DNA from: Demequina sp. NBRC 110056
GTDB lineage: Bacteria; Actinomycetota; Actinomycetes; Actinomycetales; Demequinaceae
Length of the DNA stretch: 64,000 bases
Reading direction: 5' to 3'
Assembly: GCF_002090155.1 (NCBI RefSeq)
Contig: NZ_BBRM01000002.1
Span: 372,001 to 436,000 of the forward strand
In this document: one piece after another, positions 1 through 64,000 of the stretch
How the letters are laid out: every line of letters starts with the position of its first letter
How positions within the stretch are numbered: position 1 is the stretch's first letter
Made by a program: the position numbers and the translations under genes
The notes under the pieces: generated by a model
Told to the model about the DNA's origin: nothing
Database searches by the model: none
What the model saw: the letters and a program-made list of their open reading frames with translations, nothing else

Positions 1-60
1 TGCGCTGCGTGTTCCTCCTGGGGCTCCCGTGGAGTGTGCGGGTGGCTGAATGTTGGCTGG

Positions 61-1809
61 TCAGGGTGTGGTGATGAGTTCGCGGGTGTCGGTGGCGTGT
101 TGGGTGGCGTCCCACTCGGCGATGATCTCGGCGAGCTGGTCGTCGGTGATGAGGTCAGGCTCCGCCCCTTGGTGCGGGAGGCTGCGGATGAAGGCTTCGT
201 CCTCGGGGGGGACGGGTGGGTCGATGAACTGGTTGAGGGTGTGGATGCCGGTGAGGTCGACGTCGAACACGCTCTCGCCACCGGGGTGAGGCGTGCGGTC
301 GGGGTCGAGGTTCGATGGTGGTGTGAAGGTGACGTGTCTACCGTTGATGGTGATGCGCCAGCCCAGGCGGTGGATGTCGTGGTGACATCGGGTGCACAAC
401 ATGACGCCGTTGTCGAGGTCCGTTAGGCCGCCGTCTTCCCAGAATTGGATGTGGTGGGCTTCGCAGTACTCCGGCGGGGCATGACACTTCGCGCACCCGC
501 CGTCACGTTCAAGCATCGCCAAACGCTGTGCGGCGCTGAATCGGCGTTGGGTGCGGCCAAGCTCCAGCACGGTGCCGTCGCCGGCGAGGACTTCGGGGAT
601 GAAACCGGCGTCTCCTGCCAGGCGCCGTGCCTCACGCACCGACACCGGGGTGGTGATCCCGTCGATCTTCGCCAGCCCCACCCCGCCCATCAGGTCTGCC
701 AGGCTCATCCGCACCACGATGGTGGTGCGCACCCCCGACCGATGGGTGTTCGAACATCCCAGGGCGTGGCGGGCGAGGTCGTGCAGTGCGTCGGCGCGGA
801 TCTGACCGATGGTGCGGTGCTCGACCGGCTCACCCGTGCACCCCTCACAGTGCCCTTCCAAACAAGCGCCAGGCCCGTCGCAGTCGTGGCGCGCGTGGTT
901 GACCTGACAGCCACACACCTCGGTGATCGCACCGGTGTCGGGGTCGACCTGTCCTGGGGTTCCCGGTCGGGACTGCTTACGGACCTGCAGCGTCGTCATC
1001 TGCTCAAGAACGGTCAGGATCGGTGCCGCGGTGACGGCATCGAGCTCGCCATGGAAGACGACCATCCCGGTGTGGTCCTGCTTCCACCACACATACCGCT
1101 TGTCGTGGTTGACCCTCTCACGCTCCTGATGCTCCTCCACATCGATCCGCGCGATCGCGCGGGCCACCATGCGCTTGACCAGGTTCACCTGCATACCGCG
1201 GGCCTTGTTCACGAACCTGGTCTCCAGCTCCACCAGCGTCTCGGCCGACACCCGTCCGGCCAGCTGGTTCAGACCATTGACGATCGCAGCAGCCGCCTCC
1301 ACCGCCAGATCACCCGCCACCTGAGCACCCGCCACCAGCGGATACTTGTTACGGGTCCGCTTTACCGGCGGCACCGGCACAGGGGGCTCGGCTTCGAGAC
1401 CCGGCAGCACCCCAGGCTCCCCAGCAGCCTCAGTGTCAGAACCGGGCTGCACGCCCGGCTCACCAGGCGCCGGCTCCGGAGAGTCGTCCTCGACGGGCGT
1501 GAACGCGTCTCCGGCATCGACCGACCAGCGTGCCCGCCCCACCGAGCCACCCTGGATCTTGGAGAACATCGTCGGCGCATCCCCATGACCCTCGACACGG
1601 GCCAGACCACCACCGGGCAAGTCCGGATCCGTGCGCCGCGCGATCTCACCGGCATAGCGGGCCTCCAGTGCACCGACCGTGCGCGAGATCTGCCCTACCG
1701 TCTCCAACCGGTCCAACAACTCGGCCTTCGCCAACGCCGACACATCCTCACGGGCAGCACCAGCCAGCAGCTCGTGAAGCTGCTTCCAGTCCGCCTCGGT
1801 GAAGGTCAT
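61..1809 (-). CDS. DUF222 / HNH endonuclease domain protein (13E12 repeat family)
   Basis: 582-residue protein with the architecture of the actinobacterial 13E12 family: a helical DUF222 region over the first two thirds and a C-terminal HNH nuclease-like domain. The HNH core is visible: ERDGGCAKC, then CEAHHI, DLDNG, and CTRCHHDIH, giving two CxxC metal pairs and the HH and HH/H catalytic-type histidines. An acidic, Pro/Gly-rich low-complexity stretch lies around residues 110-150. These genes occur in many copies in actinobacteria and have no settled function; DNA cleavage is inferred from the HNH motif only. It is transcribed away from the small membrane protein gene at 2045. A second member lies at 27199-29286 on the opposite strand. 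The start is the ATG at 1809. Confidence 0.85.
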   Translation of the reverse strand: MTFTEADWKQLHELLAGAAREDVSALAKAELLDRLETVGQISRTVGALEARYAGEIARRTDPDLPGGGLARVEGHGDAPTMFSKIQGGSVGRARWSVDAGDAFTPVEDDSPEPAPGEPGVQPGSDTEAAGEPGVLPGLEAEPPVPVPPVKRTRNKYPLVAGAQVAGDLAVEAAAAIVNGLNQLAGRVSAETLVELETRFVNKARGMQVNLVKRMVARAIARIDVEEHQERERVNHDKRYVWWKQDHTGMVVFHGELDAVTAAPILTVLEQMTTLQVRKQSRPGTPGQVDPDTGAITEVCGCQVNHARHDCDGPGACLEGHCEGCTGEPVEHRTIGQIRADALHDLARHALGCSNTHRSGVRTTIVVRMSLADLMGGVGLAKIDGITTPVSVREARRLAGDAGFIPEVLAGDGTVLELGRTQRRFSAAQRLAMLERDGGCAKCHAPPEYCEAHHIQFWEDGGLTDLDNGVMLCTRCHHDIHRLGWRITINGRHVTFTPPSNLDPDRTPHPGGESVFDVDLTGIHTLNQFIDPPVPPEDEAFIRSLPHQGAEPDLITDDQLAEIIAEWDATQHATDTRELITTP

Positions 1810-2009
1810 GACAACACTCCATCACGAGCCACTGACATCACCGGCACGCCATCCACAGCCACCACCACAGCGGCACCGAGACACACGCGAGAGAAGTCCA
1901 TGAGCTCATCTCACCACGCGGGTCTGACATCGCTAGAGACGCCCACTTACCAGGCCGAACACCACCACGAACCCAGCAAGCGCATCGGCCCTCCGCAGGA
2001 TGATCTGGC

Positions 2010-2015
2010 TAGGAT
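2010..2015 (+). promoter_or_regulatory. Putative -10 box (TAGGAT) of the membrane protein gene
   Basis: TAGGAT lies 29 nt before the ATG at 2045, with the AGGGGAG ribosome binding site in between. The rest of 1810-2044 separates two divergent genes. It holds one copy of the GCATCGGC octamer (1982-1989) in its long form and no recognisable gene or RNA. Confidence 0.35.
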
Positions 2016-2044
2016 CGTGCACGCATCCGAACCAGGGGAGACCC

Positions 2045-2428
2045 ATGACCACCGCCGCCGCGATCCTCTTCACCGCCATCATCGGCCTCTTGGCGATCTT
2101 CCAGCTCGCGCTCGCCGCGGGCGCGCCGCTCGGACGCTTCGCCTTCGGCGGCCAGCACGACGGCGCTCTCCCACGCCACCTGAGGATCGCCTCGGCGCTC
2201 ACCGTGCCCGTCTACGCCTTCATGGCGATCACGGTGCTGGACAACGCGGGCCTCACGGACCTGCTCGGCGACGGCTTCGAGCGCATCGCGCTGTGGGTGA
2301 TCATCGCCTTCCTCGCGCTCAACACCGTCCCGAACGCCATCAGCCGCTCGCGTGCGGAGCGGTTCACGATGACGCCTACGCTGGTGGTGCTGACCGCGTG
2401 CGCGCTCATCGTGGCACTCACGAGCTAG
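2045..2428 (+). CDS. Small integral membrane protein of unknown function
   Basis: 127 residues with about four hydrophobic segments: one at the N-terminus (residues 3-25), then around 50-65, 78-95 and 107-125. Short basic or polar loops separate them, including an Arg-rich loop before the last helix. I do not recognise a family. The ATG at 2045 is chosen because AGGGGAGACCC lies directly upstream; the reading frame stays open further upstream but without a ribosome binding site. It precedes rpsD by about 150 bp and is probably transcribed separately, since a -10-like TAACAT for rpsD follows its stop. Confidence 0.6.
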   Translation: MTTAAAILFTAIIGLLAIFQLALAAGAPLGRFAFGGQHDGALPRHLRIASALTVPVYAFMAITVLDNAGLTDLLGDGFERIALWVIIAFLALNTVPNAISRSRAERFTMTPTLVVLTACALIVALTS

Positions 2429-2478
2429 GTGCCGCCACGCGCACCCACGACAGCCTCCACAAGCGGCCCGCAACCTGG

Positions 2479-2484
2479 TAACAT
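2479..2484 (+). promoter_or_regulatory. Putative -10 box (TAACAT) upstream of rpsD
   Basis: TAACAT lies about 98 nt before the rpsD ATG, leaving a leader of about 90 nt. No clear -35 hexamer is visible. Primary S4 genes are often autoregulated through their leader; I could not define a conserved structure here. Confidence 0.35.
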
Positions 2485-2582
2485 AGTTCAGCCCTCGCGG
2501 ACGGTTGGCTGCTGTCGCCGCGAATCAAGCAATCACGAACTTCTCCGTGCGCTTCCGCGCGCGCGGACCAGTGAAGGAAATC

Positions 2583-3209
2583 ATGACCTCTGTTCAGAAG
2601 GCACGCCGCCAGGTGCGGCTGTCCCGCGCCCTGGGCCTCGCTCTGACGCCCAAGGCCGTCAAGCACTTCGAGAAGCGCCCGTACCCGCCCGGCGAGCACG
2701 GTCGTACCGCTCGCCGCAAGGAGAGCGACTACGCCGTTCGTCTGCGCGAGAAGCAGCGTCTTCGCGCGCAGTACGGTCTCCGCGAGAAGCAGATGACCCG
2801 CGTCTTCGCCGAGGCTCGCAAGGAGTCCGGCCTGACCGGTGAGGCGTTCGTCGAGCTCCTCGAGATGCGTCTCGACGCGCTCGTGCTGCGCTCGGGCTTC
2901 GCCCGCACCATCCTGCAGGCGCGCCAGGCCGTTCTGCACCGCCACATCCTCGTGGACGGTCAGATCGTCGACCGCCCCTCGTTCCGCGTGAAGCCGGGCC
3001 AGACCATCCAGGTCAAGCCCAAGGCCGTCACCATGGAGCCCTACATGGCCGCCGCCGCCGGTGCACACCGCGACGTGCTGCCCGAGGTTCCGGACTACCT
3101 GGACGTCCAGCTCGAGAAGCTGACGACCAAGCTCGTCCGTCGCCCCAAGCGCGCCGAGGTCCCCGTGACCTGCGAGGTGCAGCTGGTCGTCGAGTACTAC
3201 GCCCGCTAA
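2583..3209 (+). CDS. rpsD: 30S ribosomal protein S4
   Basis: 208 residues, the usual length for the Cys-free bacterial S4. The protein binds 16S rRNA early in 30S assembly. Family features are visible: the basic N-terminal region with KRPYPPGEHG, the globular region with MTRVFAEARK, and the S4 RNA-binding domain around residues 97-160 (LDALVLRSGFARTILQARQ, then HILVDGQIVDRPSFRVKPGQ). The frame is open further upstream, but the ATG at 2583 has the ribosome binding site GAAGGAA and matches the conserved N-terminus. It stands alone here, outside the alpha-type ribosomal operon, and is followed by a strong terminator. Confidence 0.97.
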   Translation: MTSVQKARRQVRLSRALGLALTPKAVKHFEKRPYPPGEHGRTARRKESDYAVRLREKQRLRAQYGLREKQMTRVFAEARKESGLTGEAFVELLEMRLDALVLRSGFARTILQARQAVLHRHILVDGQIVDRPSFRVKPGQTIQVKPKAVTMEPYMAAAAGAHRDVLPEVPDYLDVQLEKLTTKLVRRPKRAEVPVTCEVQLVVEYYAR

Positions 3210-3235
3210 GCGAGCAGGTCGAACACAGACACGCG

Positions 3236-3267
3236 AAGCCGCTGGGTCCGCTCGGACCCAGCGGCTT
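3236..3267 (+). terminator. Rho-independent terminator of rpsD
   Basis: A perfect 14-bp stem (AAGCCGCTGGGTCC with its complement) and a 4-nt loop, followed by TTGTC, starting 26 nt after the rpsD stop. Confidence 0.85.
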
Positions 3268-3378
3268 TGTCATACTTGGGGGTCGGTGCCCCCCGGCACT
3301 CACAAGGGTCACCCCCGACAGCAGCGCCGATGCGCTGGCAGACTTGGCATGACACGCCCACTTCCCATGGAGGACAGG

Positions 3379-6045
3379 ATGCGCACCGCGGACATCCGAC
3401 AGCGCTGGATCGTCTACTTCGCGTCGAAGGACCACCACATCCAGCCGAGCGCATCTCTGGTGTCGCCCGACCCGAGCCTGCTGTTCACCGTGGCCGGCAT
3501 GGTGCCCTTCATCCCGTACATCATCGGGACCGAAGACTCGCCCCACCCGCGCATCGCGTCGGTCCAGAAGTGCATCCGCACCAAGGACATCGAGGAGGTC
3601 GGCAAGACCACTCGGCACGGCACGTTCTTCCAGATGCTGGGCAACTTCTCGTTCGGCGACTACTTCAAGGAAGGCGCGATCGACTTCGCGTGGGACCTGC
3701 TCACCGGGTCCGAGGACGAGGGCAAGTACGGGCTCGACCCCGAGCGCCTGTGGGTGACCACCTGGATCGAGGACCACGAGGCGCACTCGGCGCTGCGCAA
3801 CATCGGCGTGCCCGACGAGCACATCGTGAAGCTGCTGCGCGAGGAGAACTTCTGGGACACCGGCCAGCCCGGCCCCGCGGGCCCGTGCGCCGAGTGGCAT
3901 TACGACCGCGGCCCCGAGTTCGGTCCTGAGGCCGTGGGCGGCACCGTCGACCCCGGCGGCGACCGCTACCTCGAGATCTGGAACCTCGTGTTCGACCAGT
4001 TCCTGCGCGGCCCCGGCTCGGGCAAGGACTACCCGCTCATCAAGGAGCTCGACCAGAAGGCCATCGACACCGGCGCCGGACTCGAGCGCATCGCGTACCT
4101 CAAGCAGGGCGTGGGCAACATGTACGAGATCGACGAGGTCTTCCCGGTCATCGCGAAGGCACAGGAGCTCTCGGGCAAGGAGTACAAGGCCGACGAGGGC
4201 GACGACGTCCGCATGCGCGTGGTCGCGGACCACGTGCGCAGCGCGATGATGCTCATGCACGACGGGATCGTCCCCGGCAACGAGGGCCGCGGATACGTGC
4301 TGCGCCGCCTCATGCGCCGCACGGTGCGGTCGATGCGCCTGCTGGGCGTGGAGGACCCGAGCCTGCCCACCCTCATCGAGACCTCGTACGAGGCGATGAA
4401 GGCGTCCTACCCCGAGCTCGGCGACAGCTTCGCCAAGGTCCAGGGCATCGCGGCCGCCGAGGAGGACGCGTTCCGCCGCACCCTCACACAGGGCACGACG
4501 ATCCTCGACACGGCGGTGGCGAAGGCGAAGTCCTCCGGCTCGACCACGCTCGGCGGCGCCGACGCGTTCCAGCTCCACGACACGTACGGCTTCCCGATCG
4601 ACCTCACCCTCGAGATGGCGGCCGAGCAGGGCGTCACGGTAGACGAGGCGGGCTTCCGCTCCCTCATGACCGAGCAGAAGGAGCGTGCGCGCGCCGATGC
4701 GAAGGCCAAGAAGGGCGGCCACGCGGACGTCAGCGTCTACCACGCGGTGGGCGAGAAGACCCCGACGGCGTTCCGCGGCTACGACGAGCTGTCGCTGACC
4801 AGCACGGTCGCGGCCGTGATCAAGGACGGCGTGTCCGTTCCCGTCGCGACCGCGGGCGACACCGTCGAGGTCATCCTCGCGGAGACGCCGTTCTACCCGG
4901 AGTCGGGCGGCCAGGACGCCGACTCGGGCGAGATCCGCTCCGGCAACGCGACGCTCAACGTCATCGACGTCCAGCGCCCGGTGACGGACGTCATCGTCCA
5001 CACGGTCACGGTCGAGGAGGGCGAGATCGCCGCGGGCGACCAGGTGTCCGCAGAGGTGGACGCGGTCAACCGCCGCCTGGCGAGCAAGGCGCACTCCGCG
5101 ACCCACCTGATCCATTCGGCGCTCCACGAGGTGCTCGGCGACGACGCGACGCAGGCCGGCTCGTTCAACAAGCCCGGCTACATGCGCCTGGACTTCGCGT
5201 GGCGCCAGGGCATCTCGCTCACCGCACGCGAGGAGATCGAGGGCATCGCCAACCGCGCGATCCGCGAGGAGCTGCCCGTCAGCACCCAGGTGATGAGCCT
5301 CGACGAGGCGCGCAACCTGGGCGCCATGGCGCTGTTCGGCGAGAAGTACGGCGACCGCGTGCGCGTGGTCGAGATCGGCGGACCGTTCTCGCGCGAGCTG
5401 TGCGCGGGCACCCACGTCGACAACTCGGGCCAGATCGGGCTGCTGTCGGTCACGTCGGAGGGCTCCGTCGGCTCGGGAGCGCGCCGCATCGAGGCGCTCG
5501 TCGGCGCGGACGCGTTCCAGTCCCTCGCGGCGGAGCGCGCGATCGTCAACGAGCTCACCACCACGCTGAAGGCGCGGCCCGAGGAGCTCAGCGACCGCAT
5601 CGGCGCGCTGCTGGCCCGCCTGTCGGAGACCGAGAAGCAGCTCACCTCGTACCGCCAGCAGGCGATGCAGCAGGTGGCTGGGCAGCTCGTCGAGACCGCG
5701 ACTGAGGTGAACGGTGTCCGCGTGGTCGCCCACGAGTCGGTCAACGCTGCCGACGGCGACGACCTGCGCACCCTCGTCACGGACGTCCGTGCGCGCCTCG
5801 GCGAGGGCGAGCCCGTCGTCGTGGCCGCATCGGCCGCGTTCAATGGCCGCCCCCAGATCGTCATCGCGACCAACCAGGGCGCGCGTGACAAGGGGCTGCG
5901 CGCCGGAGACCTCGTCAAGACCGCATCGGCCGTGCTCGGCGGAGGTGGCGGGGGCAAGCCGGACCTCGCCCAGGGCGGCGGTCAGGACGCGGGTCGTATC
6001 GCCGATGCGCTCGTCGCCGTTCGCGACGCCGTCGCCTCGGCGTAG
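3379..6045 (+). CDS. alaS: Alanyl-tRNA synthetase
   Basis: 888 residues, full length. It charges tRNA-Ala. The class II catalytic domain is at the N-terminus (TADIRQRWIVYF, then GTFFQMLGNFSFGDYFK). The editing domain carries the zinc/editing motif THLIHSALH and the later CAGTHVDNSG. The C-terminal domain ends with the Gly-rich GGGGGGKPDLAQGGG signature. The start is set at the ATG at 3379 (MRTADIRQ) because GGAGGACAGG lies directly upstream and homologues begin here; an in-frame ATG 93 bp upstream is unlikely. It heads a run with ruvX, mltG and aroE, a common actinobacterial order. No T-box-like leader was seen in 3271-3378. Confidence 0.97.
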   Translation: MRTADIRQRWIVYFASKDHHIQPSASLVSPDPSLLFTVAGMVPFIPYIIGTEDSPHPRIASVQKCIRTKDIEEVGKTTRHGTFFQMLGNFSFGDYFKEGAIDFAWDLLTGSEDEGKYGLDPERLWVTTWIEDHEAHSALRNIGVPDEHIVKLLREENFWDTGQPGPAGPCAEWHYDRGPEFGPEAVGGTVDPGGDRYLEIWNLVFDQFLRGPGSGKDYPLIKELDQKAIDTGAGLERIAYLKQGVGNMYEIDEVFPVIAKAQELSGKEYKADEGDDVRMRVVADHVRSAMMLMHDGIVPGNEGRGYVLRRLMRRTVRSMRLLGVEDPSLPTLIETSYEAMKASYPELGDSFAKVQGIAAAEEDAFRRTLTQGTTILDTAVAKAKSSGSTTLGGADAFQLHDTYGFPIDLTLEMAAEQGVTVDEAGFRSLMTEQKERARADAKAKKGGHADVSVYHAVGEKTPTAFRGYDELSLTSTVAAVIKDGVSVPVATAGDTVEVILAETPFYPESGGQDADSGEIRSGNATLNVIDVQRPVTDVIVHTVTVEEGEIAAGDQVSAEVDAVNRRLASKAHSATHLIHSALHEVLGDDATQAGSFNKPGYMRLDFAWRQGISLTAREEIEGIANRAIREELPVSTQVMSLDEARNLGAMALFGEKYGDRVRVVEIGGPFSRELCAGTHVDNSGQIGLLSVTSEGSVGSGARRIEALVGADAFQSLAAERAIVNELTTTLKARPEELSDRIGALLARLSETEKQLTSYRQQAMQQVAGQLVETATEVNGVRVVAHESVNAADGDDLRTLVTDVRARLGEGEPVVVAASAAFNGRPQIVIATNQGARDKGLRAGDLVKTASAVLGGGGGGKPDLAQGGGQDAGRIADALVAVRDAVASA

Positions 6046-6100
6046 TTTGGCACGACAGAGTTCGGCACGGCGGAAGACCACACGGAGCGAGGGAGACGGC

Positions 6101-6568
6101 TTGGACAGGGGAGTGCGCCTGAGCGTCGACGTGGGCACGGTCCGCATCGGCGTCGCGGCGTCCGATCCTGACGGACTCATGGCGTTCCCCGTCACCACCG
6201 TCCCGCGCGGCGAGGGCGACGTGGCCCAGGTGGCCGCGATCGTCGCCGAGCGGGGTGCCATCCGGGTGTTCGTCGGGCTACCGCGTAAACTGTCCGGGAA
6301 GGATGGCGACAGCGCGGCACTCGCGCACCGATTCGCCGCGGAGCTGTCGGAACGATGCGACGCGGTGGTTCGTTTGGTGGACGAGCGTTTCTCGACCGCA
6401 TCGGCGCAGCATGCCATGAGGCAGGCAGGACGCAGCGCCAAGCAGCAGCGACAGGTGATCGACCAGGCTGCCGCTGTGGTCATCCTGGAGAACGCATTGG
6501 ACATTGAACGACAGGGGAACCTCGATAGGGTGACCTACGAGCCGGATCCCAAGGGGAATGATGACTGA
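6101..6568 (+). CDS. ruvX: Holliday junction resolvase-like protein, YqgF/RuvX family
   Basis: 155 residues with an RNase H-like fold. Motif 1 is LSVDVGTVRIGVAASD (catalytic-type Asp), a central FVGLPRKLSG follows, and a LVDERFSTASA block carries the DER acid. The family acts as a putative Holliday junction resolvase or in 16S rRNA 5' processing. The start is taken as the TTG at 6101, with GGGAG six nt upstream; the GTG at 6113 has no suitable spacing. It lies 55 bp after alaS and overlaps mltG by 11 bp, so the genes are probably translationally coupled. Confidence 0.85.
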   Translation: MDRGVRLSVDVGTVRIGVAASDPDGLMAFPVTTVPRGEGDVAQVAAIVAERGAIRVFVGLPRKLSGKDGDSAALAHRFAAELSERCDAVVRLVDERFSTASAQHAMRQAGRSAKQQRQVIDQAAAVVILENALDIERQGNLDRVTYEPDPKGNDD

Positions 6569-7706
6569 CCTTTTTGAGGCTGAGGTGACGACGACGACGT
6601 CGCTCGACATGCGACGTCTACAGCGTCAGAAGCGCCGCGCCGCCCGTCGCCGCTGGACGCTCGTCGTCGCGGCCGTGGCGCTGGTGCTGGTCGCTATCGG
6701 CGGCTCGATCGCGTGGAACTTCGTGAAGTCCTTCGAGTCCGCGGAGTCCAACGTGGCGGCGGACTACGAGACCGCCGGCCAGGGCCTCGTGCAGGTCGTC
6801 GTGGAGCAGGGCGACACCGGCGCGGACATCGCGCAGACGCTGTACGACGCTGGCGTGGTCGCCTCGACCGAGGCGTTCATCACCGAGGCTCGCAACAACC
6901 CCGAGTCGGCGTCGATCACGCCGGGCTACTACTACATGCAGCGCGAGATGAAGGCGGAGTACGCGCTCCTCACGCTGCTCGACCCGAACAGCCGCAACGA
7001 GCTGTCCCTCACCATCCCCGAGGGCAAGACGGTCGACGACTACTACCAGCGCATCGCGAACCTCACCAACGCGTCCCTGGAGGAGGTCCAGGCGGTCGCG
7101 GAGAACCCCGAGGCGCTGGGCCTGCCCGAGGAGGCCGACGGCAACCTCGAGGGCTGGCTGTTCCCGTCGACCTACCGGTTCAACCCCGACGTGCAGCCGG
7201 CGGACATCCTCGCGGAGATGATCGAGCAGACCATCACCGTGCTGGACCGCAACGGCGTCGCCGAGGAGGACCGCGAGGACGTGCTCACGATCGCGTCGAT
7301 CATCGAGCGCGAGTCGCGCCTCGAGGAGGACCGCCCGATGGTGTCGGGCGTCATCCACAACCGCCTCGACATCGACATGCGCCTCGAGATGGACTCGACG
7401 GTGAAGTACCTCAGCCCGTCGGACGGCGTGTACACCTCGGACGAGGAGCGCGCGATCGACAGCCCGTACAACACCTACCTGTACGCGGGTCTGCCCCCGG
7501 GGCCGATCGCCGCGCCGGGAGAGGCATCCATAAAGGCCGCCATCGCTCCCGCCGAGCACGACTACCTGTTCTTCGTGACCGTCAACACGGACACCGGCGA
7601 GACGCTCTACGCCGAGACCTTCGACGAGCACCAGAAGAACGTCATCATCGGCCAGGAGTGGGCGCGCGAGAAGGCCGCCGAGGCTGAAGACGAGATCACG
7701 GACTAG
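6558..7706 (+). CDS. mltG: Endolytic murein transglycosylase MltG (YceG-like)
   Basis: 382 residues. A basic cytoplasmic N-terminus with RRLQRQKRRAARRR is followed by one membrane helix (about residues 33-55) and a large extracellular YceG domain. The domain has a LysM-like part (VVVEQGDTGADIAQTLYDAG), the catalytic-site region IASIIERES (Glu near residue 250), and the later SPYNTYLYAGLPPGPI signature. It cleaves nascent peptidoglycan strands and may terminate glycan chains. Two adjacent ATGs (6558, 6561) follow AAGGGGA. Its place between ruvX and aroE is conserved in actinobacteria. Confidence 0.93.
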   Translation: MMTDLFEAEVTTTTSLDMRRLQRQKRRAARRRWTLVVAAVALVLVAIGGSIAWNFVKSFESAESNVAADYETAGQGLVQVVVEQGDTGADIAQTLYDAGVVASTEAFITEARNNPESASITPGYYYMQREMKAEYALLTLLDPNSRNELSLTIPEGKTVDDYYQRIANLTNASLEEVQAVAENPEALGLPEEADGNLEGWLFPSTYRFNPDVQPADILAEMIEQTITVLDRNGVAEEDREDVLTIASIIERESRLEEDRPMVSGVIHNRLDIDMRLEMDSTVKYLSPSDGVYTSDEERAIDSPYNTYLYAGLPPGPIAAPGEASIKAAIAPAEHDYLFFVTVNTDTGETLYAETFDEHQKNVIIGQEWAREKAAEAEDEITD

Positions 7707-7715
7707 CGCGGGCAG

Positions 7716-8543
7716 ATGAGCAGTCGCCGCGCCGGCGTGCTCGGCAGCCCCATCGCGCACTCGCTGTCCCCGTCGCTGCACCGCGCAGCGTACGCCCACC
7801 TGGGGCTCGACTGGGAGTACGAGTCGTACGAGGTCGACGCCGAGGCTCTGCCGGGGTTCGTCGAGGCGCTCGACGGGTCCTGGGCGGGGCTGTCGTTGAC
7901 GATGCCGCTCAAGGTCACGGCGCTGCCGCTGGTCGACTTCGTCGAGCCGATGGCGAAGCTCGTGGGCGCGATCAACACCATCGTCGTGCAGCCGGTCACC
8001 GACCACCTGCAGCTCGTGGGCGCCAACACGGACGTCCACGGCGTGGTCGCCGCCCTCGCCGAGGGCGGTGTGACGCGCGCCACGCGGGGTGTCGTGGTGG
8101 GCGGGGGAGCGACGGCGACGTCCGCTCTCGCCGCCCTCGGGCGCATCGGCGTGACCCGGCCCGTCGTCGTCGTGCGCAGTCGCGGGCGGGCCGGCGGACT
8201 CCTGCGCGCCGCGACCAAGATGGGCATCGAGCCGCGCTTCGTCTCGTTCGACGAGGCGCCCGGACTGATGGCCGATGCGCAGGCAGTGGTCTCCACCGTT
8301 CCCGTGGTGGTGGGAGAGACGCTCGCGGGTGGTTTGGGTGGGTCTGTCCCCGCTGGCTCGGTGCTGCTCGATGCGGTGTATGACCCCCTTGTCACGCCCC
8401 TCGGCGCCGCGTGGCGGGACGCTGGAGGCACGTTCGTGCCGGGCACCCGAATGCTCCTGCATCAGGCCGCTGAACAGGTACGACTCATGACGGGAAGGAC
8501 CGTTCCGGTGGCGGTTCTGGAGGACGCGCTGCCCCCTCAGTGA
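7716..8543 (+). CDS. aroE: Shikimate dehydrogenase
   Basis: 275 residues. It reduces 3-dehydroshikimate to shikimate. The substrate-binding half has AGVLGSPIAHSLSPSLH, SLTMPLK with the catalytic Lys, and GANTD. The Rossmann half has VVVGGGATATSALAAL, a variant of the usual GxGGxxxA, and the C-terminal FVPGTRMLLHQAAEQ. It is separated from aroC-aroK-aroB-aroQ by the 13-kb pilus locus. It starts 9 bp after mltG and is probably cotranscribed with it. The chosen ATG at 7716 has only a weak upstream GGGCAG. Confidence 0.92.
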   Translation: MSSRRAGVLGSPIAHSLSPSLHRAAYAHLGLDWEYESYEVDAEALPGFVEALDGSWAGLSLTMPLKVTALPLVDFVEPMAKLVGAINTIVVQPVTDHLQLVGANTDVHGVVAALAEGGVTRATRGVVVGGGATATSALAALGRIGVTRPVVVVRSRGRAGGLLRAATKMGIEPRFVSFDEAPGLMADAQAVVSTVPVVVGETLAGGLGGSVPAGSVLLDAVYDPLVTPLGAAWRDAGGTFVPGTRMLLHQAAEQVRLMTGRTVPVAVLEDALPPQ

Positions 8544-8583
8544 AGTGAGTCACACTTATCTGTGAGACCTCTCAGACGCGTGC

Positions 8584-8589
8584 TAGTTT
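8584..8589 (+). promoter_or_regulatory. Putative promoter (-10 TAGTTT) of the pilus operon
   Basis: TAGTTT lies in the 89-bp gap between aroE and pilB, about 44 nt before the GTG start. A small imperfect inverted repeat (CTGTGAGA / TCTCAG, 8560-8575) sits just upstream and could be an operator. There is no convincing -35 hexamer. Confidence 0.35.
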
Positions 8590-8632
8590 GCCCGGCATGC
8601 GCTAAATGCGCTGGTGCCTTGGAGGGGGACTG

Positions 8633-10300
8633 GTGAAGCAGCTGGGGTCGATCCTGCTGGACGATGGTGTGCTCTCGGAAGAGCAGCTCATGGAGGCCAT
8701 CGACGAGCAGACGGAGAGCGGGCAGTCCTTGGGACGCACGCTTGTCGAGCTCGGCATGATCAGCGAGGGCCAGCTCGTGCGGGCGCTCGCCTCGCAGGTC
8801 GGCATGGAGTTCGTCGAGCTCGCCGAGTACCCCGTGGACCGCTCCGCCGTGTCTCTCGTGCCCGGCGCCGTGTGCCGCCGCCACAACGCGCTGCCGATCG
8901 GCATCTCCGACGGCATCATCCGCGTCGCGATGTCGAACCCCGGCAACGTGGTCGCCGTCGACGACTTCCGCACCATCACCGGCCTCGAGGTCGTGCCGGT
9001 CGTCGCGACGCACGACGACGTCATCTCGGCCATCGACCGCTACTGCCGTTCCGACGCCGAGCTCGGCCACCTGCAGGAGGAGCTGTCCGAGACGGAGGTG
9101 TCGGTCGACGAGGACCCGCTGTCCGCCGGCGTGGGCGAGGACGACGCGCCCATCGTGCGCTTCGTGAACCTGCTCATCTCGCAGGCCGTCCAGGACCGCG
9201 CCTCGGACATCCACATCGAGCCCGGCGAGAAGGAGCTGCGCGTCCGGTACCGCATCGACGGCGTGCTCCACGAGATGCAGACCGCGCCCAAGTCGATCGC
9301 CAACGGCGTCACCAGCCGCCTGAAGATCATGGCCGACATCGACATCGCCGAGCGCCGCAAGCCGCAGGACGGTCGCCTGTCGGTCAACCACCAGGGCCGC
9401 AAGGTCGACCTGCGTGTCGCGACCCTTCCCACGGTGTGGGGCGAGAAGGTCGTCATGCGTATCCTCGACAACTCGACCGCGACGCTCGCGCTCGAGGACC
9501 TGGGCATCCGCGAGTCCAACTACACGGCCTATTCGCAGACGTTCACGAAGCCGTACGGCATGATCCTCGTCACCGGCCCCACGGGTTCGGGAAAGTCGAC
9601 GACGCTGTACGCGACGCTCAACCAGATCACCCGGCCGGAGATCAACGTCATCACCGTCGAGGACCCGGTCGAGTACCGCATCCCCGGCATCAACCAGGTG
9701 CAGGTCAACCCCAAGGCGGGCCTGACGTTCGCGTCGGCTCTGCGTTCGATCCTGCGTGCCGACCCCGACGTCGTGCTCCTCGGTGAGATCCGTGACCACG
9801 AGACCGCGCAGATCGCCATCGAGGCGGCGCTCACCGGTCACCTCGTGCTGTCCACGCTGCACACCAACGACGCGCCGTCCGCGCTGACGCGACTCATCGA
9901 GATGGACATCGAGCCGTTCCTCGTGGGATCCGCGATCGACTGCGTCGTGGCGCAGCGCCTCGCGCGCCGCCTGTGCAACCACTGCGCGGTCGAGTACCAG
10001 CTCGAGGCGGACGAGATCCCCGAGAGCATCGAGTGGGACTCGTCGCAAAAGCCGCCGGTGGTGTTCCGGCCCGAGGGCTGCCAGCGCTGCTCGAACACGG
10101 GCTATCGCGGCCGCGTTGCGCTGCACGAGGTCATGGTCGTGAACGAGGACCTCGAGCGGCTCGCCGTCGCCCGCGCCTCGTCGGCCGAGATCGCTCGCAC
10201 CGCGAAGGCCAACGGCATGGAGACGCTGCTCATGGATGGCTGGGCGAAGGTGCTCGAGGGCACCACGTCGGTGGAGGAGCTGTTCCGTGTGGCGAAGTGA
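8633..10300 (+). CDS. pilB: Type IV pilus assembly ATPase PilB (GspE/PilB family)
   Basis: 555 residues. It is the motor for pilus extension on the cytoplasmic face. The N-terminal MshEN-type region (about residues 1-150, starting LGSILLDDGVLSEEQL) is followed by the secretion ATPase core: Walker A GPTGSGKSTTL near residue 315, Asp box and Walker B DPDVVLLGEIRD, and His box TGHLVLSTLHTNDA. The zinc-binding tetracysteine (LCNHC, then GCQRCSNTGYRGR) is intact and typical of PilB. The GTG at 8633 is preferred because GGAGGGGG lies at ideal spacing. It is the first gene of the pilus locus. Confidence 0.94.
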   Translation: MKQLGSILLDDGVLSEEQLMEAIDEQTESGQSLGRTLVELGMISEGQLVRALASQVGMEFVELAEYPVDRSAVSLVPGAVCRRHNALPIGISDGIIRVAMSNPGNVVAVDDFRTITGLEVVPVVATHDDVISAIDRYCRSDAELGHLQEELSETEVSVDEDPLSAGVGEDDAPIVRFVNLLISQAVQDRASDIHIEPGEKELRVRYRIDGVLHEMQTAPKSIANGVTSRLKIMADIDIAERRKPQDGRLSVNHQGRKVDLRVATLPTVWGEKVVMRILDNSTATLALEDLGIRESNYTAYSQTFTKPYGMILVTGPTGSGKSTTLYATLNQITRPEINVITVEDPVEYRIPGINQVQVNPKAGLTFASALRSILRADPDVVLLGEIRDHETAQIAIEAALTGHLVLSTLHTNDAPSALTRLIEMDIEPFLVGSAIDCVVAQRLARRLCNHCAVEYQLEADEIPESIEWDSSQKPPVVFRPEGCQRCSNTGYRGRVALHEVMVVNEDLERLAVARASSAEIARTAKANGMETLLMDGWAKVLEGTTSVEELFRVAK

Positions 10301-10414
10301 TGACCGCGTGACGGTGCGTGAGGCGATGGTGCTTGAGTACCAGGGTCTTCGCGCCGATAGGGAGTGCAGCAACCAGCCGGCACGGGTGAGCGCCCGGGCC
10401 GCAGGGGAGGATTC

Positions 10415-11902
10415 ATGACCAGCTTCATGCCTGAGGGTCAGGCGGGAGGGCCCGGCGTTCCCGCCGCTCCGCAGCCGATGGCCTCGCAGCCTGGATTCTC
10501 GCCTCAGCCGCCGGCGGGGCAGCAGCCCGTGCCGCCGCAGGGCGCGCCGCAGCCTGGTGTTACGCAGCGTCAGCCCATGTCGGCGCCGCAGCCGACCTCT
10601 GGCCAGATCCCGCAGGGCCACTTCGCACCGGCTCAGCCCGCTCAGCCGCCGGCGCCGCAGCAGCCCGTCCGTCAGCCGATGTCTCAGGTGCCCGCCCAGG
10701 CGGCGTCGCCGGTGGCGTCGGCGACGCCCGCTCAGACCGCATCGGCCGCTGGTGCCGCGGGTGCAGGTGCGGCGGCCCCCGCCGCCCACAAGCGCATCGG
10801 CATGAGCCAGGACGCCCACGAGGGCGATCTCGACATCTCGATGGCGCTGCGCGCGATGCTTCAGGCGAAGGCCTCGGACCTCCACGTCACCACGGGCGCG
10901 CCGCCCATGGTGCGCGTCGACGGCGGCCTGCGTCCCATCGAGGGCTTCCCGCGGCTGGAGAAGGAGGGCCTCCAGCGGGCGCTCTACCAGATCCTGACGC
11001 AGGCGCAGCGAGAGAAGTTCGAGGAGGAGCTCGAGCTCGACTTCTCCTACGCGCTGGTGGGCGAGGCTCGCTTCCGCGTCAACATGTACAAGCAGCGCGA
11101 GTCGGTCGGTGCGGCCTTCCGTCTGATCCCGTACGAGATCAAGCCGCTCGAGGCGCTCGGCGTCCCTGAGGTGGTGGCGAACTTCGCCTCGCTGCCGCGT
11201 GGTCTGGTCCTCGTGACGGGCCCCACGGGTTCGGGCAAGTCGACGACGCTCGCGTCGCTCGTGGACCTGGCGAACCGCGCGCGCCGCGCGCACATCATGA
11301 CGGTCGAGGATCCCATCGAGTTCCTCCACCGTCACAAGCGCTCGCTGGTGAACCAGCGCGAGGTGGGTGCGGACACCAAGTCCTTCCAGCGGGCGCTCAA
11401 GCACGTGCTGCGCCAGGACCCGGACATCATCCTCATCGGCGAGATGCGTGACCTCGAGACCATCTCGGTCGCGCTCACCGCGGCCGAGACCGGTCACCTC
11501 GTCTTCGCGACGCTGCACACGCAGGACGCGGCGCAGACCATCGACCGTGTGATCGACGTGTTCCCGGCGGAGCAGCAGGGCCAGGTGCGCGTGCAGCTCG
11601 CGACCGCGATCCAGGGTGTCGTCTGCCAGACGCTGCTGCCGCGCTCGGACACGAGCGGCCGTGCGGTCGCCGTCGAGGTCATGGTCGCGACGCCGGCCAT
11701 CCGCAACCTCATCCGCGAAGGCAAGACGCACCAGATCTACACCGCGCTTCAGGCCGGCGCCGCGCTCGGTATGCAGTCCATGGACCAGCACCTCGCGGAC
11801 CTCGTGAAGTCGTCGGTGGTCGCCTACGACGATGCACTCGAGATGTGCCAGTCCTACGAGGAGTTCAACAGGCTCTGTGGCCGGCACGGGAGGGTGGAGT
11901 AG
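10415..11902 (+). CDS. pilT: Type IV pilus retraction ATPase PilT with a Pro/Gln-rich N-terminal extension
   Basis: 495 residues against about 350 for typical PilT. The first 125 or so residues are a low-complexity Pro/Gln/Ala tail (repeats like APQP, PAQP, QPVRQP). The PilT domain begins near LDISMALRAMLQAKASDLHVT and has Walker A GPTGSGKSTTL (about residue 269), DPDIILIGEMRD (Walker B) and TGHLVFATLHTQDA (His box), with the PilT-type C-terminal LIREGKTHQIYTAL. It powers retraction, so twitching or DNA/surface pulling is plausible. The ATG at 10415 follows GGGGAGG. The tail could be a flexible tether; its function is unknown. Confidence 0.92.
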   Translation: MTSFMPEGQAGGPGVPAAPQPMASQPGFSPQPPAGQQPVPPQGAPQPGVTQRQPMSAPQPTSGQIPQGHFAPAQPAQPPAPQQPVRQPMSQVPAQAASPVASATPAQTASAAGAAGAGAAAPAAHKRIGMSQDAHEGDLDISMALRAMLQAKASDLHVTTGAPPMVRVDGGLRPIEGFPRLEKEGLQRALYQILTQAQREKFEEELELDFSYALVGEARFRVNMYKQRESVGAAFRLIPYEIKPLEALGVPEVVANFASLPRGLVLVTGPTGSGKSTTLASLVDLANRARRAHIMTVEDPIEFLHRHKRSLVNQREVGADTKSFQRALKHVLRQDPDIILIGEMRDLETISVALTAAETGHLVFATLHTQDAAQTIDRVIDVFPAEQQGQVRVQLATAIQGVVCQTLLPRSDTSGRAVAVEVMVATPAIRNLIREGKTHQIYTALQAGAALGMQSMDQHLADLVKSSVVAYDDALEMCQSYEEFNRLCGRHGRVE

Positions 11903-11905
11903 GTC

Positions 11906-13126
11906 ATGGCGAATACGTTCAGCTACGTCGCTGTCGACGCGTCGGGCAAGAAGGTCAAGGACACGGTCGAGGGGACGTCGTCGCAGGCCGTCGCCGCGCA
12001 ACTTCGCGCCAAGGGCCTGACGCCGCTGTCGGTCGAAGACGGCATGGCGACTGGCCTCAACCGCGACATCAAGATCCCGGGCTTGAGCGACAAGATCGGG
12101 CTCAAGGACATCGCCGTGATGTCCCGCCAGCTCGCGACGATGATCGACTCAGGGCTGTCGCTACTCCGCGCCCTCATCATCCTCGTCGAGCAGACCGAGA
12201 ACAAAGCGCTGGCCAACGTGCTCAGCGACGTCCGCAACGACGTCGAGGTTGGTCGGTCGTTGTCGGCGGCACTTGCCAAGCACCCGCAGGTGTTCCCGCC
12301 GCTCATGGTCAACATGGTCAAGGCCGGCGAGGTTGGCGGTTTCCTCGACGAGACCCTGGTGGCTCTCGCCGAGAACTTCGAAGACGAGGTCAAGCTTCGC
12401 TCCAAGGTGAAGTCGGCGATGACGTACCCCGTCGTCGTGCTGTGCATCGCCATCATCGCAGCTACGGCAATGCTCCTGTTCATCATCCCAGTCTTCGCCG
12501 ACATGTTCTCTGGTCTTGGCGCAGAGTTGCCCCTGCCGACGCAGATCATGATCACGCTGTCGGACTGGCTCAAGGTCGCGATCATTCCGATCATCGTCCT
12601 TGTGTTCGTGTTCTTGTGGTGGTGGGGCCGTCACAAGAACGACCGCTGGCTGCGGGAGAAGCTCGACCCGCTCAAGCTCAAGGCGCCGGTCTTCGGTGCG
12701 CTCGTCAAGAAGATCGCGCTTGCGCGCTTCTCAAGGAATCTCTCAGCCATGCTCAAGGCCGGCGTGCCTATCCTCCAGGCGCTGAGCATCGTCGGAGAGG
12801 CGAGCGGCAACACCGTGGTCGAGAAGGCCACCCTCGATCTTCAGGATGCTGTGCGGAAGGGTCAGTCCATCACATCCAACATGGCGGGCAGCGCGGTCTT
12901 CCCGCCCATGGTTGCCCAGATGATGGCGGTCGGAGAGGATACGGGCGCGCTCGACACCATGCTGACCAAGGTCGCGGATTTCTACGACCAGGAGGTCGAG
13001 TCCACGACCGAACAACTGACGAGCCTTATCGAGCCGCTTTTGATCATGTTCGTCGGCATCATCGTCGGTGGAATGGTCATCACGATGTATCTGCCCATGT
13101 TCTCGATCTACGATCAGATCCAGTAG
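11906..13126 (+). CDS. pilC: Type IV pilus inner-membrane platform protein PilC (GspF family)
   Basis: 406 residues. Two T2SSF repeats (about residues 70-190 and 270-395) each begin with a conserved helix such as DIAVMSRQLATMIDSGLSLL and ARFSRNLSAMLKAGVPIL. Three strong membrane segments are near 175-195, 215-240 and at the C-terminus. It forms the membrane platform on which PilB and PilT act. It starts 3 bp after the pilT stop and opens with the typical MANTFSYVAVDASGKKV. Its codon use is a little less GC-extreme than the flanking core genes. Confidence 0.94.
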   Translation: MANTFSYVAVDASGKKVKDTVEGTSSQAVAAQLRAKGLTPLSVEDGMATGLNRDIKIPGLSDKIGLKDIAVMSRQLATMIDSGLSLLRALIILVEQTENKALANVLSDVRNDVEVGRSLSAALAKHPQVFPPLMVNMVKAGEVGGFLDETLVALAENFEDEVKLRSKVKSAMTYPVVVLCIAIIAATAMLLFIIPVFADMFSGLGAELPLPTQIMITLSDWLKVAIIPIIVLVFVFLWWWGRHKNDRWLREKLDPLKLKAPVFGALVKKIALARFSRNLSAMLKAGVPILQALSIVGEASGNTVVEKATLDLQDAVRKGQSITSNMAGSAVFPPMVAQMMAVGEDTGALDTMLTKVADFYDQEVESTTEQLTSLIEPLLIMFVGIIVGGMVITMYLPMFSIYDQIQ

Positions 13127-13329
13127 ACATGCCAAGTGGAATGTGTCACAGAGTACTAGGTGACCCCAGGCAGATCCGGTAGAAAAGTGTCATCGAGGGA
13201 AACGGAAATCTCTCGACAAACCGTGCCAGAAGGGCAGTAGTCCTGGCTAGTTGAGGGTAATCACTGGTCGGCACCTGAATGCCACGCCGTGGTATTTGAA
13301 ATCGAAGAAGAAAACTGGAGGGGACGAGC
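13127..13329 (+). promoter_or_regulatory. 203-bp leader region of the major pilin gene
   Basis: This stretch is distinctly more A-rich than its neighbours, ending in AAATCGAAGAAGAAAACTGG and a strong GGAGGGG ribosome binding site. The length and composition suggest a dedicated pilin promoter and 5' UTR. I could not place confident -35/-10 boxes; TCGACA at 13213 with TAGTCC at 13238 is one weak pair. No known riboswitch motif was recognised. Confidence 0.4.
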
Positions 13330-13770
13330 ATGATCGCTCGCATTCAGCAGTCCATGAAGGAGAAGGACCAGGGCTTCACCCTGATCGAGCTCCTCGTCGT
13401 CATCATCATCATCGGCATCCTCGCGGCCATCGCGATCCCGGTGTTCCTTAACCAGCGCGAGCGCGCGGTCGACTCGGGTGTCGAGTCCGACCTGCGAAAC
13501 ATCGCCACCAACGTGGAGACGTTCTTCGTCGACAACCAGCGCTACCCCACTACGGCCGAGGTTCCGGAGGGTACGGGTTCGATCACGATCGCCGCGACGG
13601 ATGACTCCGAGGCCAACACGATTCAGTTCTCGGCCAACGAGACGACGGTTACCTACACGGCGATCGACGGAGGCTTCCAGCTCCTCGGCACCAACGCCAA
13701 TGGTGACGATGCTGACCCGGCCGACGACGGCGGAATCAGCTACGACAGCACCACGGGCGGTCTGGGCTAA
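13330..13770 (+). CDS. pilA: Major type IV pilin
   Basis: 146 residues. It has a short basic leader, the class III cleavage site KDQG|FTLIELLV after Gly15, Glu at mature position 5, and one long hydrophobic N-terminal helix (LLVVIIIIGILAAIAIPVF). A small acidic head of about 100 residues follows and is Thr/Asp/Gly-rich at its end (NGDDADPADDGG). The mature form is about 131 residues. It is the only short pilin with the canonical sequence here, has its own leader region and is followed by a strong hairpin, so it is probably the abundant subunit. PilD at 18113 would process it. Confidence 0.93.
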   Translation: MIARIQQSMKEKDQGFTLIELLVVIIIIGILAAIAIPVFLNQRERAVDSGVESDLRNIATNVETFFVDNQRYPTTAEVPEGTGSITIAATDDSEANTIQFSANETTVTYTAIDGGFQLLGTNANGDDADPADDGGISYDSTTGGLG

Positions 13771-13827
13771 TTCAGGCGGCTCAGATCTGGTGAGCGCCTA
13801 GATTCAGCGCGGCACCGGTCAGCCAAC

Positions 13828-13865
13828 GGTCGGTGGGAGAGGATGCGAGTCCTCTCCCACCGACC
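13828..13865 (+). terminator. Very stable hairpin downstream of the pilin gene
   Basis: A perfect 16-bp stem (13828-13843 pairing with 13850-13865) with a 6-nt loop, starting 57 nt after the pilin stop. CGCAGCAGTTTT follows, so the classic U-tract is weak. It could be a partial terminator or an mRNA-stabilising 3' end, giving excess pilin over the minor pilins transcribed beyond it. Confidence 0.75.
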
Positions 13866-13956
13866 CGCAGCAGTTTTCACCCACGGCGCGACGATCGTCG
13901 TCAGCAATCCGCACATCGTCAACGAGGTCGAGAATCAGCTGAGGGGAGCGCGGAAC

Positions 13957-15876
13957 GTGGCTAAGCCAAACGCAGAGCGACAGCGCGACTTCGACGCGCC
14001 CGAACACGACGCAGGCTTCACCCTCGTCGAGGTGATGGCGGCTCTCTTCATTCTGAGCCTGGTCTCCCTCGCCTTCCTTGCCCTGTTCCTCAGCGGCGTC
14101 AGCAAGACTTCCGACCTCCAGCGCCAGCAGGCTGCGGTGGGCATCGCCAACTCGGCCATGGACTCAGTCCGCTCCGTTGCTGGCGGGGCCGTAAATGCCA
14201 CCGGGACCGCCGGCATCGTGAAGGGCCGTTCGTACTCCGCGGTCCAGACGGTGTGGGACGCGGCCGACCCGGCCGACACCGTCGACATGAACCCTGTGTC
14301 CGACCCTGATCCTGGCCTTGAGCAGTGGGTTCCGGTGCGCGACACCGCTTTCGTCGACGGTCAGGAGTACACCATCGACACGCTGATCGGCTCGTGCTAC
14401 CGCCTGCGCGCCGCTTCGACGATCTCCCAGGACTGTGTCAAGGCAAACCCCGGCGGCACCAACTACATCCAGATGTACCGTGTGCGCGTCGTCGTCAGCT
14501 GGGACACGGGGAGCGGAGAGCAGTCGTACCGGCTCACCTCGCTGGTCGACCCGAGCGGCGATCCGACATGGAACACCGTTGTGGGTCCCTTCGCCTACGA
14601 CGATGAGTTCAGCGTCGACGCGAACGCCACTCCTTCGTTCCATGCGATCGTCTCGAACGACACGGTCGAGTACGACGAGACCGGTTCCAGCAGCCCGATT
14701 CGGGGACTCTCGTCGGTGTCACCCGGTGGCTTCGGCGCCTCGGTGGGGGTGCAGACTGCGCGCGGCATCGACGGCGTCGTCTTCGACCCGCCGAACGACC
14801 ACTCGGGAACGATGACCTTCACCTACGGCGTGCGGAGTTCGGCGGGAGAGGAGTCGGCCGTGCCGGCGACCGTCACCGTCCGCGTCCTGCCGAACCCTGA
14901 TGCGGATGCGCTCTTCGTCGAGCCCAGCACCACCACCGTCATCAACGACGAACTTCTCGACGGTGACCGCGGCGTCAACACGATGAGCGCGGGCGAGTCG
15001 ATCCGCATCGTGCCAGTACTCGATACCAGCGTAGACATGTTCGGGCTCGAGCCCGAACCTGAGACTGTCGCTGCGCGCGAGCAGGATGCTCAGGATCTCC
15101 GCGACATCGGCGTCAGCGTCGATGGGGCCGGCAACGTGTCCTTCGCGGCTCCCGACACCGAGAATGTCACAACCCGCTTCTACTACTACTTGGTCAACGA
15201 GTCTGCGGACAACGTGCTCCCCAGCCGTACTCCGGTCGAGGTGACGCTCACCACGCAGGTTCGTCCTTTGGAAGTCAACGACTTCGAGCTTGAGTTCGAC
15301 GCCGCCACCGGCGATGTCTGGCATCCCATCGACTGGCGGGACGAGACCGGCAACGAAGATGACATCCGCATTCGCATCCTGAACGCGGATGACGCTGACC
15401 TCGCAGGACTGCTCGACCTCGATGGATCCGCACCCGGGACGGGGTCGGACCCTGCGCCTGGCGAGGAACTTGAGTTCCTGGCGGCGGCCTCGACGATCGG
15501 TACCTACGAGATCGAGTACGAGGTGGTGTCGCCGGGCGACCGCGCGAGCGACGACACCGCGACGATCACGATCCGTGTCGTGCCCACGGCATCCAACGTC
15601 ACTCATCCGGAGGTCCGCAGGTCGACCACGACCGATATGCGGCTCTCCAACGTGGGGGTGCCCGCGAGCGGCATGCGCGTGGTGGTCGCGGGCCAGCCGA
15701 CATCACAGTGCGGGTCGGCAACTGCGGTGTCCAATGACTTCGTCCGGTACCAGGCACCGTATTGGAATGGCGGCTCGCAGACGCGCAACTGCAGCTTCAC
15801 GTATCGATTGGTGTCGTTGACGGACCCCACCCTCGTCTCAGATGAAGCAACGGTGAGCGTGAGGGTTCGCAGGTGA
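13957..15876 (+). CDS. Large minor pilin/adhesin: prepilin leader plus tandem Ig/cadherin-like domains
   Basis: 639 residues from the GTG at 13957, which has GAGGGGAG upstream. The N-terminus is a classic prepilin signal, HDAG|FTLVEVMAALF, with Glu at mature +5, resembling PilV/GspI. The rest is far longer than a minor pilin. It holds repeating beta-rich units of Ig/cadherin-like (tandem-95/VCBS-like) type, with recurring features such as DHSGTMTFTYGVRS, ATVTVRVLPNPDAD, and later TIGTYEIEYEV then TATITIRVVP. A fold-stabilising Cys pair is likely near the C-terminus. The domain assignment is by pattern only. It probably sits at the pilus tip and contacts a surface or partner. It is coupled to the next gene (TGATG overlap). 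Confidence 0.8.
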   Translation: MAKPNAERQRDFDAPEHDAGFTLVEVMAALFILSLVSLAFLALFLSGVSKTSDLQRQQAAVGIANSAMDSVRSVAGGAVNATGTAGIVKGRSYSAVQTVWDAADPADTVDMNPVSDPDPGLEQWVPVRDTAFVDGQEYTIDTLIGSCYRLRAASTISQDCVKANPGGTNYIQMYRVRVVVSWDTGSGEQSYRLTSLVDPSGDPTWNTVVGPFAYDDEFSVDANATPSFHAIVSNDTVEYDETGSSSPIRGLSSVSPGGFGASVGVQTARGIDGVVFDPPNDHSGTMTFTYGVRSSAGEESAVPATVTVRVLPNPDADALFVEPSTTTVINDELLDGDRGVNTMSAGESIRIVPVLDTSVDMFGLEPEPETVAAREQDAQDLRDIGVSVDGAGNVSFAAPDTENVTTRFYYYLVNESADNVLPSRTPVEVTLTTQVRPLEVNDFELEFDAATGDVWHPIDWRDETGNEDDIRIRILNADDADLAGLLDLDGSAPGTGSDPAPGEELEFLAAASTIGTYEIEYEVVSPGDRASDDTATITIRVVPTASNVTHPEVRRSTTTDMRLSNVGVPASGMRVVVAGQPTSQCGSATAVSNDFVRYQAPYWNGGSQTRNCSFTYRLVSLTDPTLVSDEATVSVRVRR

Positions 15877-16571
15877 TGACGGCCGCGCTGAACAGGGGCG
15901 TGGCGCTTCGCCGCCGGGTTCGCGCTGCGCGTGAGGGCGCGGATGACGGGTTCACAGTCATCGAGCTCATGGTGTCGATGATCATCTTCACCATCGTGAT
16001 GATCGTGATCATGGCTGCGGTGTCCAGCATGACGGCGACCGCGGTGCGCACTCAGGCCGTCTCTGACAACACCACGCAGTTCCGCACGGTCTTCCAGCGC
16101 CTGGACAAGGAAGTGCGCTACGCGAGCGACATCAACGTGCCGGCGCGCGTGAACGGCAACTGGTACGTGGAGTACCTCATCCCTGCCAACACGGCGTCCG
16201 GAGACGCTGAGTGCGTCCAATGGAGGGTTCGGGGCACCACGGCCGAACTGCAGCGGCGTTCATGGGATCCCGAGGCTCCGAGTTCCGTGTCGGGATGGAT
16301 CACTGTGGCGACTCAGCTCCGCAATGACCTCACGGACTCTTCCGACCAGCCCTTCACGATGCTGCGGGCTGGCCAAGCACGCGCAGACGCTCCCAATTAC
16401 GTGAACCAGCGGCTTGCTGTGTATCTCGACGCCGGCATCGGCGAGTCACGCGACGCGTCAGGCGGGCAGCTGGACGTGACACTGGTGGCGCGCAACTCGT
16501 CAACAAGTTCGGTCACGAACGGCACGCCAGCTGAGACTGTGTGCCTCGGAGGGGGAGTCGACCGGCCATGA
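15876..16571 (+). CDS. Minor pilin, PilW/GspJ-like
   Basis: 231 residues. The leader ends in DDG|FTVIELMVSMIIFTIV with Glu at mature position 5 and a strong hydrophobic helix. The head domain, with FRTVFQRLDKEVRYASDIN, is typical of the J/PilW class, where this segment follows the helix and caps the pseudopilus. Together with the flanking V- and X-like genes it would form the tip complex that primes pilus assembly. The ATG at 15876 overlaps the upstream stop; a GTG three bases earlier is an alternative. Confidence 0.82.
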   Translation: MTAALNRGVALRRRVRAAREGADDGFTVIELMVSMIIFTIVMIVIMAAVSSMTATAVRTQAVSDNTTQFRTVFQRLDKEVRYASDINVPARVNGNWYVEYLIPANTASGDAECVQWRVRGTTAELQRRSWDPEAPSSVSGWITVATQLRNDLTDSSDQPFTMLRAGQARADAPNYVNQRLAVYLDAGIGESRDASGGQLDVTLVARNSSTSSVTNGTPAETVCLGGGVDRP

Positions 16572-18106
16572 AGATCCTCGATCGTGCCCTGATGCGTCGT
16601 GACGACGGCGTCGCGATGCTGTCCGTCCTGATGCTGATGATGGTGCTCACCGTGCTCGCGATCCTCGTGCTCGGTGCTGTGCTGACTCAGGTAAACCCCA
16701 CACTGTTCAGCGACAAGAACAGCCGGACACTTGCCGCGGCACAGGCGGGCTTGGACGTCACAGCTGCACAGGTGCGGAATGCCACGGCGCCTGATGGCAC
16801 CGGAGCCATCATGGGCGATATCCACAGACTGCCGTGCATCGTCGAGGGGACCGTCGACAATTCGGGGGACACCACCTATCGGGCGACAGTCGAGTACTAC
16901 AAGGACGACCCGACCACCAGGGACGAGACGTGGCGTGCGGCCAACCAGCTACGTTGCTACACCGGTACTGGCCTCAACGGCGGCGTCAGAGACGTCCCTC
17001 GCTTCGCAGTCATCGAGTCTGAGGGCTTCGACGTGACGGCGACGGCACAAGTCGACCGAGCGGATCGCGTCGTCGAGGCGACCTACCAGTTCCAGTTGAC
17101 GACCATGAAGGTGAGCGGTGGTCAGATCTACGACGACGACCTCCAGTACTGCCTGGTCGCGGACCATGCCGGCGAGGGAGCGAACATCCGCTACCGGCCG
17201 GCTGGGCACAGCGACTGCAACGAGAAGACGGCTCTGAACTCGTGGACGTGGGACGAGGACTACATGCTCCACCTCGCGTCCTCTGACCTCCCGGGTGTGA
17301 TCCCGATGTGCATCTCGGGCCGGCCATGGTCGAACGGCTCCGCACGTGCGGTCACCTTGCAGGAGTGCGCACTCGGAACCCGTGACGACCTCGGTCAGCG
17401 GTTCTCGTGGACCGGCTCGCACACGTGGCGGGGACAGAACTCCGCGAACACGGCATACGCCGACAGCTACCTCGTGAATCAGGACTCGCGAGTCGACGCG
17501 AACGACGCCTTGTCCGCCGCGAATTCGGCGACCAACAAGTCGGTCACACCTGAGCCTGCCGTGGGCAAGGGCAACGCGTCCTACGCGACCAATCAGGTGG
17601 TGAACTTCCACGAGTTCGGTCGTTGCCTCGACGTGACCGATGAGGACATCAACAAGTCCTACATGATCGCCTACCCCTGCAAGCAGGACCCGAGTGGCTT
17701 CGGCAGCTTCAAGTGGAACCACAAGTGGTTCTACGCCGAGCCGACCGACACAGAGTCTGTGACGACGACGATTCACGTCCTGGTCGACAACCGAACTGAC
17801 CGCAAGTACTGCCTGTACACGCCCTCGGGCTCGGTGTATCCGCGGTTTGGCACCACCTGCACCGGAGATAGCCGCACCTGGACTCGATACGGACAGACAG
17901 GTGACGAGGACGCATACACCATCCAGGACAGCGCCGGGCGCTGCCTGACGGTGGGTGGCAGCGAGTACCCGCTGCATGGCTCGCAGTGGAGCCGGATCGT
18001 CGTCGCGACCTGCGAGGGCAAGGAGACGCAGCAGTGGAACGTGCCGACCGACCCGGTGGATGCGACGCTCGGTGAGTTCTCTGAGCTGACAGGACGAGCG
18101 GGATAG
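16568..18106 (+). CDS. Minor pilin (PilX/GspK-like) fused to a ricin-type beta-trefoil lectin domain
   Basis: 512 residues. The leader ends RRDDG|VAMLSVLMLMMVL. There is no Glu at mature +5, as in the GspK/PilX class. Residues about 45-200 are a pilin-type head (AAAQAGLDVTAAQVRNA). From about residue 348 to the end the sequence shows ricin B-lectin repeats: FGRCLDVTDEDIN, then RKYCLYTPSGS, then SAGRCLTVGGSEYPL, ending with a QQW that matches the QxW signature. Many Cys residues suggest disulfides outside the cell. The lectin suggests that the pilus tip binds a carbohydrate; the ligand is unknown. It overlaps the previous gene by ATGA. Confidence 0.8.
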   Translation: MKILDRALMRRDDGVAMLSVLMLMMVLTVLAILVLGAVLTQVNPTLFSDKNSRTLAAAQAGLDVTAAQVRNATAPDGTGAIMGDIHRLPCIVEGTVDNSGDTTYRATVEYYKDDPTTRDETWRAANQLRCYTGTGLNGGVRDVPRFAVIESEGFDVTATAQVDRADRVVEATYQFQLTTMKVSGGQIYDDDLQYCLVADHAGEGANIRYRPAGHSDCNEKTALNSWTWDEDYMLHLASSDLPGVIPMCISGRPWSNGSARAVTLQECALGTRDDLGQRFSWTGSHTWRGQNSANTAYADSYLVNQDSRVDANDALSAANSATNKSVTPEPAVGKGNASYATNQVVNFHEFGRCLDVTDEDINKSYMIAYPCKQDPSGFGSFKWNHKWFYAEPTDTESVTTTIHVLVDNRTDRKYCLYTPSGSVYPRFGTTCTGDSRTWTRYGQTGDEDAYTIQDSAGRCLTVGGSEYPLHGSQWSRIVVATCEGKETQQWNVPTDPVDATLGEFSELTGRAG

Positions 18107-18112
18107 ATCGAC

Positions 18113-18925
18113 ATGACAACCCTTGAGCTCGAGCACACTGGCGCCCTGTGGTGGGCGACGGTGTTCCTCGTCGCGCTGCTGGGGCTCGGGATCGGCTCCT
18201 TCCTCAACGTCGTGGCGTGGCGCGTCCCTCGAGGCGAGTCCGTGACGCACCCACGCAGCGCGTGCCCGGGGTGCGGGCATCCTGTGCGAGCGCGCGACAA
18301 CGTGCCCGTCGTGTCGTGGATGGTGCTCAGGGGAAAGTGCCGCGACTGCGGCGAGCCGATCTCCGTGCGTTATCCGCTGATCGAGGCCGCTACGGCTCTG
18401 TTGTTCGTCCTCGTCCTCTGGCACTTCGGTCTCGGGATCGAGTTCGTCGCCTACGCCTACCTCGCTGCTCTCGGCGTGGCGTTGACGAGCATCGACCTCT
18501 CGGTTCATCGCCTACCCAACGCCTTGGTTCTCCCTGCCTACGGGGTTCTCGCTGTGCTGTTCGCCGCACAGTCGTTCATCACTGGCGATTGGTGGCCGTT
18601 CGCACGCGCGGTGATCGGAGGCGCGGCGCTCTTTGCGCTGTACTTCGGTGCTGCGATCGTCTACCCGGGTGGCATGGGCTTCGGAGATGTGAAGCTCGCC
18701 GGCGTCATCGGCGCCGCGCTCGGCTGGCTGGGTTGGGGACCGCTCGTCGTGGGCGCGTTCTCCGCGTTCCTGCTCGGCGCGATCGCCGGGGTGGTCATCA
18801 TCGCCACGAAGAAGAGTGGGCGGCGCACAAGGATTCCGTTTGGCCCGTGGATGATCGCGGGCGCGGCAGTGGGAGTCGCATGGGGCGACTCGGTATGGGA
18901 CGCGTACACGGGGACGTGGGCGTGA
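18113..18925 (+). CDS. pilD: Prepilin peptidase / N-methyltransferase
   Basis: 270 residues, a polytopic aspartyl protease that cleaves and N-methylates prepilins. The N-terminal methyltransferase part has both zinc CxxC pairs (CPGCGH and CRDCGE). The two catalytic aspartates are in SIDLSVHRLPN and GMGFGDVKL. About eight membrane helices follow the pattern of PilD. Full N-terminal and C-terminal halves argue for a true type IV prepilin peptidase rather than a Tad-type short form. It starts 6 bp after the lectin pilin gene. Confidence 0.94.
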   Translation: MTTLELEHTGALWWATVFLVALLGLGIGSFLNVVAWRVPRGESVTHPRSACPGCGHPVRARDNVPVVSWMVLRGKCRDCGEPISVRYPLIEAATALLFVLVLWHFGLGIEFVAYAYLAALGVALTSIDLSVHRLPNALVLPAYGVLAVLFAAQSFITGDWWPFARAVIGGAALFALYFGAAIVYPGGMGFGDVKLAGVIGAALGWLGWGPLVVGAFSAFLLGAIAGVVIIATKKSGRRTRIPFGPWMIAGAAVGVAWGDSVWDAYTGTWA

Positions 18926-19013
18926 TGTCTCTTTCAAGGTCTGGATGGAGGAAGCCGATGATGACACCAGCATCGGTGATGACAATGGTCGGCTCTCGGG
19001 AGGGGCGGTAGCC

Positions 19014-20066
19014 ATGGCAAAGACACAAGCAATCGGGCTCGACATCGGCGCGAAGTCGCTGCGAGCCGCGGAGGTCTCGTCAGCAGGTGGAGGACGCGTC
19101 GAGCTCGTCCGCTATGCCGAGGAGCCGGTTCCTGCGGGCGCGGTCCGCGACGGAGAGGTCGTTGACCAGCCTGCGGTGGCACAGGCTCTGAAGCAGCTGT
19201 GGTCCAAGGGCGGCTTCGGTTCCAAGGAGGTCATCCTCGGTATCGGCAACCAGCGTGTGACGGTACGCACGATGCAGTTGCCGAAGATGCCGATGGCCGA
19301 CATCCGGTCCTCGCTCCCGTTCCAGGTCGAGGACTCGCTGCCGATCCCGGTGGATGAGGCCGTGCTCGACTTCTACCCGACCGTCGAGCTCGCTGGTCCG
19401 AGCGGCACGGTGTACGAGGGGCTGGTCGTCGCGGCTGCACGCGAGACGGTGATGTCGAACGTGAACGCGGCGGAGGCCGCAGGGCTCAAGCCCCTGTCGG
19501 TCGACCTTTCCGCGTTCGCGCTGCTTCGCGTCATGGCCCGCGGCGAGCTGGGCCACGGAACCGTGGCGCTCGTTGACATCGGCGCGCGCATCACCACCAT
19601 CGTCGTGGCAACGGACGGCGCACCGCGCTTCGTGCGCACGCTTCCCGTAGGCACTCAGGGTCTTGCGGACATCCTCGCGAGGGCGAAGACGGTGTCGCAG
19701 GCGGAAGCCGAGCACCAGGTGATCACACGCGGTCTGCAGGCGTCGAGCGCGCCGGAGAACCAGATCTCCGCCGACCAGTACAACGACACCGCGAGGAACC
19801 TGGTCGAGGGCATTCGCAACTCGATCGGCTTCTACGCGTCGAACAACCGCCAGGCTCCGGTTTCCTACGTGGTGCTGACAGGCGGGGGCTCGACCGTACC
19901 TGGACTCGGTCAGGCGATCGCCTCCGAGACCCGTACGCAGACGCTGTTGGGCAACCCGCTGGAGGGCGTGACGCTCGGCAAGCGCATCAACGGACTCGAG
20001 GGCCTCAAGGGCCGCGAAGCCACCATGGCGATGTCCATGGGCCTGGGAATGGGGGTGGCGGCATGA
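19014..20066 (+). CDS. pilM: Type IV pilus assembly protein PilM (actin-like ATPase)
   Basis: 350 residues. The actin/FtsA-like nucleotide fold shows phosphate 1 AIGLDIGAKSLRAAEV, phosphate 2 TVALVDIGARITTIVV, and the adenosine motif YVVLTGGGSTVPGL. PilM is cytoplasmic and binds the PilN N-terminus, linking the ATPases to the membrane complex. The start is the ATG at 19014 after GGGAGGGG; an ATG 69 bp upstream in frame lacks a site. The last bases overlap pilN by ATGA. Confidence 0.93.
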   Translation: MAKTQAIGLDIGAKSLRAAEVSSAGGGRVELVRYAEEPVPAGAVRDGEVVDQPAVAQALKQLWSKGGFGSKEVILGIGNQRVTVRTMQLPKMPMADIRSSLPFQVEDSLPIPVDEAVLDFYPTVELAGPSGTVYEGLVVAAARETVMSNVNAAEAAGLKPLSVDLSAFALLRVMARGELGHGTVALVDIGARITTIVVATDGAPRFVRTLPVGTQGLADILARAKTVSQAEAEHQVITRGLQASSAPENQISADQYNDTARNLVEGIRNSIGFYASNNRQAPVSYVVLTGGGSTVPGLGQAIASETRTQTLLGNPLEGVTLGKRINGLEGLKGREATMAMSMGLGMGVAA

Positions 20067-20854
20067 CCACCGTCGCGCACGACAACGTTCAAGCTCCGGG
20101 CACTGCGCCTGGTCCGCAGCCGACGATTCCGGCGAAGGGAGGCAAGTTCGGAGTTCCCGACCTGCCTCAGGTGAGCCTGCTTCCCCCGGAGGTCGGACAC
20201 CGCCGCCAGGTCGCTGCCGCTCAGCGACGGATGATCTGGGGCATTATCGCGACCCTCGTCGTGATCGCCGTGGGCTTCGGCGGCGCGTACCTCGTTCAGG
20301 TCGACGCCACGATCAAGCAGGACGAGGCCCTCGCCACCGCTGATCAGCTGCTTGCGCAGAAGCGCGAGTACTCGCCGGTGGTCCAGGTGATCAACGACAT
20401 CGACTCGACCACCGAGGCACGCACGTTCGTCCTGGAGACCGAGGTCAACTGGCCTTCCTACATCTACGCGATCGCCGCCGTGCTCCCGGAGGACGTGGTC
20501 ATCGAGTCTGTAGCGATCACCGCCGCTGCTGCCGGCGAGGAGCTCGTGGAAGGCGCGGATCCGCTGACGACCAACGCCGTCGGCGTCGTGACGTTCTCGG
20601 CCTTCTCGCCCACGCTGCCGGTGGCCTCGGACTGGATCGACGCGCTTGAGTCCATTCCGGGCCTCGACGACGCCAACCTTCAGAGCTCCGAGCTCCAGAA
20701 CTCGGAGGGCGACACCGAGTACCAGGTCGCTGCCACGATCCAGGTGACGACCGACGCGCTCCAGAACCGCCAGTTCTCGGACCAGGCGGACGACGGTGAC
20801 GGGGCGCTCGATGGCGCCGAGGCAGAGAGCGCTGACACCGAGGGTGGTGAGTGA
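20063..20854 (+). CDS. pilN: Type IV pilus assembly protein PilN
   Basis: 263 residues. The cytoplasmic N-terminus includes the PilM-binding type motif QVSLLPPEV (about residues 36-44). One membrane helix (about 58-82) and a ferredoxin-like outer domain follow. The tail is long and acidic (DDGDGALDGAEAESAD). The role is inferred from the M-N-O order and the VSLLPPE-like motif. It overlaps pilM and pilO by 4 bp each. Confidence 0.85.
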   Translation: MTTVAHDNVQAPGTAPGPQPTIPAKGGKFGVPDLPQVSLLPPEVGHRRQVAAAQRRMIWGIIATLVVIAVGFGGAYLVQVDATIKQDEALATADQLLAQKREYSPVVQVINDIDSTTEARTFVLETEVNWPSYIYAIAAVLPEDVVIESVAITAAAAGEELVEGADPLTTNAVGVVTFSAFSPTLPVASDWIDALESIPGLDDANLQSSELQNSEGDTEYQVAATIQVTTDALQNRQFSDQADDGDGALDGAEAESADTEGGE

Positions 20855-21630
20855 GCATGAAGCAGCCCACCGGAACCGCAAGGTCCTGGGGAATCGCGAC
20901 GATCCTCGTCGCCGTCCTCCTTCTTGTCGCCGCTTGGTTCCTGCTGATCTCACCAGTCCTCGCATCAGCGGCTGAGACGCGCGAGGACACTGAGGCGCAG
21001 GAGGCTCAGAACGAGATCTCGCGGCAGGAGGTAGAGGTTCTCAAGGCCGAGTTCGCGAGGATGCCTGAGTACGAGCTCCAGCTCGCCGCTCTTCAGGAGC
21101 AGATCACGACGACTCAGCGGTACGCGGACCTGCAGCGTCTGGTTGCCGCGATCGCCGACGAGCACGAGGTCGTCGTCACGAGCTTGTCCTTCGGCACCGC
21201 CGAGGAGGTCGAGCAGCCTGTTCCGCCCGCTCCGGCCGAGCCCGTCGAGGGTGAGGAGACCGACGAGGAGGCCACGGACGAGGAACCCGCGCCCGCTGAG
21301 CCTGTCGCCACTGGGATCTCCGGCTTGTTCTCGATCGCCGTCTCCATCGAGTTCGACGGTGAGTACACCGACGTGCTGGCCGCGGTCAGGGACCTCCAGA
21401 CGGGCGAGAACCGGATCGTCCTGATCAATGTCGTGAACCTGACGTCTGCCGCGAACGGCGAATCCGGTGACGACGCGACTGTGGCCACGCTCGAGGGGCA
21501 GACGTTCGTGCTGGCCGATGTCGAGGAGCTCGCCGCCGAGGACGCGCCCACGACGGAGCCGGAGGAGGAGCCGTCGGCTGAGCCGACGCCGCTCCCGCAG
21601 TCCTCCGAGAACCCGCTGGTCGCGAACTAG
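20851..21630 (+). CDS. pilO: Type IV pilus assembly protein PilO
   Basis: 259 residues. A short cytoplasmic N-terminus leads to one membrane helix (about 14-36), a coiled-coil stretch (about 38-75, [20 protein letters not shown]), a ferredoxin-like domain, an acidic Pro/Glu linker ([20 protein letters not shown]) and an acidic Pro-rich tail. PilN and PilO form the membrane alignment complex. No PilP or secretin PilQ gene follows, consistent with a single-membrane cell. The start is the GTG at 20851, overlapping the pilN stop; an ATG lies six bases on. Confidence 0.82.
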
Positions 21631-21642
21631 CCATCGCACACG

Positions 21643-21672
21643 ACGCCCCCACGACTCGAGTCGTGGGGGCGT
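21643..21672 (+). terminator. Terminator closing the pilus operon
   Basis: A perfect 13-bp stem (ACGCCCCCACGAC with its complement) around a TCGA loop, followed by TGTGCTGC. It lies 12 nt after the pilO stop and separates the pilus locus from aroC. Confidence 0.85.
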
Positions 21673-21709
21673 TGTGCTGCGTCACGCCAGGCAGGAGAGG
21701 TCTGGAAGA

Positions 21710-22903
21710 ATGACAGCCATGCTCAGATGGCTCACCGCAGGAGAATCGCACGGCCCGGCGCTCGTCGGCACCCTCGAAGGCCTCCCCGCTGGGGTCGAGG
21801 TCACGAGCTCAGAGATCCAGGCGGCGCTCGCACGCCGCCGGCTCGGCTATGGCCGCGGCGCGCGCATGAGCTTTGAGCAGGACAAGGTGACGGTGCTCGG
21901 TGGCATCCGCCACGGGGTCAGCCAAGGCGGCCCCGTCGCGATCCAGGTGGGCAACACCGAGTGGCCCAAGTGGGAGACCGTGATGAGCGCGGACCCGGTC
22001 GACCCGGCCGAGCTCTCGGGCGCCCGCGCCGCTGCGCTCACGCGCCCGCGTCCCGGGCACGCCGACCTGGTCGGCATGACCAAGTACGGCTTCGACGACG
22101 CGCGCCCCGTGCTGGAGCGCGCCTCGGCACGCGAGACAGCCGCGCGTGTCGCGCTCGGCCAGGTCGCCGAGAGCTTCCTCGAGCAGGCCGCAGGGGTGCG
22201 CCTCGTGTCGCACACCGTCCAGGTGGGCCCCATTCGCGTGCCCGACGACGCCCCGCTGCCTCCCGCGGACGCGACGCCCGCGCTCGACGAGGACCCCATT
22301 CGCTGCTTCCACGCCGAGACCTCGGCAGCGATGATCGTGGAGATCGACCAGTGCCAGAAGGACGGCGACACCCTGGGCGGCGTCGTCGAGGTCGTGGCCT
22401 ACGGCCTGCCTGTGGGCCTCGGCAGCCACGTGCACGGCGACCGGCGCCTCGACGCGCGCCTCGCAGCCGCGCTCATGGGCATCCAGGCCATCAAGGGCGT
22501 CGAGCTGGGCGACGGGTTCCGCACCGCTGCGCGCCGTGGCTCGCAGGCCCACGACGAGATCGAGTACCAGGACGGCGGCGTCACGCGCCGCACCAACCGC
22601 GCGGGCGGCGTCGAGGGCGGCATGACCAACGGCGAGCCGCTGCGCGTCTCCGCCGCCATGAAGCCGATCAGCACCGTGCCTCGCGCGCTCGACACGATCG
22701 ACACGGCGACCGGCGAGGCCGCGAAGGCCATCCACCAGCGCTCGGACGTGTGCGCGGTGGCGCCTGCGGCGGTCGTGGCCCAGGCCATGGTTGCGCTCAC
22801 GCTGGCCGACGCGCTGCTCGAGAAGTTCGGCGGCGACTCGGTGGCCGAGGTCAAGCGCAACATCGCGTCCTACGAGGCCGCGATCCCGGACCACCTGCGC
22901 TGA
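21710..22903 (+). CDS. aroC: Chorismate synthase
   Basis: 397 residues. It converts EPSP to chorismate using reduced FMN. Family signatures are present: [12 protein letters not shown] at the N-terminus, the central [24 protein letters not shown], and [17 protein letters not shown] near the C-terminus. Two in-frame ATGs compete (21710 and 21719); AGGAGAGG is spaced 10 nt from the first, so I chose it, though many homologues are annotated from MLRWLTAGE. It is the first gene of aroC-aroK-aroB after the pilus terminator. Confidence 0.95.
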
Positions 22904-23427
22904 TGCCTGGACCGCGCATCGTCCTGATCGGCCCGCCCGGCTCGGGGAAGACGTCCGTGGGGCGCCGCCTCGCCGAGTCGCTCGAGCTCGCGTGGCGCGA
23001 CACAGACGATGACATCGCCGCGACAGCCGGCAAGTCCATCCCGGACGTCTTCATCGAGGACGGGGAAGCCGCGTTCCGCGCCCTCGAGCGGGAGGCAGTG
23101 GCGACCGCGCTGGCGGAGCACGACGGCGTCCTGTCGCTCGGTGGCGGAGCGATCCTGGACGCGAGCACTCAGAACGTGCTCACTGCCTACACCGACGCCG
23201 GAGGCTGCGTCGTCTTCCTCGACGTGTCGCTCGCGGCCGCCGCGCCGCGCGTGGGATTCAACCGCTCGCGGCCGCTGCTCGTCGGCAATCCGCGCCAGCA
23301 GTGGCAGGCGCTCATGGACGCGCGCCGTCCGCTCTACGAAGGGCTGTCGACCCTCACCGTGAAGACCGACGATCTCACTCCCGAGCAGGTGGCCGAGGCG
23401 ATCGAGGAGCTGGAGGCACGGCGATGA
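22903..23427 (+). CDS. aroK: Shikimate kinase
   Basis: 174 residues. It phosphorylates shikimate with ATP. Walker A is GPPGSGKTSVGRRLA. The DTDDDIAATAGKSI segment holds the substrate-binding Asp, FRALEREAV follows, and LSLGGGAIL is the GGG motif. A lid with FNRSRPLL supplies the substrate-binding Arg. The ATG at 22903 overlaps the aroC TGA by one base (TGATG), implying coupled translation. Confidence 0.94.
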   Translation: MPGPRIVLIGPPGSGKTSVGRRLAESLELAWRDTDDDIAATAGKSIPDVFIEDGEAAFRALEREAVATALAEHDGVLSLGGGAILDASTQNVLTAYTDAGGCVVFLDVSLAAAAPRVGFNRSRPLLVGNPRQQWQALMDARRPLYEGLSTLTVKTDDLTPEQVAEAIEELEARR

Positions 23428-24560
23428 GCGCATCCATCGACACCCGCACCGTCGACGTCGCCACTGCCGCGCCGTACACCGTCACCATTGGCTCGGGCCT
23501 GCTTCCAGCCGCGGTCGACGCCCTGCCGGAGGCCGCCGTCCGCGTGCTCGTGGTGCACTCTGCGCCGATGCGCGAGCCGGCCGACCGCCTGCGTGCCCTC
23601 ATTGAGGCGAGCGGCCGCACCCCGGTCCTGGCCGAGGTTCCCGATGCGGAGGCCGGCAAGACCGCCGAGGTCGCCTCGTTCTGCTGGCAGGTCCTGGGCA
23701 AGTCCGAGTTCACCCGCACCGACGTCGTGGTCGGCCTGGGCGGGGGAGCGGTGACCGACCTCGCGGGCTTCGTGGCCGCGTCGTGGCTGCGCGGAGTCGC
23801 CGTGGTGCAGATCCCCACCACGGTGCTCGCGATGGTGGACGCCGCCGTCGGCGGCAAGACCGGCATCAACACCGGGGAGGGCAAGAACCTCGTCGGGGCC
23901 TTCCACGAGCCGCTCGCCGTGTGGTGCGACCTTGACTTCCTGACAACGTTGCCTGCGAACGATCGAGTCGCCGGCCTCGCCGAGGTCGTCAAGGGCGGCT
24001 TCATCCGCGACCAGCGGATCCTCGAGCTGGTAGGCGAGCACGCATCGGCCCTCCGTGCGCAGAGCCTCACCGAGGACGCCATGGCCGTCCTCGCGGAGCT
24101 CATCACGCGCAAGGTCCAGGTCAAGGCAGACGTCGTCGGACAGGACCTCAAGGAGTCGCACCTGCGCGAGATCCTCAACTACGGGCACACCTTCGGTCAC
24201 GCGATCGAGTACACCGAGCGCTACCAGTGGCGGCACGGCGCGGCCGTGTCGGTGGGCATGGTGTTCGTCGCGGAGCTCGCGCACCTCGCGGGCCGCCTCG
24301 ACGAGGACGGCGTCGCGCTGCATCGAGAGCTGCTGACGTCGCTCGGCTTGCCCACCACGTACCGCAGCGACAAGTGGGACGCCCTCCACACCGCCATGCG
24401 CCGCGACAAGAAGACGCGCGGAGCGCTGCTGCGCTTCGTCGTGCTCAACGGCATCGGCAACCCGGTGCGGCTCGAAGGGCCTGACCCGGCGCTGCTGCTG
24501 GGCGCCTACGACGCCGTGTCCAAGGCTCCCGAGTCCGGGAACGCCGTGGCACTAGGCTGA
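23424..24560 (+). CDS. aroB: 3-Dehydroquinate synthase
   Basis: 378 residues. It converts DAHP to 3-dehydroquinate with NAD and a divalent metal. Signatures: VVGLGGGAVTDLAGFVAASW, the QIPTTVLAMVDAAVGGKTGIN block, and LNYGHTFGHAIEY with metal-binding His. The start is the ATG at 23424, which overlaps the aroK stop by 4 bp (ATGA). Confidence 0.95.
   Translation: MSASIDTRTVDVATAAPYTVTIGSGLLPAAVDALPEAAVRVLVVHSAPMREPADRLRALIEASGRTPVLAEVPDAEAGKTAEVASFCWQVLGKSEFTRTDVVVGLGGGAVTDLAGFVAASWLRGVAVVQIPTTVLAMVDAAVGGKTGINTGEGKNLVGAFHEPLAVWCDLDFLTTLPANDRVAGLAEVVKGGFIRDQRILELVGEHASALRAQSLTEDAMAVLAELITRKVQVKADVVGQDLKESHLREILNYGHTFGHAIEYTERYQWRHGAAVSVGMVFVAELAHLAGRLDEDGVALHRELLTSLGLPTTYRSDKWDALHTAMRRDKKTRGALLRFVVLNGIGNPVRLEGPDPALLLGAYDAVSKAPESGNAVALG
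24553..24558 (+). promoter_or_regulatory. Putative -10 box (TAGGCT) giving a leaderless aroQ mRNA
   Basis: TAGGCT ends 7 nt before the aroQ ATG and overlaps the end of aroB. No Shine-Dalgarno is present. The same TAnnnT-to-start spacing recurs at seven other genes in the window. Confidence 0.5.
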
Positions 24561-24565
24561 CGGAC

Positions 24566-25009
24566 ATGTCTACGGTCCTCGTCGCCAACGGCCCCAACCT
24601 CAACCGCCTGGGCACCCGCGAGCCCGAGAAGTACGGCTCGACGACCATGGACGAGCTCGCCGCTCACGCGATGCAGTGGGGGAGCGAGCTCGGGCTCGAG
24701 GTCGTCGTCCGGCAGTCGAACGACGAGGCCGAGCTCGTGGGCTGGATGCACGAGGCCGTCGACAACGGCTGGCACGTCGTCCTCAACCCCGCCGCCTTCA
24801 CGCACTACTCTTACGCGCTGCGCGACGCGTGTGCGCTCGTGACGACGGCCGGCAAGCTCCTCGTCGAGGTGCACCTCACCAACCCGCACGCGCGCGAGGA
24901 GTTCCGCCATACGTCGGTGATCTCCGGCGTGGCCACCGGCACCATCGCGGGCCTCGGCATCGACTCGTACCGCCTGGGCCTCGAGGCCATCGCCGCCAAG
25001 GTGAGCTGA
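24566..25009 (+). CDS. aroQ: Type II 3-dehydroquinate dehydratase
   Basis: 147 residues, a small class II enzyme of the dodecameric type. It dehydrates 3-dehydroquinate. Signatures: VANGPNLNRLGTREP with the catalytic-loop Arg, QSNDEAELVGWMHEA, VLNPAAFTHYSYALRDA with the active-site His-type region, and EVHLTNPHAREEFRHTSV. It follows aroB by 5 bp but lacks a ribosome binding site. A TAGGCT box 7 nt upstream suggests it also has its own leaderless transcript. Confidence 0.94.
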   Translation: MSTVLVANGPNLNRLGTREPEKYGSTTMDELAAHAMQWGSELGLEVVVRQSNDEAELVGWMHEAVDNGWHVVLNPAAFTHYSYALRDACALVTTAGKLLVEVHLTNPHAREEFRHTSVISGVATGTIAGLGIDSYRLGLEAIAAKVS

Positions 25010-25062
25010 CAGCCCCAGCCAGCGAGCGCATCGGCGCTACACAGGGCGAAGGCCCCGTCCGC

Positions 25063-25068
25063 TAGAAT
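25063..25068 (+). promoter_or_regulatory. Putative -10 box (TAGAAT) of efp-nusB
   Basis: TAGAAT lies about 63 nt before the efp GTG, in a 122-bp gap that also carries an octamer copy (25028-25035). A leader of roughly 57 nt would result. No clear -35. Confidence 0.4.
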
Positions 25069-25131
25069 TGTCGACGGCCTCCGCGCGGCGCGCGGACTGA
25101 CGCTGACACCTGACTGACAAGGACTTCACCC

Positions 25132-25695
25132 GTGGCGACCTCGAACGACATCAAGAACGGCTCCGTGCTCAACCTCGACGGGAACCTGTGGTCCGTCGTC
25201 GAGTTCCAGCACGTGAAGCCCGGCAAGGGCGGCGCCTTCGTCCGCACCAAGCTGAAGAACGTCCTCTCGGGCAAGGTCGTCGACAAGACCTTCAACGCTG
25301 GCACCAAGGTCGACTTCGAGACCGTCGACCGCCGCACCATGCAGTACCTGTACAACGACGGCGCCGGCTTCGTGTTCATGGACCCCGACACGTTCGACCA
25401 GGTGTCGGTCAGCCCCGAGGTCATGGGCAACGCCACGGACTACCTGCTCGAGAACGAGAACGCGACCATCGGCTCGCACAACGGCAACCCGATCTTCCTC
25501 GAGCTGCCCGCCTCCGTGGTCCTTGAGGTGACCTACACCGAGCCCGGCCTCCAGGGCGACCGCTCGTCGGGCGGCACCAAGCCCGCCACGCTCGAGACCG
25601 GCAAGGAGATCCAGGTCCCGCTGTTCCTCGAGCAGGGCACCAAGGTCAAGGTCAACACCGAGTCCGGCGACTACCTGGGCCGCGTCAACGACTAG
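25132..25695 (+). CDS. efp: Translation elongation factor P
   Basis: 187 residues with three beta-barrel domains. It binds between the P and E sites and rescues ribosomes stalled at polyproline. The domain I loop tip reads [16 protein letters not shown], with Lys at the position that is modified in some bacteria; no modification enzyme is visible nearby. The signature near the C-terminus is [30 protein letters not shown]. Several proteins here are Pro-rich (PilT tail, PilO linker), which makes EF-P relevant. The GTG at 25132 has AAGGAC upstream. Confidence 0.96.
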
Positions 25696-26135
25696 TGGGC
25701 GCACGCACCAAGGCCCGCAAGCGCGCTCTCGACGTCCTCTTCGAGGCCGAGCAGCGCGGGGAGAACGCTGGGGACGTCCTGACGCGTCGCCTGCTCGACT
25801 CCGGGCGCGAGACGCCGCTTCCTGACTACAGCGCCGAGCTCGTGCGCGGCGTCGTGTCGCGGTGGGGCGAGCTCAACGCCCTGATCACCGACGCCTCGCC
25901 GGACTGGCCGCTCAAGCGCATGCCCGCGGTGGACCGCAACCTGTTGCGCATCGGCGCGTGGGAGCTGCTCTTCAACGCCGACGTGTCGGTGGCCGTGGCG
26001 ATCGACGAGGCCGTCGAGCTCGCTCGCGACCTGTCGACCGACGACTCGCCGCGGTTCGTCAACGGCGTGCTCGGTCGCATCGCGCGAGAGGCGCCCGCGC
26101 TGGGCTCCGTGCCCGCGGAGGACGTCGAGGACTGA
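25695..26135 (+). CDS. nusB: Transcription antitermination factor NusB
   Basis: 146 residues, all-helical. It binds boxA RNA with S10 in rRNA antitermination. Recognisable features: ARTKARKRALDVLFEAEQRG at the N-terminus, the central Trp-Pro segment (SPDWPLKRMPAVDRNLLRIGAWEL), and DDSPRFVNGVLGRI at the C-terminus. The GTG start shares its first base with the efp TAG stop, with no separate ribosome binding site, so translation is probably coupled. Confidence 0.93.
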   Translation: MGARTKARKRALDVLFEAEQRGENAGDVLTRRLLDSGRETPLPDYSAELVRGVVSRWGELNALITDASPDWPLKRMPAVDRNLLRIGAWELLFNADVSVAVAIDEAVELARDLSTDDSPRFVNGVLGRIAREAPALGSVPAEDVED

Positions 26136-26146
26136 CGTTCTCGTCG

Positions 26147-26200
26147 ACGGCCGCATGAGGCGGCCGTACAACCTCCCGCCGCCCTCAGGCGTCTTGAGGG
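26147..26200 (+). terminator. Two successive hairpins after nusB
   Basis: An 8-bp perfect stem (ACGGCCGC with its complement, loop ATGAG, 26147-26167) and a second 6-bp stem (CCCTCA / TGAGGG, 26182-26200). They lie between nusB and the lipoprotein gene and are the likely end of the efp-nusB transcript. Confidence 0.6.
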
Positions 26201-26242
26201 TAGGCAGCGCCGAGCCTCGGCGTGCGCCGTGGGGGAGGGCCG

Positions 26243-27073
26243 ATGCGCTCGCTGGGTGCCGTGTCAGGCGTGGGTACCGCTGCTGTCCTGGTTCTCGCCG
26301 GGTGTAGCGGGGCGGGGGAGTCGCCGTCGGCGGGTGACGAGGACCTGGCTGGGGTGGTGACGACGAGTGCCTCACCGAGCGCTCCGCAGAGTGCCTCGGC
26401 TAGCCCGTCGCCGAACCCGTCGCCGAGCGCTGAGGCGACGGCGGAGGAGGGCTTGGCGAGCGCATCGGCTTCCTACCCGGCCGAGGTCACGCTGGTCCCG
26501 TCGCTGACGGACGAGCCGAGCGCGTACCCGTTCGGCATCCCGCCGCGCATGGTGCTGACGCTCGGTCCCGGGCGTGCGCTGACCGATGCCGAGCGTGAGG
26601 AGCTGCGCGGCGCACTCGACGCCGAGTGGCGGGAGGCCACCGTGACGGTTCTGGATGGGGATCACGCGGGCATGGAGGTGTCCTTCGGTGAGGTCGCCGT
26701 GCCGACCGCGTGGCACGAGGAGGACCTCGCCGAGCGCGACATCATCAACTACACGCCGCTGATGGTCGACTCCGCGGAGACGCCTGTGCTCGTCGACGGC
26801 ACACCCGTCGCGGACATCGCCAAGGTGGACGACGAGACCTACGCCGGGTACGTCGTCGCGGGGCCGGGCGTGATGACGCTCGGCTTCCCCTTCGCTGGTC
26901 TTGAGGGCCAGCCAGGCGTCGCGGTCGGGATCCAGCTGGGCTGGGACGGTCCGCTCGAGTGCGTGCTCGTGGACCCGCTGCCGGCTGCGGCGGCCGAGGT
27001 CGACGAGTTGCCCTGCGAGGCCGAGGACGACACCTTCTGGGACTGGGGTGTTTCGAGCGTCTGGTTCGGGTGA
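26243..27073 (+). CDS. Putative lipoprotein of unknown function
   Basis: 276 residues. A short signal peptide ends in the lipobox VLAGC (Cys21), so the mature protein should be lipid-anchored outside the cell; lnt in this window could complete the acylation. A Ser/Pro/Ala-rich linker (about residues 28-80) leads to a compact acidic domain of about 190 residues with two Cys late in the chain (LECVLVDPL, ELPCEAED) that may form a disulfide. I do not recognise the domain. The ATG at 26243 follows GGGGGAGGG. A copy of the GCCGATGC octamer (26239-26246) spans this start codon. Confidence 0.65.
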   Translation: MRSLGAVSGVGTAAVLVLAGCSGAGESPSAGDEDLAGVVTTSASPSAPQSASASPSPNPSPSAEATAEEGLASASASYPAEVTLVPSLTDEPSAYPFGIPPRMVLTLGPGRALTDAEREELRGALDAEWREATVTVLDGDHAGMEVSFGEVAVPTAWHEEDLAERDIINYTPLMVDSAETPVLVDGTPVADIAKVDDETYAGYVVAGPGVMTLGFPFAGLEGQPGVAVGIQLGWDGPLECVLVDPLPAAAAEVDELPCEAEDDTFWDWGVSSVWFG

Positions 27074-27107
27074 GCGCGGTCGGTCTGTGAGGGCCGATGC
27101 GCTCCTT

Positions 27108-27132
27108 CCGGGGCCTGTCGTGTCGCCCCCGG
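27108..27132 (+). terminator. Weak terminator-like hairpin after the lipoprotein gene
   Basis: CCGGGG and CCCCGG pair across a 13-nt loop, followed by TTGTG. An octamer copy (27093-27100) lies just upstream. The rest of 27074-27198 carries the presumed promoter of the HNH gene, including TTGTCA near 27172. Confidence 0.35.
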
Positions 27133-27198
27133 TTGTGCCTACTGACTGCATTACCTGGGGTTTCTGTCGTTGTCAGACCCTGGTGGTGTGATGAGGGT

Positions 27199-29286
27199 AT
27201 GAGTTCTTCGTCCCCTTCGACCGGCCTGGTTGGCACGGATGTGCTGGGCTGGGTGCGGGCTGCGTTGGGGTCGGGCACGGGGCTCGCTGGTGTGGATCTG
27301 GACGGTCTGGCGCAGTCGGATTTGCGGGCACTCGGTGAGGCGTTGGGGCGTGCCCGGCGTGAGCTGGATGTGATGGTGGCGAAGGTTGCTGCCGCGCAGG
27401 CACGCCGCTCCACGTCTGAGGATGGTGCGGCGGGGATGGCGCGTAGGAATGGCAAGCCCAGCCCGAAGGGGTTGGTGTCGGGTCAGACGGGAGGGTCGGA
27501 GTTTGATGCGGGCCGGCTGATCGATGTGGGCGAGATCCTTGACGACGCCGCCAAGCCGGCGCCAGAGCCGACCACCGGAGAGCGCTCTGGCGACGGTGGT
27601 GGTTCCGCGCCTGCGGGCGAGGAGCCGCCTGCGGGACCGAGGTTTGTGGTGTTGCCTGCGGCGGTGGAGGCAGCCGAGGTGTCCATCGAGGCCGCCTCCA
27701 CGATCTCCCGGATGCTGAAGAACGTGTTCGAGACTGCTGATCCGGTCGCGTGGGTGGCCGCCGAGCGTGAGCTGGTGGCCAAGGCGAAGCTGCTGAACCT
27801 CAAGCAGCTGTCCCGGGTGGTCCGTCAGGTCGAAGCCGATCTGGACCGTAAGAGCCTGGCTCAGCGGGAGATGATCCAGCACGCCGACAGGTATCTGCAT
27901 GTCATCGAGGAAGCCTCCGGCATGGTCAAGATCATCGGACTTCTCGATGTCGAGACCGCCGCCCCCATCAAAGCCGCACTCGATGCGATCGTCGGCAAGA
28001 GCTTGCAGGCGAAGCGTGACAAGACTGCTGTGACCGCCGATGAGCGCACTGTGCCGCAGATGCGTGCCGACGCCCTCGCACTGGTTGCCCGCCACATGCT
28101 CGCCGCCGACGACACCGTCGTGCCCCGCGGAGCGGCGACGCTGGTGATCCGCACCACCACCAACGACGTTCAAGACGCGATCGATGCTGCAGGACGCGGA
28201 GAAGCATCCGATGGTGTGGCGTCGGTGGATGGGTTCGGACAGCCCATCACCGCCGCCACCGCACGGCGCCTGACCGGCGACAGCGAACTGATCCCCGTGT
28301 CGCTGACTGCTGACGGTGCGGTGTTGAACCTGGGCAGGTCCAAGCGGCCGTTCAACCGGGCACAACGCCTCGCCCTGGTCGAACGCGACGGAGGATGCGC
28401 GATGTGCGGTGCACCGCCGAGCCACTGCGAGGCCCACCACATCCGCGAATGGGTCAAAGACAAAGGACCCACCGACCTCGACAACGGGCTCCTGCTGTGT
28501 TCGAGGTGTCACCACGACCTGCACCGCCAAGGCTGGACAGTGCACGCCACCCCCACCGAAGTGTGGTTCACCCCACCGAAAACAATCGACCCCGAGCAGA
28601 GACGCCGACCCGGCGGACGGATGCTCCACGACCACATCCCGCTCACCCCCGAAGCGCTCGAGGAACTCGAGGCCGCCGGCACCGACAGTGTTGGTGCCGC
28701 CACCAGCCGACGCCACACCACCACACCCATCGCCGGCACCAACCCCACCCACGACGGGCAGGAGAACTCCGCCCACGCTCAGCAAGCGAACTCTGCCGAG
28801 CCGGGCGTCAACGGGCAGAACGGCTCCACCCACCACGACTCCCAAGCACAGCACGGCTCGACCCACGACAAGCAGGACGGCTTGGACCTCGACGCCCTCA
28901 CGGCCACGCCGAACGCCGAGCACCCGGCCAAGCACAGCTCAGCCTCGTGCGCCGCCGACGCGGGCATCGTCTCGATCCCAGCGGATAGTTCGGATGCACC
29001 GGCTCCCCGACGCGACGCTCGGGGGAGTGTTCGTGGCGTTACGAAGCCCAACGTCGCCAGCCAAGACCGAATCCGAGGCGCGCGAGACCGCACCCACCCG
29101 GCCCGGAACAGTGCGGTGAGGGCTTACGGCAGCGGTCGCACGGCGAACCCACGCTGTGCTTCGCCCGTGGAGGCGCGGTTCGCGCCGCACCTGGGACGAG
29201 CAATCGACGTCAGGGCAGGCGACATGGTCGGCGCCGGCGCCCGTGTCCAGGTAGTCTTTCCCGAGACAAGCACCGACATCCTTTAA
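27199..29286 (+). CDS. DUF222 / HNH endonuclease domain protein with an unusually long C-terminal tail
   Basis: 695 residues. DUF222 occupies about residues 20-370. The HNH domain follows: [45 protein letters not shown], with all zinc and catalytic-type residues present. Relatives, including the one at 61-1809, end soon after the PPKTID..RRRPGG segment. This one runs on for about 200 residues: first Gln/His/Asn/Thr-rich, then Arg-rich without a recognisable fold, stopping at the base before the pyr leader RNA. The tail may be read-through of former intergenic DNA after loss of a stop. The ATG at 27199 is chosen by homology; the frame is open 102 bp further upstream. Confidence 0.8.
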
Positions 29287-29313
29287 GGACCGTCCAGAGA
29301 GGCGGGGAAGGAG
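29287..29313 (+). promoter_or_regulatory. PyrR-binding RNA element overlapping the pyrR ribosome binding site
   Basis: The sequence CGTCCAGAGAGGCGGGG matches the conserved PyrR anti-antiterminator/binding loop (consensus around UCCAGAGAGGCU). It is followed at once by GGAAGGAGG, the pyrR Shine-Dalgarno. With no terminator after it, the layout fits translational control as described for mycobacterial pyr operons: PyrR with UMP would hold the hairpin and hide the ribosome binding site. Confidence 0.8.
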
Positions 29314-29321
29314 GTCGCCAG

Positions 29322-29930
29322 GTGACTGGCACCGTACTCGGCGCGCCCGACATGGCGCGCGCCCTCACTCGCATCGCGCACGAGATCCTCGAGCGCAACG
29401 AGGGCCACGAGTCCCTCGTCATTCTCGGCATCCCGACCAGGGGAGTGCCCCTCGCCCAGCGGCTCGCGCAGCGCATCGCCGAGGTCGAGCCCGGCTTCGA
29501 CGCCGCCGCCAACGCCGGCGCGCTCGACATCACCATGTACCGCGACGACCTGCACCGTCAGCCCACGCGCGCGATCGGCGAGACGACGCTGCCGGAGGCC
29601 GGCATCGACGACGCGACCATCGTGCTGGTCGACGACGTCTTCCACACGGGCCGCACCATCCGCGCCGCTCTGGACGCGATCAAGGACCTCGGCCGGCCGC
29701 GAGCGGTCCAGCTCGCCGTGCTGGTCGACCGCGGCCACCGCGAGCTGCCCATTCGCGCCGACTTCGTGGGCAAGAACCTCCCCACGGCGAAGTCCGAGCG
29801 CGTCGACGTCCACCTCGAAGAGATCGACGGGGTCGATGAGGTGCTGATCTCCGGCGCGGGTTTTAAGGACGCTGCTTCGAAGGACGCTGACGCGAAGGAT
29901 TCCGGCTCGACGGAGGGGGAGAGCGCGTGA
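29322..29930 (+). CDS. pyrR: Bifunctional pyr operon regulator / uracil phosphoribosyltransferase
   Basis: 202 residues. It senses UMP/UTP and binds the leader RNA; it also has a phosphoribosyltransferase fold. The PRPP-binding signature is [35 protein letters not shown] and [19 protein letters not shown] are typical. The last 25 residues or so are a low-complexity Lys/Asp/Ala tail beyond the usual end. The GTG at 29322 has GGAAGGAGG at good spacing. It is the first gene of pyrR-pyrB-pyrC-carA-carB-pyrF and overlaps pyrB by 4 bp. Confidence 0.96.
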
Positions 29931-30904
29931 GGCACCTGCTCGACACCGACTCGCTCAGCCGCGAGGACGCCATCCGCATCCTCGACACTGCCGGACAGAT
30001 GGCCGCCACGCAGGAACGGGAGATGCGCAAGCTCCCCACGCTGCGCGGCCGCACCGTCGTCAACCTGTTCTTCGAGGACTCGACGCGCACGCGCATCAGC
30101 TTCGAGGCCGCCGCCAAGCGCCTGAGTGCGGACGTCATCAACTTCTCCGCGAAGGGCTCGAGCCTGTCGAAGGGCGAGTCCCTCAAGGACACCGCCCTCA
30201 CCCTGCAGGCCATGGGTGCCGACGCCGTCGTGGTGCGCCACTGGGCCTCCGGCGCCGCCCAGCGCCTGGCCGAGAGCGGCTGGATGCACGGCCACGTGCT
30301 CAACGCCGGCGACGGCACCCACCAGCACCCCACGCAGGCGCTTCTGGACGCGTTCACGATGCGCCGCCACCTGGTCGGCGGCGGCAAGGACTCCGGCGCC
30401 AACGGCAAGGCGCTCGAGGGTCTGACCTTCGCCATCGTGGGCGACATCCTGCACTCGCGCGTCGCCGGCTCGAACATCCCGCTGCTGCGGACGCTCGGCG
30501 CGAACGTCGTGATCGTCGCTCCGCCGACGCTGCTGCCCTACGGCATGACCGACCGCTCCGACATCGCCGTGCACTACACGCTCGACGAGGCCATCGAGGC
30601 GCACGACCTCGACGGCATCATGATGCTGCGCGTGCAGCGCGAGCGCATGACCGGCGGCGGCTCCGGCTTCTTCCCGAGCCCCGAGGAGTACACCCGGCTC
30701 TTCGGCCTCGACGGCGAGCGGCTGCGACGCCTGCCCGACCACGCCATCGTCCTGCACCCCGGGCCCATGAACCGCGGGCTCGAGATCTCTGCCGAGGCCG
30801 CCGACCACCCGCGGTCCGTCATCGTCGAACAGGTCAGCAACGGCGTCGCCGTGCGCATGGCCGCCCTGTACCTGCTACTTGCTGGAGAGGAGGCCGCGGA
30901 GTGA
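29927..30904 (+). CDS. pyrB: Aspartate carbamoyltransferase catalytic subunit
   Basis: 325 residues. It makes carbamoyl-aspartate in pyrimidine synthesis. The carbamoyl phosphate site is [33 protein letters not shown] and the later [12 protein letters not shown] belong to the active site. There is no pyrI regulatory subunit gene, as expected outside enterobacteria. It starts at the GTG at 29927, overlapping pyrR (GTGA), and overlaps pyrC likewise. Confidence 0.97.
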
Positions 30905-32217
30905 GCGCCACCACCGCGTCCCGCGCCTATGTCATCGAAGGGGCCTCGCTGTACGGCGAGACCACCGCGGACCTGGTCCTGGTCGACGGGGTCATCGCGT
31001 CTCTGAGCGCAGCCGATGCGCCCGCTGACTCCGTGCGCATCGACGCGTCCGGACTGGTCGCCCTGCCCGGCCTGGTCGACTTGCACACGCACCTGCGCGA
31101 GCCCGGTCGCGAGGACGCTGAGACCATCGAGACCGGCTCCCGCACCGCCGCGCGGGGCGGCTTCACCGCGGTGCATGCCATGGCGAACACGACGCCCACC
31201 GCGGACACCGCCGGTGTTGTCGAGCAGGTGTGGAGCCGCGGCCGCGAGGTCGGCCTGGTGGACGTGTTCCCCGTCGGCGCCGTCACCGTCGGACTCAACG
31301 GCACCCAGCTGTCCGAGATGGGCGCCATGGCCAACTCCCGCGCCCAGGTGCGCGTGTTCTCCGACGACGGCAAGTGCGTCCACGACGCGCTGCTCATGCG
31401 CCGCGCCCTCGAGTACGTCAAGACCTTCGGGGGAGTGGTGGCGCAGCACGCGCAGGACCCGCGCCTCACCGAGGGCTCGCAGATGAACGAGGGACTGGTC
31501 TCGGCCGAGCTCGGCCTCGCCGGCTGGCCGTCCGTCGCCGAGGAGTCGATCATCGCCCGCGACGTGCTGCTCGCCGGCCACGTCGGCTCCCGCGTGCACA
31601 TCTGCCACCTCAGCACCGCAGGCTCCGTTGAGATCATCCGCTGGGCGAAGTCCAAGGGCATCGACGTGACCGCAGAGGTCATGCCTCACCACCTGCTGCT
31701 GACCGACGAGTCCGCACGGGGCTACGACCCCCGGTTCAAGGTCAACCCGCCGTTGCGCACCCAGGCCGACGTCGACGCGGTCCGTGCGGGCCTCGCCGAC
31801 GGCACCATCGACATCGTCGCCACCGACCACGCGCCCCACCCCGACGAGGACAAGGACTGCGAGTGGGGCGCTGCCGCGATGGGCATGATCGGCCTGGAGA
31901 CCGCCCTCGGCATCGTCCAGAGGACGATGGTGGACTCGGGCGCCCTGTCGTGGCGAGATGTCGCCCGCGTGATGAGCGAGACCCCTGCGCGCATCGGCCT
32001 CGACCACGGCCACGGCCGCCCCCTCGAGGTGGGCGAGCCGGCCAACGTCACCCTCGTCGACCCCCAGGCGGCGTGGACGGTCGAGCCGTCCGCCACCGCC
32101 TCGCGCAGCAACAACTCGCCCTTCGGCGGGATCGAGCTGCCCGGCCGTGCCGTCGCGACCTTCCTGCGCGGCGCCGCCACCCATCTTGATCAGCGCTTCG
32201 AAGGAGTGACAGCGTGA
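30901..32217 (+). CDS. pyrC: Dihydroorotase (class I)
   Basis: 438 residues, an amidohydrolase TIM barrel. It cyclises carbamoyl-aspartate. Metal ligands are visible in [17 protein letters not shown] (HxH) and in [12 protein letters not shown] (metal Asp). GLPALP-type flanking strands and SNNSPFGG at the C-terminus are typical of the long class I bacterial form. Overlaps of 4 bp (GTGA) join it to pyrB and carA. Confidence 0.96.
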
Positions 32218-33359
32218 ACGCCACCCCCGCAGTGCTCGTCCTTGAGGACGGGCGGACGTTCGAAGGCGGCGCATACGGCGCCACCGGCCTGACCCTCGGA
32301 GAGATCGTCTTCAACACCGGCATGACCGGCTACCAGGAGACGCTCACCGACCCGAGCTACCACCGCCAGATCGTCGTGATGACGGCGCCGCACATCGGCA
32401 ACACCGGGGTCAACGACGAGGACAACGAGTCCCGCCAGATCTGGGTCGCCGGCTACGTGGTGCGCGACCCCTCCCGCCGCGCGTCCAACTGGCGCGCCAA
32501 GCGTGGCCTCGAGGACGACCTGCGCGATCAGGACATCGTCGGCATCTCCGGCATCGACACCCGCCAGCTCACTCGCATCCTGCGCGAGGGCGTCATGCGC
32601 GCCGGCATCTTCTCGGGCGACGCGCTCGCCCCCGGCGGGGAGCGCCTGAGCGCCGATGCGCTGGTCGCCCAGGTGCGCGCGGGGCAGGAGATGGCGGGGG
32701 CCCACCTCGCCGACGAGGTCTCGGTTCCCGACGCCTACGTGGTCGAGCCGCCCGAGGGCACCGAGACGATCGCCGAGGTCGTCGCCGTGGACCTGGGGAT
32801 CAAGGCCATGACCCCCGAGCTGATGGCGCAGCGCGGCATCCGCGTCACCGTGGTGCCGTCGACCTGGACGGCCGAGCAGATCCTCGAGACCAACCCCGAT
32901 GGAGTCTTCTACTCGAACGGACCCGGCGACCCCGGCGCCGCCGCGGGCCCGGTCGCCGCGCTCAAGCAGATCCTCGACGCCAAGGTGCCGTTCTTCGGGA
33001 TCTGCTTCGGCAACCAGATGCTCGGGCGCGCGCTCGGCTACGAGACCTACAAGCTCCAGTTCGGCCACCGCGGCATCAACCAGCCGGTGATGGACCGCAC
33101 CACCGGCAAGGTCGAGGTCACCGCGCACAACCACGGCTTCGCGGTCGACGCCCCGCTCGACGGCGACAGCGTGAGCCCCGCCGGCTACGGCCGCGTGAAG
33201 GTCTCCCACGTCTGCCTCAACGACAACGTGGTCGAGGGCCTCGAGTGCCTCGACATCCCCGCGTTCTCCGTCCAGTACCACCCCGAGGCCGCCGCCGGCC
33301 CCCACGACGCCGGTTACCTGTTCGACCGCTTCGTGGACGTCATGAAGGGAGCGCGCTGA
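32214..33359 (+). CDS. carA: Carbamoyl-phosphate synthase small subunit
   Basis: 381 residues. The N-terminal CPSase small domain ([17 protein letters not shown]) is followed by a class I glutamine amidotransferase domain. That domain has the nucleophile Cys in [16 protein letters not shown] and the His/Glu pair in [11 protein letters not shown]. It supplies ammonia to CarB. It starts with GTG at 32214 and is one base away from carB. Confidence 0.97.
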
Positions 33360-33360
33360 C

Positions 33361-36690
<3,330 letters not shown>

Positions 36691-36716
36691 GAAGGCCGTA
36701 CCCCAAGGAGGACCGC

Positions 36717-37559
36717 ATGCGGTTCGGAGCCCAGCTCACGGACGCGATGGACCGGCTCGGTCCGTTGTGCGTGGGCATCGACCCTCACGCCTCGCTGCTG
36801 CAGGCGTGGGGTCTGGACGACACCCCCACGGGCCTCGCGGCCTTCGGCGAGACCGTCGTCGACGCCGCGAAGGGGACGGCCGCCGTGCTCAAGCCCAACG
36901 CCGCGTTCTTCGAGCGCCACGGCGCCAAGGGCATGGCCGCGCTCGAGTACGTGCTCGGCAAGGCGCGCGAGGCCGAGGTGCTCACCATCCTCGACGCCAA
37001 GCGCGGCGACATCGGCTCGACGATGGAGGGCTACGCGGACGCGTTCCTGCGTCCGGGCGCACCCTTCGAGTGCGACGCCCTGACCGTGTCGCCGTACCTG
37101 GGCTTCGGCTCGCTCGAGCCGGCCCTGTCGCTCGCTGCCGAGCACGGCAAGGGAGTCTTCGTGCTCGCGCTCACCTCGAACCCCGAGGGCAAGAGCGTCC
37201 AGCACGCGCGCTCCGCGGACGGCGAGCTGGTCGCCCAGTCGATGGTGCGGCAGGCGGCCGAGCGCAACGCGGGCGCGGAGCCCATGGGAGATGTGGGGCT
37301 CGTCGTCGGTGCGACGGTGGGCTCGGCGGTGTCGGATCTCGGCATCGGCCTCGAGGGTCTCAACGGCCCCATCCTTGCGCCCGGCGTGGGCGCTCAGGGC
37401 GGCACGGCGGAGGAGTTGTCCCAGGTATTCGGGAACTCTCGGCACCTCGTGCTCGTCAACCAGTCGAGGGGTGTGCTCCAGGCGGGCCCCTTCACCGAGA
37501 AGCTGCGCGGCGCCATCCAGGCGGCCGCACAAGCAGCGCAGCACGCGCTGCGGGCGTGA
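36717..37559 (+). CDS. pyrF: Orotidine-5'-phosphate decarboxylase (type 2)
   Basis: 280 residues. It converts OMP to UMP. The type 2 (actinobacterial) signature LTILDAKRGDIGSTMEGYA carries the catalytic Lys and Asp. LCVGIDPHASLLQAWGL and the PGVGAQGGTAEE phosphate loop are also seen. The ATG at 36717 has AAGGAGG upstream. A TAACAT box across the end of carB (36678-36683) may provide an extra promoter. pyrD and pyrE are not in the window. Confidence 0.95.
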   Translation: MRFGAQLTDAMDRLGPLCVGIDPHASLLQAWGLDDTPTGLAAFGETVVDAAKGTAAVLKPNAAFFERHGAKGMAALEYVLGKAREAEVLTILDAKRGDIGSTMEGYADAFLRPGAPFECDALTVSPYLGFGSLEPALSLAAEHGKGVFVLALTSNPEGKSVQHARSADGELVAQSMVRQAAERNAGAEPMGDVGLVVGATVGSAVSDLGIGLEGLNGPILAPGVGAQGGTAEELSQVFGNSRHLVLVNQSRGVLQAGPFTEKLRGAIQAAAQAAQHALRA

Positions 37560-37583
37560 CCCGCACGCGAGGAAGGAGGGACC

Positions 37584-37898
37584 GTGGCGACACCTGAACT
37601 GACCGACGAGCAGCGTGCGGCGGCCCTCGTGAAGGCGACCGCCGTGCGCAGCGCACGTCGCGTCTTCAAGGAGGAGCTGTCGCGTGGAGAGATGAGCCTT
37701 CAGGAGGCCATCTCCCGCGCCAAGGCCGACGAGGCTCTCGCCGGCATCCGCGTCCGTGATCTCCTGCAGTGCCTGCCGGGGATCGGGCCCAAGCGTGCGG
37801 AGTCCGCGATGGAGGAGATCGGCATCTCTCCCGCGCGCCGCATCCGGGGGCTGGGGACGCACCAGGTCGAGGCGCTCGTCGAGCGCGAGCATCGATGA
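37584..37898 (+). CDS. mihF: Actinobacterial integration host factor mIHF
   Basis: 104 residues. This nucleoid-associated DNA-binding protein is specific to actinobacteria and unrelated to IHF alpha/beta. The helix-two-turn-helix region includes [22 protein letters not shown], with an HhH-like GIGPKRA turn, and [15 protein letters not shown] follows. In mycobacteria and Streptomyces it lies before gmk, as here, where it overlaps gmk by ATGA. The GTG at 37584 follows GGAAGGAGG. Confidence 0.94.
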
Positions 37899-38470
37899 CC
37901 CGACTGGTCGTGCTCGCTGGTCCCACCGCGGTGGGCAAGGGCACTCTCGTGAGAGCCCTGCGTGAGCGCAACCCCGACATCTGGCTGTCCGTCTCCGCCA
38001 CCACCCGGTCGCCGCGACCGGGGGAGGTGGATGGCGAGCACTATCACTTCGTCAGCGATGACGAGTTCTCCCGCATGATCGAGCGCGGCGACCTGCTCGA
38101 GTGGGCCACGGTCCACGGCACGCACCGCTATGGGACGCCCCGCGCGGCCGTCGAGGAGAACCTCGCCGCGGGAGTCCCGTCCCTCCTCGAGATCGACCTC
38201 CAGGGCGCGCGCCAGGTGCGCGCGGCCATGCCGGAGGCGCTCTACGTGTTCGTCGAGCCGCCGTCGATGGACGAGCTGGTCCGCCGGCTCGTCGGCCGCG
38301 GCACCGAGGACGACCTCGAGCGCGAACGTCGTCTGCGCACCGCCGAGGTCGAGATGGCGGCGTCGAAGGAGTTCGACGTCATCATCATCAACGACGACCT
38401 CGACACTGCCGTCAGCCAGCTCGAGGCGCTGGTCCTGAAGCCCGGCAAGCCGCGCGGCAATCGCGGCTGA
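37895..38470 (+). CDS. gmk: Guanylate kinase
   Basis: 191 residues. It phosphorylates GMP to GDP. Walker A reads [13 protein letters not shown], a GK-specific variant with Ala for the usual Ser. The GMP-binding region [22 protein letters not shown] is intact, as is [13 protein letters not shown]. The ATG at 37895 overlaps the mihF stop by 4 bp. Confidence 0.95.
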
Positions 38471-38504
38471 CGCGCGCCTCGCCCGCCCTCCGACGCATGC
38501 GCGG

Positions 38505-38510
38505 TACACT
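38505..38510 (+). promoter_or_regulatory. Putative -10 box (TACACT) of rpoZ-coaBC
   Basis: TACACT in the 83-bp gap between gmk and rpoZ, about 43 nt before the GTG start. -35 not clear. Confidence 0.4.
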
Positions 38511-38553
38511 GGACGGCGGACTTTCCCCGATACGACAACTTCTGGAGTGAACC

Positions 38554-38820
38554 GTGGCCGGAACCGTGGCACAGCCCGAGGGCATCACCAACCCCCCGAT
38601 CGACGAGCTGCTCGAGAAGGTGGACTCGAAGTACGCGCTGGTCATCTACGGCTCCAAGCGCGCCCGCCAGATCAACTCGTACTACGAGGCGCTGGGCGAG
38701 GGCCACTTCGAGAACGTGGGCCCGCTCGTCGAGGCCGACTCGACCGACAAGCCGCTGTCCGTGGCGCTGCGCGAGATCAACGAGGGCTCCCTGCTGGAGC
38801 TCGGCGACTCCGCCGAGTAA
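38554..38820 (+). CDS. rpoZ: RNA polymerase omega subunit
   Basis: 88 residues. It helps assemble the beta-prime subunit. The core helix [29 protein letters not shown] matches the family. The gmk-rpoZ-coaBC-metK order is conserved across actinobacteria, supporting the call. The GTG at 38554 has a TCTGGAGTGA ribosome binding region. coaBC follows after 12 bp. Confidence 0.95.
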
Positions 38821-38832
38821 CCCTCCACCCCC

Positions 38833-40074
38833 ATGCGCGTCCTCCTGGGCGTGACCGGTGGGATCGCGGCCTACAAGGTCGCGTCCGTGCTGCGCCTGCT
38901 CGCGGAGGACGGCCATGACGTCCGGGTGCTGCCCACCGCGGCGTCCCTGAACTTCGTGGGACGCGCGACGTGGGAGGCGCTCTCGGGCAACCCCGCACCG
39001 ACGGAGACGTTCGACGACGTCCCGTCGGTGCAGCACGTCCGGCTCGGGCAACGGGCCGATGCGGTGCTCGTCGCCCCCGCGACCGCCGACTTCCTCGCGC
39101 AGATGGCCGCGGGGCGCGCCACCGACCTCCTGGGCAACGCGCTGCTGGCCACCGAGGCGCCCGTCATGGTGGCGCCGGCGATGCACACCGAGATGTGGCG
39201 CGATCCGGCGACCCAGGCGAACGTCGCGACGCTGCGCGAGCGCGGCGTGCACGTCCTCGAACCGGCCGTCGGCCGGCTGACGGGCCCCGACTCCGGGCCG
39301 GGCAGGCTGCCCGACCCCGAGGACATCGTCGCAGCGCTGTACGCCCTGCTTGACGGGAGTCGCGCGGCGAACGGCGAGATCGCCACCGGCGCCGCCGCGG
39401 GCTGGGGCGACCTCGAGGGAGTGTCGCTCGTGGTCTCGGCCGGCGGGACCCGCGAGCCCATCGACGCGGTCCGCTACCTGGGCAACCGCTCGAGCGGCCA
39501 TCAGGGCTTCGCCATCGCGGAGGCCGCACGGGAGCGTGGAGCGAGCGTCACCGTCGTCGCCGCCAACGTCTCGCTTCCGCTGGGGGAGGACGTCGAGCGT
39601 GTCGACGTCGAGACCGCTGCCGAGCTCGAGGAGGCTGTCACGGGCCTCGCGGGGAGCGCCGATGCGGTCGTCATGGCCGCCGCGGTCGCGGACTTCCGTC
39701 CGGCTCAGGCCAGCGACGTCAAGCTGAAGAAGTCCGGCACGGACGGCATGACGCTCGAGCTCGTCCAGACCGCCGATGTGCTCGCCGGCCTGGTCGCCGC
39801 CCGTCGCCCCGGTCAGGTGATCGTCGGGTTCGCCGCGGAGACCGGCGACGACGCGGCGAGCGTCCTCGAGCACGGCGCCGCCAAGGCCCGCCGCAAGGGC
39901 GCCGACCTGCTGGTGCTGAACGAGGTCGGCGACGGCAAGGGCTTCGGCACCGCGACCAACACGGTCACGCTGCTGTCCGCCGACGGCACCGTCGTCGGCG
40001 AGGCGAGCGGCACCAAGCTGTCGGTCGCGCACGCGGTCCTCGACCGCATCGGCGCTCTGCTGTCGCGCGACTGA
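38833..40074 (+). CDS. coaBC: Bifunctional phosphopantothenoylcysteine decarboxylase / phosphopantothenate-cysteine ligase
   Basis: 413 residues. It carries out two steps of coenzyme A synthesis. The N-terminal CoaC flavodoxin-like half has GVTGGIAAYKVA, the VQHVRLG His region and PAMHTEMW. The CoaB half has SAGGTREPIDAVRYLGNRSSG and the K-rich KLKKSG loop. The last 20 codons or so are copied once more, out of the gene, immediately downstream (see the repeat at 40013). The start is the ATG at 38833. Confidence 0.95.
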   Translation: MRVLLGVTGGIAAYKVASVLRLLAEDGHDVRVLPTAASLNFVGRATWEALSGNPAPTETFDDVPSVQHVRLGQRADAVLVAPATADFLAQMAAGRATDLLGNALLATEAPVMVAPAMHTEMWRDPATQANVATLRERGVHVLEPAVGRLTGPDSGPGRLPDPEDIVAALYALLDGSRAANGEIATGAAAGWGDLEGVSLVVSAGGTREPIDAVRYLGNRSSGHQGFAIAEAARERGASVTVVAANVSLPLGEDVERVDVETAAELEEAVTGLAGSADAVVMAAAVADFRPAQASDVKLKKSGTDGMTLELVQTADVLAGLVAARRPGQVIVGFAAETGDDAASVLEHGAAKARRKGADLLVLNEVGDGKGFGTATNTVTLLSADGTVVGEASGTKLSVAHAVLDRIGALLSRD

Positions 40075-40150
40075 CCGTTCCCGGCGCCAAGCTGTCGGTC
40101 GCGCACGCGGTCCTCGACCGCATCGGCGCTCTGCTGGCGCGCCACTGACC
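40013..40150 (+). repeat. Tandem duplication (74-bp offset) of the coaBC 3' end
   Basis: The block from CCAAGCTGTCGGTCGCGC at 40013 through the coaBC stop is repeated starting at 40087, with only a few changes (TGTCGCGCGAC in the first copy becomes TGGCGCGCCAC in the second). The second copy still reads in frame to a TGA at 40146-40148 but lies beyond the stop of the first copy. This is a recent, apparently harmless duplication. The following 40150-40301 holds only a small hairpin (ACCCG/CGGGT, near 40168-40181). Confidence 0.9.
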
Positions 40151-40301
40151 GGTCCCCGCGCCCGCTACCCGTCGCCGGGTGCGGCAGCGTGTCAGACCGT
40201 CGTGGCGGAGCGTAAAGTCCGGCGGCGTGGAGGAGGCGCAACCCCACGTGTCGGCAGTGGCGGTGCGGACCGCATCCCTGGGGCGGGTCGCTGAGACCAG
40301 G

Positions 40302-40772
40302 TCAGTCGCGATCGCTCGCGAGCACGGCGGCGACGAGGTGAAGCGCCGCGTCGTACCCCTCCGTCCACTCGCTGGCTCGGGGACCCGCCACGTTGAGGAT
40401 GAGCTCCGACCCGAGCCCGTCGAGCCAGGCGAGCACGCCCGGGACGTCCTCGTCCACGAGCACCGGACGCGTGAGCTCACGGGCCGATGCCACGGCGAGC
40501 GCGGTGCCGGCGGACTCGGCGCCGCCGGTGAGCACGAGCGTCGCGTGAGAGTCGCGCACGTTGAACCGGGTGCGCGTGGCGGGATCGGCGTCGACCGTGG
40601 GCTTGAGGCCGGGATAGTCGACGAGCACGCCCGGGTGGTGCGGCTTGTCCTCGGCCCAGCCCCTCGCAGGGCACCAGCCGCCGTGGATCACGCCGGCACG
40701 GATGGCCGCGTCGAGCGCTCCCCGGTCGACGCCCGTCTGGCCGCCCGAGATGATCCGCGAGACGCGTGCCAT
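40302..40772 (-). CDS. Putative molybdenum carrier / SLOG-superfamily nucleotide-binding protein
   Basis: 156 residues. The N-terminus SRIISGGQTGVDRGALDAA is the hallmark Rossmann-like phosphate loop of the MoCo-carrier (YpsA-like) SLOG family. GGWCPARGWAEDKPHHPG and the later VLTGGAESAGTALAV fit the same fold. The usual annotation is molybdenum cofactor carrier, but many relatives may bind other nucleotide-derived ligands, so the ligand is open. It is on the minus strand, interrupting an otherwise plus-strand core operon between coaBC and metK, next to a fresh tandem duplication. The ATG at 40772 has GGGAAGGGAG upstream. Confidence 0.75.
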   Translation of the reverse strand: MARVSRIISGGQTGVDRGALDAAIRAGVIHGGWCPARGWAEDKPHHPGVLVDYPGLKPTVDADPATRTRFNVRDSHATLVLTGGAESAGTALAVASARELTRPVLVDEDVPGVLAWLDGLGSELILNVAGPRASEWTEGYDAALHLVAAVLASDRD

Positions 40773-40870
40773 CGCCGTCTCCCTTCCCGCTTCCTGAGTG
40801 GCGGTTGAGCGCCGCCTGTTCGCGACGCTAGCAAGCAGGGCTCGACGGCGTGGGTGTCAGCAGTCCCGAC

Positions 40871-40876
40871 TAGGCT
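40871..40876 (+). promoter_or_regulatory. Putative -10 box (TAGGCT) giving a leaderless metK mRNA
   Basis: TAGGCT ends 7 nt before the GTG at 40884 and no Shine-Dalgarno is present. Upstream, CGACGGCG and TGGGTGTCA (40843-40859) nearly repeat the block before rpe. No SAM riboswitch motif is seen. Confidence 0.5.
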
Positions 40877-40883
40877 GGCGTGC

Positions 40884-42053
40884 GTGACGAATCTTCGACT
40901 GTTCACCTCAGAGTCCGTGACCGAGGGCCACCCGGACAAGATCTGCGACCAGGTCTCCGACGCGATCCTCGACGAGATGCTGCGCCAGGACCCCGCCTCG
41001 CGCGTCGCGGTCGAGACGATGGTGACGACCGGGCTCGTGCACGTGGCCGGCGAGGTGACCACCGAGGCGTACGTCGACATCCCCGGCACCATCCGCGAGG
41101 TGGTGACCGGCATCGGCTACACCTCGTCGCGTGACGGCTTCGACGGCGACTCGTGCGGCGTCTCCGTGTCGATCGGCGAGCAGAGCCCCGACATCTGGCA
41201 GGGCGTCGGCCACGCGACCGACACGGACGGGTCAGAGATCGGCGCGGGCGACCAGGGCCTCATGTTCGGCTACGCGTGCTGCGACACCCCCGAGCTCATG
41301 CCTCTGCCCATCGCCATGGCGCACCGCCTCACCCAACGCCTCGCCCAGGCGCGCCGCGACGGCGCGGTCGAGGGCCTGCGCCCCGACGGCAAGGCGCAGG
41401 TGACCATTGGCTACGAAGACGACGTCGCGCGCACCGTCGACACGGTCGTGCTGTCGAGCCAGCACGCCGAGGGCATGGACATGGGCGACCTGCGCGAGGC
41501 CCTCGAGTCCGAGGTCATCGCGCCCGTGCTCGCGGGCTTCGACCTCGATGCCGGCGGCCACCGATCGCTCATCAACCCCACCGGGAAGTTCGAGATCGGC
41601 GGGCCCAAGGGCGACGCCGGCCTGACGGGACGCAAGATCATCGTCGACACCTACGGGGGCATGGCGCGCCACGGCGGCGGCGCCTTCTCGGGCAAGGATC
41701 CGTCGAAGGTGGACCGCTCGGCGGCGTACGCGATGCGGTGGGTCGCCAAGAACGTGGTCGCGGCGGGACTCGCGGACAGGTGCGAGGTGCAGGTCGCGTA
41801 CGCGATCGGCACGGCGCGTCCCGTGGGGCTCTACGTCGAGACCTTCGGCACCGAGACGGTCGACCCCGCGCGGATCGTGGGCGCGATCCGCGAGACCTTC
41901 GACCTGCGCCCCGCCGCCATCATCGACGCGCTCGACCTGCGCCGTCCCATCTACCGCCAGACCGCCGCCTACGGGCACTTCGGGCGCGAGCTGGCCGACT
42001 TCACGTGGGAGCGCACCGACCGCGCGGAGGCGCTCGCCGCGGCATGCGCCTAG
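40884..42053 (+). CDS. metK: S-adenosylmethionine synthetase
   Basis: 389 residues. It makes SAM from methionine and ATP. Signatures: [21 protein letters not shown] at the N-terminus, [12 protein letters not shown], and [19 protein letters not shown]. The start is the GTG at 40884 ([12 protein letters not shown]), fixed by homology and by the -10 box seven bases upstream. Its position before priA and fmt is conserved in actinobacteria; SAM also links to the N-methylation of pilins by PilD. Confidence 0.97.
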
Positions 42054-42063
42054 GACCACGGCC

Positions 42064-44304
42064 GTGAGCGGCGACCAGGCGCCCTCCGGAGACGCGCTGT
42101 TCGAGCTCGCACCGTCCGCCGCGGCTCCGGCCACCGACTCCGGCTCCGACCCTCGCGCCGGAGCCGGAGTCGGAGCCGAGGCGACGCGAGAGGCGCAGGC
42201 CGCTGGCGCGGTCGCGACGGTATGCATCGACAGCCCGCTGCCGCATCTCGACCGCCCGTTCGACTACATCGTGCCGAGGAAGCTCCGCGGCCAGGTGGGC
42301 GTGGGCTCGCGCGTGCGCGTGCCTTTCGCCGGCCAGCTCGTGAGCGCGATCGTCACCGAGCTCGGAACCGGCAGCGGCTTCAAGGGATCGCTGAGCGCCG
42401 TCCGTTCCGCGAGCGCGCGACCGGTGGTGAGCGCCGAGGGGATCGACCTCGCGCGTCGCGTGGCGCGGCGCTATGGCGGGTCGCTGTGGGACGTTCTGCG
42501 ACTTGCGGTGCCGCCGAGGGTGGCGGCGGTCGAACGCCGCGACTGGACGGCTCGCACCGAGGACGACCGCGCAGACTACGCGGCGGCCCTCGAGGCGGCG
42601 GCCGGCTCGGGCGGCTCGGGCGGGGACATCGAGAGCGGGGGGTCCCTCGTCGGCGCGTGCGAGCGCGTCGTGTGGCAAGCGCTGCCCGAGGCGGAGCCTC
42701 GCGCGTCGGCGCCCGTGCACGCACTGGTGCGCGCCGCACTCGAGGCCGTCGTTGGGGAAGGTGGCACGGGCGCCGGTGGCACGGGTACCGGTGGCGTAAG
42801 TGCCGGTCGGACAGACGTCGCGCGTACGGAAGCGTCAGCCGCAGAAGCGCCACACGGACCGTCTGCCGCATCGGCGATCCTCGTCGTTCCCGATGCCCGC
42901 GCCATCGCGCTGGTGCTCGCGGAGCTCGAGCGGGTCGGGCTGCGGCGCTGGACGTCCCGCGGGGGAGGCCACGTCGCCGTCCTCGACCACGACGATGGGC
43001 CGTCGGCCCGCTTCGGCTCGTACCTCGCCGGGTTGCACGGTCACGCCCGCATCGTGCTGGGGACCCGGCCCACGGCGATGCAGCCCGTGCCGCGCCTGGG
43101 TCTCATCACCGTCTGGGACGAGGCGAACGGTGTGTACGAGGACCCCCACGCTCCGTACCCGCACGCGCGCACCGTGGCGGCGATGCGGGCCGAGGGCGGG
43201 TCGGCGCTACTGCTCGCCGGCTACGCCCTGAGCGCCGATGCGGTGGCGCTCACCGCGTCGGGGTGGGCGCGGCTGGCCACCGCGCCGACTGCCTCGGTAC
43301 GAGACGCCGTCCCGGCCGTCGACATCGTCTCCGCCGAACGACGCGACCGCGAGGGCGGCGCCGGCTGGCACTGGATGCCCGGATCGGTGTGGCGGCGCGT
43401 CCGCGACGGCCTCGCGCGCGGCCCGGTCGGCATCGTCGTGCCGCGAGCGGGCTACGTGCGCGCCGCAGCGTGCGCCCGCTGCGACGCGTGGGCCCTGTGC
43501 CGGGAGTGCGACTCGCTGCTGATGGTCGCTGCGCACGGCACCGACCCCCGCTGCCAGGACGCCGGCCACCTCCAGCCCGACTGGCACTGTCCCGAGTGCC
43601 ACGGCGCCGAGCTCAAGCAGGTGCGGCAGGGCGCCGACCGCATCGGCGAGCAGCTCGTGCGCATGCTCGGCGACGTTCCGCTCACCGTCTCGACGGCATC
43701 GGCTGGGGTGTCGGCCGACGGCGAGGTCGGCGAGGGCGTGGTCCTCGCCACTCCCGGAGCGCTGCCGGCGGTGGAGGGCGGATACGCGCACCTCGTCATC
43801 ATCGATGCCGGCGTGGCCGCGAGCGCGTCGCTCGGCGGCGAGCTCAACGCTCTGCGATGGTGGCTCGGCGCGGCGTCCCTGGTGCGGTCGCGCCGCGACG
43901 GCGGCATGGTCTCCGTCGTGGGCCACCTACCTCCCGAGGTGGAGCGCGCCCTGAGCAGCTGGAGCCCCGCGGACGCCGCGACGACCGAGGTGGAGGAGCG
44001 GCGCGAGCTCGGTCTTCCACCGCATCGGCGCTACCTCGCCCTCTCGGGGGACGCCGACCTGGTGCTCCGCGCGACCGAGAGGGTGGCACTGGTGGCTCGT
44101 GACGCGCAGCGACCGCTCGAAGCAGCGGGCCCTGCGATTCCGTCCGTGACCGAAGTGCCGATCGACGGCGGCACCGGTCTGCTCGTCTCTCGCGGCGTCG
44201 CGCAGGGCGCGATCGACACCGTGCGGGCGCTGCAGCGCGAGGCATCGGCCGAGGGCAAGGAGCTGAGGATGAGGGTCGACGGACCGCTGGTCCTGCCGCG
44301 CTGA
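42064..44304 (+). CDS. priA: PriA-like primosomal protein, helicase motifs degenerate
   Basis: 746 residues. The N-terminal DNA-binding domain (DSPLPHLDRPFDYIVP, RVRVPFAGQ) and the zinc-binding region with paired Cys motifs (CARCDAWALCRECD, then CPECHG) are those of PriA. The helicase core lacks a Walker A GxGKT; where motif II should be it reads VWDEANGVYEDP. The first 50 residues and a Gly/Thr-rich stretch (about 235-265) are low-complexity. Actinobacterial PriA proteins are known to lack ATPase motifs, so this is probably a structural replication-restart factor. The GTG at 42064 follows metK by 10 bp. Confidence 0.85.
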   Translation: MSGDQAPSGDALFELAPSAAAPATDSGSDPRAGAGVGAEATREAQAAGAVATVCIDSPLPHLDRPFDYIVPRKLRGQVGVGSRVRVPFAGQLVSAIVTELGTGSGFKGSLSAVRSASARPVVSAEGIDLARRVARRYGGSLWDVLRLAVPPRVAAVERRDWTARTEDDRADYAAALEAAAGSGGSGGDIESGGSLVGACERVVWQALPEAEPRASAPVHALVRAALEAVVGEGGTGAGGTGTGGVSAGRTDVARTEASAAEAPHGPSAASAILVVPDARAIALVLAELERVGLRRWTSRGGGHVAVLDHDDGPSARFGSYLAGLHGHARIVLGTRPTAMQPVPRLGLITVWDEANGVYEDPHAPYPHARTVAAMRAEGGSALLLAGYALSADAVALTASGWARLATAPTASVRDAVPAVDIVSAERRDREGGAGWHWMPGSVWRRVRDGLARGPVGIVVPRAGYVRAAACARCDAWALCRECDSLLMVAAHGTDPRCQDAGHLQPDWHCPECHGAELKQVRQGADRIGEQLVRMLGDVPLTVSTASAGVSADGEVGEGVVLATPGALPAVEGGYAHLVIIDAGVAASASLGGELNALRWWLGAASLVRSRRDGGMVSVVGHLPPEVERALSSWSPADAATTEVEERRELGLPPHRRYLALSGDADLVLRATERVALVARDAQRPLEAAGPAIPSVTEVPIDGGTGLLVSRGVAQGAIDTVRALQREASAEGKELRMRVDGPLVLPR

Positions 44305-44322
44305 GGCGACTCGGCCTCGCCC

Positions 44323-44328
44323 TACGAT
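44323..44328 (+). promoter_or_regulatory. Putative -10 box (TACGAT) giving a leaderless fmt mRNA
   Basis: TACGAT ends 6 nt before the fmt ATG at 44335. No Shine-Dalgarno lies in this gap of 30 bp after priA. Confidence 0.45.
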
Positions 44329-44334
44329 GGACGC

Positions 44335-45267
44335 ATGCGTCTGATCTTCGCCGGCACACCCGAGATCGCGATCCCCAGTCTCGAGGCCCTGGCCGAGCGG
44401 CACGAGATCGTGGCCGTGGTCACCCAGCCGGACGCGCGCGGCCGCCGAGGCAAGACGCTCTACCCGTCACCCGTCAAGGAGCACGCGCTCGAGCACGGGT
44501 ACCCGGTCCACACCCCCGAGACGGCGAAGGATCCCGAGTTCATCGCCGCGATCGCGGACCTCGACGCCGATGCGGCCGCCGTCGTCGCGTACGGGCAGAT
44601 CCTGGGTCCGCAGCTGCTCGAGGCCACCCGCCACGGCTGGGTCAACCTGCATTTCTCCCTGCTTCCCGCGTGGCGCGGCGCCGCGCCCGTCCAGCGCTCG
44701 ATCATGGCTGGCGACGAGGTCACCGGAGCCTCGGCCTTCCTGCTGGACGCAGGCATGGACACCGGGCCCGTGATCGGGACGGTCACCGAGGCGATCCGCG
44801 GCTCAGACACGTCGGGCGTCCTCCTGGAGCGGCTGGCAACCATTGGCGCGCCGCTCCTGGTGCAGGCGATCGAGGCGCTCGGGGCCGGCGCAGCCTCGCC
44901 GGTCGCGCAGCCCGCAGACGGCGTGAGCCACGCCGCGAAGCTCAGCCGGGAGGACGCGTACGTGCGGTGGGACCGGCCGGCGCACGTCGTCGACCGTCAG
45001 ATCCGCGGCTGCACGCCGGCTCCAGGCGCGTGGACCACGCTGCCCGACGGGTCGCCCCTCAAGCTCGGACCGGTAAAGGTGCGCGCCGACCTGCCGGCGA
45101 CCGTGCCTGGCCAACTCGCGCAGCACGGCGACGCCGTGACCGTGGGCACGGGCGGGCACCCCGTGCAGCTGTCGTGGGTCCAGCCGGCCGGCAAGGGACA
45201 GACGGCGGTCGACGCCTGGTGGCGCGGCGCGCGCCTGGGCAGCGACGCGATTCTGGGAGAGGCATGA
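44335..45267 (+). CDS. fmt: Methionyl-tRNA formyltransferase
   Basis: 310 residues. It formylates initiator Met-tRNA. The N-terminal Rossmann domain opens MRLIFAGTPEIAIPSLEAL. The catalytic region is WVNLHFSLLPAWRGAAPVQRSI, with the Asn/His/Asp triad spread between this and LDAGMDTGPV. The C-terminal domain has HVVDRQIRGCTPAPGAWT. It overlaps rsmB by ATGA. Confidence 0.96.
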   Translation: MRLIFAGTPEIAIPSLEALAERHEIVAVVTQPDARGRRGKTLYPSPVKEHALEHGYPVHTPETAKDPEFIAAIADLDADAAAVVAYGQILGPQLLEATRHGWVNLHFSLLPAWRGAAPVQRSIMAGDEVTGASAFLLDAGMDTGPVIGTVTEAIRGSDTSGVLLERLATIGAPLLVQAIEALGAGAASPVAQPADGVSHAAKLSREDAYVRWDRPAHVVDRQIRGCTPAPGAWTTLPDGSPLKLGPVKVRADLPATVPGQLAQHGDAVTVGTGGHPVQLSWVQPAGKGQTAVDAWWRGARLGSDAILGEA

Positions 45268-46694
45268 GCAAGAAGCAGCGGCCGCGGAAGCCCACCGGTG
45301 GTGCCGGGCGGGGCGGCGTCCACGGCAAAGGCGGTTCGGGCGGGGGCCGTCCCTCGCCGGCTCGCGAGGCTGCCTTCACGTGCATCGAGTCCGTGGTCTA
45401 CGACTCGGCGTACGCGAACCTCGTGATGCCCGACATCGTCGCGAAGGCGGGCCTCGACGGCCGTGACGCGGGCTTCGCCACCGAGCTCGCCTACGGCGCC
45501 CTGAGGATGGAGCGCCTGTACGACGCCATCATCGCCTCGGCCGCGCGCCGCCCCGCCGAGTCGGTCGACAACTCGGTGCGCATCTGCCTGTGGCTGGGCA
45601 TCCACCAGGCCCTCGCCATGCGCGTCCCCGCGCACGCAGCCGTGTCCGAGACCGTGGATCAGACCCGCCGTCACGCCGGCGCCGGGGCAGCCAAGTTCGC
45701 CAATGCCATCATGCGGCGCGTCACCGAGAAGGAGCGGGACGCGTGGCTCGCGACCGTCGCCGCCGGCACTTCACGCGAGGCGATGGGCGTGCGGCACTCG
45801 CACCCCGACTGGGTGGTGGCGGAGCTCGAGCGCGCCCTCGAATTGGACGGCCGAGCTGGCCAGATCGAGCAGCTCCTGGCCTCGGACAACGAGCCCGCGA
45901 AGGTGACGCTCGTGGCGCGGCCGGGGCTCGCCGACCGCGATGCGCTCGCCGCCGAGGTGGACGGCACTCCGGGCGAGCACTCGCCGTGGGCCGTCACCCT
46001 CGCCGGCGGCCGCCCGGGAGCCATCGCCGCGGTGTCCGACGGGATGGCGGCGGTGCAGGACGAAGGCAGCCAGATCGTCGCAGGCGCCCTCGCCGCGGCG
46101 CGCGACATCGTGCCGGGGGAGCGGTGGCTCGACATGTGTTCCGGGCCCGGCGGCAAGGCGGCGCTGCTCGGCGCCATCGCGGCGGAGAATGGCGGGTTCC
46201 TCGATGCGCTCGAGCTCCACCGCCACCGCGCCGACCTGGTGCGCCGCTCGGTGCGCGCGATCCCCGACGGAGTCGTCACCGTGCACGAGGCCGACGCCAC
46301 GCGGTGGGGCGACGAGGGCACCTACGACCGCATCGTCCTCGACGCACCCTGCACAGGGCTCGGCGCGCTGCGACGCCGTCCCGAGGCGCGGTGGCGTCGC
46401 GAACCGGCGGACGTGCCGGACCTCGTCGCCCTGCAGCGCGACCTGCTCGCGCGCGCGGCGACGCTGCTCGCCCCCGGCGGAGTTCTGGCGTACATCACCT
46501 GCTCGCCCGTCGTCGAGGAGACGCGAGAAGTCGTGGCGGGATCGGACCTCGTCACGCTGGATGCGCGCAAGGCGGTCGCGGCCGTGACCGGCACCGGGCC
46601 CGAGGCGTGGGGCAAGGGTCCGCACGTGCAGTTGTGGCCGCACGTCCACGGCACCGATGCGATGTTCCTCGCGCTTCTCGAGCGGCCGGCCTGA
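45264..46694 (+). CDS. rsmB: 16S rRNA (cytosine-5) methyltransferase RsmB/NOL1/Sun family
   Basis: 476 residues. A basic Gly-rich leader (GGAGRGGVHGKGGSGGG) precedes a NusB-like RNA-binding domain (about residues 35-170) and a Rossmann methyltransferase. The SAM motif is DMCSGPGGKAALLGA. The two catalytic Cys are in DAPCTGLGALRRRPE and YITCSPVVEET. It probably methylates C967 of 16S rRNA or an equivalent position. The ATG at 45264 has GGGAGAGG upstream and overlaps the fmt stop. Confidence 0.92.
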   Translation: MSKKQRPRKPTGGAGRGGVHGKGGSGGGRPSPAREAAFTCIESVVYDSAYANLVMPDIVAKAGLDGRDAGFATELAYGALRMERLYDAIIASAARRPAESVDNSVRICLWLGIHQALAMRVPAHAAVSETVDQTRRHAGAGAAKFANAIMRRVTEKERDAWLATVAAGTSREAMGVRHSHPDWVVAELERALELDGRAGQIEQLLASDNEPAKVTLVARPGLADRDALAAEVDGTPGEHSPWAVTLAGGRPGAIAAVSDGMAAVQDEGSQIVAGALAAARDIVPGERWLDMCSGPGGKAALLGAIAAENGGFLDALELHRHRADLVRRSVRAIPDGVVTVHEADATRWGDEGTYDRIVLDAPCTGLGALRRRPEARWRREPADVPDLVALQRDLLARAATLLAPGGVLAYITCSPVVEETREVVAGSDLVTLDARKAVAAVTGTGPEAWGKGPHVQLWPHVHGTDAMFLALLERPA

Positions 46695-46788
46695 CGGGCG
46701 TCACCTCCGCTGCAGTCAGGTACTCGCCGCGCCACTAGGCGCGGCGGTCGCCAGCCGGTGCGACGGCGCTGGGTGTCACGTTCGCGGC

Positions 46789-46794
46789 TAGGCT
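46789..46794 (+). promoter_or_regulatory. Putative -10 box (TAGGCT) giving a leaderless rpe mRNA
   Basis: TAGGCT ends 7 nt before the rpe ATG at 46802. The upstream block CGACGGCGCTGGGTGTCA (46761-46778) closely matches that before metK. In both cases the first base of the block is 28 nt before TAGGCT. Confidence 0.5.
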
Positions 46795-46801
46795 CGACGC
46801 C

Positions 46802-47470
46802 ATGGGCATCCAGATCGCACCCAGCATCCTGTCGGCCGACTTCGCGAACCTCGAGCGGGACATCCTGGCCGTCGAGAACGCGGACTGGCTGCACGTCGAC
46901 GTCATGGACGCGCACTTCGTGCCCAACCTCACGTTGGGGTTGCCCGTCGTGGAGCGCATCGCGCAGGTCGCGCCGATGCCCATCGACACGCACCTCATGA
47001 TCGAGGACCCCGACCACTGGGCACCCCGCTACGCCGAGGCGGGCGCCTCGTCGGTGACCTTCCACCTGGAGGCCGCGGAGAACCCCGTGGCGATCGCGCG
47101 AGACCTGCGCCGTCTCGGCGCGCGCGCGAGCGTCGCGATCAAGCCAGGCACGCCCGTCGACTCGCTACTCGACGTGCTCACGGAGTTCGACATGGTGCTC
47201 GTGATGACGGTCGAGCCCGGGTTCGGCGGTCAGGCCTTCATGCCCGACATGATGCCCAAGCTGCGCTCGCTGCGTGCCCGGGCAGACGAGCTCGGCCACG
47301 ACCTGTGGCTGCAGGCCGACGGCGGCGTCGCGCGCGACACCATCGCGGAGGTCGCCGCGGCGGGCTGCGACGTGTTCGTGGCCGGCTCGGCCGTCTACGG
47401 CGCTGCGGATCGGCACGCCGAGATCGAGGCGCTGCGGTCGATCGCGCGCGAGGCGCGCACCGATGCCTGA
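46802..47470 (+). CDS. rpe: Ribulose-5-phosphate 3-epimerase
   Basis: 222 residues, a TIM barrel of the pentose phosphate pathway. Signatures: [33 protein letters not shown] with metal ligands, [12 protein letters not shown], and [14 protein letters not shown]. It opens the riboflavin gene run, supplying ribulose 5-phosphate that RibB uses. It overlaps ribD by 8 bp. Confidence 0.96.
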
Positions 47471-48542
47471 CGACGCACGCGCGCGAGCACGCGACGACGC
47501 CCCCGGGGCCGTCACGGAGGCGTCTCCGGGTCCGCTCACCGCCGCGGAGGGCATGGACCGCGCCGTGGCGCTCGCTCGCCGCGGGCCCGCGTACGGACCC
47601 AACCCCCGCGTGGGCTGCGTGCTGCTGGCCGCGGACGGCACCGTGCTCGGGGAGGGATGGCACCGGGGAGCCGGAACGCCGCACGCCGAGGTCGCAGCCA
47701 TCGCCGATGCCGCCGCCCGCGGCAGCGACATCGCCGGTGCCACCGCGGTCGTCACCCTGGAGCCGTGCGCGCACACGGGACGCACCGGGCCCTGCGTGGA
47801 CGCGCTGACCCAAGCGAGCATCGGCACCGTCGTGTACGCCGTCGCCGACCCCGGTGACGCCTCGAGCGGCGGCGGCGAGGTGCTGCGGGGGCGAGGGATC
47901 CGCGCCACCCTCGTGCCCCACGAGGGCGCCCACGCGCTCAACCGACGGTGGCTCGCCGCCATGAGGGCGCATCGTCCCTACGTCATCGCGAAGTGGGCGT
48001 CCACCCTCGACGGGCGCATGGCCGCCGCCGACGGCACCTCGTTCTGGATCACCGGCGAGGAGGCCCGCGAGCACGCCCACCGCGTGCGCGCGAGCGTCGA
48101 CGCCATCGCGGTCGGCACTGGAACCGTCATGATCGACGACCCGTCGCTCACCGCACGTCCGGGTGGAAAGCAGGCGGATCACCAGCCGCTGCGCGTCGTG
48201 GTCGGCCACACCGACACCACGGGCAAGCGGGTCTGGGAGGGCGGGGGAGCGGTCGCGATCGACTCCCGCGATCCGCACGAGATCCTGGCCCAGCTGTGGG
48301 CGCGCGAGGTGCGCACGCTCATCGTCGAGGGCGGGCCGACGCTGCTCAGCGCGTTCCTGCGTGCCGGCCTCGTGGACGAGCTCAACGCGTACATCGCTCC
48401 GGCGCTACTCGGGGCGGGGCCGAGCGTGGTCGACGATCTGGGAATCGGAACCATGGCGGATTCGTTGAGAGGTCAAGCAGTGACATCCGAGCGTCTGGGC
48501 GCGGATACCCTTGTCACCGCGCTGCTGACGGAAGGAGTCTGA
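47463..48542 (+). CDS. ribD: Bifunctional riboflavin biosynthesis deaminase/reductase RibD
   Basis: 359 residues. The N-terminal cytidine-deaminase-like domain has the zinc motif TPHAEVAAI and [13 protein letters not shown]. The C-terminal reductase domain has [30 protein letters not shown] and [14 protein letters not shown]. It carries out the second and third steps of the pathway. The ATG at 47463 lies inside the end of rpe. It adds a 20-residue Ala/Arg-rich N-terminal extension. No FMN riboswitch precedes it. Confidence 0.94.
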
Positions 48543-49136
48543 GTGTTCACCGGCATCGTCGAGGCCGTCGGCATCATCGAAGAGGTGGTCGACGACGGCG
48601 CTCGCTCGCGTCTGACCATCCGCTCGGAGGGCTACGGGGGCGACCTCGTGCACGGCGAGTCCATCGCCGTCGACGGCGTCTGCCTCACCGTCGCAGGTCA
48701 GGGCGAGGGCACCTGGGACGCCGACGTCATGCGCATCACGCGCAAGACCACCACGCTCGGCGAGGTGCAGCCCGGCCGCACCGTCAACCTCGAGCGCGCG
48801 CTGCGCGCAGACGGCCGCCTGGGCGGGCACATCATGCAGGGCCATGTTGATGGCCAGGCTGAGCTGGTCGCCCGCGACTCGCAGGCCGAGTGGGACGACT
48901 TCACCTTCGCCCTGCCCGCCGACCTCGTGCGCTACGTCGTGCCCAAGGGTTCGATCGCGCTCAATGGGGTGTCGCTCACCGTCGCGGCGCTCGAGGGCTC
49001 CCACGCGACCGTGTCGCTCATCCCGTCCACGCTGTCTGACACCACGCTCGGCGCGCTCGCGCTGGGCGACCTCGTCAACGTCGAGGTCGACGTGATGGGC
49101 AAGTACGTCGAGTCGATGCTGGCGGCGCGCTCATGA
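48543..49136 (+). CDS. ribE: Riboflavin synthase (alpha subunit)
   Basis: 197 residues with two lumazine-binding repeats. The first begins MFTGIVEAVGIIEEV with ESIAVDGVCLTV. The second has GGHIMQGHVDGQAEL and GSIALNGVSLTVAA. It makes riboflavin from two lumazine molecules. The GTG at 48543 directly follows the ribD stop. It overlaps ribBA by 4 bp. Confidence 0.95.
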   Translation: MFTGIVEAVGIIEEVVDDGARSRLTIRSEGYGGDLVHGESIAVDGVCLTVAGQGEGTWDADVMRITRKTTTLGEVQPGRTVNLERALRADGRLGGHIMQGHVDGQAELVARDSQAEWDDFTFALPADLVRYVVPKGSIALNGVSLTVAALEGSHATVSLIPSTLSDTTLGALALGDLVNVEVDVMGKYVESMLAARS

Positions 49137-50374
49137 CCGCCGCGCTCGTGGAGCTCGTCGAGCGGGCGCTCGAGGACCTGCGCGCGGGCAAGCCCGTGCT
49201 CGTCGCGGACTCGCACCACCGCGAGAACGAGGCCGACTTCATCATGGCCGCCCAGACCACGACCACGGAGTGGGTCGCGTGGGGCATCCGGCACTCGTCC
49301 GGCTACCTCTGCGCGCCCATGACCGGCCCTCGTGCGGACGCCCTCAACCTCCCGCTCATGGTGCCCAACAGCCAGGACCCGCGCCGCACCGCGTACACCG
49401 TGTCCGTCGACGCGACCACCGGCATCACCACAGGCATCTCCGCCGCCGACCGTCACCGCACCCTCCAGGTGCTCGCCGACCCAGAGGCGACCGCCGACGA
49501 CGTCATCCGTCCGGGCCACGTGCTGCCGCTGCGCGCCGTCGCCGGGGGAGTGCTGCACCGGCCCGGGCACACCGAGGCCGCCGTCGACCTGTGCCGCCTG
49601 GCCGGGCTCGAGCCCGTCGGCGTCATCGCCGAGCTGGTCAACGACGACGGCACCATGATGCGCACCGGCGACGCGACTGACGTCGCGAACCGGGAGGGCC
49701 TCGTGTTCCTCACGATCGCCGACCTCATCGCGTACCGCCGCCACGTGGACGACCAGCCCGCGCCCATCGAGCCCGCGCCGCACCGCGTGGAGTTCTCGGG
49801 GGAGGCGCGCCTGCCCACCCGCCACGGCGAGGTCACCATCAAGGCCTTCCGCGACGCGCGCACCGGCGACGAGCACGTGGCGCTCACCGCGCCGGTGCCC
49901 GCCGGAGCCACGCCGGTGGTGCGCGTGCACTCCGAGTGCCTCACGGGCGACGCCTTCGGATCGCTCCGGTGCGACTGCGGCCCGCAGCTCGACGCGGCCA
50001 TCGGGCGCGTCGCCGCGGAGGGTGGCGCGGTCGTGTACCTGCGGGGTCACGAGGGCCGCGGCATCGGCATCCTCGGCAAGGTCCAGGCCTACGCGCTGCA
50101 GGACGCCGGCCGCGACACGGTCGACGCCAACACCGACCTCGGCTTCCCGGTCGACCGCCGCGAGTACGGCGCGGCCGCCGCGATCCTTCACGCCCTCGAC
50201 ATGACGGAGGTGCGGCTCATGACCAACAACCCGTCGAAGGTCGAGGCCATGCGCGCCTCGGGCATCGAGGTCTCGGAGCGCATCCCGCATCACTACGGGG
50301 AGCACCCCGAGAACGCCGAGTACCTGCGCACTAAGATCGAGCGCATGGGACACCTGCTGGGAGACAACGCGTGA
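49133..50374 (+). CDS. ribBA: 3,4-Dihydroxy-2-butanone-4-phosphate synthase / GTP cyclohydrolase II
   Basis: 413 residues. The N-terminal RibB domain (about 1-205) has [17 protein letters not shown] and [24 protein letters not shown]. The C-terminal RibA domain has the zinc Cys triad in [20 protein letters not shown] and [12 protein letters not shown]. It provides both precursors of riboflavin. The ATG at 49133 overlaps ribE. Confidence 0.96.
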
Positions 50375-50838
50375 GCGGCGCCGGAGCGCCTCAGATGGAG
50401 GTCGACGGCCGCGGGCTGACCGTCGAGATCGTCGCCAGCCAGTGGCACACCGACGTCATGGACGGCCTCGTCGCGGGCGCGGTCCGCGCCGCGCAGGCCT
50501 CCGGCGCGCGCTACCGCGTCACCCGGGTCGCGGGCGCCTTCGAGCTCACCGTCGTCGCCGAGCGGCTCGCCCGCAAGGGCGCCGATGCGATCGTCGCCCT
50601 CGGCGTGGTCGTGCAGGGGGAGACGCCCCACTTCGAGTACGTGTGCCAGTCGGTCACGCTGGGCCTCACCGAGGTCGCCCGTCAGCACGCTGTGCCGGTC
50701 GGCTTCGGCGTCCTCACGGTCGACGACGTCCAGCAGGCGCTCGACCGCGCGGGCCTCGAGGGCTCCAAGGAGGACAAGGGCGCCGAGGCCGTCGAGGCCG
50801 CCCTGTCCACGGCCCTCACGCTCGCCTCGATCGCCTGA
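50371..50838 (+). CDS. ribH: 6,7-Dimethyl-8-ribityllumazine synthase
   Basis: 155 residues. It condenses the two precursors into lumazine. Signatures: [28 protein letters not shown], and the active-site loop [16 protein letters not shown] with the catalytic His. The GTG at 50371 overlaps ribBA by 4 bp. It ends the riboflavin cluster. Confidence 0.95.
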
Positions 50839-50839
50839 C

Positions 50840-50856
50840 CGGGCCCGCAAGGCCCG
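50840..50856 (+). terminator. Short hairpin after ribH
   Basis: CGGGCC and GGCCCG pair around CGCAA, two bases after the ribH stop. The 194-bp gap that follows contains an octamer copy (50904-50911) in its long form and a second hairpin (GGGAGGA / TCCTCCC, 50978-51005) just upstream of the hisE -10 box, which could be an operator or terminator. Confidence 0.5.
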
Positions 50857-51020
50857 ACCCGGCGCCGCCGGAAGGGCGACGACACGTCGCGGCCCCGGCG
50901 AGCGCATCGGCCCTCCGCCGTCCTGGCGGTCGACTCTGGCTGGTGGTGCGTCCGAGAACAGCCTGTTGGATCGATGCGGGAGGAACGGGGAGTCCCGGTC
51001 CTCCCGTGTCGCGCATCCCC

Positions 51021-51026
51021 TAGGCT
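51021..51026 (+). promoter_or_regulatory. Putative -10 box (TAGGCT) giving a leaderless hisE mRNA
   Basis: TAGGCT ends 6 nt before the GTG at 51033. No Shine-Dalgarno is present. Confidence 0.5.
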
Positions 51027-51032
51027 GGAATC

Positions 51033-51296
51033 GTGAAGACCTTCGACGAGCTGTTCGACGAGCTGTCCGCGCGCGCCCAGGAGCGCCCCGAGGGATCGGG
51101 CACGGTCGCGATGCTCGACAAGGGCGTCCATGCGATTGGCAAGAAGCTCGTCGAGGAGGCCGCGGAGTCCTGGATGGCCGCCGAGTTCCAGAGCTCGGAC
51201 GAGGCCGCCGAGGAGATCTCCCAGCTCCTGTACTGGACCCAGGTGATGATGGTCGCGAAGGGTCTCACGCCTGCCGACGTCTACCGCCACCTCTAG
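51033..51296 (+). CDS. hisE: Phosphoribosyl-ATP pyrophosphohydrolase
   Basis: 87 residues, the stand-alone MazG-like HisE. It hydrolyses PR-ATP to PR-AMP in histidine synthesis. The helices carry [16 protein letters not shown] and [18 protein letters not shown], with the Glu/Asp metal ligands in EExxE and ExxD-like positions. It is separate from HisI, as usual in actinobacteria, and precedes hisG. Confidence 0.93.
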
Positions 51297-51361
51297 CCCG
51301 TCACCGCCACACCGTCGCCGTGACCCCACCACCTGTCAGCCCCCGCACCTGAAGGACCCCC

Positions 51362-52204
51362 GTGCTCCGCATCGCCGTTCCCAACAAGGGCTCGCTGTCC
51401 GAGCCCGCCGCCCAGCTTCTGCGCGAGGCCGGCTACAAGCAGCGTCGCGACCCCCGCGAGCTGGTGCTGGTCGACGCCCGCAACGAGGTCGAGTTCTTCT
51501 TCCTGCGCCCGCGTGACGTCGCGGTGTACGTCGGCTCCGGCACCGTCCACGCCGGCATCACCGGCCGGGACCTGCTGCTCGACTCGGGCGCCGCAGCCAC
51601 GGAGCACCTCGAGCTGGGCTTCGGCGGCTCGACGTTCCGCTACGCCGCCCCGGCGGACGCCGTCACGAGCATCGACCAGATCGCGGGCAGGCGGGTGGCC
51701 ACCAGCTACCCGCGCCTCGTGAAGCACCACCTCAAGTCCTTCGGCGTCGAGGCGACCGTGGTGCGCCTGGACGGCGCCGTCGAGTCGTCGGTGCGCCTCG
51801 GGGTGGCCGATGTGGTGGCCGACGTGGTCTCGACCGGCACCACGCTGAGGGCGGCGGGCCTCGAGATCTTCGGCGACCCGATCCTCAAGTCCGAGGCGAT
51901 CCTCATCAAGGGCCCCGACGTCGACGACGACGAGCTCGCCGTGCTGACCGGCCGCCTGCGGGGCGTCCTCATGGCGCGCCAGTTCGTGCTCGTGGACTAC
52001 GACGTGCCGGACGAGCAGCTCGACGACGCGATCGCGGTCACGCCCGGCTTCGAGGCGCCCACGGTGACGCCCCTGCACGGCAAGAGCTGGCACGCGGTGC
52101 GGGTGATGATCCCGCGCAGCGAGGTCAACCAGATCATGGACCGCCTGCACGCGGCGGGAGCGCGCGGCATCCTCACCACGGAGCTGCTCGCGGTGCGGCT
52201 GTAG
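51362..52204 (+). CDS. hisG: ATP phosphoribosyltransferase (long form)
   Basis: 280 residues. It catalyses the first, feedback-regulated step of histidine synthesis. The catalytic part shows LRIAVPNKGSLSEPAAQLL, RPRDVAVYVGSGTVHAGITGRDL, and the PRPP loop ADVVADVVSTGTTLRAAGL. The extra C-terminal domain (about residues 205-280, ending GARGILTTELLAVRL) is the histidine-sensing ACT-like domain of the hexameric long form, so no HisZ is needed. Starts with GTG at 51362. It abuts pafB directly. Confidence 0.95.
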   Translation: MLRIAVPNKGSLSEPAAQLLREAGYKQRRDPRELVLVDARNEVEFFFLRPRDVAVYVGSGTVHAGITGRDLLLDSGAAATEHLELGFGGSTFRYAAPADAVTSIDQIAGRRVATSYPRLVKHHLKSFGVEATVVRLDGAVESSVRLGVADVVADVVSTGTTLRAAGLEIFGDPILKSEAILIKGPDVDDDELAVLTGRLRGVLMARQFVLVDYDVPDEQLDDAIAVTPGFEAPTVTPLHGKSWHAVRVMIPRSEVNQIMDRLHAAGARGILTTELLAVRL

Positions 52205-53185
52205 ATGGCGGAGACGATCGCGGCCGAGCAGCGCCGGCTCAACCTGATGCTCGCGCTCAGCGCGACGCGTCATCGCCTCACGCGCGAGCAGATCCGCTCG
52301 CAGGTCGAGGGCTACGACACGGTGCCGTCCGGCGCGACCGACGGCGAGCGCAAGCGCGCCGACGCCGCGTTCGAGCGCAAGTTCGAGCGTGACAAGGACG
52401 AGCTGCGCCGCATGGGCATCCCGCTGCGCACCGTCACGGACCCGGCCCACAAGGACGACCTCGGCTACCGGATCGACGGCGACGTGTCCATGCCGGTGCT
52501 CGACCTGTCGGTCCGCGACGCGGCCGTGCTCGCGATCGCGGCGCAGTACTGGTCGGGCGAGTCCCTCGCCGCCGACGCGCGCCACGGCTACGCCAAGCTC
52601 GTCTCCGCGATCGAGCACGCCGACAGCCCCGCGTTGCCCTTCGGCGGCATGTCGACGTCGGGCTCAGGCGACGTGACCGCCGCCCTCGCCGAGGCCGCGA
52701 GCCTGCGCCAGCGCGTGCAGTTCGAGTACGCCTCGGCGAGCTCGCCCACGCGGGTGCGCACCGTGCAGCCGTGGGGCATCGTGCTGCGCGCCGGCGTCGA
52801 GTACCTGGTCGCCTGGGACGAGGACGCCGAGGCGCAGCGGGTCTTCCGGCTCGTGCGCGTGCTGGGTGCGGTCAAGGCCGTCGGCGACCCGGACGCCTTC
52901 GAGCGGCCGGCGACGATCCCGCTGGGGAGCCTGGACAGCGCCGAGACCCTCGCAACCGCCGTCATCGCGCTGCGGCCCGAGGCCGGCCACGCCCTGCGAC
53001 GACGCGGCGAGGCCGCGGGCGTCGACTCCGGCTGGGAGCTGTTCCGCGTCGCGTACCGGCACGAGGACCTCCTGCGCGCGGAGGTGCTCGCCCTCGGTGG
53101 TGCCGCGCGGGTGATCGAGCCGACGACCCTCGCGGATTCCGTCCTGTCCCACGCCGCCGCCGCGCTGGAGGTGGCCCGTGGCTGA
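52205..53185 (+). CDS. pafB: WYL-domain transcriptional regulator PafB
   Basis: 326 residues. A winged-helix N-terminus (about residues 10-90, RLNLMLALSATRHRLTREQIRSQV) is followed by a WYL domain with VQPWGIVLRAGVEYLVAWDE and the WCX tail. PafB and PafC act together as an activator of the LexA-independent DNA damage response in actinobacteria. It begins on the base after the hisG stop and overlaps pafC by 8 bp. The proteasome genes that usually accompany it are not here. Confidence 0.88.
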   Translation: MAETIAAEQRRLNLMLALSATRHRLTREQIRSQVEGYDTVPSGATDGERKRADAAFERKFERDKDELRRMGIPLRTVTDPAHKDDLGYRIDGDVSMPVLDLSVRDAAVLAIAAQYWSGESLAADARHGYAKLVSAIEHADSPALPFGGMSTSGSGDVTAALAEAASLRQRVQFEYASASSPTRVRTVQPWGIVLRAGVEYLVAWDEDAEAQRVFRLVRVLGAVKAVGDPDAFERPATIPLGSLDSAETLATAVIALRPEAGHALRRRGEAAGVDSGWELFRVAYRHEDLLRAEVLALGGAARVIEPTTLADSVLSHAAAALEVARG

Positions 53186-54101
53186 GACCTCACGCGACCG
53201 CATGGTGCGCATGCTCGGCATGGTGGCCTACCTCGAGGCGAACGGCCGGACCCCCGTCGCCGTCCTCGCCCAGCACTTCGGCGTGACCGCCAAGCGCGCC
53301 TCCGACGATCTGTGGACGCTCGGCATGAGCGGCATCCCGCCCTACCTGCCGGACGAGATGCTCGACTTCGACTTCGACGCGCTGGACGAGGGCGTGGCCG
53401 TGCTGCGCGACTCGCTCGGTGTCAGCCAGGTGCGCCTCAGCGGCCAGGAGGCCGTCGCGCTCACCGGCGCGCTGGCCACGCTCATCGCGGCCGGCACCGC
53501 ACCCGACGGCGCCGAGGACGTGCTCGAGCGCATCACCGCCGCCTTCGGCGAGGTCGCCCCGGTCACCGTGCTCGGCGGCGACGACAGCCCTGCGACGGAG
53601 GTGCGCGACACCCTCGCGGGCGCCATCGCCTCCGGAACCGCCGTGCGGCTCACCTACGTCGATGCGAACGACCGCCGCACCGAGCGCGTGATCGAGCCGC
53701 ATCGGCTGGTCGCGATCGACGGCATCGGATACGTGGAGTGCTGGTGCCGCAAGGCCGCCGACCACCGCACCCTGCGCCTCAGTCGCGTGGTGAGCGCCGA
53801 TGCGCTCGCCGAGCCCGCGTCCCACGCGCCTTCCGAGCAGCACGGGTTCGACCTCGAACGTCGGTACGAGGCCACGGTGCGGCTCGCCCGGGCCGCCCGA
53901 TGGGCTCTCGAGGACCTGCCCGGCGCCTCCGTGACGGACGACGGGGACACGGCGACCGTGACGTTCGGCGTCACCGACCCCGCGTGGACCGCGGGGCGCC
54001 TGCTGTCGGTCGCTCCGCAGCTCGTGAGCGTCGAGCCCGCCGAGCTGCGCGACGCGCTCGCGCGGCACGCCGATGCCGTCCTGACCGCGCAGCGCGCTTA
54101 G
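53178..54101 (+). CDS. pafC: WYL-domain transcriptional regulator PafC
   Basis: 307 residues. N-terminal winged helix (RDRMVRMLGMVAYLEANGRTPVAVLAQHFGV), WYL core with VIEPHRLVAIDGIGYVECWCR, and a C-terminal WCX extension. It partners PafB. The GTG at 53178 lies within the pafB end, giving close coupling. Its stop codon overlaps the TAGACT -10-like box (54099-54104) that may drive tatA. Confidence 0.87.
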   Translation: MAETSRDRMVRMLGMVAYLEANGRTPVAVLAQHFGVTAKRASDDLWTLGMSGIPPYLPDEMLDFDFDALDEGVAVLRDSLGVSQVRLSGQEAVALTGALATLIAAGTAPDGAEDVLERITAAFGEVAPVTVLGGDDSPATEVRDTLAGAIASGTAVRLTYVDANDRRTERVIEPHRLVAIDGIGYVECWCRKAADHRTLRLSRVVSADALAEPASHAPSEQHGFDLERRYEATVRLARAARWALEDLPGASVTDDGDTATVTFGVTDPAWTAGRLLSVAPQLVSVEPAELRDALARHADAVLTAQRA

Positions 54102-54134
54102 ACTGTGGTGTCCGCCCGCTACTGAGGAGAACGC

Positions 54135-54401
54135 ATGGGACCCCGCGAGATCATCATCATCGCCGTGATCGTCGTGCTGCTGTTCGGCGCCCCCAAGCTT
54201 CCGGAGCTCGCGCGCAGCATCGGCAAGTCGATGCGCATCCTCAAGGACGAGACCAAGTCCCTGACCGAGGACGACGACCAGGGCAAGGACAAGGGCGCCG
54301 CCAAGCCGGGCGCCGCGTCCTCCGAGGCTCCCAAGGCCTCGACGCCCGACGCCCCGCAGTCGACGGTCGACCTCCCCGACGACGAGGCGCGTGGCAAGTA
54401 G
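54135..54401 (+). CDS. tatA: Sec-independent translocase subunit TatA
   Basis: 88 residues. It has a single membrane helix with the short hydrophobic GPREIIIIAVIVVLLFG, the hinge and amphipathic helix APKLPELARSIGKSMRI, and an acidic/charged tail. It forms the Tat pore with TatC. GAGGAGA precedes the ATG. tatC overlaps its end by 11 bp. Confidence 0.93.
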   Translation: MGPREIIIIAVIVVLLFGAPKLPELARSIGKSMRILKDETKSLTEDDDQGKDKGAAKPGAASSEAPKASTPDAPQSTVDLPDDEARGK

Positions 54402-55161
54402 TCGCGCGCGTGGCGGTGACCGCGACGCGCGGATGCCGCTCGCCGCACACCTGCGCGAGTTCCGCAACAGGCTGATCCTCGCCGCTGCCGGCATCGCGGT
54501 CGGCGCGATCATCGGCTGGTTCTTCTACGAGCCTGTCTTCGACGCCCTGCAGAAGCCCGTCCTCGAGGCCGCCGAGCAGTCCGAGGGCCTCGTGTCCATC
54601 AACTTCTCGGGCCTCGTCACGGCGCTCGACATGCAGATCAAGGTGTCGCTGTTCATCGGCATCGTGCTGTCGGCACCGTGGTGGCTCTACCAGCTCTGGG
54701 CATTCGTGGCGCCGGGCCTCGAGAAGCGCGAGAAGCGCTACACGTTCGGCTTCCTGGGCACGGCGATCCCGCTGTTCGTCGGCGGCATCGCGCTCGCCTG
54801 GTGGGTGTACCCGCGTGCGGTCGACATCCTCACGGGCTTCACGCCCGAGGGCGGCTCGAACTTCCTCGATGCCCAGATGTTCATGACCTTCACCATGCGG
54901 CTGTTCCTCGCGTTCGGCATCGCCTTCGTGTTCCCGGTCGTCATGGTCTTCCTGTCCTGGGCGGGGATCGTCAAGCCGCGCACCTGGCTGCGCGGCTGGC
55001 GCTGGGCGGTCATCATCATCTTCACCGCCGCGGCCGTCCTCACGCCCACGCCCGACGTCTTCACGATGCTGATGATGGCGGGGCCGATGTCTGCCCTGTA
55101 CTTCGGCGCCATCGGCGTCGCCTCGCTCAAGGGCAGGCTCGGAAGGCGACGCCGGACATGA
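54391..55161 (+). CDS. tatC: Sec-independent translocase subunit TatC
   Basis: 256 residues with six membrane helices. The conserved first loop MPLAAHLREFRNRL carries the twin-Arg recognition Glu. LSAPWWLYQLWAFVAPGLEKREKR and the later TPTPDVFTMLMMAGPM are diagnostic. It is the receptor for folded substrates. The GTG at 54391 is chosen with GAGGCGC upstream. Confidence 0.95.
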   Translation: MASSRARGGDRDARMPLAAHLREFRNRLILAAAGIAVGAIIGWFFYEPVFDALQKPVLEAAEQSEGLVSINFSGLVTALDMQIKVSLFIGIVLSAPWWLYQLWAFVAPGLEKREKRYTFGFLGTAIPLFVGGIALAWWVYPRAVDILTGFTPEGGSNFLDAQMFMTFTMRLFLAFGIAFVFPVVMVFLSWAGIVKPRTWLRGWRWAVIIIFTAAAVLTPTPDVFTMLMMAGPMSALYFGAIGVASLKGRLGRRRRT

Positions 55162-55174
55162 GCGCTGGTCGTCC

Positions 55175-56161
55175 GTGACGACGCTGGGCGTCATCACCAA
55201 TCCGACAGCGGGGTCGGGGAGGGGACAGCGATGGGGCGCCGAGGCGCTCGCGCTGCTCGCCGCGCGCGGCCACCGCGTGCGCGACCTCTCCCGCGGCACC
55301 TGGGCCGCCTCCCTCGAGGAGGCCCGCGGTCGCCATCGCGACCTCGACGCCCTGGTGGTCGTCGGCGGCGACGGGATGGTGCACCTGGGCGTGCAGGCGT
55401 GCGCCGGCACGCGGCTGCCGCTCGGCATCGTGGCGGCGGGGTCGGGCAACGACGCCGCCAGCTCGCTCGGGCTTCCCATCCACGACGTGCAGGGCGCGGT
55501 GGACGCGATCGAGCGCGGGCTCGACGGTGACGTCGCACGCATCGATCTCGGTCGCATCGACGGCCCGGGCGTGGCCGATCGCAAGGGGCGTCGCTACTTC
55601 TCCGCGGTGCTGTCCATGGGCATCGACGCCGCGATCGCCGCGTCGGGCAACCGCATGCGCCACCCGCGTGGGCCGCTCAAGTACAAGGTCGCGACGCTCA
55701 AGGAGCTGCCGCGCTTCCGCCCGTACGGCGTGCGCATCGAGGCGGACGGCGAGGCGTGGGAGCAGACGTGCACCCTCATCGCGGTCGCCAACGGCCCGGT
55801 GTTCGGGGGAGGGCTGTGCATCTCGCGCGACTCGTCACTTGTCGACGGGATGCTCGAGGTGGTGGTCGCGGAGGCGGTGACCCGGCGGCGCATCCTGCAG
55901 CTGTTCCCCAAGCTGTACGACGGCTCCGTCATCGACGAGCCCGAGGCGCGGGTCATCCGCGCCCGCCGCGTGCGCATCGGCCCTGCGGGCCCGTCCGCCG
56001 GCCACCCAGGTGACGGGCCCGCCGGCCCCGCCCCGGGCGGCGCGGCCCTGCCCGCCGCCTTCGCCGACGGCGAGCTGGTCGGGCCCGCGCCGCTCGACAT
56101 CCGCGCCGAGCCAGGCGCCCTGCGAGTGCTCGGCGGAAGGCCGGATAGCCTGAGGGCATGA
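55175..56161 (+). CDS. Diacylglycerol kinase-family lipid kinase
   Basis: 328 residues. The DAGK catalytic domain shows LGVITNPTAGSGRG, VVVGGDGMVHLGVQA (GGDG nucleotide motif) and GIVAAGSGNDAASSLGLP. A second beta-sandwich domain follows, interrupted near residues 270-295 by a Gly/Pro-rich insert. It probably phosphorylates diacylglycerol or another lipid in membrane recycling. It sits between tatC and helY, which are adjacent in mycobacteria. Overlaps the helicase by ATGA. The exact lipid substrate is open. Confidence 0.87.
   Translation: MTTLGVITNPTAGSGRGQRWGAEALALLAARGHRVRDLSRGTWAASLEEARGRHRDLDALVVVGGDGMVHLGVQACAGTRLPLGIVAAGSGNDAASSLGLPIHDVQGAVDAIERGLDGDVARIDLGRIDGPGVADRKGRRYFSAVLSMGIDAAIAASGNRMRHPRGPLKYKVATLKELPRFRPYGVRIEADGEAWEQTCTLIAVANGPVFGGGLCISRDSSLVDGMLEVVVAEAVTRRRILQLFPKLYDGSVIDEPEARVIRARRVRIGPAGPSAGHPGDGPAGPAPGGAALPAAFADGELVGPAPLDIRAEPGALRVLGGRPDSLRA
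56146..56151 (+). promoter_or_regulatory. Putative -10 box (TAGCCT) giving a leaderless helY mRNA
   Basis: TAGCCT ends 6 nt before the helY ATG at 56158 and lies within the end of the lipid kinase gene. No Shine-Dalgarno. Confidence 0.4.
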
Positions 56162-58896
56162 GCACTCCAGCGGAGCGCTTCGCCGCGGCGAAGGCACGGG
56201 CCCGGCACCAGGATCTGATCGACTTCGAGTCGAGCCTGTCGTTCCCGCTCGACGACTTCCAGCGTGAGGCGTGCGCCGCGGTCGCGGACGGGCACTCCGT
56301 GCTCGTCGCGGCGCCGACGGGCGCCGGGAAGACCATCGTCGGCGAGTTCGCCGTGCGCCACGCGGTCGAGCGTGGCGAGAAGGCGTTCTACACGACGCCC
56401 ATCAAGGCGCTGTCGAACCAGAAGTTCGCGGAGCTGCGCCGCGTCTACGGCGAGGACCGCGTGGGCCTGCTCACCGGCGACACGTCGATCAACTCCGAGG
56501 CCCAGGTCGTCGTCATGACCACCGAGGTGCTGCGCAACATGATCTACGCCTCGTCACCCACCCTCGACAGCCTCGGTGCCGTGGTGCTCGACGAGGTGCA
56601 CTACCTCGCGGATCGCTACCGGGGCTCGGTGTGGGAGGAGGTCATCGTCCACCTCGACGCCAAGACCGCGATCATCTCGCTGTCCGCCACCGTGTCGAAC
56701 GCCGAGGAGTTCGGAGACTGGCTCACCGAGGTGCGCGGCGACACCAAGGTGATCGTGTCCGAGCGCCGTCCGGTGCCGCTGTGGCCGCACGTGATGGTGC
56801 GCGAGGGCATCTTCGACCTGTACGCACCGGGCGTCGACCCGCTGGACCCGGGGCCGACCCCGCGCCTCAACCCCGAGCTCGAGGCCATCACCAAGCGCCA
56901 ACGCCACGAGTCCGAGGCGCGGTACCGCGGCCGGCGACCCGCGCGCGGCGGCAGGCGGCCTCAGGGCCGCCGCAGCCCACCACGCTTCGCCGTGGTCGAC
57001 GTGCTCGACCGTCAGGCGCTGCTGCCCGCCATCGTGTTCGTGTTCTCGCGTGCCGGCTGCGAGGACGCCGTCGAGCAGGTGCGCGGGGCAGGACTGCGCT
57101 TGACGACGGACGAGGAGCGGGCCGAGATCGCGCGGATCGTCGACGAACGCTGCGCCGCGCTGCCCACCGAGGACCTCGGAGCGCTCGGATACCCGCGCTG
57201 GCGCGACCACCTCGAGGCGGGCATCGCCGCGCACCATGCCGGCATGATCCCGTTGTTCAAGGAGGTCGTCGAGCAGCTGTTCGCGGCGGGGCTCATCAAG
57301 GTCGTCTACGCGACCGAGACCCTCGCGCTGGGCGTCAACATGCCGGCCCGCTCCGTCGTCCTCGAGAAGCTCGTGAAGTGGGACGGCCAGGGGCACCAGG
57401 ACCTCACGGCGGGGGAGTACACCCAGCTCACCGGCCGTGCGGGACGCCGCGGCATCGACGTCGAGGGCCACGCCGTGGTGGTCGAGCACCCGGGCTTCGA
57501 CGCGGCCCAGCTGGGGCGCCTGGCGTCTCGTCGCACCTACCCGCTCATCAGCTCGTTCCAGCCGTCGTACAACATGACCATCAACCTCGTCGGCCGGTCG
57601 GGCGTGACGAAGGCTCGCGAGCTCCTGGAGCTGTCCTTCGCGCAGTACCAGGCGGACCAGTCGGTGGTCGGCAAGGCCCGCAAGGCGCGGGAGCTCGACG
57701 CGACCCTGGACGGCTTCCGCGAGGCGGCTGCCTGCGACAAGGGCGACTTCATGGAGTACGCCGCCCTGCGGGAGCGGCTGAACCGCCTGCAGAAGAACGC
57801 CGCGAAGGCCGCCTCGCGCCAGCGTCGCGAGGCCACCGCGTCGATGCTCGCGGGGCTCGCGCGCGGCGAGGTGGTGCGCATCGGCGGGGGCAAGCGAGCC
57901 GGCCTGGCCGTCGTCGTGACACCGGATGCCGACGAGGTGGCGCCGAGACCCACCGTCATCACCGTCGACGGGCGCCAGTTCCGCCTCGCGGTCTCGGAGC
58001 TGCACCACGGCGTCGAGAGCGTGGGCCACGTGAAGGTGCCTCGGCGCTTCGAGCCGCGAGACGCGCGGGCCCGCAAGGAGCTCGGGCAGGTCGTCCATGG
58101 CGCGCGGCACACGTTCGAGCTCGACGAGGTGAAGCGGTCCCGTCGTCCCGCCGGCCCCGACCGCGAGGTCGAGGACCTGCGCCGAGCGCTGCAGAGCCAT
58201 CTCTGCCACCGATGCCCCGACCGCGAGGATCACGCGCGCTGGGCCGAGCGCCACTTCCGCGCCCGCCGCGACCGTGATCGTGTGGTGGGAGAGATCTCGC
58301 GCGCGACGGGTTCCATCGCGAAGGTGTTCGACCGTCGGTGCGACGTGCTGCGCGAGCTCGGCTACCTCGAGGGCACCGGAGAGGACACCGCGATCACCGA
58401 CGCCGGCGTGAGCCTGCGCACGCTCTACTCGGAGAACGACCTCGTCATGGCCGAGTGCCTGCGCACGGGCGCCTGGGCGCAGCTGCATCCTCCGGCGCTG
58501 GCGGCCACCGTGTCGTCGCTGCTGTACCGCGGCAGGCGCGAGGACGAGGTGCGCACGCCCAAGGTGCCGGGTGGCCCGCGCGGCGTGCTCGGTCAGGTCC
58601 TCGCCGAGACACAACGCGTGTGGTCCCGCATCGACGACCTGCAGACGGACAAGGGCCTCCCAGAGCTGCCGCCGCCGCACTGGGGCATCGTCGGGCCGAT
58701 CCACGGCTGGGCTCAGGGCAAGGGACTCGACACCGTGCTGCGCGACACCGAGATCGCCCCGGGCGACATGGTCCGCTGGTGCAAGCAGGTCATCGACGTG
58801 CTCGACCAGATCGCGCAGTCAGCCCCGCAGCCCCAGCTCCGCGCACGGGCCCACACGGCGATCGACGCGATGCGCCGCGGGGTCGTCGCGTACTGA
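56158..58896 (+). CDS. helY: Ski2/Mtr4-like DEAD/DEAH-box helicase HelY
   Basis: 912 residues. RecA1: Q-motif-like LDDFQREACAA, Walker A APTGAGKTIVGEFAV, DEVH box VVLDEVHYLADRYRG and motif III SLSATVSN. RecA2: AAHHAGMIPLFKEVVEQLF, YATETLALGVNMPA, TGRAGRRGID. The C-terminal DSHCT domain (about residues 730-912) is as in Mtr4/Ski2. An Arg-rich linker, RYRGRRPARGGRRPQGRRS, lies near residue 258. It probably remodels structured RNA; function in bacteria is poorly known. Its place after pafBC-tatAC follows the mycobacterial gene order. Confidence 0.92.
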   Translation: MSTPAERFAAAKARARHQDLIDFESSLSFPLDDFQREACAAVADGHSVLVAAPTGAGKTIVGEFAVRHAVERGEKAFYTTPIKALSNQKFAELRRVYGEDRVGLLTGDTSINSEAQVVVMTTEVLRNMIYASSPTLDSLGAVVLDEVHYLADRYRGSVWEEVIVHLDAKTAIISLSATVSNAEEFGDWLTEVRGDTKVIVSERRPVPLWPHVMVREGIFDLYAPGVDPLDPGPTPRLNPELEAITKRQRHESEARYRGRRPARGGRRPQGRRSPPRFAVVDVLDRQALLPAIVFVFSRAGCEDAVEQVRGAGLRLTTDEERAEIARIVDERCAALPTEDLGALGYPRWRDHLEAGIAAHHAGMIPLFKEVVEQLFAAGLIKVVYATETLALGVNMPARSVVLEKLVKWDGQGHQDLTAGEYTQLTGRAGRRGIDVEGHAVVVEHPGFDAAQLGRLASRRTYPLISSFQPSYNMTINLVGRSGVTKARELLELSFAQYQADQSVVGKARKARELDATLDGFREAAACDKGDFMEYAALRERLNRLQKNAAKAASRQRREATASMLAGLARGEVVRIGGGKRAGLAVVVTPDADEVAPRPTVITVDGRQFRLAVSELHHGVESVGHVKVPRRFEPRDARARKELGQVVHGARHTFELDEVKRSRRPAGPDREVEDLRRALQSHLCHRCPDREDHARWAERHFRARRDRDRVVGEISRATGSIAKVFDRRCDVLRELGYLEGTGEDTAITDAGVSLRTLYSENDLVMAECLRTGAWAQLHPPALAATVSSLLYRGRREDEVRTPKVPGGPRGVLGQVLAETQRVWSRIDDLQTDKGLPELPPPHWGIVGPIHGWAQGKGLDTVLRDTEIAPGDMVRWCKQVIDVLDQIAQSAPQPQLRARAHTAIDAMRRGVVAY

Positions 58897-58954
58897 TCGC
58901 GGTGCTGGTCGCGCTCCTCCTGCGCGGCTGCGCGGGCCACGGGTGAGGCTCGCC

Positions 58955-58960
58955 TAGGCT
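58955..58960 (+). promoter_or_regulatory. Putative -10 box (TAGGCT) giving a leaderless lnt mRNA
   Basis: TAGGCT ends 7 nt before the GTG at 58968. No Shine-Dalgarno is present. Confidence 0.5.
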
Positions 58961-58967
58961 TAGGCGC

Positions 58968-60497
58968 GTGACGTTTCTGCTGCGCCTGTCCGTCGCTGGG
59001 GTCGGAGGCCTGGCCCTCGCCGCGGCGTTCCCCGACCTGGGTTGGTGGCCGCTCGCATACGTCGGCCTCGCGGCGCTGTGGCTGTCGCTCGCTCGCGCGC
59101 AGGCCTGGGGCGGCTTCCTCTACGGCTGGGCTTTCGGCACCGCGTTCATGCTGCCGCACGTGTGGTGGGCGCACGAGGCCGTGGGCGCGATCCCGTGGGT
59201 CGCCCTGTCCGTCGCGTCCGGCGCCTTCTACGGACTGTTCGGCGCCGCGTGGGCGCACGTGCGCCGGTCGGGGATGCTGCGCGGCGGCGTCTGGGCGGAG
59301 GCGCCCGTGTTCGCCGTCCTGTGGGCGGGCATGGAGCAGCTCCGTTCCGTGGTGCCGTTCGGCGGCTTCCCGTGGGGCAGGATCGCGTTCTCGCAGCTGG
59401 ACGCCTCCGTGTCCGCGCTGGCGTGGGTCGGGGGAGCGGCGCTCGTGTCGTTCGCCGCCGCCCTGGCAGGGGCGCTGCTCGGAGGCGGCCTCGAGGCGCT
59501 CATGCGCCGGCACCTGGTCACGGGCCTCGCTGCACCGATCGCCGGCATCGCCGTGGTCGCGTCCGGCATGGCCATCCCCCTGAGCCCGCAAGGGGAAGGG
59601 GAGGAGCTGCGCCTCGCGATCATCCAGGGCAACGTCGAGAATCCCGGGCTCGACGCCTTCGCCAACGCACGCGAGGTCACGGCGAACCATCGCGACGGCA
59701 CCCTCGAGCTCGTCGCGACGGACCCCGGGCCCATCGACCTGGTCGTGTGGCCCGAGAACTCCGTCGACTACGACCCCCGCACGGACGCGGACTCCGCGGC
59801 GATGGTCACCGAGGCGGCGCAGGCCGCTGGCGCTCCCGTGCTGCTCGGCACCAACGACTACTCGCCGGACGACGGCCGCTACAACACCTCGCTCGTGTGG
59901 ACGCCGGGCGGCATGGTGCTCGACACCTACGCCAAGCAGCGTCCCGCGCCCTTCGCCGAGTACATCCCCCTGCGCAGCATCGCGCGCAACTTCAGCGACG
60001 AGGTGGACCGCGTGACGACCGACGTGCTGCCCGGCGAGGGCCCGGCGACCGTCGACGTCCCCATCGCGGCGCTCGATCGCACGGTCACCATCGGCACCGT
60101 CATCTGCTTCGAGGTCGCCTACGACCCGATCGTCACCGGCTCGGTGGCGTCCGGCGCAGAGGTGCTCATCGTCCAGACGAACAACGCGTCCTTCGGCGAC
60201 ACCGCCGAGTCGACGCAGCAGCTCGCGATGAGCCGCCTGCGCGCCATCGAGACGGGCCGCTCGACGGTGCAGATCTCGACCGTCGGGGTGAGCGGCGTCA
60301 TCGACCCGACGGGGCGCATCCTGCAGGAGACGGAGCTGTTCACCGCCGCCCAGATGTACGCGGAGACGCCGCTGCGCACGGACATCACGCCCGCGGTGCG
60401 CTTCCGGCTCGTGTGGCAGTGGCTGCCTCTCGTGGTCGCTCTTGGGTTCGTCGGGTCCGCGGTGTCCCGGCGGCTCGCGAACAGGTACGAATGGTGA
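58968..60497 (+). CDS. lnt: Apolipoprotein N-acyltransferase
   Basis: 509 residues. Six or so N-terminal membrane helices (about 1-200) precede an extracellular nitrilase domain. The catalytic set is visible: Glu in FAEYIPL, the Lys region [12 protein letters not shown], and the Cys in [12 protein letters not shown]. It adds the third acyl chain to lipoproteins, such as the one at 26243. A final helix ends the protein. It overlaps the glycosyltransferase gene by 7 bp, the split version of mycobacterial Ppm1. Confidence 0.92.
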
Positions 60498-61237
60498 CGC
60501 GCACCCTCGTCATCATCCCCACCTACAACGAGCGCGACTCGCTTCCGGGCCAGGTGGACGCGGTGCGCGCGGCCGTGCCCGACGCCGACATCCTGGTGGT
60601 CGACGACGCGTCTCCCGACGGCACCGGCCGGTGGGCCGATGCGCGCGCGGCCGAGGACGGGCAGGTGTCCGTCCTGCATCGGCCCGGCAAGCAGGGGCTG
60701 GGAGCCGCCTACCTCGCCGGCTTCGCGTGGGGCCTCGAGCGTGGCTACGACGTGCTGGTCGAGATGGACGCGGACGGCTCGCACCGCGCGGAGGACCTGC
60801 CCCGCGTCCTGGGCGCGCCGGGCTCGTGGGACCTGGCCATCGGATCGCGTTGGATCCCCGGTGGAGCGGTCGAGAACTGGCCCGCGCATCGGCGCCTGCT
60901 GTCGACCGGGGCGAACACGTACGTGCGGCTCATGCTCGGCGTCCCCATCCACGACGCGACGGCGGGCTTCCGGGCGTATCGCGCCGACGCGCTGCGGAGC
61001 CTGGACCTCGCCGGCGTCGAGTCCCAGGGCTACTGCTTCCAGGTGGACATGGCGTGGCGCGTCGTGAAGGACGGCGGAACCGTCGTGGAGGTTCCCATCA
61101 CCTTCGTCGAGCGCGAGCAGGGACAGTCCAAGATGTCCGGCGCGATCATCCGTGAGGCCCTCGTGAAGGTCACCGCCTGGGGAATGAAAGAACGCGCGAC
61201 GCAGATGCGTCGCGCGTTCGGGGGAGGGTCGCGCTAG
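60491..61237 (+). CDS. Polyprenol monophosphomannose synthase (GT2 family)
   Basis: 248 residues. Soluble GT-A glycosyltransferase: [42 protein letters not shown] (the DAD metal motif) and GSRWIPGG. It transfers mannose from GDP-mannose to polyprenyl phosphate, feeding lipoglycan or glycoprotein mannosylation. It corresponds to the D2 domain of mycobacterial Ppm1, with Lnt as D1. The ATG at 60491 or the GTG at 60494 is the start. It ends tail to tail with rbpA, sharing a CTAG. Confidence 0.9.
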
Positions 61238-61569
61238 CCGATGCGGCCGGCGCGCAGGAGCTCGAGGCGCTCGTCGAGCAGGTCCTCGAGCTCGGCGATC
61301 GAGCGGCGCTCGAGCAGCATGTCCCAGTGGGTGCGCTGAGTCTTCTCGTCCTTCACCTCGGGGCGGTCGCCGTCACGCAGCAGCGCGAGCGAGCCGCAGT
61401 GGCACTCCCACGACAGGGGGACGTCGGCCTCGACCGAGAACGGAAAGGTCAGGACGTGCCCGTTGGGGCAGTCGTAGTGGACGTCGCGGCGCTCCGCGAG
61501 CTCCGCATTCGCCGGGGTCTCCATGCTCTGGGTTCCCAGTCGCATGCCACGCAATGCTCGATCAGCCAT
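61234..61569 (-). CDS. rbpA: RNA polymerase-binding protein RbpA
   Basis: 111 residues. This actinobacterial factor binds the principal sigma factor and stabilises open complexes. The N-terminal tail has [20 protein letters not shown]. The core has the zinc-type CPNGH and CHCGS pairs. The basic linker and sigma-interacting C-terminal helix ([24 protein letters not shown]) follow. GAGGGAGG lies before the ATG. A SigR/SigH-like promoter lies upstream. Its stop shares CTAG with the convergent glycosyltransferase gene. Confidence 0.95.
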
Positions 61570-61615
61570 GTCAGCCTCCCTCTCGTCGCGGACGGGGTGG
61601 TGTCCGCCCTTGAGG

Positions 61616-61641
61616 AACGTCCCTGGTGCGGCTTATGTTCC
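61616..61641 (-). promoter_or_regulatory. SigR/SigH-type promoter of rbpA
   Basis: On the minus strand, GGAAC (61641-61637), an 18-nt spacer and GTT (61618-61616) match the GGAAT/C-N18-GTT consensus of disulfide-stress sigma factors. The predicted start gives a leader of about 40 nt with a good ribosome binding site. The -35 lies at the very end of the aquaporin gene. rbpA of Streptomyces is a known SigR target. Confidence 0.65.
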
Positions 61642-62340
61642 CTCGACGGCGTTCCCAGTCGCGGGAACGGCCGAAGCGGGCACGAGAAGGCGCACCGCGA
61701 GCGCTCCGAGCGCCGCGCCGACGAGCTGCGCACCGATGAAGGGCAGCACGGACGACGGCGCGATCCCGGCGAACGTGTCGGTGATCATGCGGCCCACCGT
61801 GATCGCGGGGTTGGCGAACGAGGTCGAGCTCGTGAAGTAGTACGCGGCGCCGATGTAGGCGCCGACGGCCGGCGCGATCCACGCCGTCCGTCGCGCACGG
61901 ACCAAGAGGAAGATCGTGCCGATCAGGCCGGCCGTCGCCACGACCTCGGCGAGCAGGTGCGGCGCGGTCGCTCGCTCGGTGGTCGACCAGGTCGCCGGGC
62001 CGAGGTCGAACATGAGGTTCGCGACGACCGCACCCGAGAGGCACCCTGCGATCTGCGCCGCGATGTAGAGCGCTGCCTCGGACGCGCTGCGGTCCTGGGG
62101 GGCGAGCACCCGCTCGGCGAGGGTGACGACCGGGTTGAAGTGCGCACCGGAGATTCCGGCGAAGACGGCGATGAGCACCGCGAGCGCGAGCGCAGTCGCA
62201 TACGAGTTCTGCAGCAGCTGGAGCCCGACGTCCGTGGGGGAGAGGGAGGCGGCCGCGATCCCCGAGCCGATCACCGCTGCGGCGAGCCCCGCGGAGCCGA
62301 GGTACTCCCCGAGGAGCCGGCGGGCCGTCGCTGCCGTCAC
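61633..62340 (-). CDS. Aquaporin/MIP-family channel of the arsenic locus (AqpS-like)
   Basis: 235 residues with six membrane helices and two half-helix loops. The first loop reads SGAHFNPVVT (Asn-Pro-Val) and the second SFANPAIT (Asn-Pro-Ala). It starts at a GTG that overlaps the arsC stop (GTGA), so the two are co-translated. In such operons the channel is thought to conduct arsenite formed by ArsC down its gradient out of the cell, as described for Sinorhizobium AqpS. No ArsB or Acr3 efflux pump is in the window. General aquaporin or glycerol transport is less likely given the context. Confidence 0.85.
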   Translation of the reverse strand: MTAATARRLLGEYLGSAGLAAAVIGSGIAAASLSPTDVGLQLLQNSYATALALAVLIAVFAGISGAHFNPVVTLAERVLAPQDRSASEAALYIAAQIAGCLSGAVVANLMFDLGPATWSTTERATAPHLLAEVVATAGLIGTIFLLVRARRTAWIAPAVGAYIGAAYYFTSSTSFANPAITVGRMITDTFAGIAPSSVLPFIGAQLVGAALGALAVRLLVPASAVPATGNAVEGT

Positions 62341-62741
62341 GCCAGGAGGTCGGCGAGCAGCGCCTCGACGCGACCGCGGATCTCGTCTCGGATGGGCCGC
62401 ACCGACTCGATGCCCTGCCCAGCCGGGTCCTCGAGGACCCAGTCCTCGTAGCGCTTGCCGGGGTAGTAGGGGCAGGCGTCGCCGCAGCCCATGGTGATGA
62501 CCGCATCGGACGCCTGCACCGCCTCGGGGGTGAGCACCTTCGGCTGCTCGGCACGGATGTCGATGCCCTCCTCGAGCATCGCCGCCACGGCGGTGGGGTT
62601 GATCTGGTCGGCTGGCATCGATCCCGCGGACCGGACCTCGACGCGCCCCTGGCTGAGGTGGGTCATGTATCCGGCCGCCATCTGGGAGCGCCCGGCGTTG
62701 TGGACGCAGACGAAGATCACGGAAGGCTTGTTCTCGCTCAT
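62337..62741 (-). CDS. arsC: Arsenate reductase (low-molecular-weight phosphatase fold)
   Basis: 134 residues. The catalytic loop VCVHNAGRSQMAAGY is the C-x5-R motif. GCGDACPYYPGKRYEDWVLEDP near residue 90 is typical of actinobacterial enzymes that use mycothiol/mycoredoxin; thioredoxin coupling is the alternative. It reduces arsenate to arsenite. The ATG at 62741 (MSENKPS) is chosen over the TTG at 62759. Divergent from arsR across a double operator. Confidence 0.92.
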   Translation of the reverse strand: MSENKPSVIFVCVHNAGRSQMAAGYMTHLSQGRVEVRSAGSMPADQINPTAVAAMLEEGIDIRAEQPKVLTPEAVQASDAVITMGCGDACPYYPGKRYEDWVLEDPAGQGIESVRPIRDEIRGRVEALLADLLA

Positions 62742-62761
62742 GCGGCCAGGCTTCCGCAAAC

Positions 62762-62793
62762 ATTGACGACTGTCAATATCGACAAGTGTCGAT
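62762..62793. promoter_or_regulatory. Two adjacent ArsR-type operators between arsC and arsR
   Basis: Two inverted repeats with the same 7-2-7 layout lie head to tail: ATTGACG-AC-TGTCAAT (62762-62777, one mismatch) and ATCGACA-AG-TGTCGAT (62778-62793, perfect). The second overlaps a -35-like TCGACA of the arsR promoter. The first contains TTGACA on the minus strand, fit to be the -35 of arsC. This fits ArsR/SmtB repression of both directions, released by arsenite. Confidence 0.75.
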
Positions 62794-62802
62794 GTGGTGA
62801 AC

Positions 62803-62808
62803 TAGGGT
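62803..62808 (+). promoter_or_regulatory. -10 box (TAGGGT) of leaderless arsR
   Basis: TAGGGT ends 7 nt before the ATG at 62816. The -35-like TCGACA (62779-62784) is spaced 18 nt away, within operator 2. Confidence 0.5.
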
Positions 62809-62815
62809 GGCGCGC

Positions 62816-63163
62816 ATGGCGATCGGCGAGAACCTCCTGGCGGACGATGCCGTGTGCTCCCCGGGTTCGCCGCTGACGCTGCCTCAGGCGCCCGACGCCT
62901 CGCTCGCCGGCTCGCTGCGCGTGCTCGCTGACCCGACCCGCCTGCGCATCGTCCAGATCCTGGCCGCGAACGGCTCCGTGTGCGCGTGCGACCTCGAGCC
63001 GCCGCTCGGGCTCAGCCAGCCCACCGTGTCGCACCACCTGCGCCAGCTCGTCCAGGCGGGGATCGTCGAGCGCGAGAAGCGGGGCACGTGGGCGTTCTAC
63101 CGCGTCACACCGGGGATGATCGGCGCGATCGCCGAGGACCTCGGCGCCATCGAACGCGCCTGA
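62816..63163 (+). CDS. arsR: ArsR/SmtB-family arsenic-responsive repressor
   Basis: 115 residues, winged helix-turn-helix. The recognition region is LGLSQPTVSHHLRQLVQAGIV. Three Cys residues (14, 56, 58) are the candidate As(III) ligands; Cys56 and Cys58 sit in SVCACDLE near the alpha3 site, close to the classic ELCVCDL motif. The ATG at 62816 is chosen; a GTG nine bases upstream is an alternative but lies on the -10 box. It is divergent from arsC-aquaporin. Confidence 0.93.
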   Translation: MAIGENLLADDAVCSPGSPLTLPQAPDASLAGSLRVLADPTRLRIVQILAANGSVCACDLEPPLGLSQPTVSHHLRQLVQAGIVEREKRGTWAFYRVTPGMIGAIAEDLGAIERA

Positions 63164-63231
63164 CGCCCGACGGGCCAAGGGTCGAACGTGCGTGAGGTTG
63201 GGCGCGCCCGCGGTCCGGCGCGCCGCGCCGA

Positions 63232-64000
63232 TCACTCGTGCGCCGCGGCCGCGAGCCATGACAGCGCCTGCGGCGCGTGCTCGAGGATCGAGATGTGTCC
63301 CGCGTCGGGGACGAGCCGCAGCTCCGCGCCCATCCTTGCGGCGAGCCAGCGACCGTGAGCGGGCGGCACGATGCGGTCGGCCTCGCCGTGGACGACGAGC
63401 ACGGGGGCCGTGATGGCGTCCACCTCGGCGCGCCAGTCGCGCACGTAGGCCATGTCATCGTCGATCGCGCCGTCGAGGTCGTCGGGCCCCATCGCCCCCG
63501 CGACGCGTCCCAGCCACTCCCAGCCCTCGTCGAGGGAGCGCAGGTCGGCCGCCGTGAACTCGGGGTCGTAGCCGTCGTCCTCGGCGGCGCGACGTTCGGC
63601 GTCGCCCGCCTCGGCGGCCGTGAGGACGCGCCGCCCCGACGCGATCATGCCGTCGTACCAGTCGATCCCGTCGGCGTCGCGCGGCGCGAGGCCGGCGATG
63701 ACCGCCGCCGCGACCGCACGGGGATCGGCACCAGCGCATGCCAAGGCGTGCGGGCCACCGCCCGAGTACCCGAGCACGGCGTAGCGGTCCAGGCCGAGCG
63801 CATCGGCCGCGTCCGCCGTGTCGCTCGCGACGTCGCCGACGCGGCGGCCTGCCAGCCGCTCCGACTCCCCGTATCCCGGGCGATCGACGCCCAGCAGCCG
63901 CAGGTGGAGCTCGTCAGCGAGCGCGAGGAGGGGCGCCGGCGGCTCGCCGATGCCCGGCGTGCCGTGATGCCAGAACACCGCGAGAGATGGGCCCGAGCCG
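63232..64000 (-). CDS. Alpha/beta hydrolase, 5' end cut by the window edge
   Basis: At least 256 residues; the frame stays open to the last base of the window. The oxyanion-hole segment FWHHGTPG, nucleophile elbow GYSGGGPHALA (Ser), the acid in VVHGEADRIVPPAHG and His in DAGHISILEH form an intact catalytic set. A helical cap with many acidic residues lies in between. The substrate is unknown; lactonase, esterase or haloperoxidase-like roles are all possible. Convergent with arsR, 68 bp apart. Confidence 0.85.
   Translation of the reverse strand, partial: GSGPSLAVFWHHGTPGIGEPPAPLLALADELHLRLLGVDRPGYGESERLAGRRVGDVASDTADAADALGLDRYAVLGYSGGGPHALACAGADPRAVAAAVIAGLAPRDADGIDWYDGMIASGRRVLTAAEAGDAERRAAEDDGYDPEFTAADLRSLDEGWEWLGRVAGAMGPDDLDGAIDDDMAYVRDWRAEVDAITAPVLVVHGEADRIVPPAHGRWLAARMGAELRLVPDAGHISILEHAPQALSWLAAAAHE

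Follow-up and report, generated by a model that had tools for sequence, protein, structure and literature searches.

A highly iterated octamer with clade-wise dialects in Demequina: a candidate self-DNA uptake signal

A type IV pilus cluster and an iterated octamer

The window, a stretch of 64,000 nt, lies in the Demequina genome labeled G000, on a contig (C2) of which 456 kb was analyzed. It holds a type IV pilus (T4P) cluster with two PF00437 ATPases plus PilC, PilD, PilM, and pilins. The names PilT, PilX, PilN, and PilO are presumptive, being taken from gene position, and the Pfam scan gave no match for the gene at 20231.

8633..21630, +, type IV pilus cluster, motif-poor, possible uptake filament
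from 8633, +, PilB (Pfam)
from 10577, +, PilT (name by position)
from 11906, +, PilC (Pfam)
from 13330, 13843, and 15873, +, pilins (Pfam)
from 16568, +, PilX-like (name by position)
from 18113, +, PilD (Pfam)
from 19014, +, PilM (Pfam)
from 20231, +, PilN-like (name by position)
from 20857, +, PilO-like (name by position)

Exact copies of the octamer GCATCGGC, both strands summed, numbered 62 in the window (span 1982..63953). The sequence-only reading had hand-counted about 61; its high iteration stands, with 62 as the exact figure. Eight copies were intergenic by the present gene calls, in place of the seven given earlier.

Copies of GCATCGGC (coordinates, strand, remark):
1982..1989, +, intergenic
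3326..3333, -, intergenic
4693..4700, -
5597..5604, +
5827..5834, +
5923..5930, +
6001..6008, -
6144..6151, +
6398..6405, +
8143..8150, +
8271..8278, -
10739..10746, +
10794..10801, +
16435..16442, +, sole copy within 10802-23563
23564..23571, -
24042..24049, +
24451..24458, +
25028..25035, +, intergenic
25948..25955, +
26239..26246, -, intergenic
26462..26469, +
27093..27100, -, intergenic
31012..31019, -
31991..31998, +
32652..32659, -
34514..34521, +
34798..34805, +
35072..35079, +
35332..35339, -
35834..35841, +
37342..37349, +
39055..39062, -
39658..39665, -
40046..40053, +
40120..40127, +, intergenic, convergent genes
40483..40490, -
41110..41117, +
42868..42875, +
43234..43241, -
43640..43647, +
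43696..43703, +
44022..44029, +
44242..44249, +
44566..44573, -
46972..46979, -
47703..47710, -
47818..47825, +
50061..50068, +
50581..50588, -
50904..50911, +, intergenic
53699..53706, +
53796..53803, -
54069..54076, -
54217..54224, +
55974..55981, +
57878..57885, +
60635..60642, -, inverted relative to the 60676 copy, 33 bp between
60676..60683, +, partner of the 60635 copy in the opposed pair
60886..60893, +
61237..61244, -
63800..63807, +, intergenic
63946..63953, -

Excess over composition

The number of copies expected in the window was estimated to be 9.03 (sd 2.97, maximum 17) from 100 dinucleotide-preserving shuffles and 13.2 from an order-2 Markov model. The earlier figure of about five was too low, the shuffles and the Markov model giving 9 to 13. 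A maximal-order model built on the word's own heptamers gave 56.4, because the heptamers inside GCATCGGC are enriched as well. GCATCGGC had the highest count of any octamer in the window, and its best one-base variant, GCCTCGGC, had 28 copies. It was also the most over-represented octamer on the 456 kb of contig C2 (360 copies versus 87.1 under an order-3 Markov model), where the most over-represented 9-mer was CGCATCGGC (265 versus 32.1) and the best one-base variant of the octamer reached 201 copies. The sequence-only reading had held that equally frequent variants would reduce the motif to composition, and variants proved rarer in both comparisons. The exact 10-mer was 14-fold above expectation, and mismatch classes 2 to 4 were at expectation. 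The 2.94-Mb genome contained 2,505 copies (1263 forward and 1242 reverse) versus 220 and 218 for the reversed word. A density of about one per kb, far above what composition and codon usage give, is as in known uptake sequences. These results confirm that the iterated octamer, earlier noted from sequence alone, is genuine.

Dialects, codon usage, and placement

The word is spelled CGCATCGGC, GGCATCGGC, AGCATCGGCC, CGCATCGTCC, or CAGCGTCGGGC across Demequina, with the common core GC[A/G]TCG. These dialects are distributed largely clade-wise on the tree, with some scatter, and the comparison with related genomes that had been proposed earlier yielded congeners with dialects around a shared core. 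When nine close species pairs were pooled, the motif was conserved at 166 of 260 sites versus 1554 of 3299 for control octamers. The pair G023/G044 was an exception (motif 15/26, controls 222/346), and this reversal is counted against an uptake role. So is the lack of a clear motif in the DNA examined of G001, G012, G057, and G021, though ComEC and PilM are present in all four.

Inside the genes of contig C2, 290 copies of GCATCGGC were found versus 99.7 ± 8.1 (maximum 118) in a synonymous null of 100 shuffles inside each gene, codon pairs not being kept. The codon-shuffled control suggested by the sequence-only reading therefore did not reproduce the count. Spelling was compared between G000 and 13 dialect-B genomes. 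GCC GAT GC was used for Ala-Asp-Ala in 105/278 cases versus 44/264, and GCA TCG GC for Ala-Ser-Ala in 51/214 versus 2/150; this difference between dialects, together with the excess over composition and synonymous shuffles, is counted for uptake. The motif spellings of Arg-Ile-Gly (62/78 versus 38/62) and Gly-Ile-Gly (40/66 versus 37/69) were nearly equal, which is counted against it. Genes of atypical codon usage were not depleted of the motif (lowest quintile 55 versus 14.9 expected), another point held against uptake.

Most copies on contig C2 lay inside genes (290/360), and the density was 2.5-fold higher in intergenic DNA (1.79/kb) than in coding DNA (0.70/kb). Convergent intergenic regions were densest, with 3.81/kb versus 1.06/kb in divergent ones. 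Intergenic copies shared a fuller asymmetric consensus, CCRGCSMGCGCATCGGCSCTCC. Among neighbor pairs with a gap below 15 bp, 7 of 10 were divergent and appeared hairpin-capable by inspection. G000 therefore displays both the intergenic enrichment and the inverted gene-end pairs expected of an uptake sequence. Intergenic and coding densities were 1.07 and 0.60/kb for dialect B, and 1.35 and 0.51/kb for dialect C. In the orthologous 40-kb region, five other A-dialect genomes were hardly enriched (0.79 versus 0.71/kb) and nine A'-type genomes slightly at most (0.81 versus 0.68/kb), and divergent pairs were absent from this region. The absent or slight enrichment in these 14 genomes is likewise counted against uptake. 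On scarcity in foreign DNA, which an uptake sequence would be expected to show, the signs were mixed: T4P clusters were motif-poor, with 41 copies in 219 kb versus 530 copies in 800 kb, but the genes of atypical codon usage showed no depletion.

A possible uptake signal and its alternatives

Competence machinery is present in motif-bearing genomes, as an uptake sequence would require: ComEC and PilM are encoded by 41/41 good Demequina genomes, and ComEA, recorded for G000 alone, adjoins ComEC there. Five PF00437 secretion ATPases scored above the cut-off in G000; the three beyond the window cluster are taken to be Tad-type. The same pipeline, run as a control on 50 kb of Neisseria gonorrhoeae, returned its DNA uptake sequence (DUS) as top 10-mer (2.07/kb intergenic, 0.69/kb coding). 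Alongside this control, the density likeness drawn earlier to DUS and to the uptake signal sequence (USS), the tags by which Neisseria and Haemophilus recognize their own DNA during uptake, holds, at about one per kb.

According to PMC3630211, the Neisseriaceae DUS is a short non-palindromic word, present about once per kb, genic but denser intergenically, with gene-end inverted pairs and phylogeny-following dialects around an invariant core. The Demequina word shares non-palindromy, density, intergenic enrichment, inverted pairs, and a core with dialects. It differs in being of another, GC-rich sequence, in a monoderm actinobacterium, and in that the window's pilin cluster fails to follow the dialects. 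The Pasteurellaceae USS is described as a core with a looser flanking element, dialects, and many copies (PMC12616744), all of which the Demequina word resembles; the Demequina word is unrelated in sequence, and its flanks are GC-rich. Micrococcus luteus, also an actinobacterium, is reported to transform through a Flp/Tad pilus and to possess two Tad loci along with ComEA/ComEC (PMC4322843, PMC6370729). G000 likewise has ComEA, ComEC, and three presumed Tad-type ATPases. The difference is that neither PMC4322843 nor PMC8467076 uses the term "uptake sequence" in its main text.

Several alternative origins were weighed. It is hardly credible that a GC-rich genome produces GCATCGGC through its codon usage, its codon pairs, or mutation bias. 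Arg-Ile-Gly or Gly-Ile-Gly contexts, spelled nearly alike across dialects, account for 102/290 genic copies, and the word is somewhat above its reversed control in many other Actinomycetales; however, the synonymous null, the lower density in coding than in intergenic DNA, the variation of the word within one genus, and the specificity of the exact 10-mer contradict such a source. A polar recombination or segregation site like Chi or KOPS, suggested by octamer length and copy number, is scarcely conceivable. The strands are balanced genome-wide, the word is denser between genes than within, and strand bias along the replichore was sought and not found: eight 57-kb bins, six with positive GC skew, showed no consistent bias (most uneven 17 to 29), in keeping with the mixed, not KOPS-like orientation noted earlier. 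A HIP1-like element, arising from a DNA methyltransferase and methylation-directed mismatch repair, is very improbable. HIP1 and the alternate HIPs of cyanobacteria are highly iterated octamers tied to methyltransferases and, like the Demequina word, give way to other words in some species, but they are palindromic (PMC4390886), and no palindrome was found among GCATCGGC and all dialects. The methyltransferase scan covered three families, PF01555, PF00145, and PF02384, and matched 7, 29, and 27 (25 above cut-off) of 44 Demequina genomes, respectively. G000 carries one PF00145 and one PF02384 match. These three families are dispensable, as motif-rich G045 and G052 (dialects A and A') and G006, G044, and G048 (dialect B) match none of them. 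Because these five genomes lack the three families scanned and the words are not palindromes, the methylation origin, one of the earlier suggestions, is disfavored.

That the word is an uptake signal but is read by a ComP-like minor pilin of the window's T4P is also improbable. In favor of this version, the cluster has two PF00437 ATPases, PilC, PilD, PilM, and pilins, and PilM is found in every good genome. However, G024/G052, G023/G044, and G004/G048 share a dialect within each pair and have 94.5 to 96.7% core identity, yet PilM is only 40 to 44% and PilD 44 to 46% identical, and each of two pilin-cluster architectures occurs in dialects A, A', and B. Because the cluster was swapped between sister species with the dialect unchanged, this T4P is probably not the reader, and the earlier hint linking the octamer to the retractile pilus is not supported. 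A ComP-like receptor would naturally be sought in this T4P cluster, and the cluster's failure to track dialect is also counted against uptake in general. A site for a chromosomal DNA-binding protein (in nucleoid organization, transcription termination, or recombination control) whose specificity changed between clades is rather unlikely, and deserves more weight than the alternatives above. A protein site would account just as well for the long asymmetric intergenic consensus and for the dialects, and the dense copies between convergent genes, like the inverted pairs that some copies form, also speak for it. Against it stand the predominantly genic location of copies and their even spread (34 to 53 per 57-kb bin) without consistent strand bias. 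Usual regulators have far fewer than about 2,500 sites, which also counts against this explanation.

We lean towards reading GCATCGGC as a signal for the uptake of self-DNA in natural transformation, by analogy with DUS and USS; among uptake, methylation, and chromosome organization, left open by the sequence-only reading, uptake fits best. Common-core dialects, conservation, intergenic and convergent enrichment, ComEC/ComEA/PilM, and the N. gonorrhoeae control are counted for it. The competence machinery would include a DNA receptor at the cell surface with a preference for motif-bearing fragments, kin DNA would be imported and then recombined, and this biased import would raise the motif number and keep it high. 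Each Demequina clade would read its own spelling around the GC[A/G]TCG core, and within this proposal the dialects would therefore separate gene pools. Demequina would be transformable, with uptake favoring the motif, and the reader may be a receptor outside the T4P cluster of the window, for instance ComEA or a minor pilin of a Tad pilus.

Microbacterium and Agromyces are marked by a second octamer, CGGCATCC. Among the papers listed by the literature searches, no report of GCATCGGC in Demequina or of CGGCATCC in these two genera appeared. We tentatively raise the possibility that transformation by self-DNA signals arose a third time, in monoderm Actinomycetota, watermarking the genomes of Demequina and of Microbacterium/Agromyces, with a receptor other than a T4P minor pilin and dialects acting as gene-flow barriers. 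If true, this dialect-bearing actinobacterial motif would be the third independent case, in a host without an outer membrane, and 44 species with at least five spellings would offer a comparative system for a receptor hunt and a species-isolation test. Should uptake prove not to be its role, a genome-wide word that is spelled differently among congeners would still have to be explained.

Abundance of the octamer and its independence of codon usage

The octamer GCATCGGC was found 62 times on the two strands of the window, against 9.03 copies expected from dinucleotide shuffles. It was the top-ranked octamer, and its best one-base variant reached 28 copies. In the whole genome (G000, 2.94 Mb), 2,505 copies were counted against 438 of the reversed word, with 1263 on one strand and 1242 on the other. 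The sequence-only reading, which had described a genuine, strand-symmetric iterated word unlike KOPS, was thus borne out. The stretch analysed in depth was C2:1-456000, the part of the contig that includes the window. Its 360 copies compare with 87.1 predicted by an order-3 Markov model. The best 9-mer around the octamer was CGCATCGGC (265 vs 32.1 expected) and the best 10-mer was GCGCATCGGC (158 vs 11.9). The exact 10-mer CGCATCGGCC was 14-fold above expectation; its one-mismatch forms were 1.8-fold over, mostly through one tolerant position (115 vs 15.1), and forms with two to four mismatches stood at 0.96-1.0 of expectation. The same scripts, applied to 50 kb of N. gonorrhoeae, returned GCCGTCTGAA as top 10-mer (53 vs 0.5), with 25 genic copies where synonymous shuffling gave 1.3, and densities of 2.07/kb between genes and 0.69/kb in coding DNA.

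Two other words were noted. CGGGGGAG/CTCCCCCG was also in excess in C2:1-456000 (L001-L020 plus the window; 87 vs 20.7 expected), and AACTTCTC/GAGAAGTT occurred 8 times in the window vs 0.3 expected and may reflect Glu-Lys-Phe codons.

Gene calls made for this analysis gave 411 genes and 91.8% coding DNA in C2:1-456000. The genic copies numbered 290, against 99.7 ± 8.1 (maximum 118) in 100 within-gene synonymous shuffles, indicating that the codon-shuffled null proposed as a check does not reproduce the word. Codon spellings were also compared between G000 and 13 genomes of dialect B, the CGCATCGTC-type spelling of the word. Although GAT makes up 10.2% of Asp codons and GCA 5.3% of Ala codons in G000, GCC GAT GC spelled Ala-Asp-Ala there in 105/278 cases (44/264 in dialect B) and GCA TCG GC spelled Ala-Ser-Ala in 51/214 (2/150 in dialect B), confirming that these copies use rare codons. 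Conversely, GAC GAT GC spelled Asp-Asp-Ala in 108/204 cases in dialect B and in 23/83 in G000. The Arg-Ile-Gly and Gly-Ile-Gly copies had been suspected of being ordinary, and indeed their spellings hardly depended on dialect (62/78 and 40/66 in G000 vs 38/62 and 37/69 in dialect B). Composition and codon usage were rejected as the cause on the shuffles, the Markov excess, the synonymous null, the mismatch classes and the cross-dialect spellings together. When genes of G000 were divided into quintiles of codon typicality, no motif depletion was observed in atypical genes (lowest quintile 55 vs 14.9 expected, highest 47 vs 21.3).

Position and orientation of the copies

In C2:1-456000, the density of GCATCGGC was 1.79/kb between genes (68 copies in 38.0 kb) vs 0.70/kb within genes. 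Convergent intergenic regions reached 3.81/kb, divergent ones 1.06/kb, and the two classes between co-directional genes 1.75/kb and 0.81/kb. The 68 intergenic copies shared an asymmetric longer consensus, about CCRGCSMGC-GCATCGGC-SCTCC. Seven of the 10 neighbour pairs with gaps below 15 bp were divergent (minus then plus); these 7 were hairpin-capable by inspection, with longest stems like AGGAGGGCCGATGCG, and 3 of them were intergenic. In the 40-kb region compared across genomes, intergenic and coding densities were 1.07 vs 0.60/kb for dialect B (15 genomes), 1.35 vs 0.51 for dialect C (G009), 0.79 vs 0.71 for dialect A, that of G000 (5 genomes other than G000), and 0.81 vs 0.68 for A' (9 genomes).

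A polar site of the Chi or KOPS type would favor one strand. Such a site was rejected by the genome-wide strand balance and by eight 57-kb bins, which held 34-53 copies each with no consistent strand bias (17 to 29 in the most uneven). An interspersed extragenic repeat of the REP or MITE type was ruled out, because 290 of the 360 copies are genic and the intergenic consensus is only loose.

Dialects, conservation and other iterated words

The comparison with related genomes suggested by the sequence-only reading showed that the word changes its spelling between species. G000 and 35 further Demequina genomes were surveyed over a region of about 40 kb that includes carB; additional DNA was covered in five of these 36. 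By CarB, the nearest named relative of G000 among the matches listed is Demequina lignilytica (87% identity), which places G000 in this genus. CGCATCGGC was the top word in G000, G051, G016, G045 and G014, and narrowly in G055 (10 to 9). GGCATCGGC led in G015, G024, G052, G040 and G018, and by small margins in G008, G039 and G046; AGCATCGGCC led in G010, and CGCATCGTC/CGCATCGTCC in the clade to which G023 belongs. The top word was AGCGTCGGGC in G009 (91 vs 2.0 in 240 kb) and, weakly, AGCGTCGGC in G003 (32 vs 7.1 in 140 kb). No clear leading word was seen in the DNA surveyed, about 40 kb or more, for G001, G012, G057 and G021. The core common to the dialects was GC[A/G]TCG. Whole-genome counts of CGCATCGTC in 44 genomes were 996-2,026 in 15, 438 in G049 and 69-336 in the other 28. 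The carB region of G057 (L193-L194) contained a long C/G run or runs, with 19 counts of CCCCCCCCCC on the two strands together.

When the genomes were placed on a midpoint-rooted tree built from nine core proteins, the dialects for the most part filled clades. Some genomes departed from this: in the clade of G004 and G048, only these two show a dialect, B; the sister genomes G018 and G003 have unlike dialects; and G039 and G046 lie away from the other A' genomes. G022 (L207-L208) was enriched in both CGCATCGTC (13 vs 1.8) and CGCATCGGC (14 vs 2.6), possibly a dialect switch in progress. At sites orthologous to G000 copies, each of six genomes with another or no dialect kept GCATCGGC in 3-7 of 26-31 aligned sites; the remaining sites held scattered octamers and not the other dialect's word, so these sites do not show site-by-site conversion.

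In nine close pairs, motif copies were unchanged in 166/260 cases vs 1554/3299 for other SSATSSSS octamers (Fisher p 2e-7, indicative only because pairs share genomes) and 1655/3699 for NNATCGNN octamers as a second control. The direction was the same in 8/9 pairs and opposite in G023/G044 (15/26 vs 222/346). Spread was surveyed in 297 Actinomycetales genomes (24 Demequina and 273 others). Outside Demequina, the top density of GCATCGGC located by hand, using rounded genome sizes, was 0.39/kb (G250, 1,174 copies in 3.0 Mb); within Demequina it reached 1.07/kb (G015).

Iterated words were also scanned for in 78 named actinobacterial loci, two more being left out as too short. The highest score was that of Streptomyces antibioticus (L092), with GC-rich CACCCGCACC (15 vs 0.4). 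The second highest was that of Microbacterium oleivorans, with CGGCATCC; as CGGCATCC(G), this is a second iterated octamer in Microbacterium and Agromyces (L071, L065, L064, L110, L256-L257). Counts of CGGCATCC and its reversed word were 4,068/162 in M. oleivorans, 4,745/230 in M. yannicii, 3,644/209 in M. allomyrinae and 3,579/254 in Agromyces albus; the other seven genomes included two Cryobacterium (1,727/250 and 1,685/224) and D. lignilytica (540/226). It was the top octamer in 100 kb of another Microbacterium (98 vs 18.4; genic 84 vs 23.0, maximum 34), where it was not denser between genes (0.72 vs 1.04/kb). The word was scarcer in four Microbacterium phages, with 36 copies in 169.7 kb (0.21/kb); a guanylate-kinase search for phages gave no actinophages among the matches listed. 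Cryobacterium flavum (L099) showed AGCGGATG 15 times in 23 kb vs 1.0 (genic 13 vs null 1.9, maximum 5). Kribbella antiqua (L070) showed CGTCGTAC 28 times in 23 kb vs 4.9, above its synonymous null (24 vs 4.8, maximum 9); the variable positions of this word suggest codon effects. Two records labelled plasmid were chromosome-like: NZ_CP072877.1 (L256-L257, Microbacterium), with polA, his and trp genes, and NZ_CP119142.1 (L258, Neisseria), with 2.17 Mb and a carB match.

Candidate readers and the uptake-signal interpretation

The window carries a type IV pilus (T4P) cluster:

8633-21630, plus strand: T4P cluster, including PilB, PilT, PilC, PilD, PilM and a PilX-like protein
16568-18106: the PilX-like protein, which matches PF00652 (ricin-type beta-trefoil lectin domain; E 1.7e-7)

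PilM and ComEC were present in 43/44 Demequina genomes (41/41 good ones). In G000, a gene assigned from sequence as ComEA lies immediately 5' of ComEC, and three PF00437 ATPases exceeded the cut-off beyond the two of the window. These three are presumed to belong to the Tad type, following the precedent of Micrococcus luteus, whose transformation is reported to require two Tad loci (PMC4322843). Natural transformability is reported for two other actinobacteria, Rhodoluna lacicola and Aurantimicrobium photophilum; the term "uptake sequence" is absent from that source (PMC11577799).

The link between this retractile pilus and the word, raised by the sequence-only reading, was not supported. Sister species of one dialect carry unlike clusters (identities local, over matched segments): core 96.5%, PilM 40% and PilD 44% in G024/G052, 96.7%, 44% and 46% in G023/G044, and 94.5%, 42% and 44% in G004/G048. 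PilM identity was 58% between G000 and G009, of different dialects, and 40% between G000 and G016, of the same dialect. Two cluster architectures were each found in A, A' and B (30 genomes). The window T4P is therefore disfavored as the word's reader and, judged from these comparisons, is probably not it. Close Demequina species exchange this cluster as a cassette (PilM/PilD 40-48%, core 94.5-96.7%, four pairs). In 20 genomes, T4P clusters held 41 copies of the local word in 219 kb vs 530 in 800 kb; the clusters are also lower in GC. Methylation, another hypothesis of the sequence-only reading, was likewise disfavored. In cyanobacteria, HIP1 and the words that replace it are palindromic and are paired with methyltransferases that match them (PMC4390886), whereas GCATCGGC is non-palindromic. 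Among 44 genomes, PF01555 was present in 7, PF00145 in 29 and PF02384 in 27 (25 over cut-off), and no match to any of these three families was found in five motif-rich genomes, G045 and G052 (2,535 and 2,417 copies of GCATCGGC) and the dialect-B genomes G006, G044 and G048 (2,026, 1,921 and 1,776 copies of CGCATCGTC).

No actinobacterial uptake sequence, and none of these words, appeared among the literature matches listed; one of the searches asked for two of five terms at once and could have missed a paper on a lone word. The interpretation we favor, with modest confidence and by analogy, is an uptake signal sustained by preferential import and by recombination, because the pattern matches that of the DNA uptake sequences of Neisseriaceae and Pasteurellaceae (DUS/USS): non-polar, non-palindromic, codon-independent, conserved and dialect-forming, concentrated at the ends of genes in G000, and in genomes with ComEC and pili. 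As described in PMC3630211 and PMC12616744, DUS/USS dialects likewise follow phylogeny round an invariant core, with inverted pairs at terminators. Biased import alone has been argued to be able to accumulate such words (PMC1939737). The word would thus be DUS-like in its working without being classed as a DUS, its receptor and uptake being putative, and import biased to motif-bearing DNA, followed by recombination, would maintain it in Demequina.
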